From: Chiua virens
Taxonomy: Eukaryota; Basidiomycota; Agaricomycetes; Boletales; Boletaceae
Assembly: GCA_019787685.1 (NCBI GenBank)
Contig: JAHNUO010000019.1
Location: 496,001-560,000 of the forward strand
Length of the DNA stretch: 64,000 nucleotides
Direction of reading: 5' to 3'
Below are positions 1-64,000 of this stretch, piece after piece; within the stretch, counting starts at the first letter, position 1; each line of letters starts with the position of its first letter. Position numbers and translations under genes: made by a program. The notes below the pieces were generated by a model. It saw only the letters and a program-made list of their open reading frames with translations. It was not told where the DNA came from and ran no database searches.

Positions 1-200
1 TACAACCGAAATGCACTCAATGCGCTCCCGTATGGTCCACCCATCCGACCCATTGAAGCCCCTTTTGCGGAGAACGCTAATGTTGCGCAAATAGCTCTAC
101 AACTGCGGGTGGGCTCGTTCAGACTATTTTTGCATTCGGTGTGCTTCTGCGGTGGCAATTACTGCTATTTCGAGCAGAGATGATTGGGAGCGAGACAGAC

Positions 201-370
201 CTGCCAAAACGAGAGTATCGTGGCAATATCTGTCAGAATTGCCTTTGCCTTGTCGATGGGGACGAGGTTAGCGATCTCTTGAATGACCCTGATTGTACCT
301 TGCATCGTATTTTCCAGATTTGTTCCCCGGCGGGTTTGTTCTCGATTGAGGATCACTGTTTCGGGAACTC
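201..370 (-). pseudogene. Relic exon of an NLR/STAND protein N-terminus
   Basis: The minus-strand reading includes ENTMQGTIRVIQEIANLV, closely matching the N-terminal exon of the NLR-like gene at 46213 (ENMMKSTIQVIEEIVKMV). The match goes on with a shared pattern of Ile/Leu-rich residues before a GT donor at about 200. In the related gene this helical segment precedes the nucleotide-binding domain. No nucleotide-binding or TPR part is seen in the 200 bp left before the window edge, and there is an in-frame stop upstream of the exon, so this is a fragment or the edge of a gene outside the window. The similarity is read directly; the assignment to NLRs is inferred from the second, longer copy. 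Confidence 0.5.
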
Positions 371-1047
371 TCTGTCAGTCAACCCAATAAGGATAGAGGT
401 TAATAGAGGACCGTTTCCATTCCCATACACGACCAGGTTATGCTGGTCTCGACGAACATCATTGAAGCTGCCGATGTTTGCGGTTGCATTATGGCCAGTT
501 TGATTGAACGACATCAATCTCAGTCTGCCTTGGAGGTACCTGTGCAGAAAGCGTCAGTACAATAGCACCAGCTGCTGTTTTGAACATCACTCACTGGCAC
601 TTGTAGTTAAAACGTTGATGGATGAATCAATGATACACGATAGAGATCAACAATCGGGACGGAGAATCAAAGTAAAATGAGGCTCCCGCTATCCCACGAA
701 AATTGCGGTCTTTGGACATCGCTCCTTGAGCTCACCGGCCCAGGTGGAATGGAACACAAAGTGCCATGAGTGGTTACGTACGGTGGGTGCACCGAAACGG
801 GTGAACACTGCCAGACCTGGTAGACGAGCAACGTGGTGCAGCTTGCGTCCTTACACTTTGGCACCCTCTAACATACTGCCTTTCACCTGTTGATCATTGA
901 TCGACATCCTTTGCAAAGATTCCTATAGGATCTTCAATAACATTATGCGTTCAGTAATGACGAGGGTCCGGGAGAGCCCTAGAACAGAGGCGACGAGGTA
1001 GATTTTCTCGACGAACTTTTTATTTGTTTTCTCACCATAACTCGAGA
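371..1047. other. Stretch without a recognisable gene
   Basis: No ORF here resembles a known family and no RNA gene was seen. It separates the NLR exon relic from the micro-exon locus. Confidence 0.4.
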
Positions 1048-2640
1048 CACCATGACCCGTCCTCCCCTTCATCGATTTCTGAGGTTTGTGACTGCTTCCC
1101 AGCTTCTGCACTTGTCCTCACATTCCTTTAGCCCCATACATTAGGCCATGACTCTGATGAGGTGCCGTCTGCTTCGCTCTTGTCTGCATTCATGCTCACA
1201 TTGCCTTAGTTACCGTCCTTCAAGGTTGCATCATCCGTACATCCTGACGTGGATGAAGGGGAGACTCCCCTTGTATTTAATGAGGTTTGCATCCTCACTC
1301 TTTTCTGCGTGTTCAACATTGCTTCAGCTACCATAGCCCTGGGCAGCGCTTGTACAGGATTATGATGAGGTTCGTGCGTGTCAGTGCTTCACTCTTTTCT
1401 GTATCTGTGTTCACATCAAGCTCCAGCTACCGTCCTTCGAGTTGGCACGATCTCAAGTAGATGAGGAGACCCACCAGGCAGACCTTGCATTGGACCACGA
1501 TAAGGTTTGCGTCTGCTTCACTCTTGTCTGCATCTGTGCTTAACATTGCTTCAGCCATCGCATGCGCCCCCTGGATGGGATTATGATGAGGTTCGTGTGT
1601 GCCAGTACTTCACTCTTTTCTGTATCTGTGTTCACATTAAGCTCCAGCTACCGTCCTTCGAGTTGGCACGATCTCAAGTAGATGAGGAGACCCACCAGGC
1701 AGACCTTGCATTGGACCACGATAAGGTTTGCGTCTGCTTCACTCTTGTCTGCATCTGTGCTTAACATTGCTTCAGCCATCGCATGCACCCCCTGGATGGG
1801 GTTATGATGAGGTTCGTGTGTGCCAGTACTTCACTCTTTTCTGTATCTGTGTTCACATTAAGCTCCAGCTACCGTCCTTCAAGTTGGCACGATCTCAAGT
1901 AGATGAGGAGACCCACCAGGCAGACCTTGCATTGGACCATGATGAGGTTTGCGTCTGCTTCACTCTTTCTGCGTGTTTAACATTGCTTCAGCTACCACAA
2001 CCTATAGCAGTGCTTGTACAGGATTACGATGAGGTTCGTGTGTGCCAGTACTTCACTCTTTTCTGTATCTGTGTTCACATTAAGCTCCAGCTGCCGTCCT
2101 TCAAGTTGGCACGATCTCAAGTAGATGAGGAGACGCATCAGGCTGACCTTGCATTTAGCCATGATGAGGTTTGTGACTGTTTCACTCTTTTCTGCATGTG
2201 TTCACACTCCTTCGACCACCGTCTCGTGCACCATCCACCCATCTCCACGTGCATCAGGTGCAACCGCTCGAGGTTCCCCATCTCCTGTCACAGCCAGCAC
2301 CTTCCGTACCGATGCCCTACCCTTCCGACCCACATCCACCATCGTCGAAAACACATTCACGGAGCGAACGTGATGTCACAATGCCTGGAAATCGACGAGT
2401 GAGTTGTCCCCTTTTTCGGCGATGTGCAGCACTCCTAACAGATGTTCTATACACCCCTCGGTTAACAGTGGTATCATATATTCACAACTTGCTTTCGAGG
2501 GAGGTCATGAGGGAAACCACGTGCCAAAGGCACGTCGAAACCGAATCATACACCCTAGGTGTGTGTTCGTTCTAGTGCTGGGGACTACACATGATCGTTC
2601 ACATCCCATTCAAAGCCACCACTCATGAATGTCACGACTC
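1048..2640 (+). pseudogene. Micro-exon gene, copy 1 (decayed)
   Basis: A ladder of short exons, all in phase 0, separated by introns of about 45-57 nt with GT..AG ends. One exon type is 78 nt and reads LPSFELARSQVDEETHQADL plus six more residues. It alternates with 36-42-nt exons of the type PSHAPPGWDYDE or LPQPIAVLVQDYDE. An early member is the 30-nt exon at 1132-1161 (PHTLGHDSDE). The last long exon (about 2215-2399) is Pro/Ser-rich and carries VHQVQPLEVPH. Signs of decay are an in-frame TAG at 1334-1336 and loss of the acceptor before the last long exon (CTTCGA where the second copy has CTTCAG). No enzyme domain is visible. The sister copy at 3838-5128 has a Crinkler-like header in front; none is found for this copy. 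Confidence 0.55.
1370..2200 (+). repeat. Tandem repeat of a 221-bp two-exon/two-intron module
   Basis: The motif GTTCGTG(C/T)GTG recurs at 1370, 1591, 1812 and 2034, giving periods of 221, 221 and 222 bp. The period is exactly the sum of a 57-nt intron, a 78-nt exon, a 50-nt intron and a 36-nt exon, so each duplication adds 38 codons without changing frame. The last unit carries a variant 42-nt exon and is partly diverged. Loosely related modules lie at 4361-4644. Confidence 0.85.
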
Positions 2641-3837
2641 GACCCACTTAAATCATTGGCAACTTCCTACCGGCCACGAAGATACATCTTGAATAACGGC
2701 ATCAGCACGAATGATGTGCTGTTGTTGACCTTGCCTATTCGTTTTCTGTCCTTAATACGCCCGTGTCGCACTGACTGACTGTATATGTTACTTCACACAT
2801 GCGTACAACTTGTAATCTACTATATCAACCAATTGATTGAGATCTTCTAATACTCTAGGTCGTCACATTTTCAGAATTGTACATTGTGCACTGCGTAAGA
2901 TTCAGAACAAGCAGTTGAATGGTGAGTACACCTCAAGTGACTCGGACGTTGTACGCATTCACCTTGCTTCAAGTGTTCACAGATTCAGAAGCGCGTGGTG
3001 CATACTAGTTAATATACATTAATATGGACAATGACATAGTGGTCGATTCGGTAGTCGATGGATCATTTGGCGTGGATAGCTGGGATCGAGCTTCTACGGT
3101 AGAAGAAGTCGAGCTTGCTCGCTCGATGGCATAGGTACGACGACCACGGGATCAGAAAGTACGGCACGCGCCTCTAAACATGATATGTAACGAGTCAATC
3201 TGATGAGGCGACAAAAGATCTCAAGTTACGGGCTTGCAGCATGAATGATTTCAGCGTGACAGCGCACGTGTCGTGCGCCAGATTCTGGACCAAATCCAGT
3301 GAGGTGATCTTGTGAGACGCGTTCGTGAATAATCCAAGGGCCACACAATGACATACGCACAAGTTTAGAACGTCACTAGTCTCAGTAATCGGCTTCTCCA
3401 ATGCCTCCGCTACTCACAACGAGCTCATACACCAGTGTCGTTTCGTGGTGAGTCCTGTGTCGGTCACTCCAAAAATGGCGCCGTTCTTGATGCCAGTGGC
3501 TGTGTGGACGAGAGAGGGTCAGAGACACTGGCAGCATGATGATGTGCGCCGTCCGTGTGAGGTTAGGTATGTGACTCCATGCATCCAAGACTTCAAACTC
3601 AGCTGTGTCACTTGCGAATGGACAGTCAGAACGGACCAAGCACTCAACCCAACTACATCAATCCTCAGTCATCGACATCCCCCGAGGAATGGTTTGATTT
3701 CAGCATCACCACAAGGCATTCCAGCGACGACATTCCCCCGGAAACAGACACTCTCCAATCCCCACCCCGTCCCTTCAGAGGTTCGAGTTTATGTATTCAG
3801 TTGCGTCTCTGATGTGACAAACCCTTCGTCGCTGCCA
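2641..3837. other. Non-coding stretch, diverged duplicate of 5095-6440
   Basis: No gene is recognised. Blocks here recur downstream in the same order. Examples are the text around 'gtcgtcacattttcag' (2861 and 5559), 'aatatggacaatgaga/c' (3021 and 5698), 'gtgagacgcg' (3311 and 6094) and the 'cttctccaatg' block (3391 and 6173). The two copies of the micro-exon locus therefore share a long downstream flank. Confidence 0.6.
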
Positions 3838-5128
3838 CAGACAATTTTCTCCTCAATTGCTGGTCGATGCTGGCGGCATCATCTTCGTAAACTGTATTTC
3901 GACAACAAAAACTGTGACATACCTGAAAAGAAAATTAGCAAGCCAGATACAAAGTCACTGTGGTGATATAGACGCGGACGCTCTCCATTTTTACAAAGCT
4001 TGTTTTCCATTCTATGGCTGTACCCACTTCAAGGGATTTGTTACTGATCACGATGCATCGTTGACTCAAGGGGTTCTATCTGATGTCTTTGGCGAGGTTC
4101 CTCTAGGACATGTTCATGTTGTCATTGAATCGCCTCGTGAGTCTCGTGGTTGATCCCATGACCTCACATTCTCAGACTTGAATGCAATTCTGACCTTTTC
4201 ATTTTTTCACTTTTCTGACCTATCATCACCGGTGCATCCGTCAGATGTCCGGTTCGATCACCTATCAAATGTCCCGATTGGTCCCATGCCACGTTTCCAG
4301 CATGATTTGCCACATGGCAAGCATGGCAAGGTTACTTTCTGTGCTTTCCAAGTAGGTGACTATGATGAGGTTCGTGTTTGGTTCACCCTTTTCTGCATTT
4401 GTGTTCACATTGCTTCAGCTACCGTCCTTTGCACGATCTGTTGATCCTCACGTAGATGAGGAGAGGCGCCGGGCTGACTTTGCATTAGACTATGATAAGG
4501 TTTGTGATCGCTTCAGTCCTTTCTGCATCCATGTCCACATTGTTTCAGCCACCGCATCCTCGGGCATCGGAAATTGCCCCTGCATTTGACGATGATGAGG
4601 TTCGTGACTATTTTACTCTTTTCTGTGTCTGTTCATACTCCTTCAGCCGCCGTTCCGTACATCATCCGCCCATCTCCATGTGCATCAGGTGCAACCGCTC
4701 GAGGTTCTCCATATCCCGTCACAACCAACGCTTTCCATACCGATGCCCTACCCTTCCGACCCACAACCACCATTATCGAAAACACATTCACGGAACGAAC
4801 ACGACGCCACAATGGCTGGCGATGCAGGAGTGAGTTTTCCCCTTTTTTCGGCGATGTACAGCATTCTTAACAGATGTTTTATGCACCCCTTGGTTAACAG
4901 TGGCATCATATATTCCCAAATTTATTTCAAGAGAGTTCACGACAGAAATTGCCTTCCACAGAGCAAGCCGCTGCCTCGCAAATCCCCCAAGGCACGTCGC
5001 AACCAAGCCAACCAGCCTAGGTGCGTTTCTTTCTCAAGGACCGCCCTTGATAATTAACATCCCATTGAAAGCCAATGTTGACTCGGAGGATTGTCATGAC
5101 TCGGCGAGGTGGGTATATTTTTCTTGAG
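3838..5128 (+). pseudogene. Crinkler-type header followed by micro-exon ladder, copy 2
   Basis: After an acceptor at about 3840 the text reads FLLNCWSML. One frame over (a 1-nt frameshift near 3890) it continues FVNCISTTKTVTYLKRKLA, DIDADALHFYKA and, at about 4055-4130, LSDVFGEVPLGHVHVVIESP. This order (LxxNCW..., an ALKxxIK-like segment, DAxxLxLxK, LxxVF...GHVHVVV) is that of the ubiquitin-like N-terminal header of fungal Crinkler (CRN) proteins; that comparison is from memory of the family. Micro-exons follow at 4361-4830: a 27-codon exon starting LPSFARSVDPHVDEERRRAD, a 17-codon exon PPHPRASEIAPAFDDDE, then a long Pro-rich exon at about 4645-4826. No C-terminal effector domain (kinase or P-loop) is seen. 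The header frameshift suggests a pseudogene. Confidence 0.5.
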
Positions 5129-6440
5129 TTTATATCAAGATCTTACAAAACATAGCGTAGTGGAACGAACCAGCAACTTCCTGCCGGTCATGGAGATGAA
5201 GTTTAAGTCACAGTTTGGGTTACAGTATCAGCATGATGGCTGCTGTTGACTTTGCATATTCGTTTTTTATCCTTTATATGTTCTTTTTGTTGGACATCTT
5301 GATGTACAGCGCGCGCACCTGTGAGGTGGCGTGACTATCGGTACCTTTTTGTAGACGCTTAGTCACAGTTTGGACTTTAAGCCTCGCATTCTTTGTTTTT
5401 GCTCCTCAGCCTGTTGAACAGACACAACGGCTGAGACTCGTCTTGTATCAGCTCGTACCACTTTTCCCACTGACTACCTGTACTTGGTACCTTGCATATA
5501 TGCATATCTGTAAACAAGTTACTCCAACTGACTCATCGAGATCCTCTAATACTCTAAGTCGTCACATTTTCAGGATTGCACATGATGTGTTGCGTAAGAT
5601 TCAGGTAGTGAGTGCTTCTCAAGTGACCCTCTGCCTATTCGGAAAGAAGACTTTCACGTACCTTGCTTCAAGAGTGCAGTGCATATTCAACGTACGTCAA
5701 TATGGACAATGAGACGACGCCTTCTTTCTTTTTCTTCATTTTGCAGGCCGGTGCACTCTCAGTACCACCATGACCTCCGATGGTATTAGCACGCTCGTCA
5801 CTGCCGTGATCCCGATTTGGATACAGTGGGCTCGTGAATGCTTTTTGAGGCGGTTGACTCAGTACAGTGCTTCTGCGGCAGGAACAGAAAACTCTGGAAG
5901 TCGAGCCTGCTCGCTGGAGGGCCTAGGCACAATGACCATGGAATCGGACAGTACGGTGCAATACGTCATGCGGATCTCTAAAACAGGGTCTGTAATGAGT
6001 CGATCCGACGAGACAACACGACAGGACTTACGAGCTCGCGACACGATCGGAGCGATTTCGGCATAATAATGAACATGTCGCGCCAGGTGATCCTGTGAGA
6101 CGCGTTTGCCAACAATCTAAGAGCCTGTAGGACATACGCACATGTTTTGAACGTCCTTGGCCTCGGTAATTGACTTCTCCAATGACCTCACCACTCACGA
6201 TGATCGCCGCGCTCAGTGACCAATGCTGCTGCCCACTAGTGTCGTTTCGCAATGGGTCCCGTATCGGTCATGCCCGGGCTTACATGGCTAGATACCTGGT
6301 TCACCTAGCATGCCCGCCGCGATAGTTGATTTCAAGACGGCATTTCTCTTGATGGCCGTGCAGAAGCGGGTGTGTTTGATGCAGAAAGGGAGTCATGAGA
6401 GGGTCAAGGGAAGCGCGATGATGTGCATGGTCGATGGGAG
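5129..6440. repeat. Diverged downstream copy of the 2641-3560 region
   Basis: This holds the second copy of the flank described for 2641-3837, with many substitutions and indels. Blocks are in the same order and orientation, so this looks like an old tandem duplication with a spacing of about 2.4-2.8 kb. No ORF is convincing. Confidence 0.6.
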
Positions 6441-6951
6441 GGTTGACTGTGTGCGACGCAGCGCGACGCATATTATGCTGCAGAGAAGGCCAGGGTAGAC
6501 GGGGATGACCATCAGTGACAAAATGATTTTTTTTTTTCTAAAAAAACTCGGGTCTTTGCGTGAGCTAGGGTGACAGCAGTGCATCGAGGATATTGATGTG
6601 CAACGATGAACGAGCAGGTCATATTATGTAATATTGACAGTTGGAATGGTCACTGATCACTTGGGGCTGTTTCCCTTGACTCTTTTTTGACTGGAACGCA
6701 GGTCCATGACTTTGGTGAGCGACGACCATCGGGAACAAGTACATAACTCCGTTTCTCCAAGCGTTCTCATGCAGAACACCGTGACCTTGGTTGCAATTTC
6801 ACCATAGGATCACAGCGTATGATGATGTCGGCGAGAAATTGGCGAGCTGTCGGGTAGTTTCTTGCATACAGTTCATTCTGACTTTGGATGTAGAGAATGT
6901 GCAGAAAGTGAAGGACGAAGTAGCCACCACGTCAAGAGCATTAATGCAGCG
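6441..6951. other. Intergenic, nothing recognised
   Basis: There is a short A/T-rich tract around 6521-6548 (T-run next to an A-run). No coding or RNA feature was recognised. Confidence 0.4.
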
Positions 6952-7450
6952 TCAATTGTGAGAGAGATTGAGAGAGGTCATAATCTCGCTGTCATAGCAT
7001 GCTAGAAGTTGCTGTTGCTGGATTCCTGCGCTTGCCAGTAGTCCAAAAGTTGGATTTTTGTGTCGAATCTGCGTTGCAGTATGCGTTGCAAGAAGGCTGC
7101 CAAAGCTTCGAGGAATCTCCAGCGATCCCACATTAGATAGTCTCATGTAATCGGACTGAGGCGGTCGTACCCCTGGCTTGCCAATGGGCATTTCAAAATA
7201 TGCTTGTGAAGAGCCACCTGGGTTAGCGAACATGATCATGAAGAACGTTCAAACACCTGAACGCGGTTGACGTTGATGGATGAATTCCACGCCCTCCGAG
7301 TCTATCCGACAAATCCAATTCGTCATGAGCTTCAAGATAATTCCTCTGACAAGAGCTGTTGAACACGTCAGGGTAATATCCACGAGTGCTGTGCGGGGAT
7401 AGCGAGGAGTAGCCTGAAGGTGAATATTCGTATGTACTTAATACAATCAC
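6952..7450 (-). CDS. Possible small gene of unknown function
   Basis: Two minus-strand open stretches lie next to each other: 7223-7450 (contains EYSPSGYSSLSPHSTRGYY) and 6952-7239 (contains YFEMPIGKPGVRPPQSDYMR, ending SLNLSHN then stop). A candidate splice joins them near 7210-7252, but I could not find a GT..AG pair that keeps the phase, so the model is unproven. The composition (Tyr, Ser, Pro) looks more like protein than noise. No domain is recognised. The region lies just downstream of the transaldolase 3' end on the same strand. Confidence 0.22.
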
Positions 7451-7516
7451 AAAACTTCCAATAATACAAAGGAAGAAATCGGATCAATGAATTTTGAAAA
7501 GTGCCTTCGACTGATT

Positions 7517-8888
7517 TCAAGCAGCCTGCAATTTCTCCTTCAAAACGTTCTTTAACGTATCGCCATCTTCTGCAAACTTTTTGATGCCCTCATGCAGCTT
7601 GTCAAATGCCATGGCGTCTTGGAAAAGGGCCCAACGGAATTCCGGCTCGTTGTTGACATAGGAAACCTTGAGAATCGGCTCGGCTTGAGCAACTTCAGAA
7701 GTTCACACATAATCAGCACAAATAACGAAGACGGTATGCACACCACCGACCTCTTTCTGAGTCCAGTTTCTTCGGCACAGGCTCAGTGGAGTCTCTCAAT
7801 TCCTCCAGTAATTTTGGAGAAATGGTGAGGAAGTCGATGCCAGCGAGGGCCTTAATCTCTCCCACCTTGAAGTATACACGAGTTAGAATGTGAATTGAAA
7901 AGCCGTTGTCATATATGCTACCAACATTTCGGAAACTGGCACCCATGATGATGGTCTTGTACTCGTGTTGTTTGAAGTAATTGAATATCTTTTTGACTGA
8001 TTGAACCCCAGGGTCGTCGTCGCCATCATAGTCCTTTCCGGTCGCTTTTTTGTACCAGTCAAGAATCTGCAACACAGGGCGCATGAGCCGCTTCGCATGA
8101 CGAAAATAATTCTCAACGTACGCGTCCAACGAATGGAGACACAAGTGTAACGCCAGCTTCAGCACAGGCGACAGCTTGGGCAAACCCAAACATAAGCGTC
8201 AAGTTACAATGAATATTATCCAATTGTTCCAGTTCTCTGGCAGCTTGAATGCCCTCCCATGTCGACGCGATCTTGATCAAAACACGTTCTTTCCCGATCC
8301 CGACGGATTTGTAGAGGGAGATAATATCCCTAGCCTGAGATTGTACATAACACGATGAAGTTGTATGCTCTAAACAAAATAATGTACCTTTTTCTTCGTC
8401 CCTTCTGTATCAAAGGAGAGATGCGCATCAACCTCGGTGGAAACCCTGCCCGGGATGATACCCAGAATCTCCTTCCCGAATTCGACCAGCTGTTAGAATC
8501 AGGAAGGTTTGCAGTATGCTAAACGTATATGTTCTCAGACCCACGAGGCGATCCATGGCAAGACAAGCTTGGTCATGAAGCGTTCCACCCTTGCCTTTGG
8601 CATATTTGATAGCAACATCTATCAGATGCGCATACTGTGGTTTGTTCGCTGCGGCAAGGAGCAAAGTAGGGTTTGTCGTGGCATCCTTGACATTCAAATC
8701 AGAGTCAGAATCGCACATTCGTACTCCTAATCATGTTGTCACCTGCGGCTTGTACACGCCAATGGCTATGTACGAAATATATGAGCACACGGTAAGAATA
8801 GGGGCTGTCCGGACTCACATTCAAAATCTCCAGAATCTGAGACAACAGTCGTCCCGGCCTGCTTCAGAAAGTCGAGTGAGGTGGTCAT
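7517..8888 (-). CDS. TAL1: Transaldolase
   Basis: Transfers a dihydroxyacetone unit from sedoheptulose-7-phosphate to glyceraldehyde-3-phosphate in the non-oxidative pentose phosphate pathway (cytosol). Eight exons splice cleanly: 8888-8819, 8765-8743, 8685-8545, 8489-8388, 8334-8122, 8066-7926, 7865-7751 and 7692-7517. They total 981 nt, or 326 residues, the normal length for the family. Landmarks are [11 protein letters not shown] at the N-terminus, [31 protein letters not shown], the Schiff-base lysine in [13 protein letters not shown] (Lys133) and [13 protein letters not shown]. The C-terminus ends KLQAA. All introns are about 50-60 nt with GT..AG ends, and exon 2 is only 23 nt. The start is the ATG at 8888, giving [12 protein letters not shown]. 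The gene looks intact and is the best housekeeping anchor in the window. Confidence 0.95.
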
Positions 8889-10930
8889 GACAGAGCAGTT
8901 GATAGTGGACTGGAAGCAGTGTAGTTGTCGACGTCATCCGGACGGACACGGCCGAGTGATTGTGGCACCGAGCACCGGGTGTCTGCAACTCGTCCCAAGA
9001 ATTTTTTTCACCAACGTCTCCCTAAGAGATTCAATATTCAATCTTAGTGCGAGTCGTCGACCAAGCGAAAAAGTTCAAACCTAATATTCTGAGTGTCAAT
9101 CTTCTCTGCGGAATCCAATATTCCTGGACCCTTTGGCTTGAACTTCGAAGGCCAACTACTCAAGTTACTATGTAGGTTCTTCGTCATACATCCGCACTAA
9201 TAAGTATCACCATGTGGCGCCAAGTTGAATTTTAGCTGGATGGCAAGGTATATATGTCAAAATTCTAGACAACGGAATAGCAGGTTCGTTTACCGTCTGT
9301 CCCTTCTGCACGCAGCACCATGACGGGCCTTGGTGCGGCAGACCGTTTTGGGCACGCTATCAGCTAATTCAAGTTCTCCTAATCCTTGCTCAAGATACGT
9401 GCTCTGATGCACTCTCAGAACGGACTCGGTCCTTGCATGATCTTCTTTCTTCGTAGAGGCAGGATCGCGAACAGACGTGCAATTCTTGCGAGACAATGTA
9501 CCAGAATTTTCCCAATTTCGGGCGAAGGACTCGGAAAGTGGTCACACAGGCAACCCGTCGCGTGACAACTAGCATTCGCGGCGGGGTGATGAAATCCGAG
9601 AAATACGTCGAGATACCATAAGACAGTTCGACTTCACCCTGGGCGACTTCCTCGTTTCGTCGTTCAAGTATATCCGCACCCTGTTCAGGTTGTCAGTCCA
9701 GAAGCCGCACACGGACGTGTATCGTCAAATTTCGCCTCGGAGGGAGGACCGTGCTGGTCGAGAGGGAAGAAGAATGACACTGCGTGGTGCTTACCACGGA
9801 GCGGTCGGACGACCAGGGCTGGATCATGGTGAACACCAAGTGTGTTGTTGTCGTGCGTTGCGTGGAAGAGATATGTGAGCCCCTGGAGAAGGAATCGTTG
9901 CCATCATACGAACGGGTATGAGGTGTTACCTAGACGTGCACAGGCAACCGAGTAAGCTTGCTTGACTAACAGTATTGTAGGTTGAGTCTAATGTGTGACC
10001 CCGGGCCGGAACGTGTTTGGCGTAATTACCCATTACCCGGATAGCCTGACGGTCCGCTTTCTGATACGATGCAAGGATTGCCCATTCTAAATAACCACCG
10101 CTTCCCAAACGTAAAAGTACATTATCGCATCCAACCAGTCGGCAGACCACCAAGTTGCTGCACAAAGTTCACGTCAAGTTGTCGTATTGTTTCAATGTCA
10201 CTAGTTCTTCCATGCAGTTCGGGAGATTACGCTTCCCAAACGTCGATAATGCGACTCGCATCCCATAGGGGGAGAACCCGAAGAAGCCCGGACATGACAC
10301 CCTTGCAGAGCATTTACATGACGCCCTCGCGGCAGTTGAGATGTCTGAGGTACATAGCCGAACAACTGATATTGAGTGATTAAATGGCCACTCAATTGAC
10401 TCGAGCAACGGTGACCCACGAAGAGTCACCAAACGGAGATGAATGAGTTCATACTCTCAGGCCGGATGTTTGATCCCGTGTGTGCGGATTGCAACCAACT
10501 CGCGGCGATCATGATAATAGCCAGCTTCCGTCGCAAGAAGATGCGCCACGATATGTCACGCTGACGGGTCAAGGTCGTACGATTAATCCTGACGGGAAGT
10601 CACCCATAGTTTCTCGGACGCACACCTTGAAGCGTTGCACAGGTGTGAAACATGCACATGTCAGACAGCAGTGTTACGGCTGAAATTTACAAAAAATCGC
10701 CTCTAAATCCTTACGGGAAGTCACCTACTGAGTCGATTCCAGCACTTTGGCGTCCAAGCAATCTCCCTTTTTGATCCACTTGGAGGTCAGGTCACCAGGT
10801 GTCACGTTGCGTTTCTTGGCCAGTTGACTTCCCGTGACTTCCGGGAACTTCGGCTAGAGAGAACCGCATGGCCTTAAAACCTAATCCGATACTGTATGTG
10901 TCTTTCAACACGAACTTCGTGTTCTGCGCG
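8889..10930. other. Intergenic, nothing recognised
   Basis: About 2 kb between two divergent genes: the transaldolase start on the left and the cerato-platanin promoter on the right. All ORFs are short and unlike known families. It presumably holds the promoters of both neighbours. Confidence 0.45.
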
Positions 10931-10937
10931 TATAAAA
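10931..10937 (+). promoter_or_regulatory. TATA box of the cerato-platanin gene
   Basis: TATAAAA in the context gcgcgtataaaatggcc, 78 bp upstream of the ATG at 11009. The distance suits a fungal core promoter with a short 5' UTR. Confidence 0.6.
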
Positions 10938-11008
10938 TGGCCCATAATTTCGCTCGTCTATAAGCCGCCCCCTTTCCTCCCACGTCACTTGGTGTCTTAA
11001 GGTCGACA

Positions 11009-11455
11009 ATGTACTCACTTACCACCCTTCTCGTGTCCATCCTCACCTTCATTTCTGGTCTTCGCGTCCTTGCTCAGACGACGACGACACTCGCCTATGA
11101 CACCACCTATGACAACGCTGCATTATCTCTCAACCAGGTGGCGTGTTCCGATGGATCCAACGGCCTTGAGACTAAGAACGCCAGCTATACCACTCTGGGC
11201 TCTCTCCCCACATTCCCAAACGTCGGTGGTGTCTTTACCGTGGAGGGTTGGAATTCTCCCCAGTGTGGCGCGTGCTACACTGTCACGTACGGCAACTACA
11301 CGGTTAACATCTTGGCCGTGGACGTGTCCAAAACTGGGTTCACGGTCTCGGAGGCAGCGATGAACGCACTGACGAATGGACAGGCGGTGGCGCTGGGAAG
11401 GGTGAACGTGACGTTTGTCACGGCTTCTCCATCTACATGCGGACTTCCGAATTGA
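11009..11455 (+). CDS. Cerato-platanin family secreted protein
   Basis: A single-exon gene for a 148-residue protein. It starts with a hydrophobic signal peptide (about residues 1-22, ending RVLAQ). The mature part begins TLAYDTTYDNAALSLNQVAC and carries the family's CSDG signature at 46-49. There are exactly four cysteines (46, 86, 89, 144), as expected for the two disulphides of this fold. GVFTVEGWNSPQCGACYTVT and ILAVDVSKTGF are also typical. Cerato-platanins are small cell-wall or secreted proteins related to expansin folds; they bind chitin oligomers and in some fungi elicit plant defences. The TATA box upstream and the lack of frameshifts argue that it is expressed. Function here is inferred from the family. 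Confidence 0.93.
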   Translation: MYSLTTLLVSILTFISGLRVLAQTTTTLAYDTTYDNAALSLNQVACSDGSNGLETKNASYTTLGSLPTFPNVGGVFTVEGWNSPQCGACYTVTYGNYTVNILAVDVSKTGFTVSEAAMNALTNGQAVALGRVNVTFVTASPSTCGLPN

Positions 11456-12128
11456 GCTGAAAGTGGAGGAATCTGCTAGGAATGGTGAGCGATAAAGTTT
11501 GACGGAGTGGGGGTCGTTGCAGATGACATGTCCTGTAGGCATGCGCCCATCATAGCATCGCACGGACAAAAACGTGGACTGCCTTCATGTGCTTTCTTTA
11601 CGTACTGGATACCACTTGGGCTGCTTCTCTTCTTTTGTTGGGTCACCTGGACGCTTTAACGTTGGACGATTGGATGATATTACGTACGATTTTGATGGAC
11701 AAGTGGGATCATGTTACCTCCTATATATGATCTTGTTATTTTGCTTGTCTGAACGGGCACGATCTGCGAAGTCGATCAATAATGATCCAGCCTAAAAATG
11801 GGTTCAACTCACCTTGCCCACGCATCATTATTAATTGGTGAACATGGGAAGTCGATCGATTGAGTATTTCTCAGCGCATCGTCCAACTTTTTGTGGGTTA
11901 GGAGGTTGCGTGCCTCTCTACCTCTCTTCCAACCAACTTCGAGCATGATGGAACGTGAAGGCATCGACAATATAGAAATCACCACGACGATGGCAACAAC
12001 CAAGAGATGCACTGGAGGAAGAACAAGCGCCCAGGACATGACGCGCGTGGGTAAGCTGATGAGCTCTGGCGTACCTTGAGAACACTATAGCCGCGCATCC
12101 TTTCGGCCGTTCTGATATCTAGGCAAGA
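11456..12128. other. Intergenic, nothing recognised
   Basis: Contains the 3' end of the cerato-platanin transcript and the promoter of the WD40-HET gene. No supported gene. Confidence 0.45.
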
Positions 12129-15100
12129 ATGGATTCCAAAGTGCCAGTGCGTCCGAGGCTAAACCACGGTGAGTGGGTGGACAGGACAGTGGGGAGGTTG
12201 GTGGTGATTCGAACACAGGAATCACGCGAATGGAAAACCGATCTTTGTCTCGCGGCAGTCGTGGAGAGCAGAGGAATGGCGAAGGTGAGGGAATTTTTGA
12301 GAAGATCGGAAAGCACAATACTCATGGGTACCAAGAGTCGAATGAAAGCAGTGCCTCTCGGAAAAAGGAGGTCAAACCAATTGAAATCGATGCTCGGGAT
12401 ATGATAGTGTGCATCCTGTTCATCGCAGATGGCAGGCACATCCTGAGCGGCGGCCTAGAAAAAAAGATCCGACGGTGGCGAGGGGAAGACGGCAGAGAGG
12501 TAGGCGCACCAATGGAAGTCGGGAGTCATGTATACAGCATTGCGGTATCACCAGACGGCAAGTGGGTTGTCAGTGGGACGCACAAGGGCCAAATAACGGT
12601 GTGGAATGCGGAGAGTGGTGAAAAGGCAACCGAGTTTAGAGGACACTACGACGAGGTGAACGCGGTGGACATTTCGCCAGACGGGACGAAGATCGTGTCC
12701 GGCTCGCCTGACAAGACTGCCTGTATCTGGTCATTGGCAACTGGTCAGCTACTCATCGGACCATTGCAACACGACCACTTCGTCGTGGCTGCCAAGTTTG
12801 CGCCCAACGGACACCTCATCGCCACCGCCACGTCCGAGCGCAACTCTGTCCGTGCTTATGCTACTCTCAATGGTCGCCTTCTCGTCGACTTCCCAATCCA
12901 AGTCAACTCGGCCGTCAACGGGTCTCTTGCATGGGCTGACGACAGCAGGCAAGTCTTTGCCTTGTCTCAGGACGGTAACATCAACAGTCTCGACATATTC
13001 ACCGGAACGACCCTCGCAAGGTGGCACATTCACAGCAGCAGCAAGCCCAAATGCATCGCCCTAGCAAGCAATGGGACTTTCATCGCAGCTTCCGCGGATT
13101 CATCGGTGTCGTTCTGGGACACTACGACACACCGGCAAATCGGGCCCCTTCTCAAGCACAATGACACCGTTCGGTCCATGGCCATCTCAACGAATTACAA
13201 GATTGTAATTGGCGGAGGCAAGACATTAACGTTGCGGAGTCTCTCTGGTATCCTTCCAGGCTCTCCCTACACTGACAATGTAAGTGTTCCCGGAATCTAA
13301 TATTGGGACGAGTTCACTTAGCATTTCCTCGACTGTAACAGAAAGATATTCAACACAAGAGTACTGAAAAGGCGGACCTCGAACAGAAAATCCAGTCTCT
13401 TCGTGCACGCGATAAGCTTTCGAGTGGGTCCATCGACGCTCTGGCCCCCGGGGTACCCTGACATCTGTATCCTTCAGATGACAAAATTGCTAGTCTGGAA
13501 AAGACAATTCAACGACTCCGAGGCGAGGTTGTCGATGCCCAACGCGCAGCCAGTAAAGAAAAGGATAGCAGGGATGAGACTATCAAGTCATTGCGTGCAG
13601 ACCTCAGCGCACAGGAAGCGAGTTCATGTAAGCTCATTGTCCGCACACTTTCCAACCTCATTGCTTACATCCAGTCTACTCCTAGCAAATCTCAAGAAGA
13701 CAGCCGAAGAACTCTGTACTCAGCTGGCTGACGCAGCCAAACAAGAGGCGGATACCCTCAACGAGATCATCCAGTCGCTCCGCACAAAGGACAAGAATTC
13801 TGGTGCGTTCTTCTATGTTTTCTTTTGCACGTTGTTGACCTTTTGTTTCCACAGACGCTACAATTGCGCGCCTCGAGCAAAAAGTCGACGAACTCCGTGC
13901 TCGGTGTGCCGACTCGCAACACAACAATAGTGTTGTCCAACAACTCCGTGCGCAGCTCACCGATTCCCAGAAGAAAGTAGATGGCCTCACTCGCCTCCTT
14001 CGTATCCATGAACTGAAGCACCAGTGCGAAGCCCTGTATGTTAAGGGCCGGATGGGCGAAACCGCTAAGTCTCTTCTCAAGATCAAGACAAACATGAACG
14101 AGGACATTAACTCCAACAAGATGATTGTGGATTGGATTTCCGGTACGCTTTCTTAATACACTTCTTTAAGATCACATTCGAATTCCACTATCAGAATTCA
14201 CAAGCCGATGTATTGCGACGCTGGAAAAAATTGGTGACAAGGCGTCGAAGGACGAGAAACATGATGAAGCGCTTGCAGCCTACTCCACCGCATTATCCCT
14301 AGGTTCCTCGACTCCGGATGAACTCTTAATCAAGTGGGCGATCACCATGTTGCTTCGTAACTCAACAGACGACGTTGTGCTTGCCGCCGCTCAGGTATGA
14401 ATGACATGATGCTAGGCGCTAGACTCTAACCATCTGTACACAGTTCACGCTTCCGCGAATTACAAACTACCGTGCGATCTGTGATGCCCTTGAATCGAGT
14501 GGTCGTATCACGGAGGCAATGGCATGTTTCCGACAGATGAAGAGTGCACTCGCAGGCGACACAAGCATTCACGATGAAAAGCAATCACGATGGGAAGCTG
14601 GTAAGCAGTTACATAGACATTGTGGTTAACATCGAACTGAATATTTTCAACTAGACTTCCGAGAACGCTGTATCGAGAAGCTAGTAGAGCTTGGTGACAT
14701 TGCTATGGACTCCAAAAAACACGACGAGGCCATTGGATATTATTCGAGTGCGCGATCACTCGATCCGGAGAACCTCAAAGAAATTCTTGTCAAACGAAGC
14801 AAAGGGCTTGCGATGGTGGTCTCATGGGAGAGGGCACTGAGTGATGCTGACGAGGTAACTTGGTGGTCACCTAACACCGGACAGTGCTCAATAACAGAGT
14901 ATACAGGCTATCCAGCTCGATCCCTCTTCCTATCGCGGGCATGAAAGGAGACACGCAGCGTTACATGGGATGAGACGCTACTCAGAAGCCGTGGAAGCGT
15001 TCGACACGATGCTTTTGAAATTCAATGAGTCTCCTGACGAACATATTCGGAGTGAGTCGCTTCCTCCATGTTGTGTGGACCTTCGCACGTGGATTGACCT

Positions 15101-16643
15101 CGCAATTACAATAGAGCTTGGTGAGAAATATTTCGATGCTAGACCCGTGATTCGACGTTTCGTGGACCAGATGATCCATCGTATGCCACGAATACTTATC
15201 GACACTGCCACGGGTCGTCTCAAGGTCAAGGAACAACAAGCGGACGCTTTCGAGACCCTTCCTATCTACCACGAACTGGTATCATCAATGACGACCGAAG
15301 CGGATCATTCGCGCATTTGGAAAGAGGTCAAGGAGTTCTACCGATATGTGATGCTTTCACACACGTGGGAATCTGGCGAACCTCTCTTGCAGAAAGTTGG
15401 ACATACCTCAGTCTACGAACTCGAGGCGTCTCCTGCAAACATTAAGCTGCAGATGTTCTGTTCGCATGTTCGCTCTCTTGGTTTTCGATGGGCATGGAGC
15501 GACACATGTTGTGTAGACAAAGATAACAACGTGGTACTGCAGGAATCGCTGGTCGCCATGTTCACGTGGTATCGCGGCTCTTCCCTTACAATCGTCTACC
15601 TTCGCGGTGTCCCTTCCCAGTCTCAGAAACCCGGTGACCTCCGGGGCAGCCTCTGGAATACTCGGGGATGGACCTACCAAGAGTACGTCGCCGCTGAAAC
15701 AGTTCAGTTCTACACGGAAGACTGGAAACCATACCTTGGTCTATCCTTGTCCAACCACAAAGAGTCGGATCACATCGGCACGGAAATGGAACAAGTGTCG
15801 CAGTTGGCTATACTTCGCCCTGGCCTCGACAGAGTACGAGAGAAACTCTTTAGGGCATCTAAGCGCCGCACGACCTATGTAGAGGACATTGCGTACTCGC
15901 TGCTCGGCATCTTCCATGTCTCTATTCCCGTCATATACGGGGAGGGCAATCGCGCAGTGGGCAGACTTCTTGAACATATCCTGACGGGTTCCGGCGATGT
16001 TACGATACTGGCTTGGACCGGAAGCGTGGGTAGCTACAATAGTTGCCTACCAATGGACCTCACCGTCTACGATCAACTCGAACCGCCACATATTCCGCGA
16101 CTTATTGATATGACCCAAGCAGCTCAAACAGTCACGAAACTGCGTTCATCCCTCGCAGATCTGTCGCTCGCCACGACGCTGTATGATCGGCTTAATGAGC
16201 TTCCTATACCTTCTGTTGCTGCCAGTCGATTGCAGCTCCCCGGGATCATTTTCCCACTCACGGATCTCGTGGATATCTCAGACCTTGCTCCAGCGACCCA
16301 CCTCCGTTCATATCGCGCGATGTCGCCCACGTTCGGGGACATACAGATAAAGACAGTTGACGACCTGACTGGGACAAAAGACCTCTACCTTGTTCATCCT
16401 TGGATCCGACCCTTGCTCGACCAAGAGTTTTCAGCAGAAGGCGCAGGGGAGCTGGACAAGACGGCGCGTGCGCTCCGGTTCGTCGCTCGTCTTCAGCAAC
16501 CGTTCGGGGCACTGTTGTTTGAGCCGCTGTCACGAATAGAGTACAGACGGGTTGCTACAGATAGTCTGATCATTGTTCGGATGCACGAGGAGGTGCGCTT
16601 GGATGAGTTGTTAGACAAGATTCGAACGATCGCGGTGCAGTAG
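12129..16643 (+). CDS. WD40 / coiled-coil / TPR-like / HET domain fusion protein
   Basis: Eleven exons: 12129-12168, 12219-13279, 13342-13423, 13478-13627, 13686-13802, 13855-14142, 14195-14394, 14444-14600, 14655-14854, 14907-15051 and 15115-16643. They sum to 3969 nt, about 1322 residues. Order: WD40 repeats at about 75-360 (SIAVSPDGKWVVSGTHKGQI, AVDISPDGTKIVSGSPDKTA), coiled coil at about 368-540 (QKIQSLRARDK, EKTIQRLRGEV), helical TPR-like repeats at about 580-810, then a HET domain from about residue 890. HET landmarks are YVMLSHTWESGEP, RWAWSDTCCVDKDNN, SLWNTRGWTYQEYVA and EDIAYSLLGIFHVSIPVIYG. HET domains act in heterokaryon incompatibility, and WD40 repeats are often the recognition part. 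The ATG at 12129 is chosen because its 40-nt exon splices in frame. The 63-nt intron at 15052-15114 is open in frame and is inferred from its splice sites and the family pattern. Confidence 0.88.
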
Positions 16644-16890
16644 GATGAGGTTCCTTTTGGTTTTTCGTGGTAATATGGGTTAGCATCGTTCTACATTCTG
16701 TGCATACTTGTTCACGTTCCAGATTTTATCTACATGCAATATTGACTGCTTTGATACTGTGGTCAGAAGTAATTACAAGCGAACTCAATCACAGGTCCGG
16801 GACTTGATCGCAAGTTTCACGTCCGAGTCTCCCACCGAAAATTCGCGATCAAGACTCCCTATATCATGATGATACATACTGAATTATGAG
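16644..16890. other. Short spacer between convergent genes
   Basis: Lies between the stop of the HET gene (plus) and the stop of the broken G1 peptidase (minus). No feature recognised. Confidence 0.4.
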
Positions 16891-17293
16891 CTACGAATTG
16901 CTCGAGACAGACATTAAGACCTGGTTGTTTTGTTCGATATCAAGAATATTAGCTCCAGCAGGCGTGTAAGCCGGTGCCAAAATTGGCCAAAGAGACAAGG
17001 TTGTTATCCACCATGTAATCTTCAACGATCCACTCCGATGACCGCAAAGAGGAGAAGAAGCCAGCCTCGTTGAGACAATCTGACCATTGGTCAGATTTTC
17101 AACTGTTGCAGTCCCCGTCGTCGTGGAGTCCGCGGTAACATTGAGCTTGATGGTGTCTCCAGCTGAAATAGTGATGCCAGGGAAATCGTAGGAGTAGTCT
17201 GGGAACCACTCGCACCACGCTGTTCGAAAAGGAAGCATGAGATAAGCCTACAGTGACATACTACAATCCCTGTAACTTACCTTTATAGGTAGA
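16891..17293 (-). pseudogene. G1 glutamic peptidase (eqolisin), C-terminal half
   Basis: Downstream half of a secreted glutamic endopeptidase gene whose upstream half is at 43453-43886. Reading starts at the insertion point with STYK. A normal intron follows (GTAAGTTA...ACAG), then AWCEWFPDYSYDFPGITISA, TATVENLTNGQIVS and, near the end, ILDIEQNNQVLMSVSSNS and a TAG. The conserved catalytic-Glu motif is present as EWIVEDYMVDNNLVSLANFG but in a shifted frame, so there are at least two further frameshifts between about 17030 and 16960. The gene is therefore broken both by the 26-kb insertion and by small indels. In this family the Gln of ILQTG and the Glu of EWIVE form the active dyad (established knowledge), and the insertion separates them. 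Confidence 0.85.
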
Positions 17294-17516
17294 CGAGGCG
17301 TTTCACCCGAGTCGTTGCCTCGTAAGGTTAATTTTTTGGGGGTTTGTAAAGTTTGGATTTGAATAAGTATAATAGATTTGTTTAGGATATCAAAATTCAA
17401 ATCCACAATCTGTGAAATCAAGTGTCTTTTGTTGTATAGAAGTTTTATTCAGTATCAAGATATATATATTGTGATTGTACAAAAAAGCAAGAGTAAGTAT
17501 AAATATGAAGTAGATA

Positions 17517-20500
17517 TTAAATATTCAAAGTTCTAAAGACTTCTGACCAAACTACATTTGTTACATTGGTATCTTCCTCATGTGGGAATAAGACTTTGAT
17601 GTTTCTAGGGTGAGTACAGCGAGAGAGAGCAACATAGAGTTGACCATGAGAGAAAACAGAAGAACTGAGATTGAGGCCAACATGTCTGAGAGTTTGACCT
17701 TGAGCTTTATTGATGGTCATTGCATAGGCCAGATGGATAGGGAATTGGAGACGACGAAAGGGAACAGGAGAATCTTCTAGACCAGAGTCCAAGGCCATCC
17801 TAGGAATGAAGACCACATTTCCATCACCATTTTCATTGAGAACACGACATTCCAAGATCCTAGGGGTAGATCTCAATAGTCTGAGTCTTGTACCATTGTA
17901 GAGACCATGAAAGGGATCTAGATTGCGCAATAGCATGAGAGGAGCACCAATCTTGAGGTTCAGTTTGTGCAAGGGAAATCCAGAGGGATTGAAGGTATGA
18001 AGAACCTCAGGTTGAATGTAGTCATATTCTCTATCAGTGACAGAGTCAGCACTGAGATAGGTGGATGTTTCTGGAGGAGCAACAGAGTTGAGAATAGTGG
18101 CATTGATTTCATGCATTTGAAGATTTCTAGGGGAGAGAATGGTATGATCCAAGAAGTACTGATCTGGAAGATAATTGTTGCCAGTAATAAGATCAGAGTA
18201 GAGGGCATTGATGAGATCATCCATTGAGTCACCAGCTTTCATATGATCAGGAAGAGCAAGATCACCATCAGTGATGCCTATGTGAAGAAGATGTTGGGCC
18301 CAATTATCAGACTCAGGATCCTGGCCAAGACGCATGTTTTGATGAAGATAGTGGACAGACATGTTGGTCCAAAGGTTGGAATGAGTGAGAGTAGCAGGAA
18401 CAATCTGCTCTCTTGAACCATGTTGAATGACAGGCAAAGTCTGTCTAAAGTCACCACTAAAGAGAATGGTAATACCTCCAAATGGCTGGTTCCTGTTGAG
18501 CAAATCACGAAGAGTACGATCCACAGTCTCAATAACATGACGATGCTGAGAGGCAGCTTCATCCCAGATGATGAGAGAGGTTTGCTGAAGGAGTTGATGA
18601 TTGAGATCATCCTTTTTGATGTTGCAAGTGCTCTGATCATGGCAAGGAATTGGAATCTTGAATCTTGAATGGGCAGTACGACCACCAGGGAGCAGAAGAG
18701 AAGCCAGACCAGTGGATGCAACACAAAGAGCAATTTGACCTCTGGCACGAACAGCAGAAGCAATAAGTTTGGAGAGATAAGTCTTGCCACAACCACCACC
18801 ACTGTGAAGAAAGAACATGGTGCCTTGATTTTGTGCAATGCTATTCATGACAGCATGGTAGAGTGTGGTTTGGTGGGGATTCAAGGTAGTCAAACCTGTT
18901 TGAACAAAGGCTTGAAGCTCCTCTCTATTATAGGCTCTTTGCTCATTGATCAATTGATTGCCTTCAACAATATCCCAAATCTCCTGTGGCAAGGGCATGT
19001 TTTCATAGTCATGAAGGTGCTTTCCATGTCTTCTGAGAGCTTTTGCAATGAGGTATAGGCCATAGTCATAGATCTGATCTTGGGTTGGCTCAGGAATATG
19101 ATATGTGTGAATGAGCTGATAGAGAAGATCATCACAAAGACTATCTCTTGTGGCCTCCCATAAACGATGAGGATCCACAGGAGAGCAATGGACCAGAATG
19201 ATAGTGAAGAGATTGCGTAATTGAGCACCCATCCTAAAATGAGCAGCCTCTTGAAGACATGACAACCATTCTCTATCATCTTGAAGAAGACCATGAGCAC
19301 GACAAGCTTCTTTGAATGTTTCATGAATATGACCATTGACAGTACGAAGATCTTCAAAGGAAGTAGCACCTATGAGAAAAAATGATCAATATTGATCTAT
19401 GTGTGTATAATAAGTAATCTTACCTTTGACCACAGTGAGCAAAAGACGCAAATAGAAAGCCTCTCCAGCAGTGGCAGGAATGGAATACATGCGCCCAATA
19501 GCCTTGTATCTCTGACGAATTTTCCAAACAGCATGGCCTTGATGTCAAACAAACTTCTTGGGAAAGTCTTGATAAAGATAATCATGTGCTCCAGCAGCAA
19601 TGAGATCAGGATCTTGATTTGCCTTGAACCATCCAAGCAGTTGAGTGTCCTTGGCATTGTTGATAACCTCTTGCAAAGCAGCTTCAGCACGAAAGACAAT
19701 ATTTTGCCTGCCTGGAAGATGGACAGAAAGACGATAGATAGCTGGCCATTCCATGTGCATGGGAAACTCAAAGATATTATGGCAAGCTTGGGTGGAGGAG
19801 ATGTATCTGGCATCAAGATAGGAACGAATCTCATCATGACCTTCTGTTTGAATGGTAGCACGATCTGGACCCTTGTAGATATACTTGTGAATATATTTGA
19901 CAGCTTTGATGGAGCCACAGACTTCCAGATTGATGTGACAGTCAAACTGAGTCACCAGCTCCCTTGGATGAGGTACCACATGTCTGTTGTCAAAGGTATT
20001 CTCCCTCTTTTGAATGGTCCTGCCATTGTCAGGGCGAGCATAGTCAGGATACCCATTCTCTTTGATAATGGTGTGAGGAGAAAAGGGCTTGGGAAAGTGT
20101 TTTTTGCAGACATTGTTTTCAAGACACCTCTGAGGAGAGCAAGGACCATGGAGCATGGATCTGGTGATAATGGCATGAAGTTGGGGATAAATCTGAGGAT
20201 CTGGAATTTGGGCAGAGATGATGGCATCAACTTGTTGCACAGTATGAATCTTGTCTGGCCCTTCTAAGAAGATCAAGAGATGCATATGAGGCAGACCACG
20301 CTTCTGGTATTCAATGGTATAGACAAAACCAGCCACACCACCATAGTAGCCATCACGGATCTTCTTAAGCAAAGCTTTCTGCTTGGCATGAAAGACTCTG
20401 GTGACCAGATCAGGCCTATCCACAGCACTTTGACCTATTGTAATACATGGTGATCAGATTGTGGTCAAACACAATGAGTAAGAAAACAAACCTGGGAGCA

Positions 20501-22996
20501 AATTCTGAGTGATCTCTGGCCAGCTTCCATTGGCAGTCATGGTGAGAAATAGGTCTGGCTTTCTATATTCACGACAAATGGCTAGAGAATCTTGAAGAAG
20601 CTGCTGCATATAGCGAGGACCACCCTTATGAGTAGAGGGGAGGATGACACGTCCAATCTGAGCCATATCCTGAACACCATCCAGATGAGCCAAGCAGTCT
20701 TGTAATCCTTGATAGAGATCAGCTCTAAGCTTGGTTTGATTGTTGGCAATCCAAGTGAGATTACACTGGTCAATAGAAGCCCAAGCATCACAGATCAACT
20801 GCTGGAAAAGCCTTCCTCCTTTGAAGAGATTGGGTAATTCTATGTGTGGTGGACGAACATGGAGTCTATAGGCATACCAAAGCAATTGGGTGACATTTTT
20901 GGAGCAATGAGCACGACCATGACGAACATCTTGGAGTGGAATATCCAGGTGCCAGCCTTCCTCACCATGTGGAAAGAAAAGAACATAGTGAAGAGGAAGA
21001 TAGGATGGATGGAGATTGCTGATGCGACGTAGACCACCACCTTGAAGACGAAGGATAATATCACGATCCACTCTTGTATTTTCTTCACCATCACCAGGGA
21101 CAATTGCAGCTATCTCATCCACAGTAGGTAGATTGTATCTTCTGGCATCATCCCCTTGTTGTAAATAGAGTCTCATGTGCACATCAGTATGCTCCTCTGG
21201 AGGTTTGGCCTATATAATTAATATTATTATTAGCTTGTGTGATGAAATTAAAAATACATAAGCTAACCCTCATAATTTCATAGGCTTGTTTATAGAGAGG
21301 GGCATAAGGATGAAGATCTCTGAGAGTTGTATGCAACTCAAGCAAAATGCCAGCATCCAGTTGAGGATTGCGTTGAACACGTCTATTGGTTGCTTCCTCT
21401 GGATCATAGATGTAGAGCTGAGCAAAAGAAGGCTGAAGATCATCTGGTGGTACAAGAGCTCCCATGAGGTGATGAAGTGTGCCATGAATGCGGAATGATG
21501 AGGGTCCAGATCCTTGAATAGCTTGATTGTCCATATTCACACCCACAGAAGTGAAAGCCAAAGTGTTGTTATATTGTCGAATTTTCTTTTTAAACTCTCT
21601 ATGATCTTGTGGGTCATCAAAGAGATCCTGAAGTACACGTGGCCATTGTTGAATAGGAGGCAAAGAGACCTGGCCTTGAAGACAGCAGATGCCAAAGCGA
21701 GGATTATGAACACCAGAGTTTACCAACTTCTCAGAGATAAAGTGAAGAGCATGACAGTTTGGACATTGAACATTCATAGGGCCCAAAGAGTGAATTTGAA
21801 CAGGCTCAGCATATGGTCTTGCACCAGGAGGAACATAAGCAGGTGGTTGAAGATTATGATTGGCATTCTCAGAGTCACTGGAGCTGGGATCAGATGGATC
21901 AGGATCAGGATTGTTAGGATTGGGTGGTGGTGGACTTGGTGATGAATGTCTGGATGAAGAAGAGCTGGAGAGAGGAGTTAAAGGAGACATAGGAGAGCCA
22001 GGAGCTGAATTAGATCTATAATATTACAAATGAGACATATATTAATGAATACAAACAAAAGCTTACTGTTGTCTTGCCTGATCCTGCTGATAATGCTCTG
22101 CTGAGTGTTGACTATGTTCACTCAAAGCCTGTGAAAGCAAGGCTTGAGAGAGCTGTTGAATTTGCTGAAAAGCTTGTTGCTCTTGTTGCTCATGCTCATG
22201 CTGTTGCTGCTGCTCCTGAAGAAGTCTCTGATGATATAAGTTTTGTCTTTGCAAAGCCTCTTGTTGTTCCTGGAGAATCCTTTGCTCATGTAGCTCCTGT
22301 TGCCTCAATAGCTCTTGTTGAACCTCCAATTGTCTTTGATGCTGTAATTCCTGTCTTTGCAACAACTCCTGGTGTAAGTGTATTTGACCAAGATCAGGAC
22401 CAGGATGAGAAGAAGAAGAACGATTGTGTCTTTGATTGCGTCTTCTTTGATGAGCTTGATCAAAGTTTTCCAACAGGCGAGCATTATAATCTATCCTAGC
22501 ACCCATTGCTGGAGGGAAATTCAAAGGTGGTAGAGGTGGTGGCACAAATGCTTGATGATAAGGCAGTGGTTGACCAAGAGGAATAAATGGATGAGAAATA
22601 GCAGGTGGCATTAAAGGTGGTGGTGGTGGTGGTGGTGGTGGTGGGATGTTGGCAGGATGGAACTGATATTGTATTTGATTCCTATGTATACGTTGTATAT
22701 CATGATGTGCAATTTGATGACGGGGTATGCCAGGATATTGATTAACAGGAACAGGAGGATGAAGCTATAATTTATATTTAGTATCTTATAAATTTATATA
22801 ATAGATATGTAACAATTAACTTACTCTCAGGGCAGCAGGTAGACGGCGAGATGGAGGAGAACCAAGCTGACGTTGATCACGTTCAGCTTGGCGAGCAGTA
22901 TTTTGAGCACGCTGAGGAGAAGTAAGAGGAGAAGACCTAATAAAACATTTATATAAAACACTCCTATAGAAAATTTAGAATTTAAAATACTCACAT
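17517..22996 (-). CDS. Helitron Rep-helicase (unit 1)
   Basis: Rolling-circle replication initiator fused to a Pif1-type helicase. Seven exons: 22996-22995, 22936-22825, 22764-22067, 22015-21268, 21209-20492, 20434-19424 and 19369-17517. They sum to 5142 nt, 1713 residues. Order: Pro-rich and Gln-rich coiled coil (to about 270), a Cys-containing Helitron_like_N region (CPNCHALHF near 355), Rep with the HUH motif in RGLPHMHLLIFL (His809, His811) and the tyrosine pair in VKYIHKYIYKG (Tyr940, Tyr944), then helicase. Helicase motifs are Walker A GGGCGKT (1287-1293), IIWDEA, FSGDFRQTLPVI, AMTINKAQGQTL and YVALSRCTHPRNIK. All introns are GT..AG. The coding start is modelled as AT at 22996-22995 joined to G at 22936, giving MSSPLTSPQRAQ. 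No stop or frameshift was seen, so it may be active. Confidence 0.9.
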
Positions 22997-23039
22997 ATCA
23001 AATCAAATCAAGACAGAATATAGCCCAGATAAAAAAGAT

Positions 23040-23170
23040 CCAAGTCCAGAGGAAAAGTCCAGAGAAAGGGTCCAAGTCCAAAGAAAAGGTCCAGGTCTAG
23101 AGAAGGGTCCAGGTCCAGAGAAAGGTCCAGGTCCAGAGAAGGGTCCAGGTCCAAAGAAAGGGTCCAGTCT
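23040..23170. repeat. Minisatellite with 'aggtccaggtccagagaa' units
   Basis: Several imperfect copies of an 18-19-bp unit lie in the promoter-side part of Helitron unit 1. It is not present at the matching place in unit 2, so it is a private expansion of this copy. Confidence 0.7.
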
Positions 23171-23650
23171 TCAGAAAGGTAGTCAAGGATGCACACTAAT
23201 TCCCTTGTTTTACACAGCAGTGCCAAGAGTTAACTAAATGGCAATCAGGGTAGGAGTATGACAGAGCTAAAGGCAAAAGCCTGAGACAAAATGAAAGGTA
23301 ACAGCAAGCAGAAAGTAACAGATCAAAGATCTGCTAGTCTTCTTGACAGCCTCCAATCAAGTCTCTACTCTGTGGTGCAATCAGAGGTCTCAGCCAGAAA
23401 TGGCCTTGACAACCAGCAGACACACAGAGTTGAATCTGTGAAGCTAGGTAGTAAAGACTTGATCACACCTCTTCCCAAACAGCTGATTTTCACTCTCAAC
23501 ACACTGTAGTAAAACAAAGATCAAGTGCCTAATCCAAGAACTCACTTTCACACAAGATTTGATAAAACCTATATTATATTTCCTATGTAGATATGTTAGA
23601 TCATAGAAAAAACATGTACATACCTGTCAAGGATATAATCCAAAGCCCTT

Positions 23651-24085
23651 CACTGAGAAAAGCTGTCCCAGAGACAATACAACAATCTAGATCACAATAT
23701 AATATGTATGTCAATCTACAAGTCACAATATACATGAAGATCAACAAAAAAACCTTTTATCAGCAGCAAAGATCTGTTATCTTGATCATAAATCATAATC
23801 AGACTCTCATATAGCATTGTATAGTAATACACTTACCTTATGAAACCTTGAATTGAAACAGAAAATAGGAAAACAAAGACCTCAAGCAGAGAAAGTGAGT
23901 CCTCCACTGAGAAAAGCTGTCTTAGAGACAACACAACAACCTGGATCACAATATACATCAGTCTACAGGTTACAATATACATAAAGATCAGCAAGAAACC
24001 TCTTATCAACAGCAAAGATCTGTTATCTCAGCTTATCTGATGCCATAGATCATAATCAGACCATCATGTAGCATTATGTAGTGAT
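23651..24085. repeat. Direct repeat, about 180 bp, offset 254 bp
   Basis: The text from 'cactgagaaaagctgtc' at 23651 to 'agcaaagatctgttatc' recurs from 23905, with roughly 85-90% identity by eye. It lies inside Helitron unit 1 upstream of its gene. Confidence 0.7.
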
Positions 24086-24512
24086 GGACTCACCTTATCC
24101 AAGCTATATGTAGCCCTGTGTCAAGTAGGAAACAGGGGAAATGAGATGTCGGGCAGGGGAAGTGACTTTGAGAGGGATATTGATGGGGGGGAAAGGATGA
24201 CAGGTGGCTGTGCTACCGAGACTGAACGGACAACAGATATCGTGTCAGGCAATGCGACAACTGAGTTTGAATTGAAAAAGGAAAAACCACATGGCTAACA
24301 GAAGTTAGCGAAATAACCGAAATAGCCGAAATAGCCGAAATACGCGTCGGGTAAGACTCTCCCACACCCCGTTCTCCGCTCACTTTTTGACGAGGCGTTT
24401 CACCCGAGTCGTTGCCTCGTGAGGCTAGTTTTTTGGGGGGTTGTAAAGTTTGAGTAGGTATAATAGATTGATTTTGGATATGATGGTTACAAATGTATAG
24501 TAGTAGTACAAA

Positions 24513-27500
24513 TCATATTTGCAAGTTTCTAAATACTTCATTCCAAACAACATTTGTAACTTTGGTAGATTGGTGATTGTCTGGATCAGAAGGAAAGAGA
24601 ACTTTGATGTTTCTGGGATGAGTACAACGTGAAAGAGCAACATAGAGTTGACCATGAGAGAAAACAGGAGAAATCAAATTGAGACCAACATGGTTGAGAG
24701 ATTGACCTTGAGATTTGTTGATGGTCATTGAATAGGCCAAATGAACAGGAAATTGCAAGCGACGAAAAGGAACAGGAGAGTCTTCAAGACCACTATCCAA
24801 AGCCATGCGAGGGATGAAGACAACATTGTCATTGTGATTGGCACCCAATATGCGACACTCCAAAATGCGGCGAGTGGATCTGATGAGTCTCAAGCGAGTA
24901 CCATTGTAGAGACCATGAATGGGATCCAGATTGCGCAACAACATGAGAGGGGCACCTTCCTTGAGCTCCAGGTTGTGAAGGGGAAAACCTGAGGGATTGA
25001 AGGTATGGAGAACTTCTGGCTGGACATAGTCATATTCTGTGTCAGTGACAGAGTCAGCACTGAGATAAGTCAACTTCTGGTCAGGTGCCACTGAGTTGAG
25101 GATGGTAGAGTTGATGTCATGGACCTGGACATTCCTAGGAGCAAGAATGGTACGATCCAAAAAGTACTGATCAGGCAATGGCTGGTCTCTGGCCAGGAGC
25201 TGAGAGTAGATGGCATCAATGAGGGACTGCAAGTCATCACCAGAGCGCATGTGTTGAGGAAGGATGAGATCACCATCAGTGATGCCAATTTGAAGAAGCT
25301 GTTGTGCCCATTGATCAGATTCAGGATCATGGCCAAGACGCATATTTTGAAGGAGATAGTGAACAGTCATGTTGGCCCAGAGGTTGGAGTGTGTAAGAGT
25401 GGCAGGGACAATCTGTTCCCTTGAACCATGCTGAATGACAGGAAGAATTTGTCTAAAGTCCCCACTGAAGAGGACAGTGATACCTCCAAATGGCTGGTTT
25501 CTATTGAGAAGATCCTGAAGAGTACGATCCACAGACTCAACCACATGATGATGCTGAGCACCCACTTCATCCCAGATGATAAGAGATGTCTGCTCAAGAA
25601 GCTGGTGATTGAGATCATCCTTCTTGATGTTGCAAGTGCTCTGTTCATGGCAAGGAATGGGAATCTTGAAGTGTGAATGGGCAGTACGACCACCAGGGAG
25701 CAGAAGAGAAGCCAAGCCAGTGGATGCAACACAAAGGACAATCTGACCTCTTGCACGAACAGCAGAAGCAATGAGCTTGGCCAGATAGGTCTTGCCACAA
25801 CCACCACCACTATGAATGAACATCATGGATCCAGTGGAGTTGATGACACTGTTCATGACTGCATCATAGAGAGCTCTCTGTTGAGGATTCAAGGTAGGGA
25901 GACCTCTGTCCACAAAGGCTTGCTGTTCCTGTCTGTCATATGCTCTCTGCTCATTGATGAGTTGGTTACCCTGGAATTCCTCCCAAATGTGCTGTGGTCT
26001 AGGCATGGATGGATAGTCTTCCAAGCGTTTTCCATGTCTCCTGAGATCTTTGGCTATTAGATGCAAGCCATAATCAAAGACTTGGTCCTGGGTAGGGTCA
26101 GGAATGTTGAGAGTGTGGATGAGATAATGCTGTAAATCATCACAGAGGTTTTGCTTGAATGCCTCCCATAAGCGATCTGGGTCTACAGGAGAGCAATGGA
26201 CCAGGATGATGACAAACAAACGACGAAGTTGATAGCCCATGCTGAAATGAGCAGCCTCCTGAAGGCACAACAACCATTCTCTATCATCCTGCAAGAGACC
26301 ATGTGCACGACAGGCCTCTTTGAAAGATTCATGGAGATGGCCATTGAGAGTACGAAGATCTTCAAAAGAAGTAGCACCTATGAGAAGAAATGATGAACAT
26401 TGATCTATCTATGTACAATCAGTGAACTGACCTTTGACCACAGTGAGCAAAAGACGCAAATAGAAAGCCTCTCCAGCAGTGGCAGGAATGGAATACATTC
26501 TTCCAATGGCCTTGTATCTCTGACGAACCTTCCAAACACCATGACCTTTATGCCAGACAAACCTCTTAGGAAAGTCTTGGTAGAGGTAATCATGTGCTCC
26601 AGCAGCAATGAGATCAGGATCCTGGTTTGCCTTGAACCATCCAAGGAGCTGAGTGTCCTTTGCATTGTTGAGAACATCCTGCAAAGCAGCAGCAGCCTGA
26701 AAGACAATATTCTGATGACCTGGGAGATGGACAGAAAGACGATAGATGGCTGGCCATTCCATGTGCATGGGGAACTCAAAGATATTATGACAGGCCTGAG
26801 TGGAGGAGATGTATCTGGCATCAAGATAAGAACGAATCTCATCATGGCCTTCTGTCTGAATAGTAGCACGGTCTGGACCCTTGTAGATGTACTTGTGAAT
26901 ATATTTGACAGCCTTGATAGAGCCACAGACTTCCAGATTGATGTGACAATCAAATTCAACTACCAACTCCCTTGGATGAGGGACCACATGTCTGTTGTCA
27001 AAGGTGTCCTCTCTCTTTTGAATGGTCCTGCCATTTTCAGGGCGAGCATAGTCAGGATAGCCATCCTCTTTTATGACAGTGACAGGAGTGAATGGCTTGG
27101 GAAAGCGCTTTTTGCAGACATTGTTCTCAATACACCTCTGAGGAGAGCAAGGACCATGAAGCATGACTCTGGAGATGGCAGCATGAAGTTGGGGATAAAG
27201 CTGAGGATCTGGAATCTGAGCAGAGATAATGGCATCCACTTGTTCTGCAACACGAATCTTGTCTGGCTCCTCCAAGAAGATCAAGAGGTGCATGTGAGGC
27301 AGACCACGTTTTTGATACTCGATGGTGTAGACAAAGCCTGCCACTGTACCAAAGTAGCCACCACGAATTTTCTTAAGCAAGGCTTGCTGTTTGGCATGAA
27401 AGACCCTTGTGACCAGATCAGGCCTATCCACAGCACTTTGACCTATTGTGATGATCAGATGATGATCAGACATGATAAGCATAAAAACAAACCTGGAAGC

Positions 27501-30064
27501 AAATTCTGAGTGATTTCTGGCCAGGATCCATTGGCAGTCATGGTGAGAAAGAGGTCAGGCTTTCTATATTCACGACAGATGGCCAAAGAGTCCTGAAGGA
27601 GCTGTTGCATATATCGAGGACCACCCTTGTGAGTGGAGGGCAGAAGGACACGACCGACCTGAGCCATGTCCTGGACACCATCCTGAGCCAAACGGTCTTG
27701 CAAACCCTGATAGAGATCGGCCCTGAGTCTTGTCTGATTGTTGGCAGCCCAAGTGAGGTTACACTGATCGATAGAAGCCCAACCATCACAGATCAACTGC
27801 TGAAAGAGTCTGCCACCCTTGAAGAGATTGGGTGGTTCTATTCCTGGTGGACGAACATGAAGTCTGTAAGCATACCACAGCAACTGGGTGACCTTCTTGG
27901 AGCGATGAGGATGACCATGACGAACATCTTGGAGTGGAATGTTCAAATGCCAGCCTTCCTCACCATGTGGAAAGAAGAGAACATAGTGGAGTGGAAGATA
28001 GGATGGATGGAGATTGCTGATGCGATGCAGGCCACCACCTTGAAGACGAAGGACAATATCACGATCCACTCTTGTGTTCTGTTCACCATCACCAGGGACA
28101 ATGGCAGCTATCTCATCCACAGTTGGCAGATTGTATCTTCTACCATCATTGTTCTGCTGCAGATGAAGCCTCATGCGTACATTGGTGTGCTCCTCTGCAG
28201 GCTTTGCCTACATAGAACCAATAATCAGATTGTGTGACTCAAAAAGAATGATAAAGTTAAACTAACCCTCATAATTTCATAGGCCTGCTTGTAGAGTGGA
28301 GCATAAGGATGAATGTCCCTCAGAGTAGTATGCAAGTCCAATAAGATTGCAGGATCCAATTGGGGATTGCCTTGGACACGCCTGTCAGTTGCCTCCTGTG
28401 GATCATAGATGTAGAGCTGAGCAAATGAGGGCTGAAGACCTTCTGGTGGGATAAGGGCACCCATGAGGTGATGGAGTGTACCATGAATACGAAAGGATGA
28501 AGGACCAGAACCTTGGATGGCTTGGTTGTCGACATCCACACCCACAGAAGTAAAAGCCAAAGTATTGTTATATTGGCGTATCTTTCTCTTGAACTCTCTA
28601 TTATCCTGAGGGTCATTAAAGAGCTGCTGAAGGACATGTGGCCATTGTTGAACAGGGGGAAGATTGACCTGGCCTTGAAGACAGCAGATGCCAAAGCGAG
28701 GATTATGAATGCCAGAGTTTGTAAGCTTTTCTGAGATGAAGTGGAGAGCATGGCAATTTGGACATTGAATGTTCATGGGACCCAAAGAATGGATTTGGAC
28801 AGGCTCAGTATATGGTCTCCCACCAGGAGGGACAGGATAGAGTGGTTGAGGATCAATAGAATCATGAGAGCTGCTAGAGCCAGAGTCATCAGGATCAGGA
28901 TTGGGTGGTTGAGGGACATCTTCAGAGGACTCAGAATCAGAATCAGATGGATCAGAATTGTGAGGATTGGGTGGTGGTGGTGGTAATGGTAGTGGTAGTG
29001 GTTGACTTGGTGATGAATGCCTGGATCCAGATAATATGGAAGAAGAAGAGCCAGGACTACTTGGAGGTGAAACAGAAGGGCCTGGAGCTGAATTAGATCT
29101 ATACAGTCAAAGATCAGATCAGATACATATTGATCAATACAGTCAATTAAGACATGCCTTTGTCTTTGCTGGTCTTGCTCATATTGTTCTGCAGACCTTT
29201 GACTATGTTCACTCAAAGCTTCAGAGAGAAGCCTCTGTGACAGCTGTCTGACTTGGTCCATGTGTATCTCCTCCTGAGTTTGTCTTTCATGGATCTCCTG
29301 ATGTAAATTCAGCTGTTGTACCTCTGAACGATGCTGATGCTCTAGTTCTTCATGTTGTTGCAATTGAATTCGTAGTGCCTGAAGATGATGTTGATGTTCT
29401 TGCTCCTGCCATTGCTGTTGTACTCTCAAAGCATGCAGGTGCTGCTGTTCCTGCTCCTGCCATTGCTGGTGTGCTCTAAGAGCATGGAGACGCTGCTGTT
29501 CCTGCTCCTGCCATTGTTGCTGTGCTCTCAGAGCATACAGACGCTGTTGTTCCTGCTCCTGCCATTGTTGCTGTGCTCTCAGAGCATACAGACGCTGTTG
29601 TTCCTGCTCCTCCCATTGCTGTTGCTGCTGCTGTTGTTGTTGTTGTTGATCAGTAGCATCTTGAAAGTTGATGATATGCTGATACATTTGATAGTTTGAC
29701 ATAGGAACAGCCATGGAGACAGGAACAGAAGGAGCAAGAATAGGCAAAGGGGGAGGGGCCTGAGGGACAGGATCATTGTTGACTCGACGCTGTCTGTGCT
29801 GGCGACGTTGCTGGTGATCATGGTTAAAACCGGCTAGCAATTGAGCAGTGTAATCAATATGCTCAGGAGGGTTTGGATAGCCTATAGATGGTCCTGCTGG
29901 AACATAAGGCTGACGACGGGCTGGTGGAGAGCCCAGAATACGCTGATCACGCTCAGATTGGCGAGCAGCATTCTGAGCACGCTGAGGAGAAGTGGGGGGG
30001 GATGGCCTGCATCAAAACATTAGAGTCAGCCATAGTGACAGCAATCACAGAATCAAACATACAT
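24513..30064 (-). CDS. Helitron Rep-helicase (unit 2)
   Basis: Six exons: 30064-30063, 30006-29158, 29098-28267, 28207-27493, 27442-26432 and 26377-24513. They total 5274 nt, 1757 residues. The domain order is as in unit 1: Gln-rich N-terminus, CPNCHALHF region, Rep HUH motif (GLPHMHLLIFL, His849/851), tyrosine pair (YIHKYIYKG, Tyr980/984), and helicase with GGGCGKT at 1327-1333, IIWDE, FSGDFRQILPVI and YVALSRCTHP. The N-terminal region contains five tandem copies of a 17-residue unit of the type QQWQEQEQQRLYALRAQ (51 bp each). The intron after 29158 uses a GC donor (AAG^GCATGT), where unit 1 has GT. The start is again split AT^G, giving MPSPPTSPQRAQ. The motif VGAQHHH replaces the AASQHRH of unit 1 after Walker B. 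No stop or frameshift was seen. Confidence 0.9.
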
Positions 30065-30215
30065 GATATTCTGAAAACAAACAAAGAGGAGTTATAAAAG
30101 AGAAACCAAAGAGGTCTTGCTGTCTTCTTCGAGTGGGTCTCCAGTCAATAGCCACTCTATCTGGACGATACCCTCGCTTACGCAGAACTACTCTTTAACG
30201 CAGAGTATTACGATG

Positions 30216-30223
30216 TGACGTCA
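30216..30223. promoter_or_regulatory. TGACGTCA palindrome upstream of the unit 2 gene
   Basis: A perfect ATF/CREB-type site about 150 bp upstream of the modelled start of the unit 2 Rep-helicase. The sequence is certain; a role in transcription is only a guess. Confidence 0.25.
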
Positions 30224-31014
30224 CAGGTAAATCACACGAACCTGGGGACCAGATATATCGTCTATCCCTAAATGTAGTGGCTTGACGTCCCACTAAACCG
30301 CCCCTTGTGCACTATGGGGAACAGCAACGTTATCCTTGTTTATGACGGCGGACAACCGTATGTGCAGACGTGGCTATAGAGTGTCTTTCTCTGGTTATCA
30401 CGTGACCAACGGGCAAAGTGCTAGTGCCAATCTCCTTAACCCTGGAGTCCGGGTATGATACAATCACTACATTCATATTCATATTCAAAAAGATAGCATT
30501 CATTGATGAGATCATGGCTTGAAACACTCACCAAACACTCAGGATTGGCAAAGCAAGCCTTGCCAAGCAAGATCTGTGTGAAAAAACAAACAAAAGTGAC
30601 ATGAAGTGACACACTCACCAGAAGCAGGGAACACAAATAGGGAAAATCCAGGCCAAAAAGGCCTTATCAGTGAAGATCTATAGTGATAAGATCGCAATTT
30701 TGAAGGGATTATGGATGGAAGCTGACCTCTGTTGGGTATCCCAGGCAATTCCAGCAAAGAGTGATTTTTGGTGATTTTTTGGTGATTTTTTGGTGATTTT
30801 TGGTGATTTATTGGTGGAGATATGGTGATGATGATGATGAGGGACAGAGTCGAAGAGACGAAGAGGCGAGAAAGCAAAGGGACAGCCCAAAAAGGCAAGC
30901 ACGTGGCATTTAGCGACCGAAGCGAGCGACGCGCACAGCCGAGCGAGGAGCGAGACAGCCGAAATAGGCGTCGGGTACGACTCTCCCACGACCCGTTCTC
31001 CGTTAACTTATTGA

Positions 31015-33327
31015 CGAGGCGTTTCACCCGAGTCGTTGCCTCGTAAGGTTAAATTTTTTGGGTTTGTAAATAGTGGAGTGTCTGAGTCAAGGGAAATTAT
31101 GAGCAAGGTTTGATTTTATTTGAGTATTCAAGTATGTACAACATTCAAATGTAGACTCAAGTAGTCAAATTTATGATCAACAGCAAAACAAAGATACCAG
31201 AGTGAAATTAAAATCCAGGAAGGGTTGAGGGAAGTGGGATAACTGGGACATGTTGTGGCAGTCTCATGTCAATGCAAAGGTGGGAATAGGACCTAAATAG
31301 AGTCAGTAGAGTGGGCACCAAGGGGCAAATCAACCGGTTGTGAAACGAACGTACCACATTGAAATTGAGATATAAAGGGGGATAGGGGCAAGAGGAGTGG
31401 AGATGTCGGGGCTGTTTGATGTCGATATAGAGGTGGGAATGGTGGCTAAATAGACTAAATTGAGTGAGTATGAATCGATGAATCGATCGACAGCGAAACG
31501 AACATACCAAAATGAAATCAAGATCCAGGGAGGATCGAGGCAACTGGGGAGACTGGGATGGATTGGGGCCATTTCGGGTGGAAGTAAAAGCGGGACTGGT
31601 ACCTAAATGGACCCAATGGAGTGAGTACAAAGGGGCGAATCATTCAGTAGTGAAACGAACGTACCACAGTGAATTGAGTTGCAAGGAGGGTCGAGGCAAG
31701 TGGGGCGACTTGGGGCATGTCGAGGCCGTTTTGTGCAGATGTAAGGGCGAGGATAGCACCTACATATACTCAATGGAATGAGTACTGAGCGCTGAAACGA
31801 TCGGGGGTGAAACGAACGCACCACAGTGAATTTGAGGTCCAAGGGGGGTCAAGGCATGTAGGGTAACCGGGGCGTGCTGGGGCCGTTTCGGGTCGACATA
31901 AAGGCATGAATGGGACCTAAATGGATGTAGTAAAGTGTGTCCCAAGCGGCGAATCAACCGGTCATGAAACGAACGTACCACATTGATATTTCAGTCCAAG
32001 GGGGAGGGGAGGCAAGGGGAGCGACTGGGACATGTCGGGGGTGTTTCGAGTCGATTTAAAGGCAGGAATGGCACCTAAATAGACTCAGTAGAGTGGGCCC
32101 CAAGCGGGAAATCAATTGGTCGCGAAATGAACGTACCACATTGGAATTAAGGTCCATGGGGGGAGGGGAGGCAAGAGGAGTGGCTGGGACTTGTCGGGGC
32201 CATTTGAAGTCGATGTAAAGATAGGAATGGTGGCTAAATAGACTAAATGTAGTGGATACGAAGCAACGAATCGATCGACGGCAAAACGAACGTACCAAAG
32301 CGACAATAAGATCTAGGGAGGGTCGAGGCAAGTGGGGTGACCGGGATGCGTCGAGGCTGTTTCGGGTCGATGTAAAGGTGTGAATGGGACCTAAATATTC
32401 TCAATGGAGTGGGTACCAAGTGGTGAAACAATCGGTGGTGAAACGAACGCACCACACTGAATTTGAGGTCCAAGGGGGGTCAAGGCATGTAAGATAACCG
32501 GGACGTGCCGGGGCTGTTTCGGGTCGACATAAAGGCGTGAATGGCACCTAAATAGACATAATAGAGTGTGCCCCAAGCGGCGAATCAACCAGTCGTGAAA
32601 CGAACGTACCACATTGAAATTTCAGTCCAAGGGGGAGGGGAGGCAAGGGGAGCGACTGGGACATGTCGGGGGTGTTTCGGGTCGATGTAAAGGTAGGAAT
32701 GGTGGCTAAATAGACTAAATGTAGTGAATATGAAGCGACGAATCGATCGACGGCAAAACGAACGTACCAGAGCGAAAATAAGATCTAGGGAGGGTCAAGG
32801 CAAGTGGGGTGACCGGGATGTATTGGGGCTGTTTCAGGTGGATGTAAAGGTGGGAATGGGACCTAAATATGCTCAATGGAGTGAGTACCAAGTGGTGAAA
32901 CGATCGGTGGTGAAACGAACGCACCACACTGAATTTGAGGTCCAGGGGGGTCAAGGCAAGTGGGGTAACCGGGATGTGTCGGGGCCATTTCGGGTCGATG
33001 TAAAGTTGGGAATGGCACCTGGATACACTCAATGGAGCATGTACAAAGCGACGAAACAAACAGCGACGAAACGGACGTACCAGAGAGAATTTGAGGTGCA
33101 AAAGGCGAGGTCGAATCGAAAGCGAAGGGACAGCCCAAAAAGGCAAGCACGTGGCATTTAGCGACTGAAGCGAGCGACCCGAGCGAAGCGACCGACGCGA
33201 CTGATGCGACCGACGCGACCGACGCGACTGAAGCGCACAGCCGAGCGAGGAGCGAGACAGGCGAAACAGGCGTCGGAAATCGTCGTCGTGAGTCGCTCCC
33301 ACACCCCGTTCTCCGTTAACTTATTGA
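31015..33327 (-). mobile_element. Helitron unit 3, non-autonomous (2313 bp)
   Basis: Shares both ends with units 1 and 2 but has no Rep or helicase. The interior is about twelve diverged copies of a ~157-bp repeat; the 'cctaaat' or 'gctaaat' position recurs at about 31290, 31445, 31601, 31760, 31917, 32075, 32232 and onward. Near the right end is a 9-bp array of GCGACCGAC/GCGACTGAA units followed by 'cacagccgagcgaggagcg'. ORFs in this unit are by-products of the repeat. Confidence 0.85.
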
Positions 33328-36022
33328 CGAGGTGTTTCACCCGAGTCGTTGCCTCGTGAGGCTAGTTTTTTTGGGTTTGTAAAGTTTGAGTAGGTAGTGA
33401 ATTCAAGTTGTCTGAGTCAAGGTAAATTATGAGCAAGGTTTTATTTTATGAGTATTCAAGTATGTACAACATTCAATGTAGACTCAAGTAGTCAAATTTA
33501 CAATGGCAAAACAAACATACCAGAGTGAAATTAAAATCCAGGAAGAGTTGAGGGAAGTGGGATAACTGGGACATGTTGCAGCAGTCTCGGGTTGATGTAA
33601 AGGCAGGAATAGGACCTAAATAGAGTAAGTAGAGTGGGCACCAAGGGGCAAATCAACCAGTCACGAAACAAATGTACCACATTGATATTGAGACACAAAG
33701 GGGGATGGAGGCAAGAGGAATGACTGGGAGATGTTGGGGCTGTTTGATGAAATGGAGTGAGCATGATCGACGAACTGATCGACAACGAAACAAACATACC
33801 AAAATGAAATTAAGATCTAGGGAGGATTGAGGCAACTGGGGAGACTGGGATGGATTGGGGCCATTTCGGGTGGAAGTAAAAGTGGGACTGGTACTTAAAT
33901 GAACCCAACGGAGTGAGTACAAAGCAGCGAATGATTCAGTAGTGAAACGAACGTACCACAGTGAATTTGAGGTCCAAGGGGGGTCGAGGCAAGTGGGGCG
34001 GCTTGGTACATGTCGAGGCCGTTTTGCGCAGATGTAAGGGCGAGAATGGCACCCAAATACACTCAATGGAATGAGTACTGAGCGCTGAAACGATCGGGGG
34101 CGAAACGAACGTACCACAGTGAATTTGAGGTTCAAGGGGGGTCAAGGGATGTAGGGTAACCGGGGCGTGCCGGGGCCGTTTCGGGTCGACATAAAGATAT
34201 GAATGGGACCTAAATAGACGTAGTAAAGTGTGCCCCAAGCGGCGAATGAACCGGTTGTGAAACGAACGTACCACATTGAAATTTCAGTCCAAGGGGGAGG
34301 GGAGGCAAGGGGAGCGACTGGGACATGTCGGGGGTGTTTCGGGTCGACGTAAAGGCATGAATGGGACCTAAATAGACGTAGTAAAGTGTGCCCCAAGCGG
34401 CGAATGAACCGGTTGTGAAACGAACGTACCACATTGATATTTCAGTCCAAGGGGGGAGGGGAGGCAAGGGGAGCGACTGGGACATGTCGGGGGTGTTTCG
34501 GGTCGACGTAAAGGCATGAATGGGACCTAAATAGACGTAGTAAAGTGTGCCCCAAGCGGCGAATGAACCGGTTGTGAAACGAACGTACCACATTGATATT
34601 TCAGTCCAAGGGGGGAGGGGAGGCAAGGGGAGCGACTGGGACATGTCGGGGGTGTTTCGGGTCGACGTAAAGGCAGGCATGGCACCTAAATAGACTCAGT
34701 AGAGTGGTCCCCAAGCGGGAAATCAATTGGTCGCGAAATGAACGTACCACATTGAAATTTCAGTCTAAGGGGGGAGGGGAGGGAAGAGGAGCGGCTGGGA
34801 CTTGTCGGGGCCATTTGAAGTCGATATAAAGGTAGGAATGGTGGCTAAATAGACTAAATGTAGTGAATACGAAGCGACGAATCGATCGACGGCAAACCGA
34901 ACGTACCAGAGCGACAATAAGATCTAGGGAGGGTCGAGGCAAGTGGGGTGACCGGGATGCGTCGGGGCTGTTTCGGGTGGATATAAATGTGGGAATGGGA
35001 CCTAAATATGCTCAATGGAGTGAGTACCAAGTGGTGAAACGATCGGTGGTGAAACGAACGCACCACACTGAATTTGAGGTCCAAGGGGGGTCAAGGCATG
35101 TAAGATAACCGGGATGTGCCAGGGCTGTTTCGGGTCGACATAAAGGCGTGAATGGCACCTAAATAGACGTAATAGAGTGTGCCCCAAGCGGCGAATGAAC
35201 CGGTCGTGAAACGAACGTACCACAATGATATTTCAGTCCAAGGGGGGAGGGGAGGCAAGGGGAGCGAGTGGGACATGTCGGGGGTGTTTCGGGTCGACAT
35301 AAAGGCGTGAATGGCACCTAAATAGATATAATAGAGTGTGCCCCAAGCAGCGAATCAACCGGTTGTGAAACGAACGTACCACATTGAAATTTCAGTCCAA
35401 GGGGGAGGGGAAGCAAGGGGAGCGACTGAGACATGTCGGGGGTGTTTTGGGTCGATGTAAAGGTAGGAATGGTGGCTAAATAGACTAGATGTAGTGAATA
35501 TGAAGCGACGAATCGATCGACGGCATAACGAACGTACCAGAGCGAAAATAAGATCTAGGGGGGGTCAAGGCAAGTGGGGTGACCGGAATGTATTGGGGCT
35601 GTTTCAGGTCAATGTAAAGGTAAGAATAGCACCTAAATACACTCAAAAGAGTGAGTACGAAGCGACGAATCGATCGGCGATGAAACGGACGTACCAGAGC
35701 CAATTTGAGGTCGAAGGGGGGGGGGCTGAGGCAAGTGGTGTGACCGGGATGTGTCGGGGCCATTTCGGGTCGATGTAAAGTTGGGAATGGCACCTGGATA
35801 CACTCAATGGAGCATGTACCAAGCGACAAAACAAACAGCGACGAAACGGACGTACCAGAGAGAATTTGAGGTGCAAAAGGCGGGGTCAAGTCAAAGGGAC
35901 AGCCCAAAAAGGCAAGCACGTGGCATTTAGCGAGCGACGCGCACAGCCGAGCGAGGAGCGAGACAGCCGAAATAGGCGTCGGGTAGGTTTCTCCCACACC
36001 CCGTTCTCCGTTAACTTATTGA
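33328..36022 (-). mobile_element. Helitron unit 4, non-autonomous (2695 bp)
   Basis: Same ends; the left hairpin has one substitution (CGAGGTG), with no compensating change in the facing arm. The interior is the ~157-bp repeat, with a very clean stretch where 'ttcagtccaa' recurs at 34283, 34441 and 34600. About 500 bp (33947-34434) appears identical to unit 6 at an offset of 5289 bp. The 9-bp GCGACCGAC array is essentially absent. Confidence 0.85.
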
Positions 36023-38596
36023 CGAGGCGTTTCACCCGAGTCGTTGCCTCGTAAGGTTAATTTTTTTGGGTTTGTAAGGTTTGCTGAGTCAAGGTAAATT
36101 ATGAGCAAGGTTTTATTTTATTTGAGTATTCAAGTATGTACAAAATTCAAATGTAGACTCATGTAATTCAATTTATGATCAATGGTGAAACAAACATACC
36201 AGAGTAAAATCAGGAAGGGTCGAGGGAAGTGGGGTAACTGGGACATGTCACAGCAGTCTCGGGTTGATGTAAAGGTGGGAATAGGACCTAAATAGAGCAA
36301 GTAGAGTGGGCACAAAGGGGCAAATCAACCGGTCGCGAAACGAACGTACTGCATTGAAATTGAGACACAAAGGGGGTGGAGGCAAGAAGAGTGACTGGGA
36401 CATGTCGGGGCTGTTTGATGTCGATATAGAGGTGGGAATGGCGGCTAAATAGACTAAATGGAATGAGCATGAATCGATGAATCGATCGACAGCGAAACGA
36501 ATGTACCAAAATGAAATTAAGATCTAGGGAGGATCGAGGCAACTGGGGAGACTGGGATGGATCATGGCCATTTCGGGTCGAAGTGAAAGCGGGACTGGTA
36601 CCTAAATGGACCCAATGGAGTGAGTACAAAGCAGCGAATGATTCAGTAGTGAAACGAACTTACCACAGTGAATTTGAGGTCCAAGGGGGGTCGAGGCAAG
36701 TGGGGCAGCTTGGTACATGTCAAGGCCATTTTGGGCAAATGTAAGGGGAAGGGATAGCACCCAAATACACTCAATGGAATGAGTACTGAGCGCTGAAACG
36801 ATCGGGGGTGAAACGAACGCACCACAGTGAATTTGAGGTCCAAGGGGGGTCAAGGCATGTAGGGTAATGGGGGCGTGCCGGGGCCATTTCGGGACAACAT
36901 AAAGGCATGGATGGGACCTAAATGGACGTAGTAAAGTGTGCCCCAAGCAGCGAATCAACCGGTTGTGAAACGAACGTACCGCATTGATATTTCAGTCCAA
37001 GGGGGGAGGGGAGGCAAGGGGAGCGACTGGGACATGTCGGGGGTGTTTCGGGTCGACGTAAAGGCATGAATGGCACCTAAATAGACGTAGTAAAGTGTGC
37101 CCCAAGCGGCAAATCAACCGGTCGTGAAACGAACGTACCACATTGATATTTCAGTCCAAGGGGGGAGGGGAGGCAAGGGGAGCGACTGGGACATGTCGGG
37201 GGTGTTTCGGGTCGATGTAAAGGCAGGAATGGCACCTAAATAGACTCAGTAGAGTGGGCCCCAAGCAGGAAATCAATTTGCTGCGAAATGAACGTACCAC
37301 ATTGAAATTAAGGTCCAAGGGGGGAGGGGAGGCAAGAGGAGCGGCTGGGACGTGTCGGGGCCATTTCAAGTCGATGCAAAGGTAGGAATGGTGGCTAAAT
37401 AGACTAAATGTAGTGAATACGAAGCGACGAATCGATCGACGTCAAAACGAACGTACCAGAGCGACAATAAGATCTAGGGAGGGTCGAGGCAAGTGGGGTG
37501 AGCGGGATGCGTCGGGGCTGTTTCGGGTGGATGTAAAGGTGGGAATGGGACCTAAGTATGCTCAATGGAGTGAGTACCAAGTGGTGAAACGATCGGTGGT
37601 GAAACGAACGCACCACACTGAATTTGAGGTCCAAGGGGGGTCAAGGCATGTAAGATAACCAGGACATGCCGGGGCTGTTTTGGGTCGACATAAAGGCATG
37701 AATGGCACCTAAATAGACATAATAGAGTGTGCCCCAAGCGGCGAATCAACCGGTCGTGAAATGAACGTACCACAATGATATTTCAGTCCAAGGGGGGAGG
37801 GGAGGCAAGGGGAGCGACTGGGACATGTCGGGGGTGTTTCGGGTCGACATAAAGGCGTGAATGGCACCTAAATAGACATAATAGAGTGTGCCCCAAGCGG
37901 CGAATCAACCGGTTGTGAAACGAACATGCCACATTGATATTTCGGACCAAGGGGGAGGGGAGGCAAGGGGAGCGAGTGGGACATGTCGGGGGTGTTTCGG
38001 GTCGATGTAAAGGTAGGAATGGTGGCTAAATAGACTAAATGTAGTGAGTATGAAGCGACGAATCGATCGACGGCAAAACGAACGTACCAGAGCGAAAATA
38101 AGATCTAGGGAGGGTCAAGGCAAGTGGGGTGACCGGGATGTATTGGGGCTGTTTCGGGTCAATGTAAAGGTGGGAATGGGACCTAAATATGCTCAATGGA
38201 GTGAGTACCAAGTGGTGAAACGATCGGTGGTGAAACGAACGCACCACACTGAATTTGAGGTCCAGGGGGTCAAGGCAAGTGGGGTAACCAGGAGGGGTTG
38301 GGGCCATTTCGGGCCGACATAAAGATTGGAATGGGACCTAAATACACTGAATGGAGTGTGTACCGAGCGACGAAACAAACAGCGGCGAAACGGACGTACC
38401 AGAGAGAATTTGTCCAAAAGGTGAGGTCGAGTCGAAAGCGAAGGGACAGCCCAAAAAGGCAAGCACGTGGCATTTAGCGACTGAAGCGACTGACGCGACC
38501 GACGCGACCGAAGCGCACAGCCGAGCGAGGAGCGAGACAGCCGAAATAGGCGTCGGGTAAGACTCTCCCACGCCCCGTTCTCCGTTAACTTATTGA
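36023..38596 (-). mobile_element. Helitron unit 5, non-autonomous (2574 bp)
   Basis: Same ends, ~157-bp repeats inside, and a short 9-bp GCGACCGAC array near the right end. No protein gene. Confidence 0.85.
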
Positions 38597-41036
38597 CGAG
38601 GCGTTTCACCCGAGTCGTTGCCTCGTGAGGCTAGTTTTTTGGGGGGTTGTAAAGTTTGAGTAGGTAGTGGATTATCTGAGTCAAAGTAAATGGTTTTATT
38701 TTATTTGAGTATTCAAGTATGTACAAAATTCAAATGTAGACTCATGTAGTTCAATTTATGATTGACAGTGAAATAAACATACCAGAGTGAAATCAGGAAG
38801 GGTCAAGGGAAGTGGGGTAACTGGGACATGTCGCAGCAGTCTCGGGTTGATGTAAAGGCGGGAATAGGACCTCAATAGAGTAAGTAGAGTGGGCACCAAG
38901 GGGCAAATCAACTGGTCGCGAAACAAACGTACCACATTGAAATTGAGACAAAGGGGGATGGAGGCAAGAGGAGTGACTGGGACATGTTGGGGCTATTTGA
39001 TATTGATATAGAGGTGGGAATGGCGGCTAAATAGACTAAATGGAGTGAGCATGAATTGACGAATCGATCGACAGCGAAACGAACGTACCAAAATGAAATT
39101 GAGATCTAGGGAGGATCGAGGCAACCGGGGAGACTGAGATGGATCGGGGCCATTTTGGGTGGAAGTAAAAGCAGGACTGGTACCTAAATGGACCCAATGG
39201 AGTGAGTACAAAGCAGCGAATGATTCAGTAGTGAAACGAACGTACCACAGTGAATTTGAGGTCCAAGGGGGGTCGAGGCAAGTGGGGCGGCTTGGTACAT
39301 GTCGAGGCCGTTTTGCGCAGATGTAAGGGCGAGAATGGCACCCAAATACACTCAATGGAATGAGTACTGAGCGCTGAAACGATCGGGGGCGAAACGAACG
39401 TACCACAGTGAATTTGAGGTTCAAGGGGGGTCAAGGGATGTAGGGTAACCGGGGCGTGCCGGGGCCGTTTCGGGTCGACATAAAGATATGAATGGGACCT
39501 AAATAGACGTAGTAAAGTGTGCCCCAAGCGGCGAATGAACCGGTTGTGAAACGAACGTACCACATTGAAATTTCAGTCCAAGGGGGAGGGGAGGCAAGGG
39601 GAGCGACTGGGACATGTCGGGGGTGTTTCGGGTCGACGTAAAGGCATGAATGGGACCTAAATAGACGTAGTAAAGTGTGCCCCAAGCGGCGAATGAACCG
39701 GTTGTGAAACGAACGTACCACATTGATATTTCAGTCCAAGGGGGGAGGGGAGGCAAGGGGAGCGACTGGGACATGTCGGGGGTGTTTCGGGTCGACGTAA
39801 AGGCAGGCATGGCACCTAAATAGACTCAGTAGAGTGGTCCCCAAGCGGGAAATCAATTGGTCGCGAAATGAACGTACCACATTGAAATTTCAGTCTAAGG
39901 GGGGAGGGGAGGGAAGAGGAGCGGCTGGGACATGTCGGGGCCATTTGATGTCGATATAAAGGTAGGAATGGTGGCTAAATAGACTAAATGTAGTCAATAC
40001 GAAGCGACGAATCGATCGACGGCAAACCGAACGTACCAGAGCGACAATAAGATCTAGGGAGGGTCGAGGCAAGTGGGGTGACCGGGATGCGTAGGGGCTG
40101 TTTCGGGTGGATGTAAAGGTGGGAATGGGACCTAAATATGCTCAATGGAGTGGGTAGCAAGTGGTGAAACGATCGGTGGTGAAACGAACGCACCACACTG
40201 AATTTGAGGTCCAAGGGGGGTCAAGGCATGTAAGATAACCGGGACGTGCCGGGGCTATTTTGGGTCGACATAAAGGTGTGAATGGCACCTAAATAGACAT
40301 AATAGAGTGTGCCCCAAGCGGCGAATCAACCGGTTGTGAAACGAACGTACCACATTGATATTTCAGTCCAAGGGGGAGGGGAGGCAAGGGGAGCGACTGG
40401 GACATGTCGGGGGTGTTTCGGGTCGATGTAAAGGTAGGAATGGTGGCTAAATAGACTAAATGTAGTGAATATGAAGCGACGAATCGATCGACGGCAAAAC
40501 GAACGTACCAGAGCGAAAATAAGATCTAGGGAGGTCAAGGCAGGTGGGGTGACCGGGATGTATTTGGGCTGTTTCGGGTCGATGTAAAGGTGGGAATGGG
40601 ACCTAAATATGCTCAATGGAGTGAGTACCAAGTGGTGAAACGATCGGTGGTGAAACGAACGCACCACACTGAATTTGAGGTCCAGGGGGGGTCGAGGCAA
40701 GTGGGGTAACCAGGATGTGTTGGGGCCATTTCGGGCCGACGTAAAGATTGGAATGGAACCTAAATACACTGAATGGAGTGTGTACCAAGCGACGAAACAA
40801 ACAGCAACGAAATGGACATACCAGAGAGAATTTGTCCAAAAGGTGAGGTCGAGTCGAAAGCGAAGGGACAGCCCAAAAAGGCAAGCACGTGGCATTTAGC
40901 GACTGAAGCGACCGACGCGACCGACGCGACCGAAGCGACCGACGCGACTGAAGCGCACAGCCGAGCGAGGAGCGAGAGAGCCGAAATAGGCGTCGGGTAA
41001 GACTTTCCCACGCCCCGTTCTCCGTTAACTTATTGA
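38597..41036 (-). mobile_element. Helitron unit 6, non-autonomous (2440 bp)
   Basis: Same ends, ~157-bp repeats inside. Contains the segment 39236-39723 that appears identical to part of unit 4. The 9-bp array near the right end is longer than in unit 5. No protein gene. Confidence 0.85.
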
Positions 41037-43452
41037 CGAGGCGTTTCACCCGAGTCGTTGCCTCGTAAGGTTAATTTTTTTGGGTTTGTAAAGTTTGAGT
41101 AGGTCAAAGTAAATGGTTTTATTTTATTTGAGTATTCAAGTATGTACAAAGTTCAAGTGTAGACTCATGTAGTTCAATTTATGATTGACAGTGAAACAAA
41201 CATACCAGAGTGAAATCAGGATGGGTCAAGGGAAATGGGGTAACTGGGACATGTCACAGCAGTCTCGGGTTGATGTAAAGGTGGGAATAGGACCTAAACA
41301 GAGTAAGTAGAGTGGGCACCAAGGGGCAAATCAACTGGTCGCGAAACGAACGTACCACATTGAAATTGAGACAAAGGGGGATGGAGGCAAGAGGAGTGAC
41401 TCGGACATGTTGGGGCTGTTTGATATTGATATAGAGGTGGGAATGGCGGCTAAATAGACTAAATGGAGTGAGCATGAATTGACGAATCGATCGACAGCGA
41501 AACGAACGTACCAAAATGAAATTGAGATCTAGGGAGGATCGAGGCAACTGGGGAGACTGGGATGGATCGGGGCCATTTCGGGTGGAAGTAAAAGTGGGAC
41601 TGGTACTTAAATGAACCCAACGGAGTGAGTACAAAGCGGCGAATGATTCAGTAGTGAAATGAACGTACCACAGTGAATTTGAGGTCCAAGGGGGGTCGAG
41701 GCAAGTGGGGCGGCTTGGTACATGTCGAGGCCGTTTTGTGCAGATATAAGGGCAAGGATAGCACCCAAATACACTCAATGGAATGAGCACCGAGTGCTGA
41801 AACAATCGGGGGCGAAACAAACGTACCACAGTGAATTTGAGGTCCAAGGGGGGTCAAGGCATGTAGGGTAACGGGGGCGTGCCGGGGCCGTTTCGGGTCG
41901 ACATAAAGGCATGAATGGCACTTAAATAGATGTAGTAAAGTGTGCACCAAGCGGCGAATCAACCGGTTGTGAAACAAACGTACCACATTGAAATTTCAGT
42001 CCAAGGGGGGAGGGGAGGCAAGGGGAGCGACTGGGACATGTCGGGGGTGTTTCGGGTCGACGTAATGGCACCTAAATAGACGTAGTAAAGTGTGCCCCAA
42101 GCGGCAAATCAACCGGTCGTGAAACGAACGTACCACATTGATATTTCAGTCCAAGGGGGGAGGGGAGGCAAGGGGAGCGACTGGGGCATGTCGGGGGTGT
42201 TTCGGGTCGACGTAAAGGCAGGAATGGCACCTAAATAGGCTCAGTAGAGTGGGCCCCAAGCGGGAAATCAATTGGTCGCGAAATGAACATACCACATTGA
42301 AATTAAGGTCCAAGGGGGGGGGAGGCAAGAGGAGCGGCTGGGACTTGTCGGGGCCATTTGAAGTCGATGTGAAGGTAGGAATGGTGGCTAAATAGACTAA
42401 ATGTAGTGAATACGAAGCGACGAATCGACCGACGGCAAAACGAACGTACCAGAGCAAAAATAAGATCTAGGGAGGGTCGAGGCAAGTGGGGTGAGCAGGA
42501 TGCGTCGGGGCTGTTTCGGGTGGATGTGAAGGTGGGAATGGGACTTAAATATGCTCAATGGAGTGAGTACCAAATGGTGAAACAATCGGTGGTGAAACGA
42601 ACGCACCACGCTGAATTTGAGGTCCAAGGGGGGTCAAGGCATGTAAGATAACCGGGACGTGCCGGGGCTGTTTTGGGTCGACATAAAGGTGTGAATGGCA
42701 CCTAAATAGACATAATAGAGTGTGCCCCAAGCGGCGAATCAACCGGTTGTGAAACGAACGTACCACATTGATATTTCAGTCCAAGGGGGAGGGGAGGCAA
42801 GGGGAGCGACTGGGACATGTCGGGGGTGTTTCGGGTCGATGTAAAGGTAGGAATGGTGGCTAAATAGACTAAATGTAGTGAATATGAAGCGACGAATCGA
42901 TCGACGGCAAACCGAACGTACCAGAGCGAAAATAAGATCTAGGGAGGGTCAAGGCAAGTGGGGTGACCGGGATGTATTTGGGCTGTTTCGGGTCGATGTA
43001 AAGGTGGGAATGGGACCTAAATATGCTCAATGGAGTGAGTACCAAGTAGTGAAACGATTGGTGGTGAAATGAATGCACCACACTGAATTTGAGGTCCAGG
43101 GGGGGTCGAGGCAAGTGGGGTAACCAGGATGTATTGGGGCCATTTCGGGCCGACGTAAAGATTGGAATGGGACCTAAATACACTGAATGGAGTGTGTACC
43201 AAGCGACGAAACAAACAGCAACGAAATGGACGTACCAGAGAGAATTTGTCCAAAAGGTGAGGTCGAGTCGAAAGCGAAGGGACAGCCCAAAAAGGCAAGC
43301 ACGTGGCATTTAGCGACTGAAGCGACCGACGCGACCGAAGCGACCGACGCGACTGAAGCGCACAGCCGAGCGAGGAGCGAGACAGCCGAAATAGGCGTCG
43401 GAAATCGTCGTCGTGAGTCGCTCCCACACCCCGTTCTCCGTTAACTTATTGA
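41037..43452 (-). mobile_element. Helitron unit 7, non-autonomous (2416 bp)
   Basis: Rightmost unit; its end (TTATTGA) meets the host peptidase exon at 43453. Interior of ~157-bp repeats. The right-end flank (gtcggaaatcgtcgtcgtgag) matches unit 3 rather than units 5 and 6. Confidence 0.85.
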
Positions 43453-43886
43453 TTCTCCATCGGAAGACACGATGAAGTCAACGCCAGTTTGAAGTATAGC
43501 ACCGGTGCAAGTGTCCCCATCAATTCCAACCCAGGTAGCCACAGAATCACCTGGTGAACCTGAGAGGGTGGGGACGGTAAAGGTCCCGGTGAAAGTTCCC
43601 TGTGAGGTCAAGGTAAGATGAGACCAATTGCCCTGGCAGACCGTAGGGCTGTTACGCACATCGTCCTTGTCCCAGACAGCACCAGCCCAATTTTGGTATA
43701 TTCTGTGTTGGTGACGACATTGACGTCTTTCTCAAGATGGGTGCTGATTTGAGACTAACGCCCCTCGCGATGGTGAGAAAGACGTGCGCTTACTGCAGAG
43801 GGAACGGCCAACGCAGCGGGGACGAGCAACAAGCTACTGATAAGAACAATGGTAAAGAGCATGATGAATTGAGAGGAAAAGATCAT
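43453..43886 (-). pseudogene. G1 glutamic peptidase (eqolisin), N-terminal half
   Basis: Starts at ATG 43886 with a clear signal peptide (MIFSSQFIMLFTIVLISSLL, then LVPAALAVPSA). An intron (GTAAGCGC...GTTAG) is followed by a short propeptide-like stretch ending NVVTNTEYTK. There a 1-nt deletion in an A-run shifts the frame. The mature start NWAGAVWDKDDVRN follows, then FTGTFTVPTLSG, ATWVGIDGDTC and AILQTGVDF with the catalytic Gln. The reading stops at the array junction after SSDGE. The other half is at 16891-17293. Family members are secreted acid endopeptidases. Confidence 0.87.
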
Positions 43887-45179
43887 CGAAGTCGACCTGC
43901 GTCAAAAGAGCACGAGATGAGCTTTTATGCATTCTAAGTAGGATTCAAACATATAGACTCGGAGTAGCTGATTGTGCGGCCTTGCATTCATTGAAATGAG
44001 GAACGTCACCCACAGAGTGGTACGAGTTTGAATACAGGCCGAATCTTGCCAAGAACTCTGCGTCATGCTTGTAGCGATTGCAACGGAAATGAGAAAATGC
44101 ATGTTGCCTTTTTGCCTCGAGTCGAGAGGACTCCAGACCCTGACTGACACCAACCTGCTGAAATCAGTTGCGATGCAACGTGCCATATCAGTGATCGTAG
44201 GACAAGTCCGAGGAAGCGTAACAAGTACTGATCCCGTGGGTATTAGTAGCTACTTGAAGGAAGCACTGCAGAAAAAATGATTACCAAGGATGGCGCCTGT
44301 GCCTTCATCTTCTTTAGCAAAAACAGCACCAACGAGATCCCGCCCTCATGGCCGACCTCAAGCTTCAACGTTCGACCGGGCCTGTCTCGGCACACAGACT
44401 AATAACTAGTATGTTGGCATGCAACCGCCATGGTATCACTACATCGACCTGATGAGAACGAAATACTCACTCACGATGCGGATATGATACTAGTAGTCGT
44501 AGATGGGTGCAGCATGTGCAGCAAACTTCGATAAAGCGGAACTTCTAAATAGATATCAAATTGCCGCGGCGGGGCGCTGAGTTCTGCTGGAGAGCAAATG
44601 AACATGGTTCCACCGTTCACGAACGTTCGTCAATTGGCGTCCTTACCTCCACTCGTCGGCTCCACCTCGCTGATCAAATTTCATCACAGACCTGTGACTC
44701 CCCTGACATTGTCTTGCGCATGACCGGACCGTATCCCCAGTAGCTTTTCTCCAACTCTCCTCAGGCCATCGTTGGCAAAAGGTATCTGCATCATACTAGC
44801 GCCGGCTTACATTTGCCACGTGGCCGCAATAATTTTGTCAACACAGCCACCGCGGGGCCATTCCGTTCCCAGTGACATTCAACTTGGTTTGGTTGAATTT
44901 TGAAACAACCGTCTCCCCCGTATCATTCGGTGGTTACGGTGACCCAATTTCTTACCTATTTGATTTTGTCACTTACCCGCGACAGCCATTTCATAACTTC
45001 TACAGGGTCCAAGTTGCTCGCAGTAGATCCTTGTCCAAATCTTCCACATACGTGGATACGAATGCGTTCCTGGCATTTACACTGATAGTACGTTCCTTTC
45101 CTTGTCCATGATCGATTCATCCAACTGCCTTGTCTTGTATGATCGCACCAGGTCATATCTGCGTGTCCATGCCAAGGGG
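43887..45179. other. Intergenic, nothing recognised
   Basis: Upstream region of the broken peptidase and further sequence with only short, unconvincing ORFs. Confidence 0.4.
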
Positions 45180-45400
45180 TTTCAAGGCCGCCGAAATCAA
45201 CCGGATGAAGGTCCGGCAGCGTGTTGTCCTTGCCCCCTTGTCCTATCACCGCGCATATCCTTTTGTGCCCTTCGCCCACAACAGCCATTCCACTATTTTT
45301 GGCACAATTCCGCAGGGTCTTCATTCGTGTGGAACCAACATTTTCATCTTCATCGTTCTTTTCCAAGACCTTGTTTCATTCATGCCAGGGTACCAGGTTA
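45180..45400 (+). pseudogene. Possible relic of an Old Yellow Enzyme gene
   Basis: The plus-strand reading MKVRQRVVLAPLSYHRAYPF resembles the N-terminal FMN-binding segment of the intact gene at 55734 (LTLQHRVVLAPLTRFRAYAS), including RVVLAPL and RAY at the same spacing. Beyond about 45270 the similarity becomes too weak to follow. It could be chance, but the seven-residue identity at the conserved motif is suggestive. Confidence 0.3.
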
Positions 45401-46212
45401 CTGCCAATGAGTGTTCTCGCAAGGCGTGGAGCATATCCTCATCTCATGCTGGACTCGACGGACGTGACTTTATGAAGTGGCGGACATAACCGCGAGTCTG
45501 AATTCCACACCTCGGAAGACAAGGATGCGCTCCGAGTCATCGTATTTCATCGATTTATGGATGTGAGGGTCGCTCCCCTTCTCCATACAAATATTTTCCG
45601 CTCACTCATTCCCTGGGTTAAGCGCCAGCCTGATCTTCCGCTTTGGTTGGAAAGTAATCAATTGTTCACGTGCGGCCATCTAGAAGGGATGCAGTAGGTC
45701 GACGAGGCACACCCCTGACCCACTCGACGAATAAGCCGCAATGTTAACCACAAGTGCAAATCGCAATGCCATATCGCCACCACCTTTGTCATCTACCAAG
45801 CTGTTATAAGCCGTGTGCGTCGGACAAGTGCCCTGCGCAAGATTCGAGATCTGCGGACAGTGCATCAAAGTTTACCTTGTTCAACTCTTCAACACGTTGA
45901 AACCTCGTTTTTATTCTGATTCCATATTTCAATCATTTACCCTCCACTATAACTTCTCCAGTTCCTCATCCACATCGTCCCTGTCTGTCTTCTTTCTAAT
46001 TTGTACGAGTACGTTAATCTTTTCGAGCAAGGTTAAACGATACCCTTAGAAGCAGCTGACTCTATTGGCCAGGTATCTCACTCCGACTCGGGCCCTCCTT
46101 GATCCATCGCCGTAATGCCGTTCGAACAACATAGTAGGGATGCGACTGTTGATATCCATGGGGATTCGAACGACGTCGGAAGAGACCAGATTAACGTAGG
46201 TCGTGAACGGCA
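45401..46212. other. Intergenic, nothing recognised
   Basis: Pyrimidine-rich text at 45940-46000 may be the promoter region of the NLR gene that follows. No gene supported. Confidence 0.4.
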
Positions 46213-49200
46213 ATGGCTTCTCTACCGATCTCTGTCGTGGTTGCCCCATCTGATAGATCATTCGTGAGCGAACAAGCTCACCCGCAAGAAGACCCTGAAA
46301 ATATGATGAAAAGCACAATTCAAGTCATTGAAGAAATTGTTAAAATGGTTGATCTCCCTTCGGTGAAGCGCATTCTGGCGAAGATCACTGCTATACTCTC
46401 GCTCTTACCTGTTCGTGTCGAGTGTTTTTCGTAGACTCAAAAATCGAGTTGATTGACTTCCCTTGCAGAAGGGTATCAGAAACCATGATAGCCTAGGTGC
46501 TCTCATTCGAAGTTGCAAGGCGATTTGCTTGACTTTGAGGCTAGCCACCAAGGACAGTTTCTGTGGGGCAAATGAGCGAGGTGCTCACTAATGCACTCGC
46601 CTGAACTGGAGTCGTATGTCTCTCACCGCATTGTTACCCGTGATGATAGCTTATAATTTATGAAAACAGCTCGGTCGAAAACTTTCATTTGAAACTAGAA
46701 GTAGCCCTGCAGCGTGGGATTGATGAATGGGCAGCGAATCTGGATGCCATCTCCACAACATTTAGTGTACGTTGATCACTTACCCCTCTACTCGAGACTT
46801 TTCTGCTGACGCCTGCAACAGGGACGGTTGAACATGGTCTCTGGATCTCCTCCCTGTCAAATATGCGAGTTCCTGACACACTCTGATGACCGCCGGTGAG
46901 ACGAGTCCTCTGTGCCAATGAATTCTTCGTTGACTACTAGTGAAACGCAGTCCGATCCCCGACCCCCCGCCGGCGGCTCCAGACATGTTCTTCGGTCGCG
47001 AAGAGCTGGCGGGAAAAATTAAAGCCGCCTTGCTTCGCGAACAAAATGTCGCTTTAATCGGGACCGGCGGGATCGGCAAGAGCTCGCTGGCAAAGGTGGT
47101 GATCAATGACAAGGACATCAAGAGACGCTATATCAGGCGATTTTTCATAAGCTACGAAGACCCCAATAGTACGACAATGACATGCAACATGTTTACACAA
47201 CGCATCGCGAGTACCCTTGGACTTTTCGTATCCGGCGCTGACAGCGAGCGCCGAGTGAGATCCAATCTAGCATCCTCCCCTGTCCTCCTCGTTCTTGATA
47301 ACGCGGAGATATTCGAAGAGGCCGTTGACCAAGAGAAGACGCGCATATCGTCATTTTTGTCCGATATCGCGCTCACGCCCGGGGTCGCAGTTATCTTGAC
47401 GTCGCGAACAAGACACAACGCGCGGGGGAACCGCTGGGTTTCTTTCAACATTCCACCACTAGACGAAGTGTCCGCGCGGCAGTACTTCCGGGCAATTTAC
47501 AGTGGAGAGATGCAGGAATGCCGACATCGACGCACTTTTGGTTGAACTCGACTGCCATCCGTTGTCCGATTCACATCCTGGCCCATACTGCAGAAGAGAA
47601 TTTATGGCCAGGAACACGACTTCTTCACGAGTGGCAAGGTGCAACAAAGTAGATTGCTGCAGAGGGGATATGGAAAGGAGAATCTCGGGTTCACAATCAG
47701 TTTGTCCTTGAACTCTCGTTCTGTCCAAGCTTTTGGTGACTTCGCTCCACGTCCTCGATATAATTGCATTTTTCCCACAGGGAATCAACGAAGACCATGT
47801 CCCACACCTATTCCCGTTCATCGACCATATATCATCGATCGTGGATATGCTTTTCAGGGTGTCCCTCATCTATCGCTCCGGCTCCTTCTGGACCATGTTG
47901 GCGCCAGTCCGTCCTATTCCTCCGCGACTCGTTTCCGACCATTGATCTACGACTTCTCTCGGACATTCGACAAATGTACTATAATTCTCTTGAGGTCCTA
48001 ACCGCAGAAAGAGATTTTCACGCAGGTCTCATCGTTTCGGATCATCTCAATGTGGAACATCTTATTGCGTTCGACATTGGCCATCACCAGGGCGATCCGG
48101 AACATGCCCGGCGGGCCACCCGTGCCTGCTACAAGTTTCTTAATGGTCTCGCGGATCACAAACCGCGTCCCACGTCACTCGCATCCATCATTCCTTCACT
48201 TCCAGAGGTGTCACCAACTGAGAAGGAGTCGAAAGCCTGGTGCCTCGAGTCACTCGGGACATCTAAATGCGGCGTTCTCGTGTTATTCATACGCTGGAAC
48301 AACATGGCTAGACGCCCGTACTCTGTTTCTCTCTGTCGGTGACCATGACATAGCTGCTCGTTGCACCTGCAACGCCGCTCGTTCGTTCAGCGATCGAGGG
48401 TACTTCTCGCACGCTCGCCAGCTTGTGGACGATTTTACTCGGTCCCCTTCTTGGCAATGCGTCAACGAGGAGATAAAGGCGGAGATGTATTTCGCACTCG
48501 ACGAGTCCAGGATGAACTTGAATATGTCATCCCTAGATGCCGACGAGCTCTTTTTGCGCTCAACACAACATCGTATATATGATCTAGGATCGCATATACT
48601 CCACTGGAGGACCAAAATGTTGCGCGGGTACACAACCCCGGAAGAAGTTCAAAAGCGTCTCGAACCCTTCCAATCCTGCTGTATGTCGTCGCCCAGGCCA
48701 TGGGACCGCTGGTACTTCCTCGGCGCCTTGGCAGAATTGGAATTCGTGCAGAAACGATATGACGCCGCAATGCAACTTCTAAATCAAGCGCACGAATCCA
48801 TCAGCGGCATGCATCTCACTCTGATCGTGTCGAGAGACAAGGCAGCGGTTCGCTTCTGTACAGGGCAATCACAATCTTGCGCGATCTATTCTGCAAAGCT
48901 GTCTCGATACAGTCGGACATGTTTGCCACGCCCTCCTCCGTCCATATTCTATCGATGCGCTACCTCCAAGGACGAAATGAGTTGTACGCAGAAAATCTCA
49001 CCGCAGCACACCAACGCCTCGTGGACGTCGTCGCGCATTGTGACGCCTGTGACGAAATCGGGACCAAGATGTTGTGCACAAGAGCGCTGGGAGAAGTGGC
49101 GCTTCTTCTCGGTCGCAAAACAGACTCAGACAGGTACTTTTCGCAGACCGTGCAGTTGTGTAGCGATGCCGGGGTACCACCAGCAGTGTTGGGCATTTGT

Positions 49201-49420
49201 AAACCAATGATGAGGCTCGATGACGGCAGATTTCCAGGGGTGGCGCATGTTTCTGGAGGCGCATGCACCACAATAGTAGGTCCATGGACCATCTCGGCTG
49301 CATTCGACATTGGCTATTGCCACTGTGGTCGCGTCAGAGAACCATAAGGCATTATTGATGATACGCAGCCTATTCGGGCGATGGACAACAAACGAACCGA
49401 AGCTGATCAAAAAGCAAAAT
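46213..49420 (+). pseudogene. NLR-like STAND protein with TPR-like C-terminus, frameshifted
   Basis: N-terminal helical exons come first (MASLPISVVV..., then after an intron KGIRNHDSLGALIRSCKAIC, then LEVALQRGIDEWAANLDAIS). The nucleotide-binding domain at 46940-47500 has FFGREELAGKI, P-loop VALIGTGGIGKSSLAKVV, VLLVLDNAE (Walker B-like) and VILTSRTRHNARG. The winged-helix-like part follows (DALLVELDCHPL, ILAHTAEENLW, IIAFFPQGINEDHVPHLFPF, LNVEHLIAFDIG), then helical repeats (WYFLGALAELEFVQKRYDAA, ALGEVALLLGRKTDSDRYFS). To follow it one must switch frames near 47490, 47560, 47650, 47730, 47910, 48290 and 48870, and there is an in-frame TAG at about 47650. Some of these shifts could be missed introns, but most have no splice sites, so I call it a pseudogene. 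Such proteins are putative fungal intracellular receptors. Confidence 0.75.
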
Positions 49421-50036
49421 GGTATGGCCCGCTTTTAATTCGATCAGTGAACTGTACCCTCGACGGCTAACCTTCATCTCGACCTTGGTAGCGTTCCAAG
49501 CTTTGATGCCCAACGGATCTCTGTGCTGGGTCCAATAACAGTCCTAGGCAGCCTCGTCTTGTCAATATTGGATTGTAAACCCTACAGTCTGCCGAGACAC
49601 CGGAAGACTGAACTGAAAGCGTTCAGTATCACTTCGAGCGGTCTAGATTCCTTACATGATTGTGAACATTTTTGTACAAGTTGTGCCTTTCTACTTATAT
49701 CCAGCCATCGTATATCTATCTTCGACGACATGCTCTCTAATCACATCAGTTCCGATCCGACATGGGGACACCCACGACAACGCGTTCCCACCACTGACAA
49801 AGAAAGAATGAGGGCGTAGTATGTATTGTGCAAATAAATACCGCGAAAGCAAATAAACCGGGAGCATGCAAGGAAAGTAGACCCTTCGTGATAACGCAAA
49901 TAATACCAAGTGAAGAGTGTGTGATGATCGTCTGGGAGAATGAAGATGAAAAGACATCTACTTGGCAGTAACCTTTTTTGGGGTTTTGATCTTCGGCGGC
50001 CCGATGTGGCGGTGCTGCCGAACACCGCGCGACGGG
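49421..50036. other. Intergenic, nothing recognised
   Basis: Lies downstream of the NLR and downstream of the small minus-strand gene that ends at 50037. No gene supported. Confidence 0.4.
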
Positions 50037-50317
50037 CTATGGGTTGAGGCGCAACAAGGGTATAGGTACGCGAGGGAGGATAACGGAGGGGTTGCGGTTC
50101 TGACAGTTCTGAGGTTGAGGGGCGAGATATAGATCCCGTTGAAGTGCCTTGAGTTCGAGGAGATCACTGGCGCCCTGGTTTGGACGGTGAAAGGACAGCG
50201 AGGGAATCGGGGGACTCACCCATAGGATAGTGGCCTCGCCACAGGGACCGGACTACGGTCCCAATCGTCGGCTTCATGTATTTCCTCGCTACCATCAGCG
50301 CAAAAAGCCACATGTTT
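50037..50317 (-). CDS. Small conserved basidiomycete-type protein with DDWDR motif (3' exons)
   Basis: Two exons join in frame: 50317-50220, which begins KHVAFCADGSEEIHEADDWD, and 50166-50037, which contains GDLLELKALQRDLYLAPQPQ and ends LLRLNP, stop. Together they make 228 nt. The pattern V.F.dg.EEIheADdWDRsP followed by L.Y.DlLELK.LQr.L resembles small hypothetical proteins I recall from other Agaricomycetes; no function is known to me. An acceptor at 50318 implies at least one more exon upstream that holds the start, which I could not place. Confidence 0.5.
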
Positions 50318-50790
50318 CTGAATGAGGGTATATTTACCGTCAGCACGTGAATAAAGATGCGAGTAACAGAATGACGTACCGACTATGAAGAAACTAAGTC
50401 GATGGGAGGGTTAGTACTGCAATCAAAGGACAACACGTACTTTCTGTTGACAGGGATGTCAGTGCGGACCCGAGGCGGTGAAATGCGAAGGACGTACAAT
50501 GGCGCAGACGCGGAAGTTGCGTATGCACGCCCGAGTGTCATCGTCTATTTCGGGCGTCGTCTTGGTAGTGGTGACAGTTGTTTTGTTCCCGTTCTTCTTC
50601 TTTTCGAGCAAGATCTGGAACCGGCCGCCGCATTCTTGGCTGCTCCCACCGACGGTCAGCGCCCTACCACCCGACGACACAGGATTGCGCGTACCAGTCG
50701 ATGGAACATTCAGTAAGCCAACCCGACCAATCGGTCGGGTGACGACAGTCCACCTTGTTCGAAGCGCCACATAAATGGCACTTGTACAGC

Positions 50791-51294
50791 TTACACGACG
50801 ACTTGCTTCCGCTGAAACAGCACACGCATGATCAATTTCGTTCCTGCGTCGATACTCGGCCATCGGTCCGCCTCGCCCGTCACCTGCATGACCTCTGCGC
50901 CCTTGTCAATCGACAGATCGTACAGCCCGGCCTCGAGGATACCGTTTCTGGACGACTGCATCGCGGGACTTGTTCTTCAATACCACCTTGACCATCGCTT
51001 GGAGTTGCTACACGTAAACCAACCTCATTAGCAACACACCTCCCTGCGCACACGAGCATACTTCACCTCAAACGAGGTACAACACTGCATTGGTATTGGG
51101 TGCTCTCGGCCTGTCGCATCGACCAACACCACGAAGCCACGTACTTGCATGGCGGTGGGACTCGCTGGCATCCGACCTCCTATCTTGGCAACGTGCATCT
51201 GCACGAGCCTGTCGAGCTTGTTCATGACGAGGCCTGCATTCTTGCAGGAGGACCATCTGACGCTAGCAGTAATTGGGCGCTTGTCCCGTTTGCG
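50791..51294 (-). pseudogene. ULD_2-type ubiquitin-like domain protein, C-terminal exons, frameshifted
   Basis: The exon 51294-51067 starts after a TAG acceptor. It reads MNKLDRLVQMHVAKIGGRMP, then VRGFVVLVDATGREHPIPMQ and CCTSFE. The next exon, 51007-50791, reads QLQAMVKVVLKNKSRDAVVQ, then KRY, then one frame over LEAGLYDLSIDKGAEVMQVT and GTKLIMRVLFQRKQVVV, stop. The order VxLVDAtGReHxIPxxxCxSF ... RYxEAGxYDLxID ... PGTKxxMRV is that of the ubiquitin-like (ULD_2) domain of many Agaricomycete hypothetical proteins. The switch at CGGTATC^CTCGAG looks like one extra C. If that base is an error, the C-terminus is intact. Upstream exons were not found. Confidence 0.6.
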
Positions 51295-52355
51295 CTACCG
51301 AAGAAGGAAAAGGATAGAAGCCATCAGAGGGGGTTACGACTTCAAAAATCCGAGTGGGACATACATAACGAATAGGGCCGAATCTGATGCACCGACGTGC
51401 GTTTACCACCTCAGACTCCCCGTGACCAGGTGTCGTAGATGTAGAGGTACCGAATACGAGGGGAGGGATTCTCCGGGGATGTGGTTGAACTTAAACCTTG
51501 AATTGATTCAGAATTTGATGGTCGGATCTCAGGTCGGAGCGGGCGCTTTTGACGCACAGCGATCACCTTGGATAGGTGACCAGCGAGGGATGGGAGATAG
51601 TGCATGAGAGTGTGTGGTTCCGAGGTAGGTGGTATCAGAAGACGAGGAGGTTTGGATGAGAAAGGTTTCAAGTTCGGATTACAGAAGCGAGCGAAGAGGA
51701 TGAATGAGAAGAAGTAGAACATGAGAGGACCATGAGGTGCGTTAGTTTCGCTGTGGATACATTGGTCGCTATAAAAAATGGAGCATCTCGGAAGAACGTC
51801 GTGTGAAGCTTTCAAGAGTGGCTGGCACCGCCAAAGTCGGCCGATACAATGTTACGTATCCGAATCAGCCGACATGCAATAAACTACTACGAGCAACTAA
51901 GTACCTTCCACGGAGCCGCACACTGGCGAGTCCTCAATCCAGAGTCCAACGAAAAAAGCAAATATCTAAAAGCCTACACGATAATTCAAAGGTCAGACAA
52001 TGAGTAGAACACTGCAATAACACATGTCCTATGTTAGTGTCAAGTAATGGCCGTCAGCGGTCAAGGACAAAATAAAATAATTTGTCTCTACATAGAAAGC
52101 GAAGTGCCACTGCCGCGTGCTACCGCACCGGCGGGGGCGAATGCATTGAAACGAGTGTGGTGAATAGAAAGGCTTGTGTGATCCAGAGCATTCTCTGGGC
52201 AGGGACTTGTGACATGGATATATACGGATGGAGCAATGCGAAATGCTGTGTAGAGATGCTACCCACGAAAAAGGAATCAATACGGACCGAAACGGAGAGG
52301 GAGGAGAGCACGTACCCCGCGAAATGAGCCACTACTTCCGAGTGTACATTTTGTG
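51295..52355. other. Stretch without a recognisable gene
   Basis: May contain 5' exons of the ULD_2-like gene. I looked here for the glucanase-like domain expected downstream of the SKN1-type N-terminus at 52356-53111 and did not find it. Confidence 0.4.
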
Positions 52356-53111
52356 TCATGGAGTTGTGTCGTTTCCCTCGACGACGAAGTACCATATAGG
52401 GTAGAATATAAAGAGGCACAACAGGGCGATGATGACGAGGACAAGTACACCAATATTTACGAAACCTCGCATGGTGAGTGCTCTCGACGCGTAAACGGGG
52501 GTGTTATCAGACGGGTCGTGCAAGGCGTCATCGTCTTCCGGGGTGTCTATATGGAGACTGGGGTCAAATGGGTAGGCAATGAATTTGTTTGGGGTATGGG
52601 AACCAGACGGGTATTTTGAGTCGTAGGACACAGTGAGTATGGAGTCTCCTGAGTTGGAGAGAAGAGAATTTCGGTTCATGCTTGGTGGAGATAGGGATGA
52701 TTGTCCTTCGGTGCCAGCCAGACGGTATAGGATCATGGAGGCACGATGTGGAGTGAGGGACGTGCGGTGGGAAGTGAGTGCCTGGGATTCTTCTGAAGGG
52801 ACACGGTTGATTAACATGCTTTGCCTGGATTGGGTACGGGAGCGAGGGAACAGGGAAGGAGGGATAGACTGCTGAACGGGTGTGTTGGGGTTCAAGGGGG
52901 AGGAGACGAAGGTGGGGCTAACGGTGTGCGATCGCGGCGTTCTCGACTGCGTATCGGCTGGCAGCAGGGGGAAATCCACGCTGCCGCTACTGGTGCTCGG
53001 TGTCCTTGAGGAGTGCATGGTGTGTACGTCCTGATCGCTGTCCGTACGGTCCATGGGGAATTGTGCCGGGGACAGGGCGAGAGGTATTTCGTGGCTTGAT
53101 GGTTCGGCCAT
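52356..53111 (-). CDS. SKN1/KRE6-type membrane protein, N-terminal part only
   Basis: A single open exon of 251 residues from ATG 53111. The first 220 residues are Ser/Thr/Pro-rich and cytoplasmic in character (TPSTSSGSVDFPLLPADTQS, SILTVSYDSKYPSG). KFIAYPFDPSLHIDTPEDDD and DALHDPSDN follow, then a basic-flanked transmembrane helix (RGFVNIGVLVLVIIALLCLF, about residues 216-242). This is the layout of the N-terminal anchor of fungal beta-1,6-glucan synthesis proteins (KRE6/SKN1). Those continue with a lumenal GH16-like domain of some 400 residues. Here a TGA follows within ten residues of the helix and no GH16 text is seen downstream. It is either a truncated copy or a membrane stub; the family assignment is by pattern. 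Confidence 0.55.
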   Translation of the reverse strand: MAEPSSHEIPLALSPAQFPMDRTDSDQDVHTMHSSRTPSTSSGSVDFPLLPADTQSRTPRSHTVSPTFVSSPLNPNTPVQQSIPPSLFPRSRTQSRQSMLINRVPSEESQALTSHRTSLTPHRASMILYRLAGTEGQSSLSPPSMNRNSLLSNSGDSILTVSYDSKYPSGSHTPNKFIAYPFDPSLHIDTPEDDDALHDPSDNTPVYASRALTMRGFVNIGVLVLVIIALLCLFIFYPIWYFVVEGNDTTP

Positions 53112-54346
53112 TTCGCAGAACAGTGAAAGGAGTGCACGTTCTGAAGGGAAAGAGGGGAATTGCTCGATAAGAGCGTTGAAGGAGTGATTTGAGCAGCCAG
53201 CTTATATCGCGACTGGTCAAAGACTTGTCAAAGCGTGTCGGTGAGTTTTCGTTCCGAGTTCGTCCAAGTTGCGGCTTTTGCTCACCGTTCCTTGATTATT
53301 ATGTAATACCCCTTTGGCACTCCCTGTGCTTACTGCGCGGTTTCGAGTGCACAATGGCAGCCTCGTCGTCGTCGTCTCGGTGTGAATAACTGTGGGTATT
53401 CGGATGTAGAGGACTTGGCAGGATATATGTTTCACCTTCGAGTCGAACTCTCCCATAAACTCGAGATTACGTAAAAAGCCCCACTATGAATAGTCGCCGG
53501 AATTCAAGTAAAACAGAATCCACATGGTGCAGGCGCAGGACAGATAAACTATGCGCCCGCCAGGCGCAAGGGACAGCACCCATAAGAACCATCTGTTCAA
53601 AATAAAAGCCGATCAAGAAGGGCCCAACTGTCATTCCAGGTCGGAACGACAGTACTTGCGAATCACCTCTAGATCGGTACGAAGCCGGGGCCCCAAGCGG
53701 TCTGACATTCTGTGGCATCGGTATCAATCTACAGATCGAGCAGTTTCACCCTCGTGGGCAAACCAGAGTCCCATGACCATCCTCTTGCGCCCTGTTGATA
53801 TCCTCCGGCGTGGGCTAGACAGAAAGCGGTACCGCTGATGCATGGTACGGGCCAGTACATAGCCACTATTCACCGGGCTTCAACATGGTCATACGCTCTC
53901 CAGATTGGTCGTCGAAGATACTGAGTCCTCTGTCCTTTAAGCATTCTGGGGACCTTGGTGAACCCCAGCAACAAAGCCCACTGGCATACGTGGGAGCGGA
54001 ATTATTTCAAAGGTGCAGTAGAGATATGTGGTGCCATAGACTGGTGGCACATGTTACGAGGCATGTTTGTCTGCGCATGTGGGTCTGACGTATTCCCCCG
54101 AATCATTTATCTTGGATTGTAGCTCCATGCCAAACCTCTCAATTGGAGTGGAGTATCAGGGATAACGCGAGGTTCGTCCTCTCCTCATATGATGTCTTTT
54201 CAAGGTTGAACTGAAATCCAACTTCTTGACTTCAACACAAGTTGGACGTCACCCAGGATCGACGTGATATCGTGATATTGCGGTACTAGTACATATTTGG
54301 TATCCCTCCTTCGATCAGAGGCACGCGCACACAAAACATCGAACGG
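53112..54346. other. Intergenic, nothing recognised
   Basis: Promoter side of the SKN1-type gene, then text with only short ORFs. No gene supported. Confidence 0.4.
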
Positions 54347-55430
54347 TCAGTTTGAACGGATGAAAATTTTGTGGACGTGTGCCATCAAATCAGGCCACGA
54401 TTCCTGTGATATCAACACCGGCGTTGTTTGCACCGTGCCCTCCTCGTCGAAAAAGAGTGCCCCAGTAACCGTGATGTCCGTTTTTGAATAGTATCCCCTT
54501 TGCACGACGATTCCAAAATCGCACTTGAAGATATCCATCGCAGACTGCTCAGAGGACACATGTCAGCGATCGCACTCGGATGGAATGATGTCCTTCCGAC
54601 TGACACTGTACTTGGTGGACAAGGCTTGTCTACTGAACATCATCGTTTGGGTGGTACCCTCCTTATTCATGTGTTCGACGATGATTGGTGACCTTCCTCC
54701 TGGTTTTGAAAAGTCGAGCAGCGCTTTCAAGAAATGACCAATGCCAACAGCCGTTTCTTGACGGGTGTTGAGCAGGTACTGGACAACAGAATATACACTG
54801 CTCATAGCGCTGCAACACGTCAAATCAAATCGACACGAAAAATGGGCGGAATCATCGTACTTGGTAAGGGTACGAAGAGATGGTGATGAGAGTGGGAAGA
54901 CTGCGGAATACGAGTCATTGCATAGTTTTATAGTACCTCATCACGTTATCAGGGCCGATATCAGCAAGATAGGAACGCACGATATTGGAGGTTTGCGCCC
55001 TGTCGTATATGAATGATCTTCGCACCGCCGATTTAGCAGGATTGATAAAGGAACAAGTCCCTCTAGTAGCGGCCAACTTGAAGCATGCCATGATACAATG
55101 TGTCATTACCTTTCCATGTTCATGAGCACCATGCAGGAGAACTCACCGAGGGATTAACGCGGATGCAGTGGTAAATATACATAGATGACAAGTAGCCGCA
55201 TAAAATGGGCTTCCATGTAATGTGCCTCGGCCCTCGAGGCACGATGGAGGTGTGACGCATGTGAATCGTCACTGTTGTGGAAGACATGGTGACTTTGATT
55301 CCACCATGCAACGCCTGTTTCATGCAAGGTCTAGTAGGTGATATAGGACATACTGAACCGTTTGTCATGCGTTCAACTATACGATCCATTATGCTGCCAC
55401 TTGAGAGTCGCTTGCATGTCGGCATCACGA
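54347..55430 (-). pseudogene. Unrecognised, probably decayed multi-exon gene
   Basis: Minus-strand segments look coding and can be chained. SSTTVTIHMRHTSIVPRGPR at about 55270 leads to a donor at 55155. The acceptor before LAATRGTCSFINPAKSAVRR (55080) continues in phase. Then DIGPDNVMRYYK is followed, one frame over, by LCNDSYSAVFPLSSPSLRTL and GIGHFLKALLDFSKPGGRSP. The last piece, FKCDFGIVVQRGYYSKTDIT, ends IFIRSN, stop. The switch at 54930 falls in an AAAA run and looks like a 1-nt indel; the last join (about 54560) has no clear intron. I do not recognise the family. Confidence 0.35.
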
Positions 55431-55638
55431 GTCGCGGGCAGCATGATCAAGCGCCGTCACTGCAACCTGAGAAGTGGTTCGGCGCTCCGAGGTCCACAGA
55501 GCTATGTTCATGATGACCAATTTCTTCTGCTGAAGCGCTCACTGGCACCCTCGGTCTACCTTACAAATCTCCTTACCCAAGGCCGTCTATCTATATCGTC
55601 ACACACGATATGTTGCTAATCTCACGCAATCTCTCGAC

Positions 55639-55646
55639 TATAAAAG
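55639..55646 (+). promoter_or_regulatory. TATA box of the Old Yellow Enzyme gene
   Basis: TATAAAAG in the context ctcgactataaaaggctgc, 95 bp upstream of the ATG at 55734. Confidence 0.6.
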
Positions 55647-55733
55647 GCTGCCTACTACGTCAAGCGAACCGAACAACAGAACGAAACGCGTCTACCCTTC
55701 ACCGTCCTCTCAGGCATCCAGCCAGTACCAACC

Positions 55734-57039
55734 ATGTCCTCTACTCCCACCTTGTTCCAGCCCATCCAGGTTGGCCGCTTGACACTTCAACATCGCGTCG
55801 TACTTGCCCCATTGACTCGCTTCCGGGCGTACGCCTCCCATGTCCCCGGACCTCAAGCAGCGACCTACTACTCTCAACGCGGTTCCACACCTGGAACCCT
55901 GCTCGTCACCGAAGCCACCTTTATCTCGCATGATGCAGGCGGATACGAACATGTCCCAGGCATCTACACCGACGAACAGATCGAAGGATGGAAAAAGGTA
56001 CGTGCCCGATCGATCACTTCATGCTAAACCTCTTCTCACGTGATCTCGCAGATCACCGATGCTGTGCATGCCAAAGGATCCTACATTTTCCTCCAGCTCT
56101 GGGCGCTGGGTCGTGCTGCGGATGCCGACTTTCTCGAGAAGCAGGATCCGCCTTCGCCGTTCGTCGGACCATCGGCTATCGCGATTACCGGTTCAATACC
56201 ACCTCGTCCCTTGACAGAGGAAGAGATCAAAGAGTACATTCCCGCGTACGCTCAAGCGGCCCGTAATGCCGTCCATCGGGCCGGATTTGATGGCGTGGAG
56301 GTGCACAGTGCGAACGGGTACCTCCTGGATCAGTTCCTTCAAACGGTGTCCAACACACGCACGGATAGATGGGGTGGCGATGAAGAAGGTCGCACACGAT
56401 TCACGAGGGAAGTCGTCGACGCCATCGTGGATGCTGTCGGAGAAGACCGCGTCGGTGTGCGTCTCAGTCCCTGGAGCACATTCCAAGGTGAAAAGCGTCG
56501 ATTTGACGTGCAAGACGTCATGCTGATTCTCTCCCAGACATGAAAATGCCCGATCCCCGTCCGACCTTTGCGTACCTCGCTACCGCCCTTCGCGACAAGC
56601 ATCCCAAGATGGCGTATCTTCATGTGGTGGAGTCCCGCGTAGCCGGAAACGCGGACATCACGGCGATCGAAGGAGAAAACAACGATTTTTTGCGTGAGAT
56701 ATGGAAGGGTGGCAAAGGCGGTGAGGAAAGGATATTCATATCAGCTGGTGGGCACACCCGCGAGACTGCGCTGCACACCGCGGAGGAGAAAGGCGGGCTT
56801 GTCGCCTTTGGCCGTCTGTTTATACCAAACGTGAGTGTGGATGGTTATGTATAGTCGCGCCATACTCACCCAACGATCGGGATTCTCAGCCTGACCTGCC
56901 GATTCGGTTACAGAAGAACGTACTGCTCACGCGCGGGGACCGGTCGATGTACTACCTGCCAGGAAACCTAACACCCCTTGGATACAGTGATTGGGCGTTT
57001 TCGAATGGCCATGTTGAAGGGGTCGATGGAAGGCTGTGA
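55734..57039 (+). CDS. Old Yellow Enzyme family FMN oxidoreductase
   Basis: Four exons, 55734-55997, 56052-56487, 56538-56830 and 56890-57039, total 1143 nt or 380 residues, normal for the family. These NADPH-dependent flavoenzymes reduce activated C=C bonds, for example of enones. Visible motifs: LFQPIQVGRLTLQHRVVLAP at the N-terminus (FMN barrel strand 1), FLQLWALGR, VEVHSANGYLLDQFLQ (His173 and Asn176 bind the substrate carbonyl, Tyr178 is the usual proton donor), NTRTDRWGG, VGVRLSPWSTFQ, FISAGGHTRETAL and LVAFGRLFIPNPDLPIRLQK near the C-terminus. It ends GYSDWAFSNGHVEGVDGRL. All introns are about 50-60 nt. It is intact, with a TATA box upstream. The physiological substrate cannot be told from sequence. 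Confidence 0.93.
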
Positions 57040-57677
57040 TATGACCAAGTACGAGTCCAATTGTACATTGAATGTAAACCTGGATGCGGTTCGGGAGCAA
57101 ACATTGCCAAACAGGACCGTATCGTTGAAAATAGCTCTCACTTGGAGCGCAAGCTGATATATTTCTCGAACTAAGTCGATGATGTTGGCGTGTAACATTG
57201 TGGAAGCCTGAGTCCGGCCCGTCAGCGACTCAACCGAGGTACGTCTTTGAACAGTGTTTCAAATCACTTGTCCAGAACGACTCTCTTGTGATATATCATG
57301 TCCAGTTTAGGGAGACTACATTCCACTATTTCAGGGCAGTCCAATGGATCGCACTGATCATTAACATTGATGACATCGTCTCACAAACTAATAGTTTTGT
57401 CTTTCCCCGACTCTCATACTAACCGAAGAAATGTTGACAATTATTAGAGTACTATATACATATGGACGACAACTTTTGCAAGAAAGGACGATGATTATTA
57501 TCATGATAGGCATCGGCGAAGGAGGAACATGGTGGGACATGGCTCTTGCCCCGCGCGTTCAACCGTCATGGCGAGGAAAGCGTTGCGAGGGCGCAGGTAC
57601 GTTCATCTGCACAGATCGTTTTTAGGCGCTGAAAAAGTGAGGTGTCAGTGTCTAATCTATCATCATCACGCGGCACG
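57040..57677. other. Intergenic between convergent genes
   Basis: 3' flanks of the oxidoreductase (plus) and the SAP-motif gene (minus). Nothing recognised. Confidence 0.4.
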
Positions 57678-58598
57678 TCACTCACGCTTTATGAGCTTTG
57701 GCCAGATCCAATCTTTCCTCCATGTCGGAATTTGATGGGAATTCTGATACCTGATTACGGATTCCATCACGCGGAATTGAGAAGCTTCGCTATGCATAAC
57801 TTTCTTCAACATTTGCGACCTCCTCTGAATATTGGCCTCGCGGAACCGAAGCTCCTTGAGATCCTCCAAGACAGCAGCTTGCCTTGCGACAAGGTCATTA
57901 AACATTTCCCCAAGCTCATTGATGACGTCCTCTGTAACTGGACTGTTCAACAATTCCTCGTCATTGCAGTTGATTATCTTGTATAACGAGTATTTGTCGA
58001 AGTCAGTGTTCTGTGGCTCGGCCACCAATTGATTCTGGTCGTCTACCTGACGTACGTTTTCCTCAGCGACACCTGTAGCAGTGGGGCAGTTAGCTCAGGG
58101 ACGTATCTTGGATAGTCGGGTCTTACCTAGATTCTCTTCTGAGCCTCCGGCCTCTGCAGGCGCTCCTTGGTCGTCTTGTGAAGAAGGCTCTTTAACTTCA
58201 GGGGGAGACCAGAGAGGGTGCTCTTCGATGCCTTCCTCCAACTTAGTTTTCTTGCTGTAGGGTCCCTCTTCTTGGTCCTCCTCGACGGGCCTAAACAGTA
58301 CGTCGTCGATGCTTCTCCAGTGCCTTTGATTCTTCGTCACTCACCTCGCCCTCTTTGCTTCTTGTGAAGACAATAGTTGTTCCATGATTTGATCGCTTTT
58401 CGTGTTTGCTTTAACGCCAGTGGCCTACATAACGTTAATCTCGCTTCAAGGAGGATAACCATCGCTCACCTTGGCGAGTTCCTGGAGCTCGTTATGGCGG
58501 AGACCTGTAAGGGTCTCGAAATCCAAAGTTACCGACTGCGCTGGCTCAGAGGTGCCGGTGGATTTGGCTTTAGATTGCATTGGGAAGGAGGGGCTCAT
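57678..58598 (-). CDS. SAP-motif protein with coiled-coil C-terminus
   Basis: Four exons, 58598-58470, 58424-58345, 58290-58127 and 58072-57678, total 768 nt, 255 residues. After a Ser/Thr-rich start (MSPSFPMQSKAKSTGTSEP) there is a SAP-like helix-turn-helix split by intron 1: LTGLRHNELQELAK then ATGVKANTKSDQIMEQLL (about residues 28-61). SAP motifs usually bind scaffold-attachment DNA or nucleic acid. An acidic, Pro-rich middle (EEHPLWSPPEVKEPSSQDDQ) follows, then a helical Glu/Leu/Arg-rich C-terminus (LVARQAAVLEDLKELRFREA) that could form a coiled coil. A nuclear role is inferred. No further domain recognised. An upstream exon ending ELEDFITG exists on the same strand, but its phase does not match, so the ATG at 58598 is preferred. 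Confidence 0.65.
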
Positions 58599-60188
58599 GC
58601 TCCTGAAATCGAGGGGTGAGACCTGAGGATTTACTATGTGTAAGATGGCAACTGCGTACTGACCTGTTATGAAATCTTCGAGTTCGATACGTTTCTCTGA
58701 GAGTCTTGCTCTTCCAACCACGGACTGATTGCGTTTTATAGCACATCTGGTCCGCGCACGAGCAACAAAGCAGGTGGGTATACTCCACATTCTATTGTTC
58801 CGAACCATCGCGAGCCATTGCTTTGCTCTGTCTGTCACACAATACGGATCGATGGTGGACCGATCAAAGCTCTCCCACTTCCGTCTCGCTTTGATGCTTG
58901 TGTGGAGGTAGACACTAACGATGATCATCATCCCCCTTCCCAAAATTTTACGTGATCTTACGTACTTGGTTTGTTTTCGAAAAACCTGATTTTGTGACGC
59001 AGCTCTGAGATCGCAGTGCGAACGTGTCATCATCCACTGAAGTTATGTAAATTAGTGCTCTCCCGTTGTCGCCCAAGCTTGGGGATCACGTATTGCTCAT
59101 TGATGCTCTATTTCGAATTAAAAACACGCGTTCGAGTGCGAACAATGTTGAGGGCGCTGCCTCATGTATGTAAGAACGTTGCACGAGCGATATGACCTCC
59201 AAATATTCTTGCGGGTTGAGCAAGTTCTGCATTGAGATACCTGGCCATCCCTCAGACTTCGGGTGTGATGGAACAAGGGAATCTTGAATTACTCTATCTC
59301 AATCCGTCTCCATCACGGAGGAAGTCTAGGTGTGTGCTGTTGTTGGCTCGGAATTCAAAGGTCTTTTGACGAATTATCCATGCTTCAGCAGCAAACCCAA
59401 TTGAGCTTCGAAACCCCGGGCCGAACATCCATTGCCTTCAAGCCAGACTGTTTCCCGCCCCGTGTTGTGGGTGTGAGTGGTTCTAACCTTCACGAATGGG
59501 CGGTTGAAAACGGAACGGGAGACACCCTACTTACGCCGGCAGCGGACGCAAATGTCTGTGATAGCAAGGTGCCGTAGCGGGGATAATGATACTAATACGC
59601 GGAGGACGAACGGCAGAGGGAGCTGGGGTCAGGAGTAAAGACAGCAATATAGTGGAAAGAAAGGGGAGGTTAGCGTTGGGTTTGTAGCGACTTACTCACC
59701 AAGTGCCAGTAGAAAAGATCGAGTTGTGCATTGTGCGCTTTGGCAGTAATGTCTGCAAGGTCGGCCTGGTTGATCAGGGCCAGATTGGAGGCAGTGTTGG
59801 GGTTGCTCAAGCTAACGGCGATGTGCCATCTCCGCCGCTGTTGTCCTTGATAGACAAGGAGGGTGCGATGACCTGGAGTATGCGAAGTCATGTCATTGAT
59901 CAGTAAGTTTACATGGTGTTTATAATCCATCTTATTCTACTTGGCTAAGTGGAATAACGCACATAAAGTCGGATTTGAAGCCGAATGGGATGGTACGATT
60001 GACCGAATTGTTCTTTCAAGGTTCTCGTCAAGTTGGACGAGACTGGACTTGTCGTGCGCCCGGGCTAGTTAACGGGAGCGTCAACGACGGCGACAACGGA
60101 TGTTGGGACTAGTAAGTTACGGTCTTGCGCTGTGCGCACCGTGTGAATTCCGTGCACAGTCGTCTGTCCATGTCAGACCTCACCCGAT
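58599..60188. other. Intergenic, one possible minus-strand exon
   Basis: 59705-59930 (minus) is open and ends in a good donor (CACTTG^GTGAGTAAG). It contains ASNLALINQADLADITAKAH. It might be an exon of an unrecognised gene, but no partner exon was found. The rest shows nothing. Confidence 0.3.
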
Positions 60189-61465
60189 ATGCCACCTGCT
60201 CGCCTCCCCTCAGCTAAAGATGCTAAATTAGAACACGATCCAAGCGCCCTCAGTGCATACGACGTTTGTCTCGCACTCGAAGATAAGAGTAGTACAGAGG
60301 AGAATCGCATGCATGCGCGCATACTTGGCTACTTGATTCTCCACGCCGCCTCGGGTTCCACGACCGCGCTGGCCGAGATCGTTAGAGCAATTCACTCCTG
60401 CTCTCAAGACGATCAGAACCTGCTCAATCTTGGAAAGTGCTTTCGTCTATGGTTCATTCTTCCATGTAGGTTCCGTGTCAGCCTCGCTGGGCGAGGGAGT
60501 TCATTGTTGATCTCTTACTCAGTTAAGAAGGCCAAAGGGCGGACGCCAGCCCCATCAGATCATCCCAGTCGTCTATCTTTCGACAGGCTGAAGGAGGATC
60601 TGAAGGCAACGATTACAGAGGCACCGAAGGATATCGATCATAGACAAGCAAAAGCCCAGGTTGGTCGTGTATCAGTAACGTGCATCAATAGCTAATTTAT
60701 GGTTCCAATCACAGGCTCTTATCCGTGATCGTTATCAGTGTGTGGCAACCGGACGATACGACCTGATAGCACACAAGGAATCGATTGTTGATGTCGAAAC
60801 AATTGCGGCTGCAGGCACTCCGGTGCACACAGAGTTGGCCCACATTTTACCGGAGTCTACTTATTTCGGCATATCTAACACACGCGGAAGCTCCCTCGAA
60901 ATGGTAACTCTTTGCATTTTGGCGCTATTGCGACGTTCATCTGCCCTAGAAGGACTACTCTGCCTCAGTTTTGGCTGTCATGCAGCGTTTCGGCTACGAT
61001 GTAGAAAAGGTGAATGGAGCAAAAGTGCATTCCCTCTACAATGTCATGACGATGCAGAAGGATGTTCACGATTGGTTTGATCGTCTGGAAATGTGGTTTG
61101 AGAGCACGGTACGTAGTAGGTGGTCATGGTCAAAATATTATGCCGTCCCTAACATCTCTGGATACCAGGAGGTCGTGAATCGCTATCGTATACGAACTCT
61201 CTGGCCGGAATTCAAGACACCAAGAGCGGAAGTGATGTTCACATCGCCGAATTCTGTTATCTACCCCGTCCCTTCTCCTCAGCTCCTCGCCTTGCACGCC
61301 GCTTGTGCAAAGGTTGCCCATCTTTCAGGTGCGGGCGAATATATCGACAAATTTGATTGCGACACAGACAACCTGAGCGTATTGGCAACTGATGGCAGTT
61401 CGTGGGCCATCTTGACGCATGCTCTCTGGAAGTCGACGACATCCCCCGTCGGTATTGAAGCGTGA
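60189..61465 (+). CDS. HNH nuclease-like (HNH_2 type) protein
   Basis: Five exons, 60189-60465, 60523-60659, 60715-60903, 60950-61108 and 61169-61465, sum to 1059 nt, 352 residues. The N-terminal helical part (ARILGYLILHAASGSTTALA) leads to LGKCFRLWFILPFKKAKGRT and PAPSDHPSRLSFDRLKEDL. The nuclease-like core follows: ALIRDRYQCVATGRYDL, HTELAHILPES, YSASVLAVMQRFGYDVEKVN, SLYNVMTMQKDVHDWFDRLE. The C-terminus carries LLALHAACAKVAHLSGAGEY. This is the layout of a large Agaricomycete family annotated as HNH nuclease domain proteins; the His of AHI and the Asn of YNVMTM are the expected core residues. The intron at 60466-60522 (GTAGGT...CTCAG) is chosen over read-through because it restores the conserved FKKAKGRTPAPS. 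No target is known. Confidence 0.8.
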
Positions 61466-63017
61466 AGTAATTGTGTCCCATTGCAGTCTTGATACAGATT
61501 TGTTACAGTAATTGTCTTGTCAATTGTGGTTCTTTGGGTCGTGCTCAGGCTGTCGATGCCGCGCAGTGGGTTCATGTGCAACCTCCGCGTTTAGAGTATT
61601 ACAAGATAAAAATGTTATATAAAAGTACTTGAGCGACTCAGAAATTGATCTCGCCAGTTGCTGATACCCTGCATCTTCCTATACAGTCGCGCTCCGATTT
61701 GCAACGTCCGCTTTCAAGCAGCATGACGTCAGACAAGGAACATACCGCATGCGTCCACTGCGTCACTTCTCAAACTCATCATTGGTGTATATCCATGTCC
61801 TGTACCGTCGTACCCATCGCTTGGCCATGCTTGTGGCACTTTTTGGCGTCTGCTACGCTTGCATGCAAAGCATGCGCATATTGGTTATATTCGACGAGGT
61901 ACAATCACAACGCTCCGTGCGTTCGTATTCTCTCTCTCGCTCATTCGCTCTTATACAGTCAACGCGTCCCAGCGTATCATATTGGAAGGGCGTGGCGCGC
62001 CATACACGCCCAACTAGGATCCAGCTGCATCATCCCAGCTTGACATCGTCCTCGATATCCTCAACGAATCTAATACACATCTCAACACCCTCCGCACAAA
62101 CATTTCCGTCACTTATCTCGCCTACCTACCTCACAGCGGCCTTCACAACCAACGCATGGCCGTCGAAAATGCCCTCACACTCGCACATCTACTCAACCTA
62201 ATCCTGCTTGTTCCACCCGCCTGGCTAGGTCCCAAAACCCTACGTTACGTCCGCTCACACACACACACCTGCATGCTTCAATTAAGCGATAAGCAGCAGG
62301 GGCGACGTCATTGCGCATATATTGCCGTTTGACGTATCAATGGTGGATGAATGCGTGGGTTACATGGCGTACACTCTCGTCCCGTGTGCCTGGCTCGTAA
62401 ATTTTGGTCCGATCGAGGCGCGACAACCGCTGGTGCGCGTCCCGAATGGGACTGTGGAATGGATTGGGGCAACGTTGTGCGTCCGTCCCAACGATACGCT
62501 GTTCTTTCCTTGGTATGGAACCACGCGAATTTCAATTCGAGGACACCCCTGGTCCCACGCAGGAGGGCGACAAGTACCTGAACACTATCTCGATCGATAC
62601 ACTCGCCCAACGGCTTCGTGGCGACATAAGACGCACATGATATTCGAGAACGCTGCCTTGACATTTTCTGCGGAGCGGACTGGAGAAGTCCTTGACAGAA
62701 CGTATATGACTACATACGTGCCGTTTTCAAAAGGGTGCACGGAAGAATGTGAGTGTCGTCTGGTGGAAACCCGTGCGGGACATTCTGGTGATAGATGTGC
62801 AAATGGCATTGGAGCTGAAAGGTGCGTTCTCCTCCAAGTGATTATACTGGATTCCTGACAATCGCAGAATCGGTAGGAAATGGTATGGCACGATTCTCGT
62901 ATTGGCAGAGACCGGACTTGTCGTGCACCCGGGAGGAAGAAGCGACTCGCAACGAGAGCAGCATTTGTAATTTTAGTATTGCTAGCTACTAGTTACATCT
63001 CGCTGGCATGTTACAGC
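61466..63017. other. Stretch without a recognised gene
   Basis: One long ORF (about 62343-62858, plus, containing WLVNFGPIEARQPLVRVPNG) might be coding but resembles nothing I know. A (CA)n-like tract lies at 62253-62271. Confidence 0.3.
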
Positions 63018-64000
63018 TCACTTGCATGCTTCAATTCCAATCTCTTTCAACGTAATGGCCATCACTCGTTCATCATCATCTTTTCTGATCTGCGGATCAC
63101 TTCGAATGCGATGCTCTGTAAGCTGCCGATTCAGATGGCCATGTGGGTAAAACACCTCTCCTTCCTTCCCTCCCCAATCATAGTCAATCAGCGTGACCCG
63201 GTTGTCATCACCGACGAGTATATTGGGACGTCGAAGATCCCCATGAACATACCCAACGGCATGAAAAGACCTTACGAGACCCGTCAGCTGATCCGCCCAA
63301 TTCTTCCTGTCATCGAGGGAACCCTCTGGGTCCAAGGGTTTCGCGTTAGGGACAAGATCCATGGCGATCCCAAGGATATTCCCTGGTAGCTTCCCATAAC
63401 CACGGAGTGTAGGCGCATGACCTTGATCAGAACAGTGCTTGTGTAAACCGATGGAGTAGGAATGGGTGAACTTGATGACGAGCATAGTCCCATCAGCAGA
63501 CCTTGCAAAATAGATATGGCGACCTGGGGTGGCAATGATAGTCTCGACGATTTCGAATCTGATCGAAACACTAGAATCGTCACAGGATGGCAGTTCCGTG
63601 ACTGCTGGGTACATGGCGTTCTTCAGGCGAGGCAAGGGCAGGGTTGAAGCGGCATTTTGAGTGATGGAATGAATAAGATCAACAGCGGCTGCAAATGCAT
63701 TATACATTTGCTCTCGAGCATTTCCATTAACGGCACGATGGCGACACGATAAGGTGAAGGTAAGTTCCGTGTAGTGGACTCGGCCAACGAAGGCTAGAGC
63801 GTAAAATGTTATCATAGGGCCTGATACGAGTCGATAAGTATCACAACGCGCTCGGGAATAAACATAGACTTGCCCACGATAGTTAGACCGAGGGCCGGCA
63901 TCCTCGAACACAACAAATGTTCTTCATCGACTCTGCAGATGAGTTGGTGGTAATAGGCAGATAGCTCAGCAATTGGAATGCTCTTAATGCCCGCCTCCTC
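63018..64000 (-). CDS. Protein-kinase-like protein, C-terminal part, runs off the window
   Basis: The minus-strand reading has the kinase landmarks in order: TMLVIKFTHSYS (VAIK-like lysine), ILGIAMDLVPNAK (hinge), LVRSFHAVGYVHGDLRRPNI (HGD in place of HRD, with the expected Asn) and NRVTLIDYDWGG (DYD in place of DFG). It ends KEIGIEACK, stop. Upstream text includes FEDAGPRSNYRGQVYVYSR. At about 63915 the reading jumps frame (upstream frame: SIPIAELSAYYHQLICRVDE), so there is a 1-2-nt indel or a missed intron near the edge. Such divergent kinase-like domains are abundant in mushrooms, and activity is uncertain. The start lies outside the window. Confidence 0.65.

Follow-up and report, generated by a model that had tools for sequence, protein, structure and literature searches.

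The bat Helitron Helraiser/Helibat1 resembles the family described here, F1, in its RepHel, similar over nearly the full length with the HUH motif and paired tyrosines aligned, its 5′ TC, and its A^T target, but it ends in CTAG rather than CTCG, and its palindrome lies 11 nt inside the end, whereas that of F1 extends to the last base (PMC4778049). Unlike Helraiser as described in that account, F1 copies form mixed arrays. The mushroom Helitrons HELPO1 and HELPO2 of Pleurotus ostreatus, like F1, insert at A^T and include autonomous and non-autonomous copies, and HELPO2 likewise departs from the CTRR end, with CTTG (PMC4289320). The same account mentions helitron clusters on two P. ostreatus chromosomes; the words “tandem” and “array” are absent from its main text, and no description of spacer-free arrays was found in it.

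Tandem copies, as in F1, are described for FoHeli elements of Fusarium and, in three copies, for Metarhizium acridum (PMC5148889). One FoHeli4 sits 2 bp upstream of another’s 5′ end, and the short double 5′ ends of FoHeli resemble those at C4/C30; FoHeli elements are nevertheless Helitron2-like: their terminal inverted repeats are asymmetric and their targets differ, and in this they are unlike F1. For the three-copy case, two alternatives were given, rolling-circle replication or an insertion that enters the 5′ end, and were not separated (PMC5148889). Head-to-tail Helitrons are also cited for bat, silkworm, maize, rice, Drosophila, and plant centromeres (PMC4067079, PMC5148889, PMC5876387), where they are attributed to terminator bypass or circles; here, inter-family junctions and the relatedness of the units favor serial insertion. 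Non-autonomous Helentrons (DINE-1/HINE and oyster elements) have a tandem-repeat interior like that of the short units described below (PMC4067079, PMC7492417), but Helentrons target T-T (PMC4067079), whereas F1 belongs to the canonical clade and uses A^T. Tandem Helitrons are already known, and the published accounts cited here leave their origin open.

A seven-unit Helitron array interrupts a host gene

The window, which is the whole stretch of 64,000 nt analyzed from Chiua virens contig JAHNUO010000019.1, holds seven head-to-tail Helitron units at positions 17294 to 43452, the six internal junctions lacking any spacer. The boundaries, sizes (7097, 6624, 2313, 2695, 2574, 2440, and 2416 bp), single orientation, and spacer-free junctions given in an earlier note on this sequence were all found again. 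The junction positions in that note stand, but its naming of the 5′ and 3′ ends was swapped: because the Rep-helicase open reading frames (ORFs) are on the minus strand, the 3′ end is the one reading CGAGGCG... and the 5′ end the one reading TTATTGA (coding TCAATAA). In the coding sense (minus strand), each unit thus reads 5′-TCAATAA...CGCCTCG-3′. The 29-nt terminal motif is exact in six of the seven units, with one change at 33328 (CGAGGTG), and no inverted copies of either end were found in the window at ≤7 substitutions (29-nt motif) or ≤6 (24-nt motif). The features are as follows, all on the minus strand.

16918..17226: 3′ part of the host Peptidase A4 gene, covering profile positions 73-136
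17294..24390: unit 1, long Helitron of class A, 7097 bp; 3′ end adjoins the host Peptidase A4 gene
17517..22023: unit 1 Rep-helicase gene, part read; introns inferred; TGA-interrupted
19545..19547: unit 1 in-frame TGA, between Rep and helicase; unit 2 has Trp there
24391..31014: unit 2, long Helitron of class B, 6624 bp; C35_u4, on a different contig, matches it at 99.7%
24513..29106: unit 2 Rep-helicase gene, part read; 1,476 aa, open; N-terminal exons not resolved
28266-28208, 27492-27443, 26431-26378: inferred GT-AG introns of unit 2
31015..33327: unit 3, non-autonomous Helitron; interior is an ∼157-bp repeat
33328..36022: unit 4, non-autonomous, mosaic; its ends resemble C2_u1 and its middle the unit 6 group
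36023..38596: unit 5, non-autonomous, mosaic
38597..41036: unit 6, non-autonomous; 99.0-99.5% like C1_u4, C3_u4, and C48_u3
41037..43452: unit 7, non-autonomous, mosaic; 5′ end adjoins the host A
43453..43680: 5′ part of the host Peptidase A4 gene, covering profile positions 17-68; ends at the insertion point

Within the Peptidase A4 gene, which it interrupts, the array lies between an A and a T. The joined window flanks align over both flanks to an array-free paralogue (C7), and over the junction and one flank to a second paralogue (C3); at ∼70% identity, these alignments reveal no target duplication, although they do not show the inserted-at A itself. The possibility that the left flank is the 5′ end of a third Helitron family was ruled out, as this sequence is Peptidase A4. 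Most simply, the array started with the insertion of unit 1 into this gene.

A Pfam profile scan of ten ORFs gave matches to Helitron_like_N and PIF1 and none to a Helentron-type endonuclease, the N-terminal exons not being among the resolved sequence. Nearly all of the unit 2 protein can be aligned with the Helraiser transposase (7lcc, 819 bits), with GLPHMH opposite GLPHAH (HUH motif) and YIHKY opposite YLFKY (paired tyrosines), which bears out the earlier assignment of the units to Helitrons. Two intact Rep-helicase genes had been proposed, but at most one is present: the frame of unit 2 is open over 1,476 codons joined across three GT-AG introns, its N-terminal exons and start codon not having been located, and unit 1 carries the in-frame TGA. 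Class B gene copies are open in four arrays over the compared part, with a dN/dS of 0.09 to 0.14, so their divergence probably arose for the most part before insertion.

Short units are mosaics with matches in several arrays

The earlier note described five gene-less units with common ends. The ends are indeed shared with the long units, over ∼100 to 160 bp at the 5′ end and ∼58 to 70 bp at the 3′ end, but units 3 to 7 are not simple internal deletion forms; their interior is a diverged ∼157-bp repeat. Windowed matching, which covers 12 of the units, resolved the short units of the window into a patchwork of 250-bp pieces that are 94 to 100% alike to several units. Whole-unit identity is consequently a poor clock for short units, and the view derived from it that most units are without a close copy was dropped. 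Among 435 unit pairs, 39 were ≥98% alike in the 5′ 300 bp, 26 in the 3′ 300 bp, and only 10 in both, with alignments covering <85% scored as unlike, and likeness at the two ends had a correlation of 0.09. Judged by these sequence comparisons, the short units are mosaic and combine lineages scattered over several arrays. A local history of two coding donors plus five derivatives, as previously suggested, is therefore not supported, because unit 2 has its twin (99.7%) in another array, unit 6 has twins (99.0 to 99.5%) in three others, and the short units are multi-array mosaics.

F1 3′ ends adjoin the 5′ ends of two Helitron families

The genome search advised by the earlier note yielded six further arrays, for a total of seven on six contigs, with differing unit sizes and flanks. 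F1 units start with TC, have a hairpin (CGAGGC...GCCTCG) at their terminus, and sit between A and T of the flanking DNA. Canonical Helitron features are present, namely, RepHel (HUH Rep, paired tyrosines, and PIF1-type helicase), the 5′ TC, and A^T insertion without target duplication. The 3′ termini depart from the canonical CTRR, being mostly CTCG (also in the second family, F2), with a few decayed to CTTG or CTCA. Instead of lying ∼10 to 15 nt before the 3′ end, the F1 hairpin has a 6-bp stem that closes on the last base (DNA fold, −5.3); in F2 copies, the hairpin is further inside. For the asymmetric terminal inverted repeats of Helitron2/Helentron, the longest inverted end match in four elements was 6 to 7 nt, no better than in shuffles.

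A T follows 21/21 of the 3′ ends that do not adjoin an F1 or F2 5′ end (14/14 with duplicated loci merged), and an A precedes 20/21 of the 5′ ends that do not adjoin an F1 or F2 3′ end (15/16 merged); one F2 5′ end, at C12, is flanked by G. In total, 34/55 F1-type 3′ ends, found at ≤3 mismatches, adjoin a Helitron 5′ end (29 F1-type and 5 F2); the rough expectation for landing on a Helitron 5′ end under random use of A^T sites is ∼8e-6. These counts cover F1 and F2 ends, and the outer flanks of single copies, most of which were covered over 151 bp around one end, may hold ends of other Helitron families; an F2-like match at C10 falls outside this coverage.

F1 3′ ends adjoin the 5′ ends of F1 lineages and of F2, and F2 3′ ends adjoin F1 5′ ends. 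Four 1,233-bp F2 copies (pairwise 99.1 to 99.8% identical) have four different 3′ flanks; the 5′ end of each is met exactly by an F1 unit, and the four carry differing F1 contents (6, 8, 5, and 1 units). An F1 3′ end lies on an intact F2 5′ end at five loci, one of which (C11) has a solo F1 unit. At C2, an F2 copy lies at an F1 5′ end, and the order at C48 is F1-F1-F1-F2-F1. Short double 5′ ends occur at C4/C30.

Relatedness, order, and age of the units

The nearest relative was in the unit’s own array for 0/37 units (shuffle mean, 4.8; P = 0.025), a count that excludes pairs more than 1.35-fold different in length and the unit C19a_u5 and includes the solo unit C11_u1, which cannot have a same-array relative. 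Near-identical 300-bp ends occurred in the same array in 0/69 pairs (shuffle mean, 8.6; 0/20,000 shuffles as low), with alignments covering <85% scored as unlike and with C19a_u5 and the F2 unit C48_u2 excluded; in the neighbor-hybrid analysis described below, which includes C19a_u5, the same-array counts were 0/40 and 0/32 pairs. Assembly collapse, or loss through recombination, may account for part of this absence of near-identical neighbors.

Collinear unit pairs between arrays numbered 14, 8, 3, and 1 at four thresholds, against shuffle means of 16.2, 6.6, 1.2, and 0.7 (P = 0.70, 0.31, 0.10, and 0.53) and reversed-order controls of 17, 5, 2, and 1. Junction pairs alike on both sides, among 35 junctions at three thresholds, numbered 1, 4, and 13 (P = 0.65, 0.20, and 0.15). 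Neither count is in clear excess over shuffles, and transposition of multi-unit blocks was rejected on this basis. Short units that look like hybrids of their two neighbors, judged on 300-bp ends with the same <85% rule and again with C48_u2 excluded, numbered 2, 1, and 0 at 98, 97, and 96% (P = 0.30, 0.88, and 1.0), compared with 1, 3, and 4 in the reversed-order control, and were not in excess in the real order. The C1 and C3 arrays each contain a block of ∼99% identity that runs across the junction of u4 and u3 and stops within u3; at least one junction has thus probably been copied by recombination.

If only the outermost A^T were used, inner units would be expected to be older. Hairpin mutations lean in this direction (P = 0.038). 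The whole-unit CpG decay gradient is weak (P = 0.08 for all units and 0.13 for short units; non-CpG [GpC] control, P = 0.21 and 0.37), and the CpG o/e gradient has the expected direction (P = 0.15 and ∼0.25). C48 was excluded from both age-gradient tests, since the inner side of that array faces the end of its contig. The units with near-identical twins, 2 and 6, lie inside arrays, which would also fit insertion at internal junctions.

Origin of the arrays

Among the three origins proposed earlier (rolling-circle read-through, repeated insertion at the element’s own end, and unequal exchange), repeated insertion is the best supported. We consider it likely that F1, a family of the canonical clade, makes head-to-tail arrays through one insertion after another at the 5′ boundaries of resident Helitrons. 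A copy inserted between A and T begins with TC, and therefore its 5′ boundary is again A^TC, a legal target; a newcomer at the recreated A^TC therefore adjoins the resident without a spacer or target base. Every insertion would thus recreate the site. RepHel, which would cut A^TC to start transposition, may bind the terminal sequence at the resident’s 5′ end and nick it; the incoming copy, probably a circle, would then be joined by its 3′ end to the nicked resident 5′ end, a step with the chemistry of circle closure but in trans. Later recombination or gene conversion through common repeats would reshuffle units, yielding the mosaic short units. F2 might instead be the second arrival, at the 3′ boundary of F1.

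Read-through, in which the transposase passes the 3′ terminator, copies the element repeatedly, and inserts the concatemer in one event, is the account given for tandem Helitrons of bat and silkworm (PMC4067079) and is consistent with spacer-free head-to-tail junctions. Such terminator bypass would be expected to leave near-identical neighbors, but neighbors are not nearest relatives, no near-identical ends were found within arrays, and the F1-F2 joins at five places are not readily made in this way; we regard it as very unlikely here. Unequal crossing-over or gene conversion that enlarged an initial pair and homogenized its units would account for the mosaic short units and for the junction-spanning block common to two arrays, and it is likely as a secondary process. 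It is an unlikely main builder, as the exchange is not local, two-neighbor hybrids are not in excess and collinear pairs not clearly so (P = 0.10 to 0.70 by threshold), no array has near-identical ends inside it, and F1-F2 junctions are not produced.

Circles have been reported for Helraiser (PMC4778049) and supported in Fusarium (PMC5148889), and their entry into residents by homologous recombination, each junction being the circle’s joined ends, would also give mosaic units. An F1 circle, however, carries an F1-F1 junction, from which an F1 3′ end next to an intact F2 5′ end cannot result; that join is seen at five loci, including the solo unit, which makes this route decidedly improbable. 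Joining of different Helitrons’ ends in trans during simultaneous transposition, with mixed multimers inserted as blocks at a host A^T, would draw on the same HUH chemistry and is consistent with mixed lineages, F1-F2 junctions, and the position of arrays between A and T, as for single elements. It is highly improbable given that a unit order common to arrays is not clearly in excess and that the four F2 copies with different flanks hold 6, 8, 5, and 1 F1 units. Mis-assembly or collapse could produce mosaic units and remove near-identical neighbors, but that the arrays are an artefact is scarcely credible, with seven of them on six contigs differing in unit sizes and flanks and with an array-free paralogue matching both window flanks.

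Implications for Helitron targeting

This genome offers enough arrays, and in F2 a marker, to separate insertion from rolling-circle replication. A Drosophila study, said by its title to concern tandem insertions, may overlap with these findings. Serial insertion at the 5′ boundary raises a wider proposition, which we hold as evenly balanced: that the Helitron 5′ terminal sequence is a self-renewing landing site for its own and related families, with RepHel start-site recognition doubling as target choice. Arrays would then be safe-haven docks that grow from A^TC, juxtapose diverged lineages, and reshuffle short elements into mosaics with exchangeable ends. Bacterial IS200/IS605-type HUH transposons insert at a copy of the sequence that they themselves cleave, a habit that Helitrons would have in common with them if their 5′ end proves to be a favored target. 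Such targeting, if true, could explain clusters of unrelated Helitrons elsewhere and could provide a setting for the exchange of ends among non-autonomous elements.

Structure and coding capacity of the window array

Re-reading of the unit boundaries in the window bore out the seven-unit array described in the earlier note, with no spacer between units. The array's ORFs for Rep (PF14214) and for the helicase (PF05970) lie on the minus strand, and the units are as follows:

17294, start of unit 1, long
24391, start of unit 2, long
31015, start of unit 3, short and non-autonomous
33328, start of unit 4, short and non-autonomous
36023, start of unit 5, short and non-autonomous
38597, start of unit 6, short and non-autonomous
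41037, start of unit 7, short and non-autonomous, ending at 43452

A typical unit of this family (F1) reads, in coding sense, TCAATAAGTTAACGGAGAACGGGG ... CGAGGCAACGACTCGGGTGAAACGCCTCG. The terminal stem CGAGGC/GCCTCG extends to the final base of the unit, the 3′ end is CTCG instead of the canonical CTRR, and the hairpin is not set back from the 3′ end, a second departure from the textbook canonical marks. Tests of four elements revealed no terminal inverted repeats. The unit 2 transposase aligns across nearly its whole length with that of the bat Helitron Helraiser (7lcc; 819 bits). The element is a new member of the canonical Helitron clade, unusual in its 3′ end. The short-unit interiors (31222-33101 and 33942-43214) consist of diverged ∼157-bp repeats, which also show higher-order periods of about 315 and 472. 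Elsewhere in the window, a tandem repeat with a 221-bp period (3.8 copies, 92% matches) lies at 1357-2201.

The frame of unit 2 is open over 1,476 residues joined across three GT-AG introns; its N-terminal exons and start codon were not found. The same stretch is open in three relatives of unit 2 (C35_u4, C3_u6, and C1_u2, units of arrays on other contigs), and dN/dS among the four is 0.09 to 0.14 (six pairwise comparisons, 3,588 bases). At 19545-19547, unit 1 reads TGA in place of the Trp codon of unit 2, so the two intact genes proposed earlier reduce to one at most. CpG observed/expected is 0.23 to 0.37 in the seven long F1 units versus ∼0.9 to 1.1 in short ones. Among the best 120 of 1,084 transposase homologs, the minority assigned to an organism include mushrooms (Coprinopsis, Phanerochaete, Amanita, and Psilocybe), plants (Rhododendron, Aquilegia, and Ceratodon), and Morchella. 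The host is inferred to be fungal and probably basidiomycete.

Insertion sites of F1 across the genome

ORFs neighboring the array match the HET, NB-ARC/NACHT, WD40, and SKN1/KRE6 families. When the array flanks are joined, two loci that lack the array are ∼70% identical to them, C7:2137650-2138450 (across both flanks) and C3:388350-388700 (across the junction and one flank), and each flank has a match to Peptidase A4 (PF01828), at profile positions 17-68 and 73-136. On the evidence of these matches and paralogous loci, the array splits a peptidase gene between A and T (A^T), presumably within an exon.

The 48.3-Mb genome (136 contigs) was searched for F1 ends with ≤3 mismatches, repeat counts being lower bounds. 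At least 55 F1 3′ ends and at least 42 F1 5′ ends were found, and the window array proved to be one of seven.

F1 arrays, and F1 3′ ends that abut a Helitron 5′ end (34 of 55)
Location; units; abutting 3′ ends
C1; 6; 6
C3; 8; 8
C19 at 296 kb; 5; 5
Window (C19:496001-560000); 7; 6
C35; 4; 3
C48; 5 read, one of them of a second family (F2), with further units toward the contig end; 4
C2; 2, plus one F2; 1
C11; single F1 unit; 1

T follows all 21 of the 3′ ends that do not abut a catalogued (F1 or F2) Helitron 5′ end (14 loci once duplicated flanks are merged), and A precedes 20 of 21 host-flanked 5′ ends, the exception being a G on C12. Even use of A^T sites would place ∼8 per million insertions at a catalogued Helitron 5′ end, with A^T frequency taken from the host part of the window only.

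Helitron 5′ ends also occur in pairs with a spacing of 214 bp, and A precedes each end (C4:2503676 and 2503890; C30:155529 and 155743; C66:11823 and 12037), resembling the multiple 5′ termini of Fusarium FoHeli elements described in PMC5148889. C66:1-17000 and C30:152001-172000 share element ends and flanks in opposite orientation, which reflects either duplication of a large segment or a haplotype left unmerged.

Origin of the arrays

The earlier note offered three origins: insertion at the element's own end, rolling-circle read-through, and unequal exchange. The second family, F2, serves as a marker here. The F2 5′ end (TCTAAAAACTAAAGGGAGAACGGC) was found in 12 copies, 5 of which are abutted by an F1 3′ end. 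Four 1,233-bp F2 copies (C1, C3, C19 at 296 kb, and C11) are 99.1 to 99.8% identical pairwise. Their 3′ flanks all differ, yet every copy is joined precisely at its 5′ end to an F1 unit. On C48, a long F2 copy has F1 on either side, and on C2 an F2 copy is located at an F1 5′ end. Read-through, by copying one family beyond its end, leaves the precise start of the other at many places unexplained, and recombination of an F1 circle cannot yield an F1/F2 junction. If F2 arrived first at the four loci, the A^T rule is obeyed at every step; if second, G^T was used four times. Serial insertion at Helitron 5′ ends is the candidate origin best supported by the junctions. The 1,233-bp F2 element carries repeats of its own at a 159-bp step and gave no match to unit 6 at an E value of 1e-5.

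Relatedness argues against local duplication. When identity is taken over whole units, the closest relative lies in the same array for 0 of 37 units (shuffle mean, 4.8; P = 0.025), and none of the 69 pairs with ≥98% identity over 300-bp ends are from the same array (shuffle mean, 8.6; 0 of 20,000 shuffles as low). At 96%, same-array pairs number 9/107 for 5′ ends versus 14.0 expected and 3/50 for 3′ ends versus 6.5. Near-identical ends are below chance within the arrays on C1, C2, C3, C19 (two), C35, and C48; assembly collapse, recombinational loss of near-identical neighbors, and avoidance are all possible causes.

Among 30 short units (435 pairs), identity is ≥98% at the 5′ end in 39 pairs, at the 3′ end in 26, and at both in 10, and relatedness at one end is almost independent of that at the other (correlation, 0.09). 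In windowed matches, pieces of units 4, 5, and 7, for example, are 94 to 100% like different units from several arrays, and a ∼99% block crosses a junction in both C1 and C3 and stops inside a unit. Given the mosaic pieces and the junction-spanning block, the arrays are probably subject to recombination or gene conversion, and mis-assembly could also produce such mosaics. A simple neighbor-hybrid or block-copy signal was looked for across arrays and not found.

With A^T as the sole target, serial insertion would extend an array at its outermost 5′ boundary, and inner units would be oldest. Hairpin changes (12 in 32 units counted, all CpG transitions) lean to inner units (P = 0.038), and whole-unit CpG decay along arrays gave no clear inner-outer gradient.

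No title or abstract opening among the papers listed describes the present test; an earlier one may exist. PMC4067079 and PMC5876387 place distantly related Helitrons next to each other in bat and maize, and PMC5148889 keeps 5′-end insertion and rolling-circle replication as alternatives for tandem copies in Metarhizium. Tandem Helitrons are known, and what is new here is an array-building variant whose junctions favor serial insertion at the 5′ ends of Helitrons.
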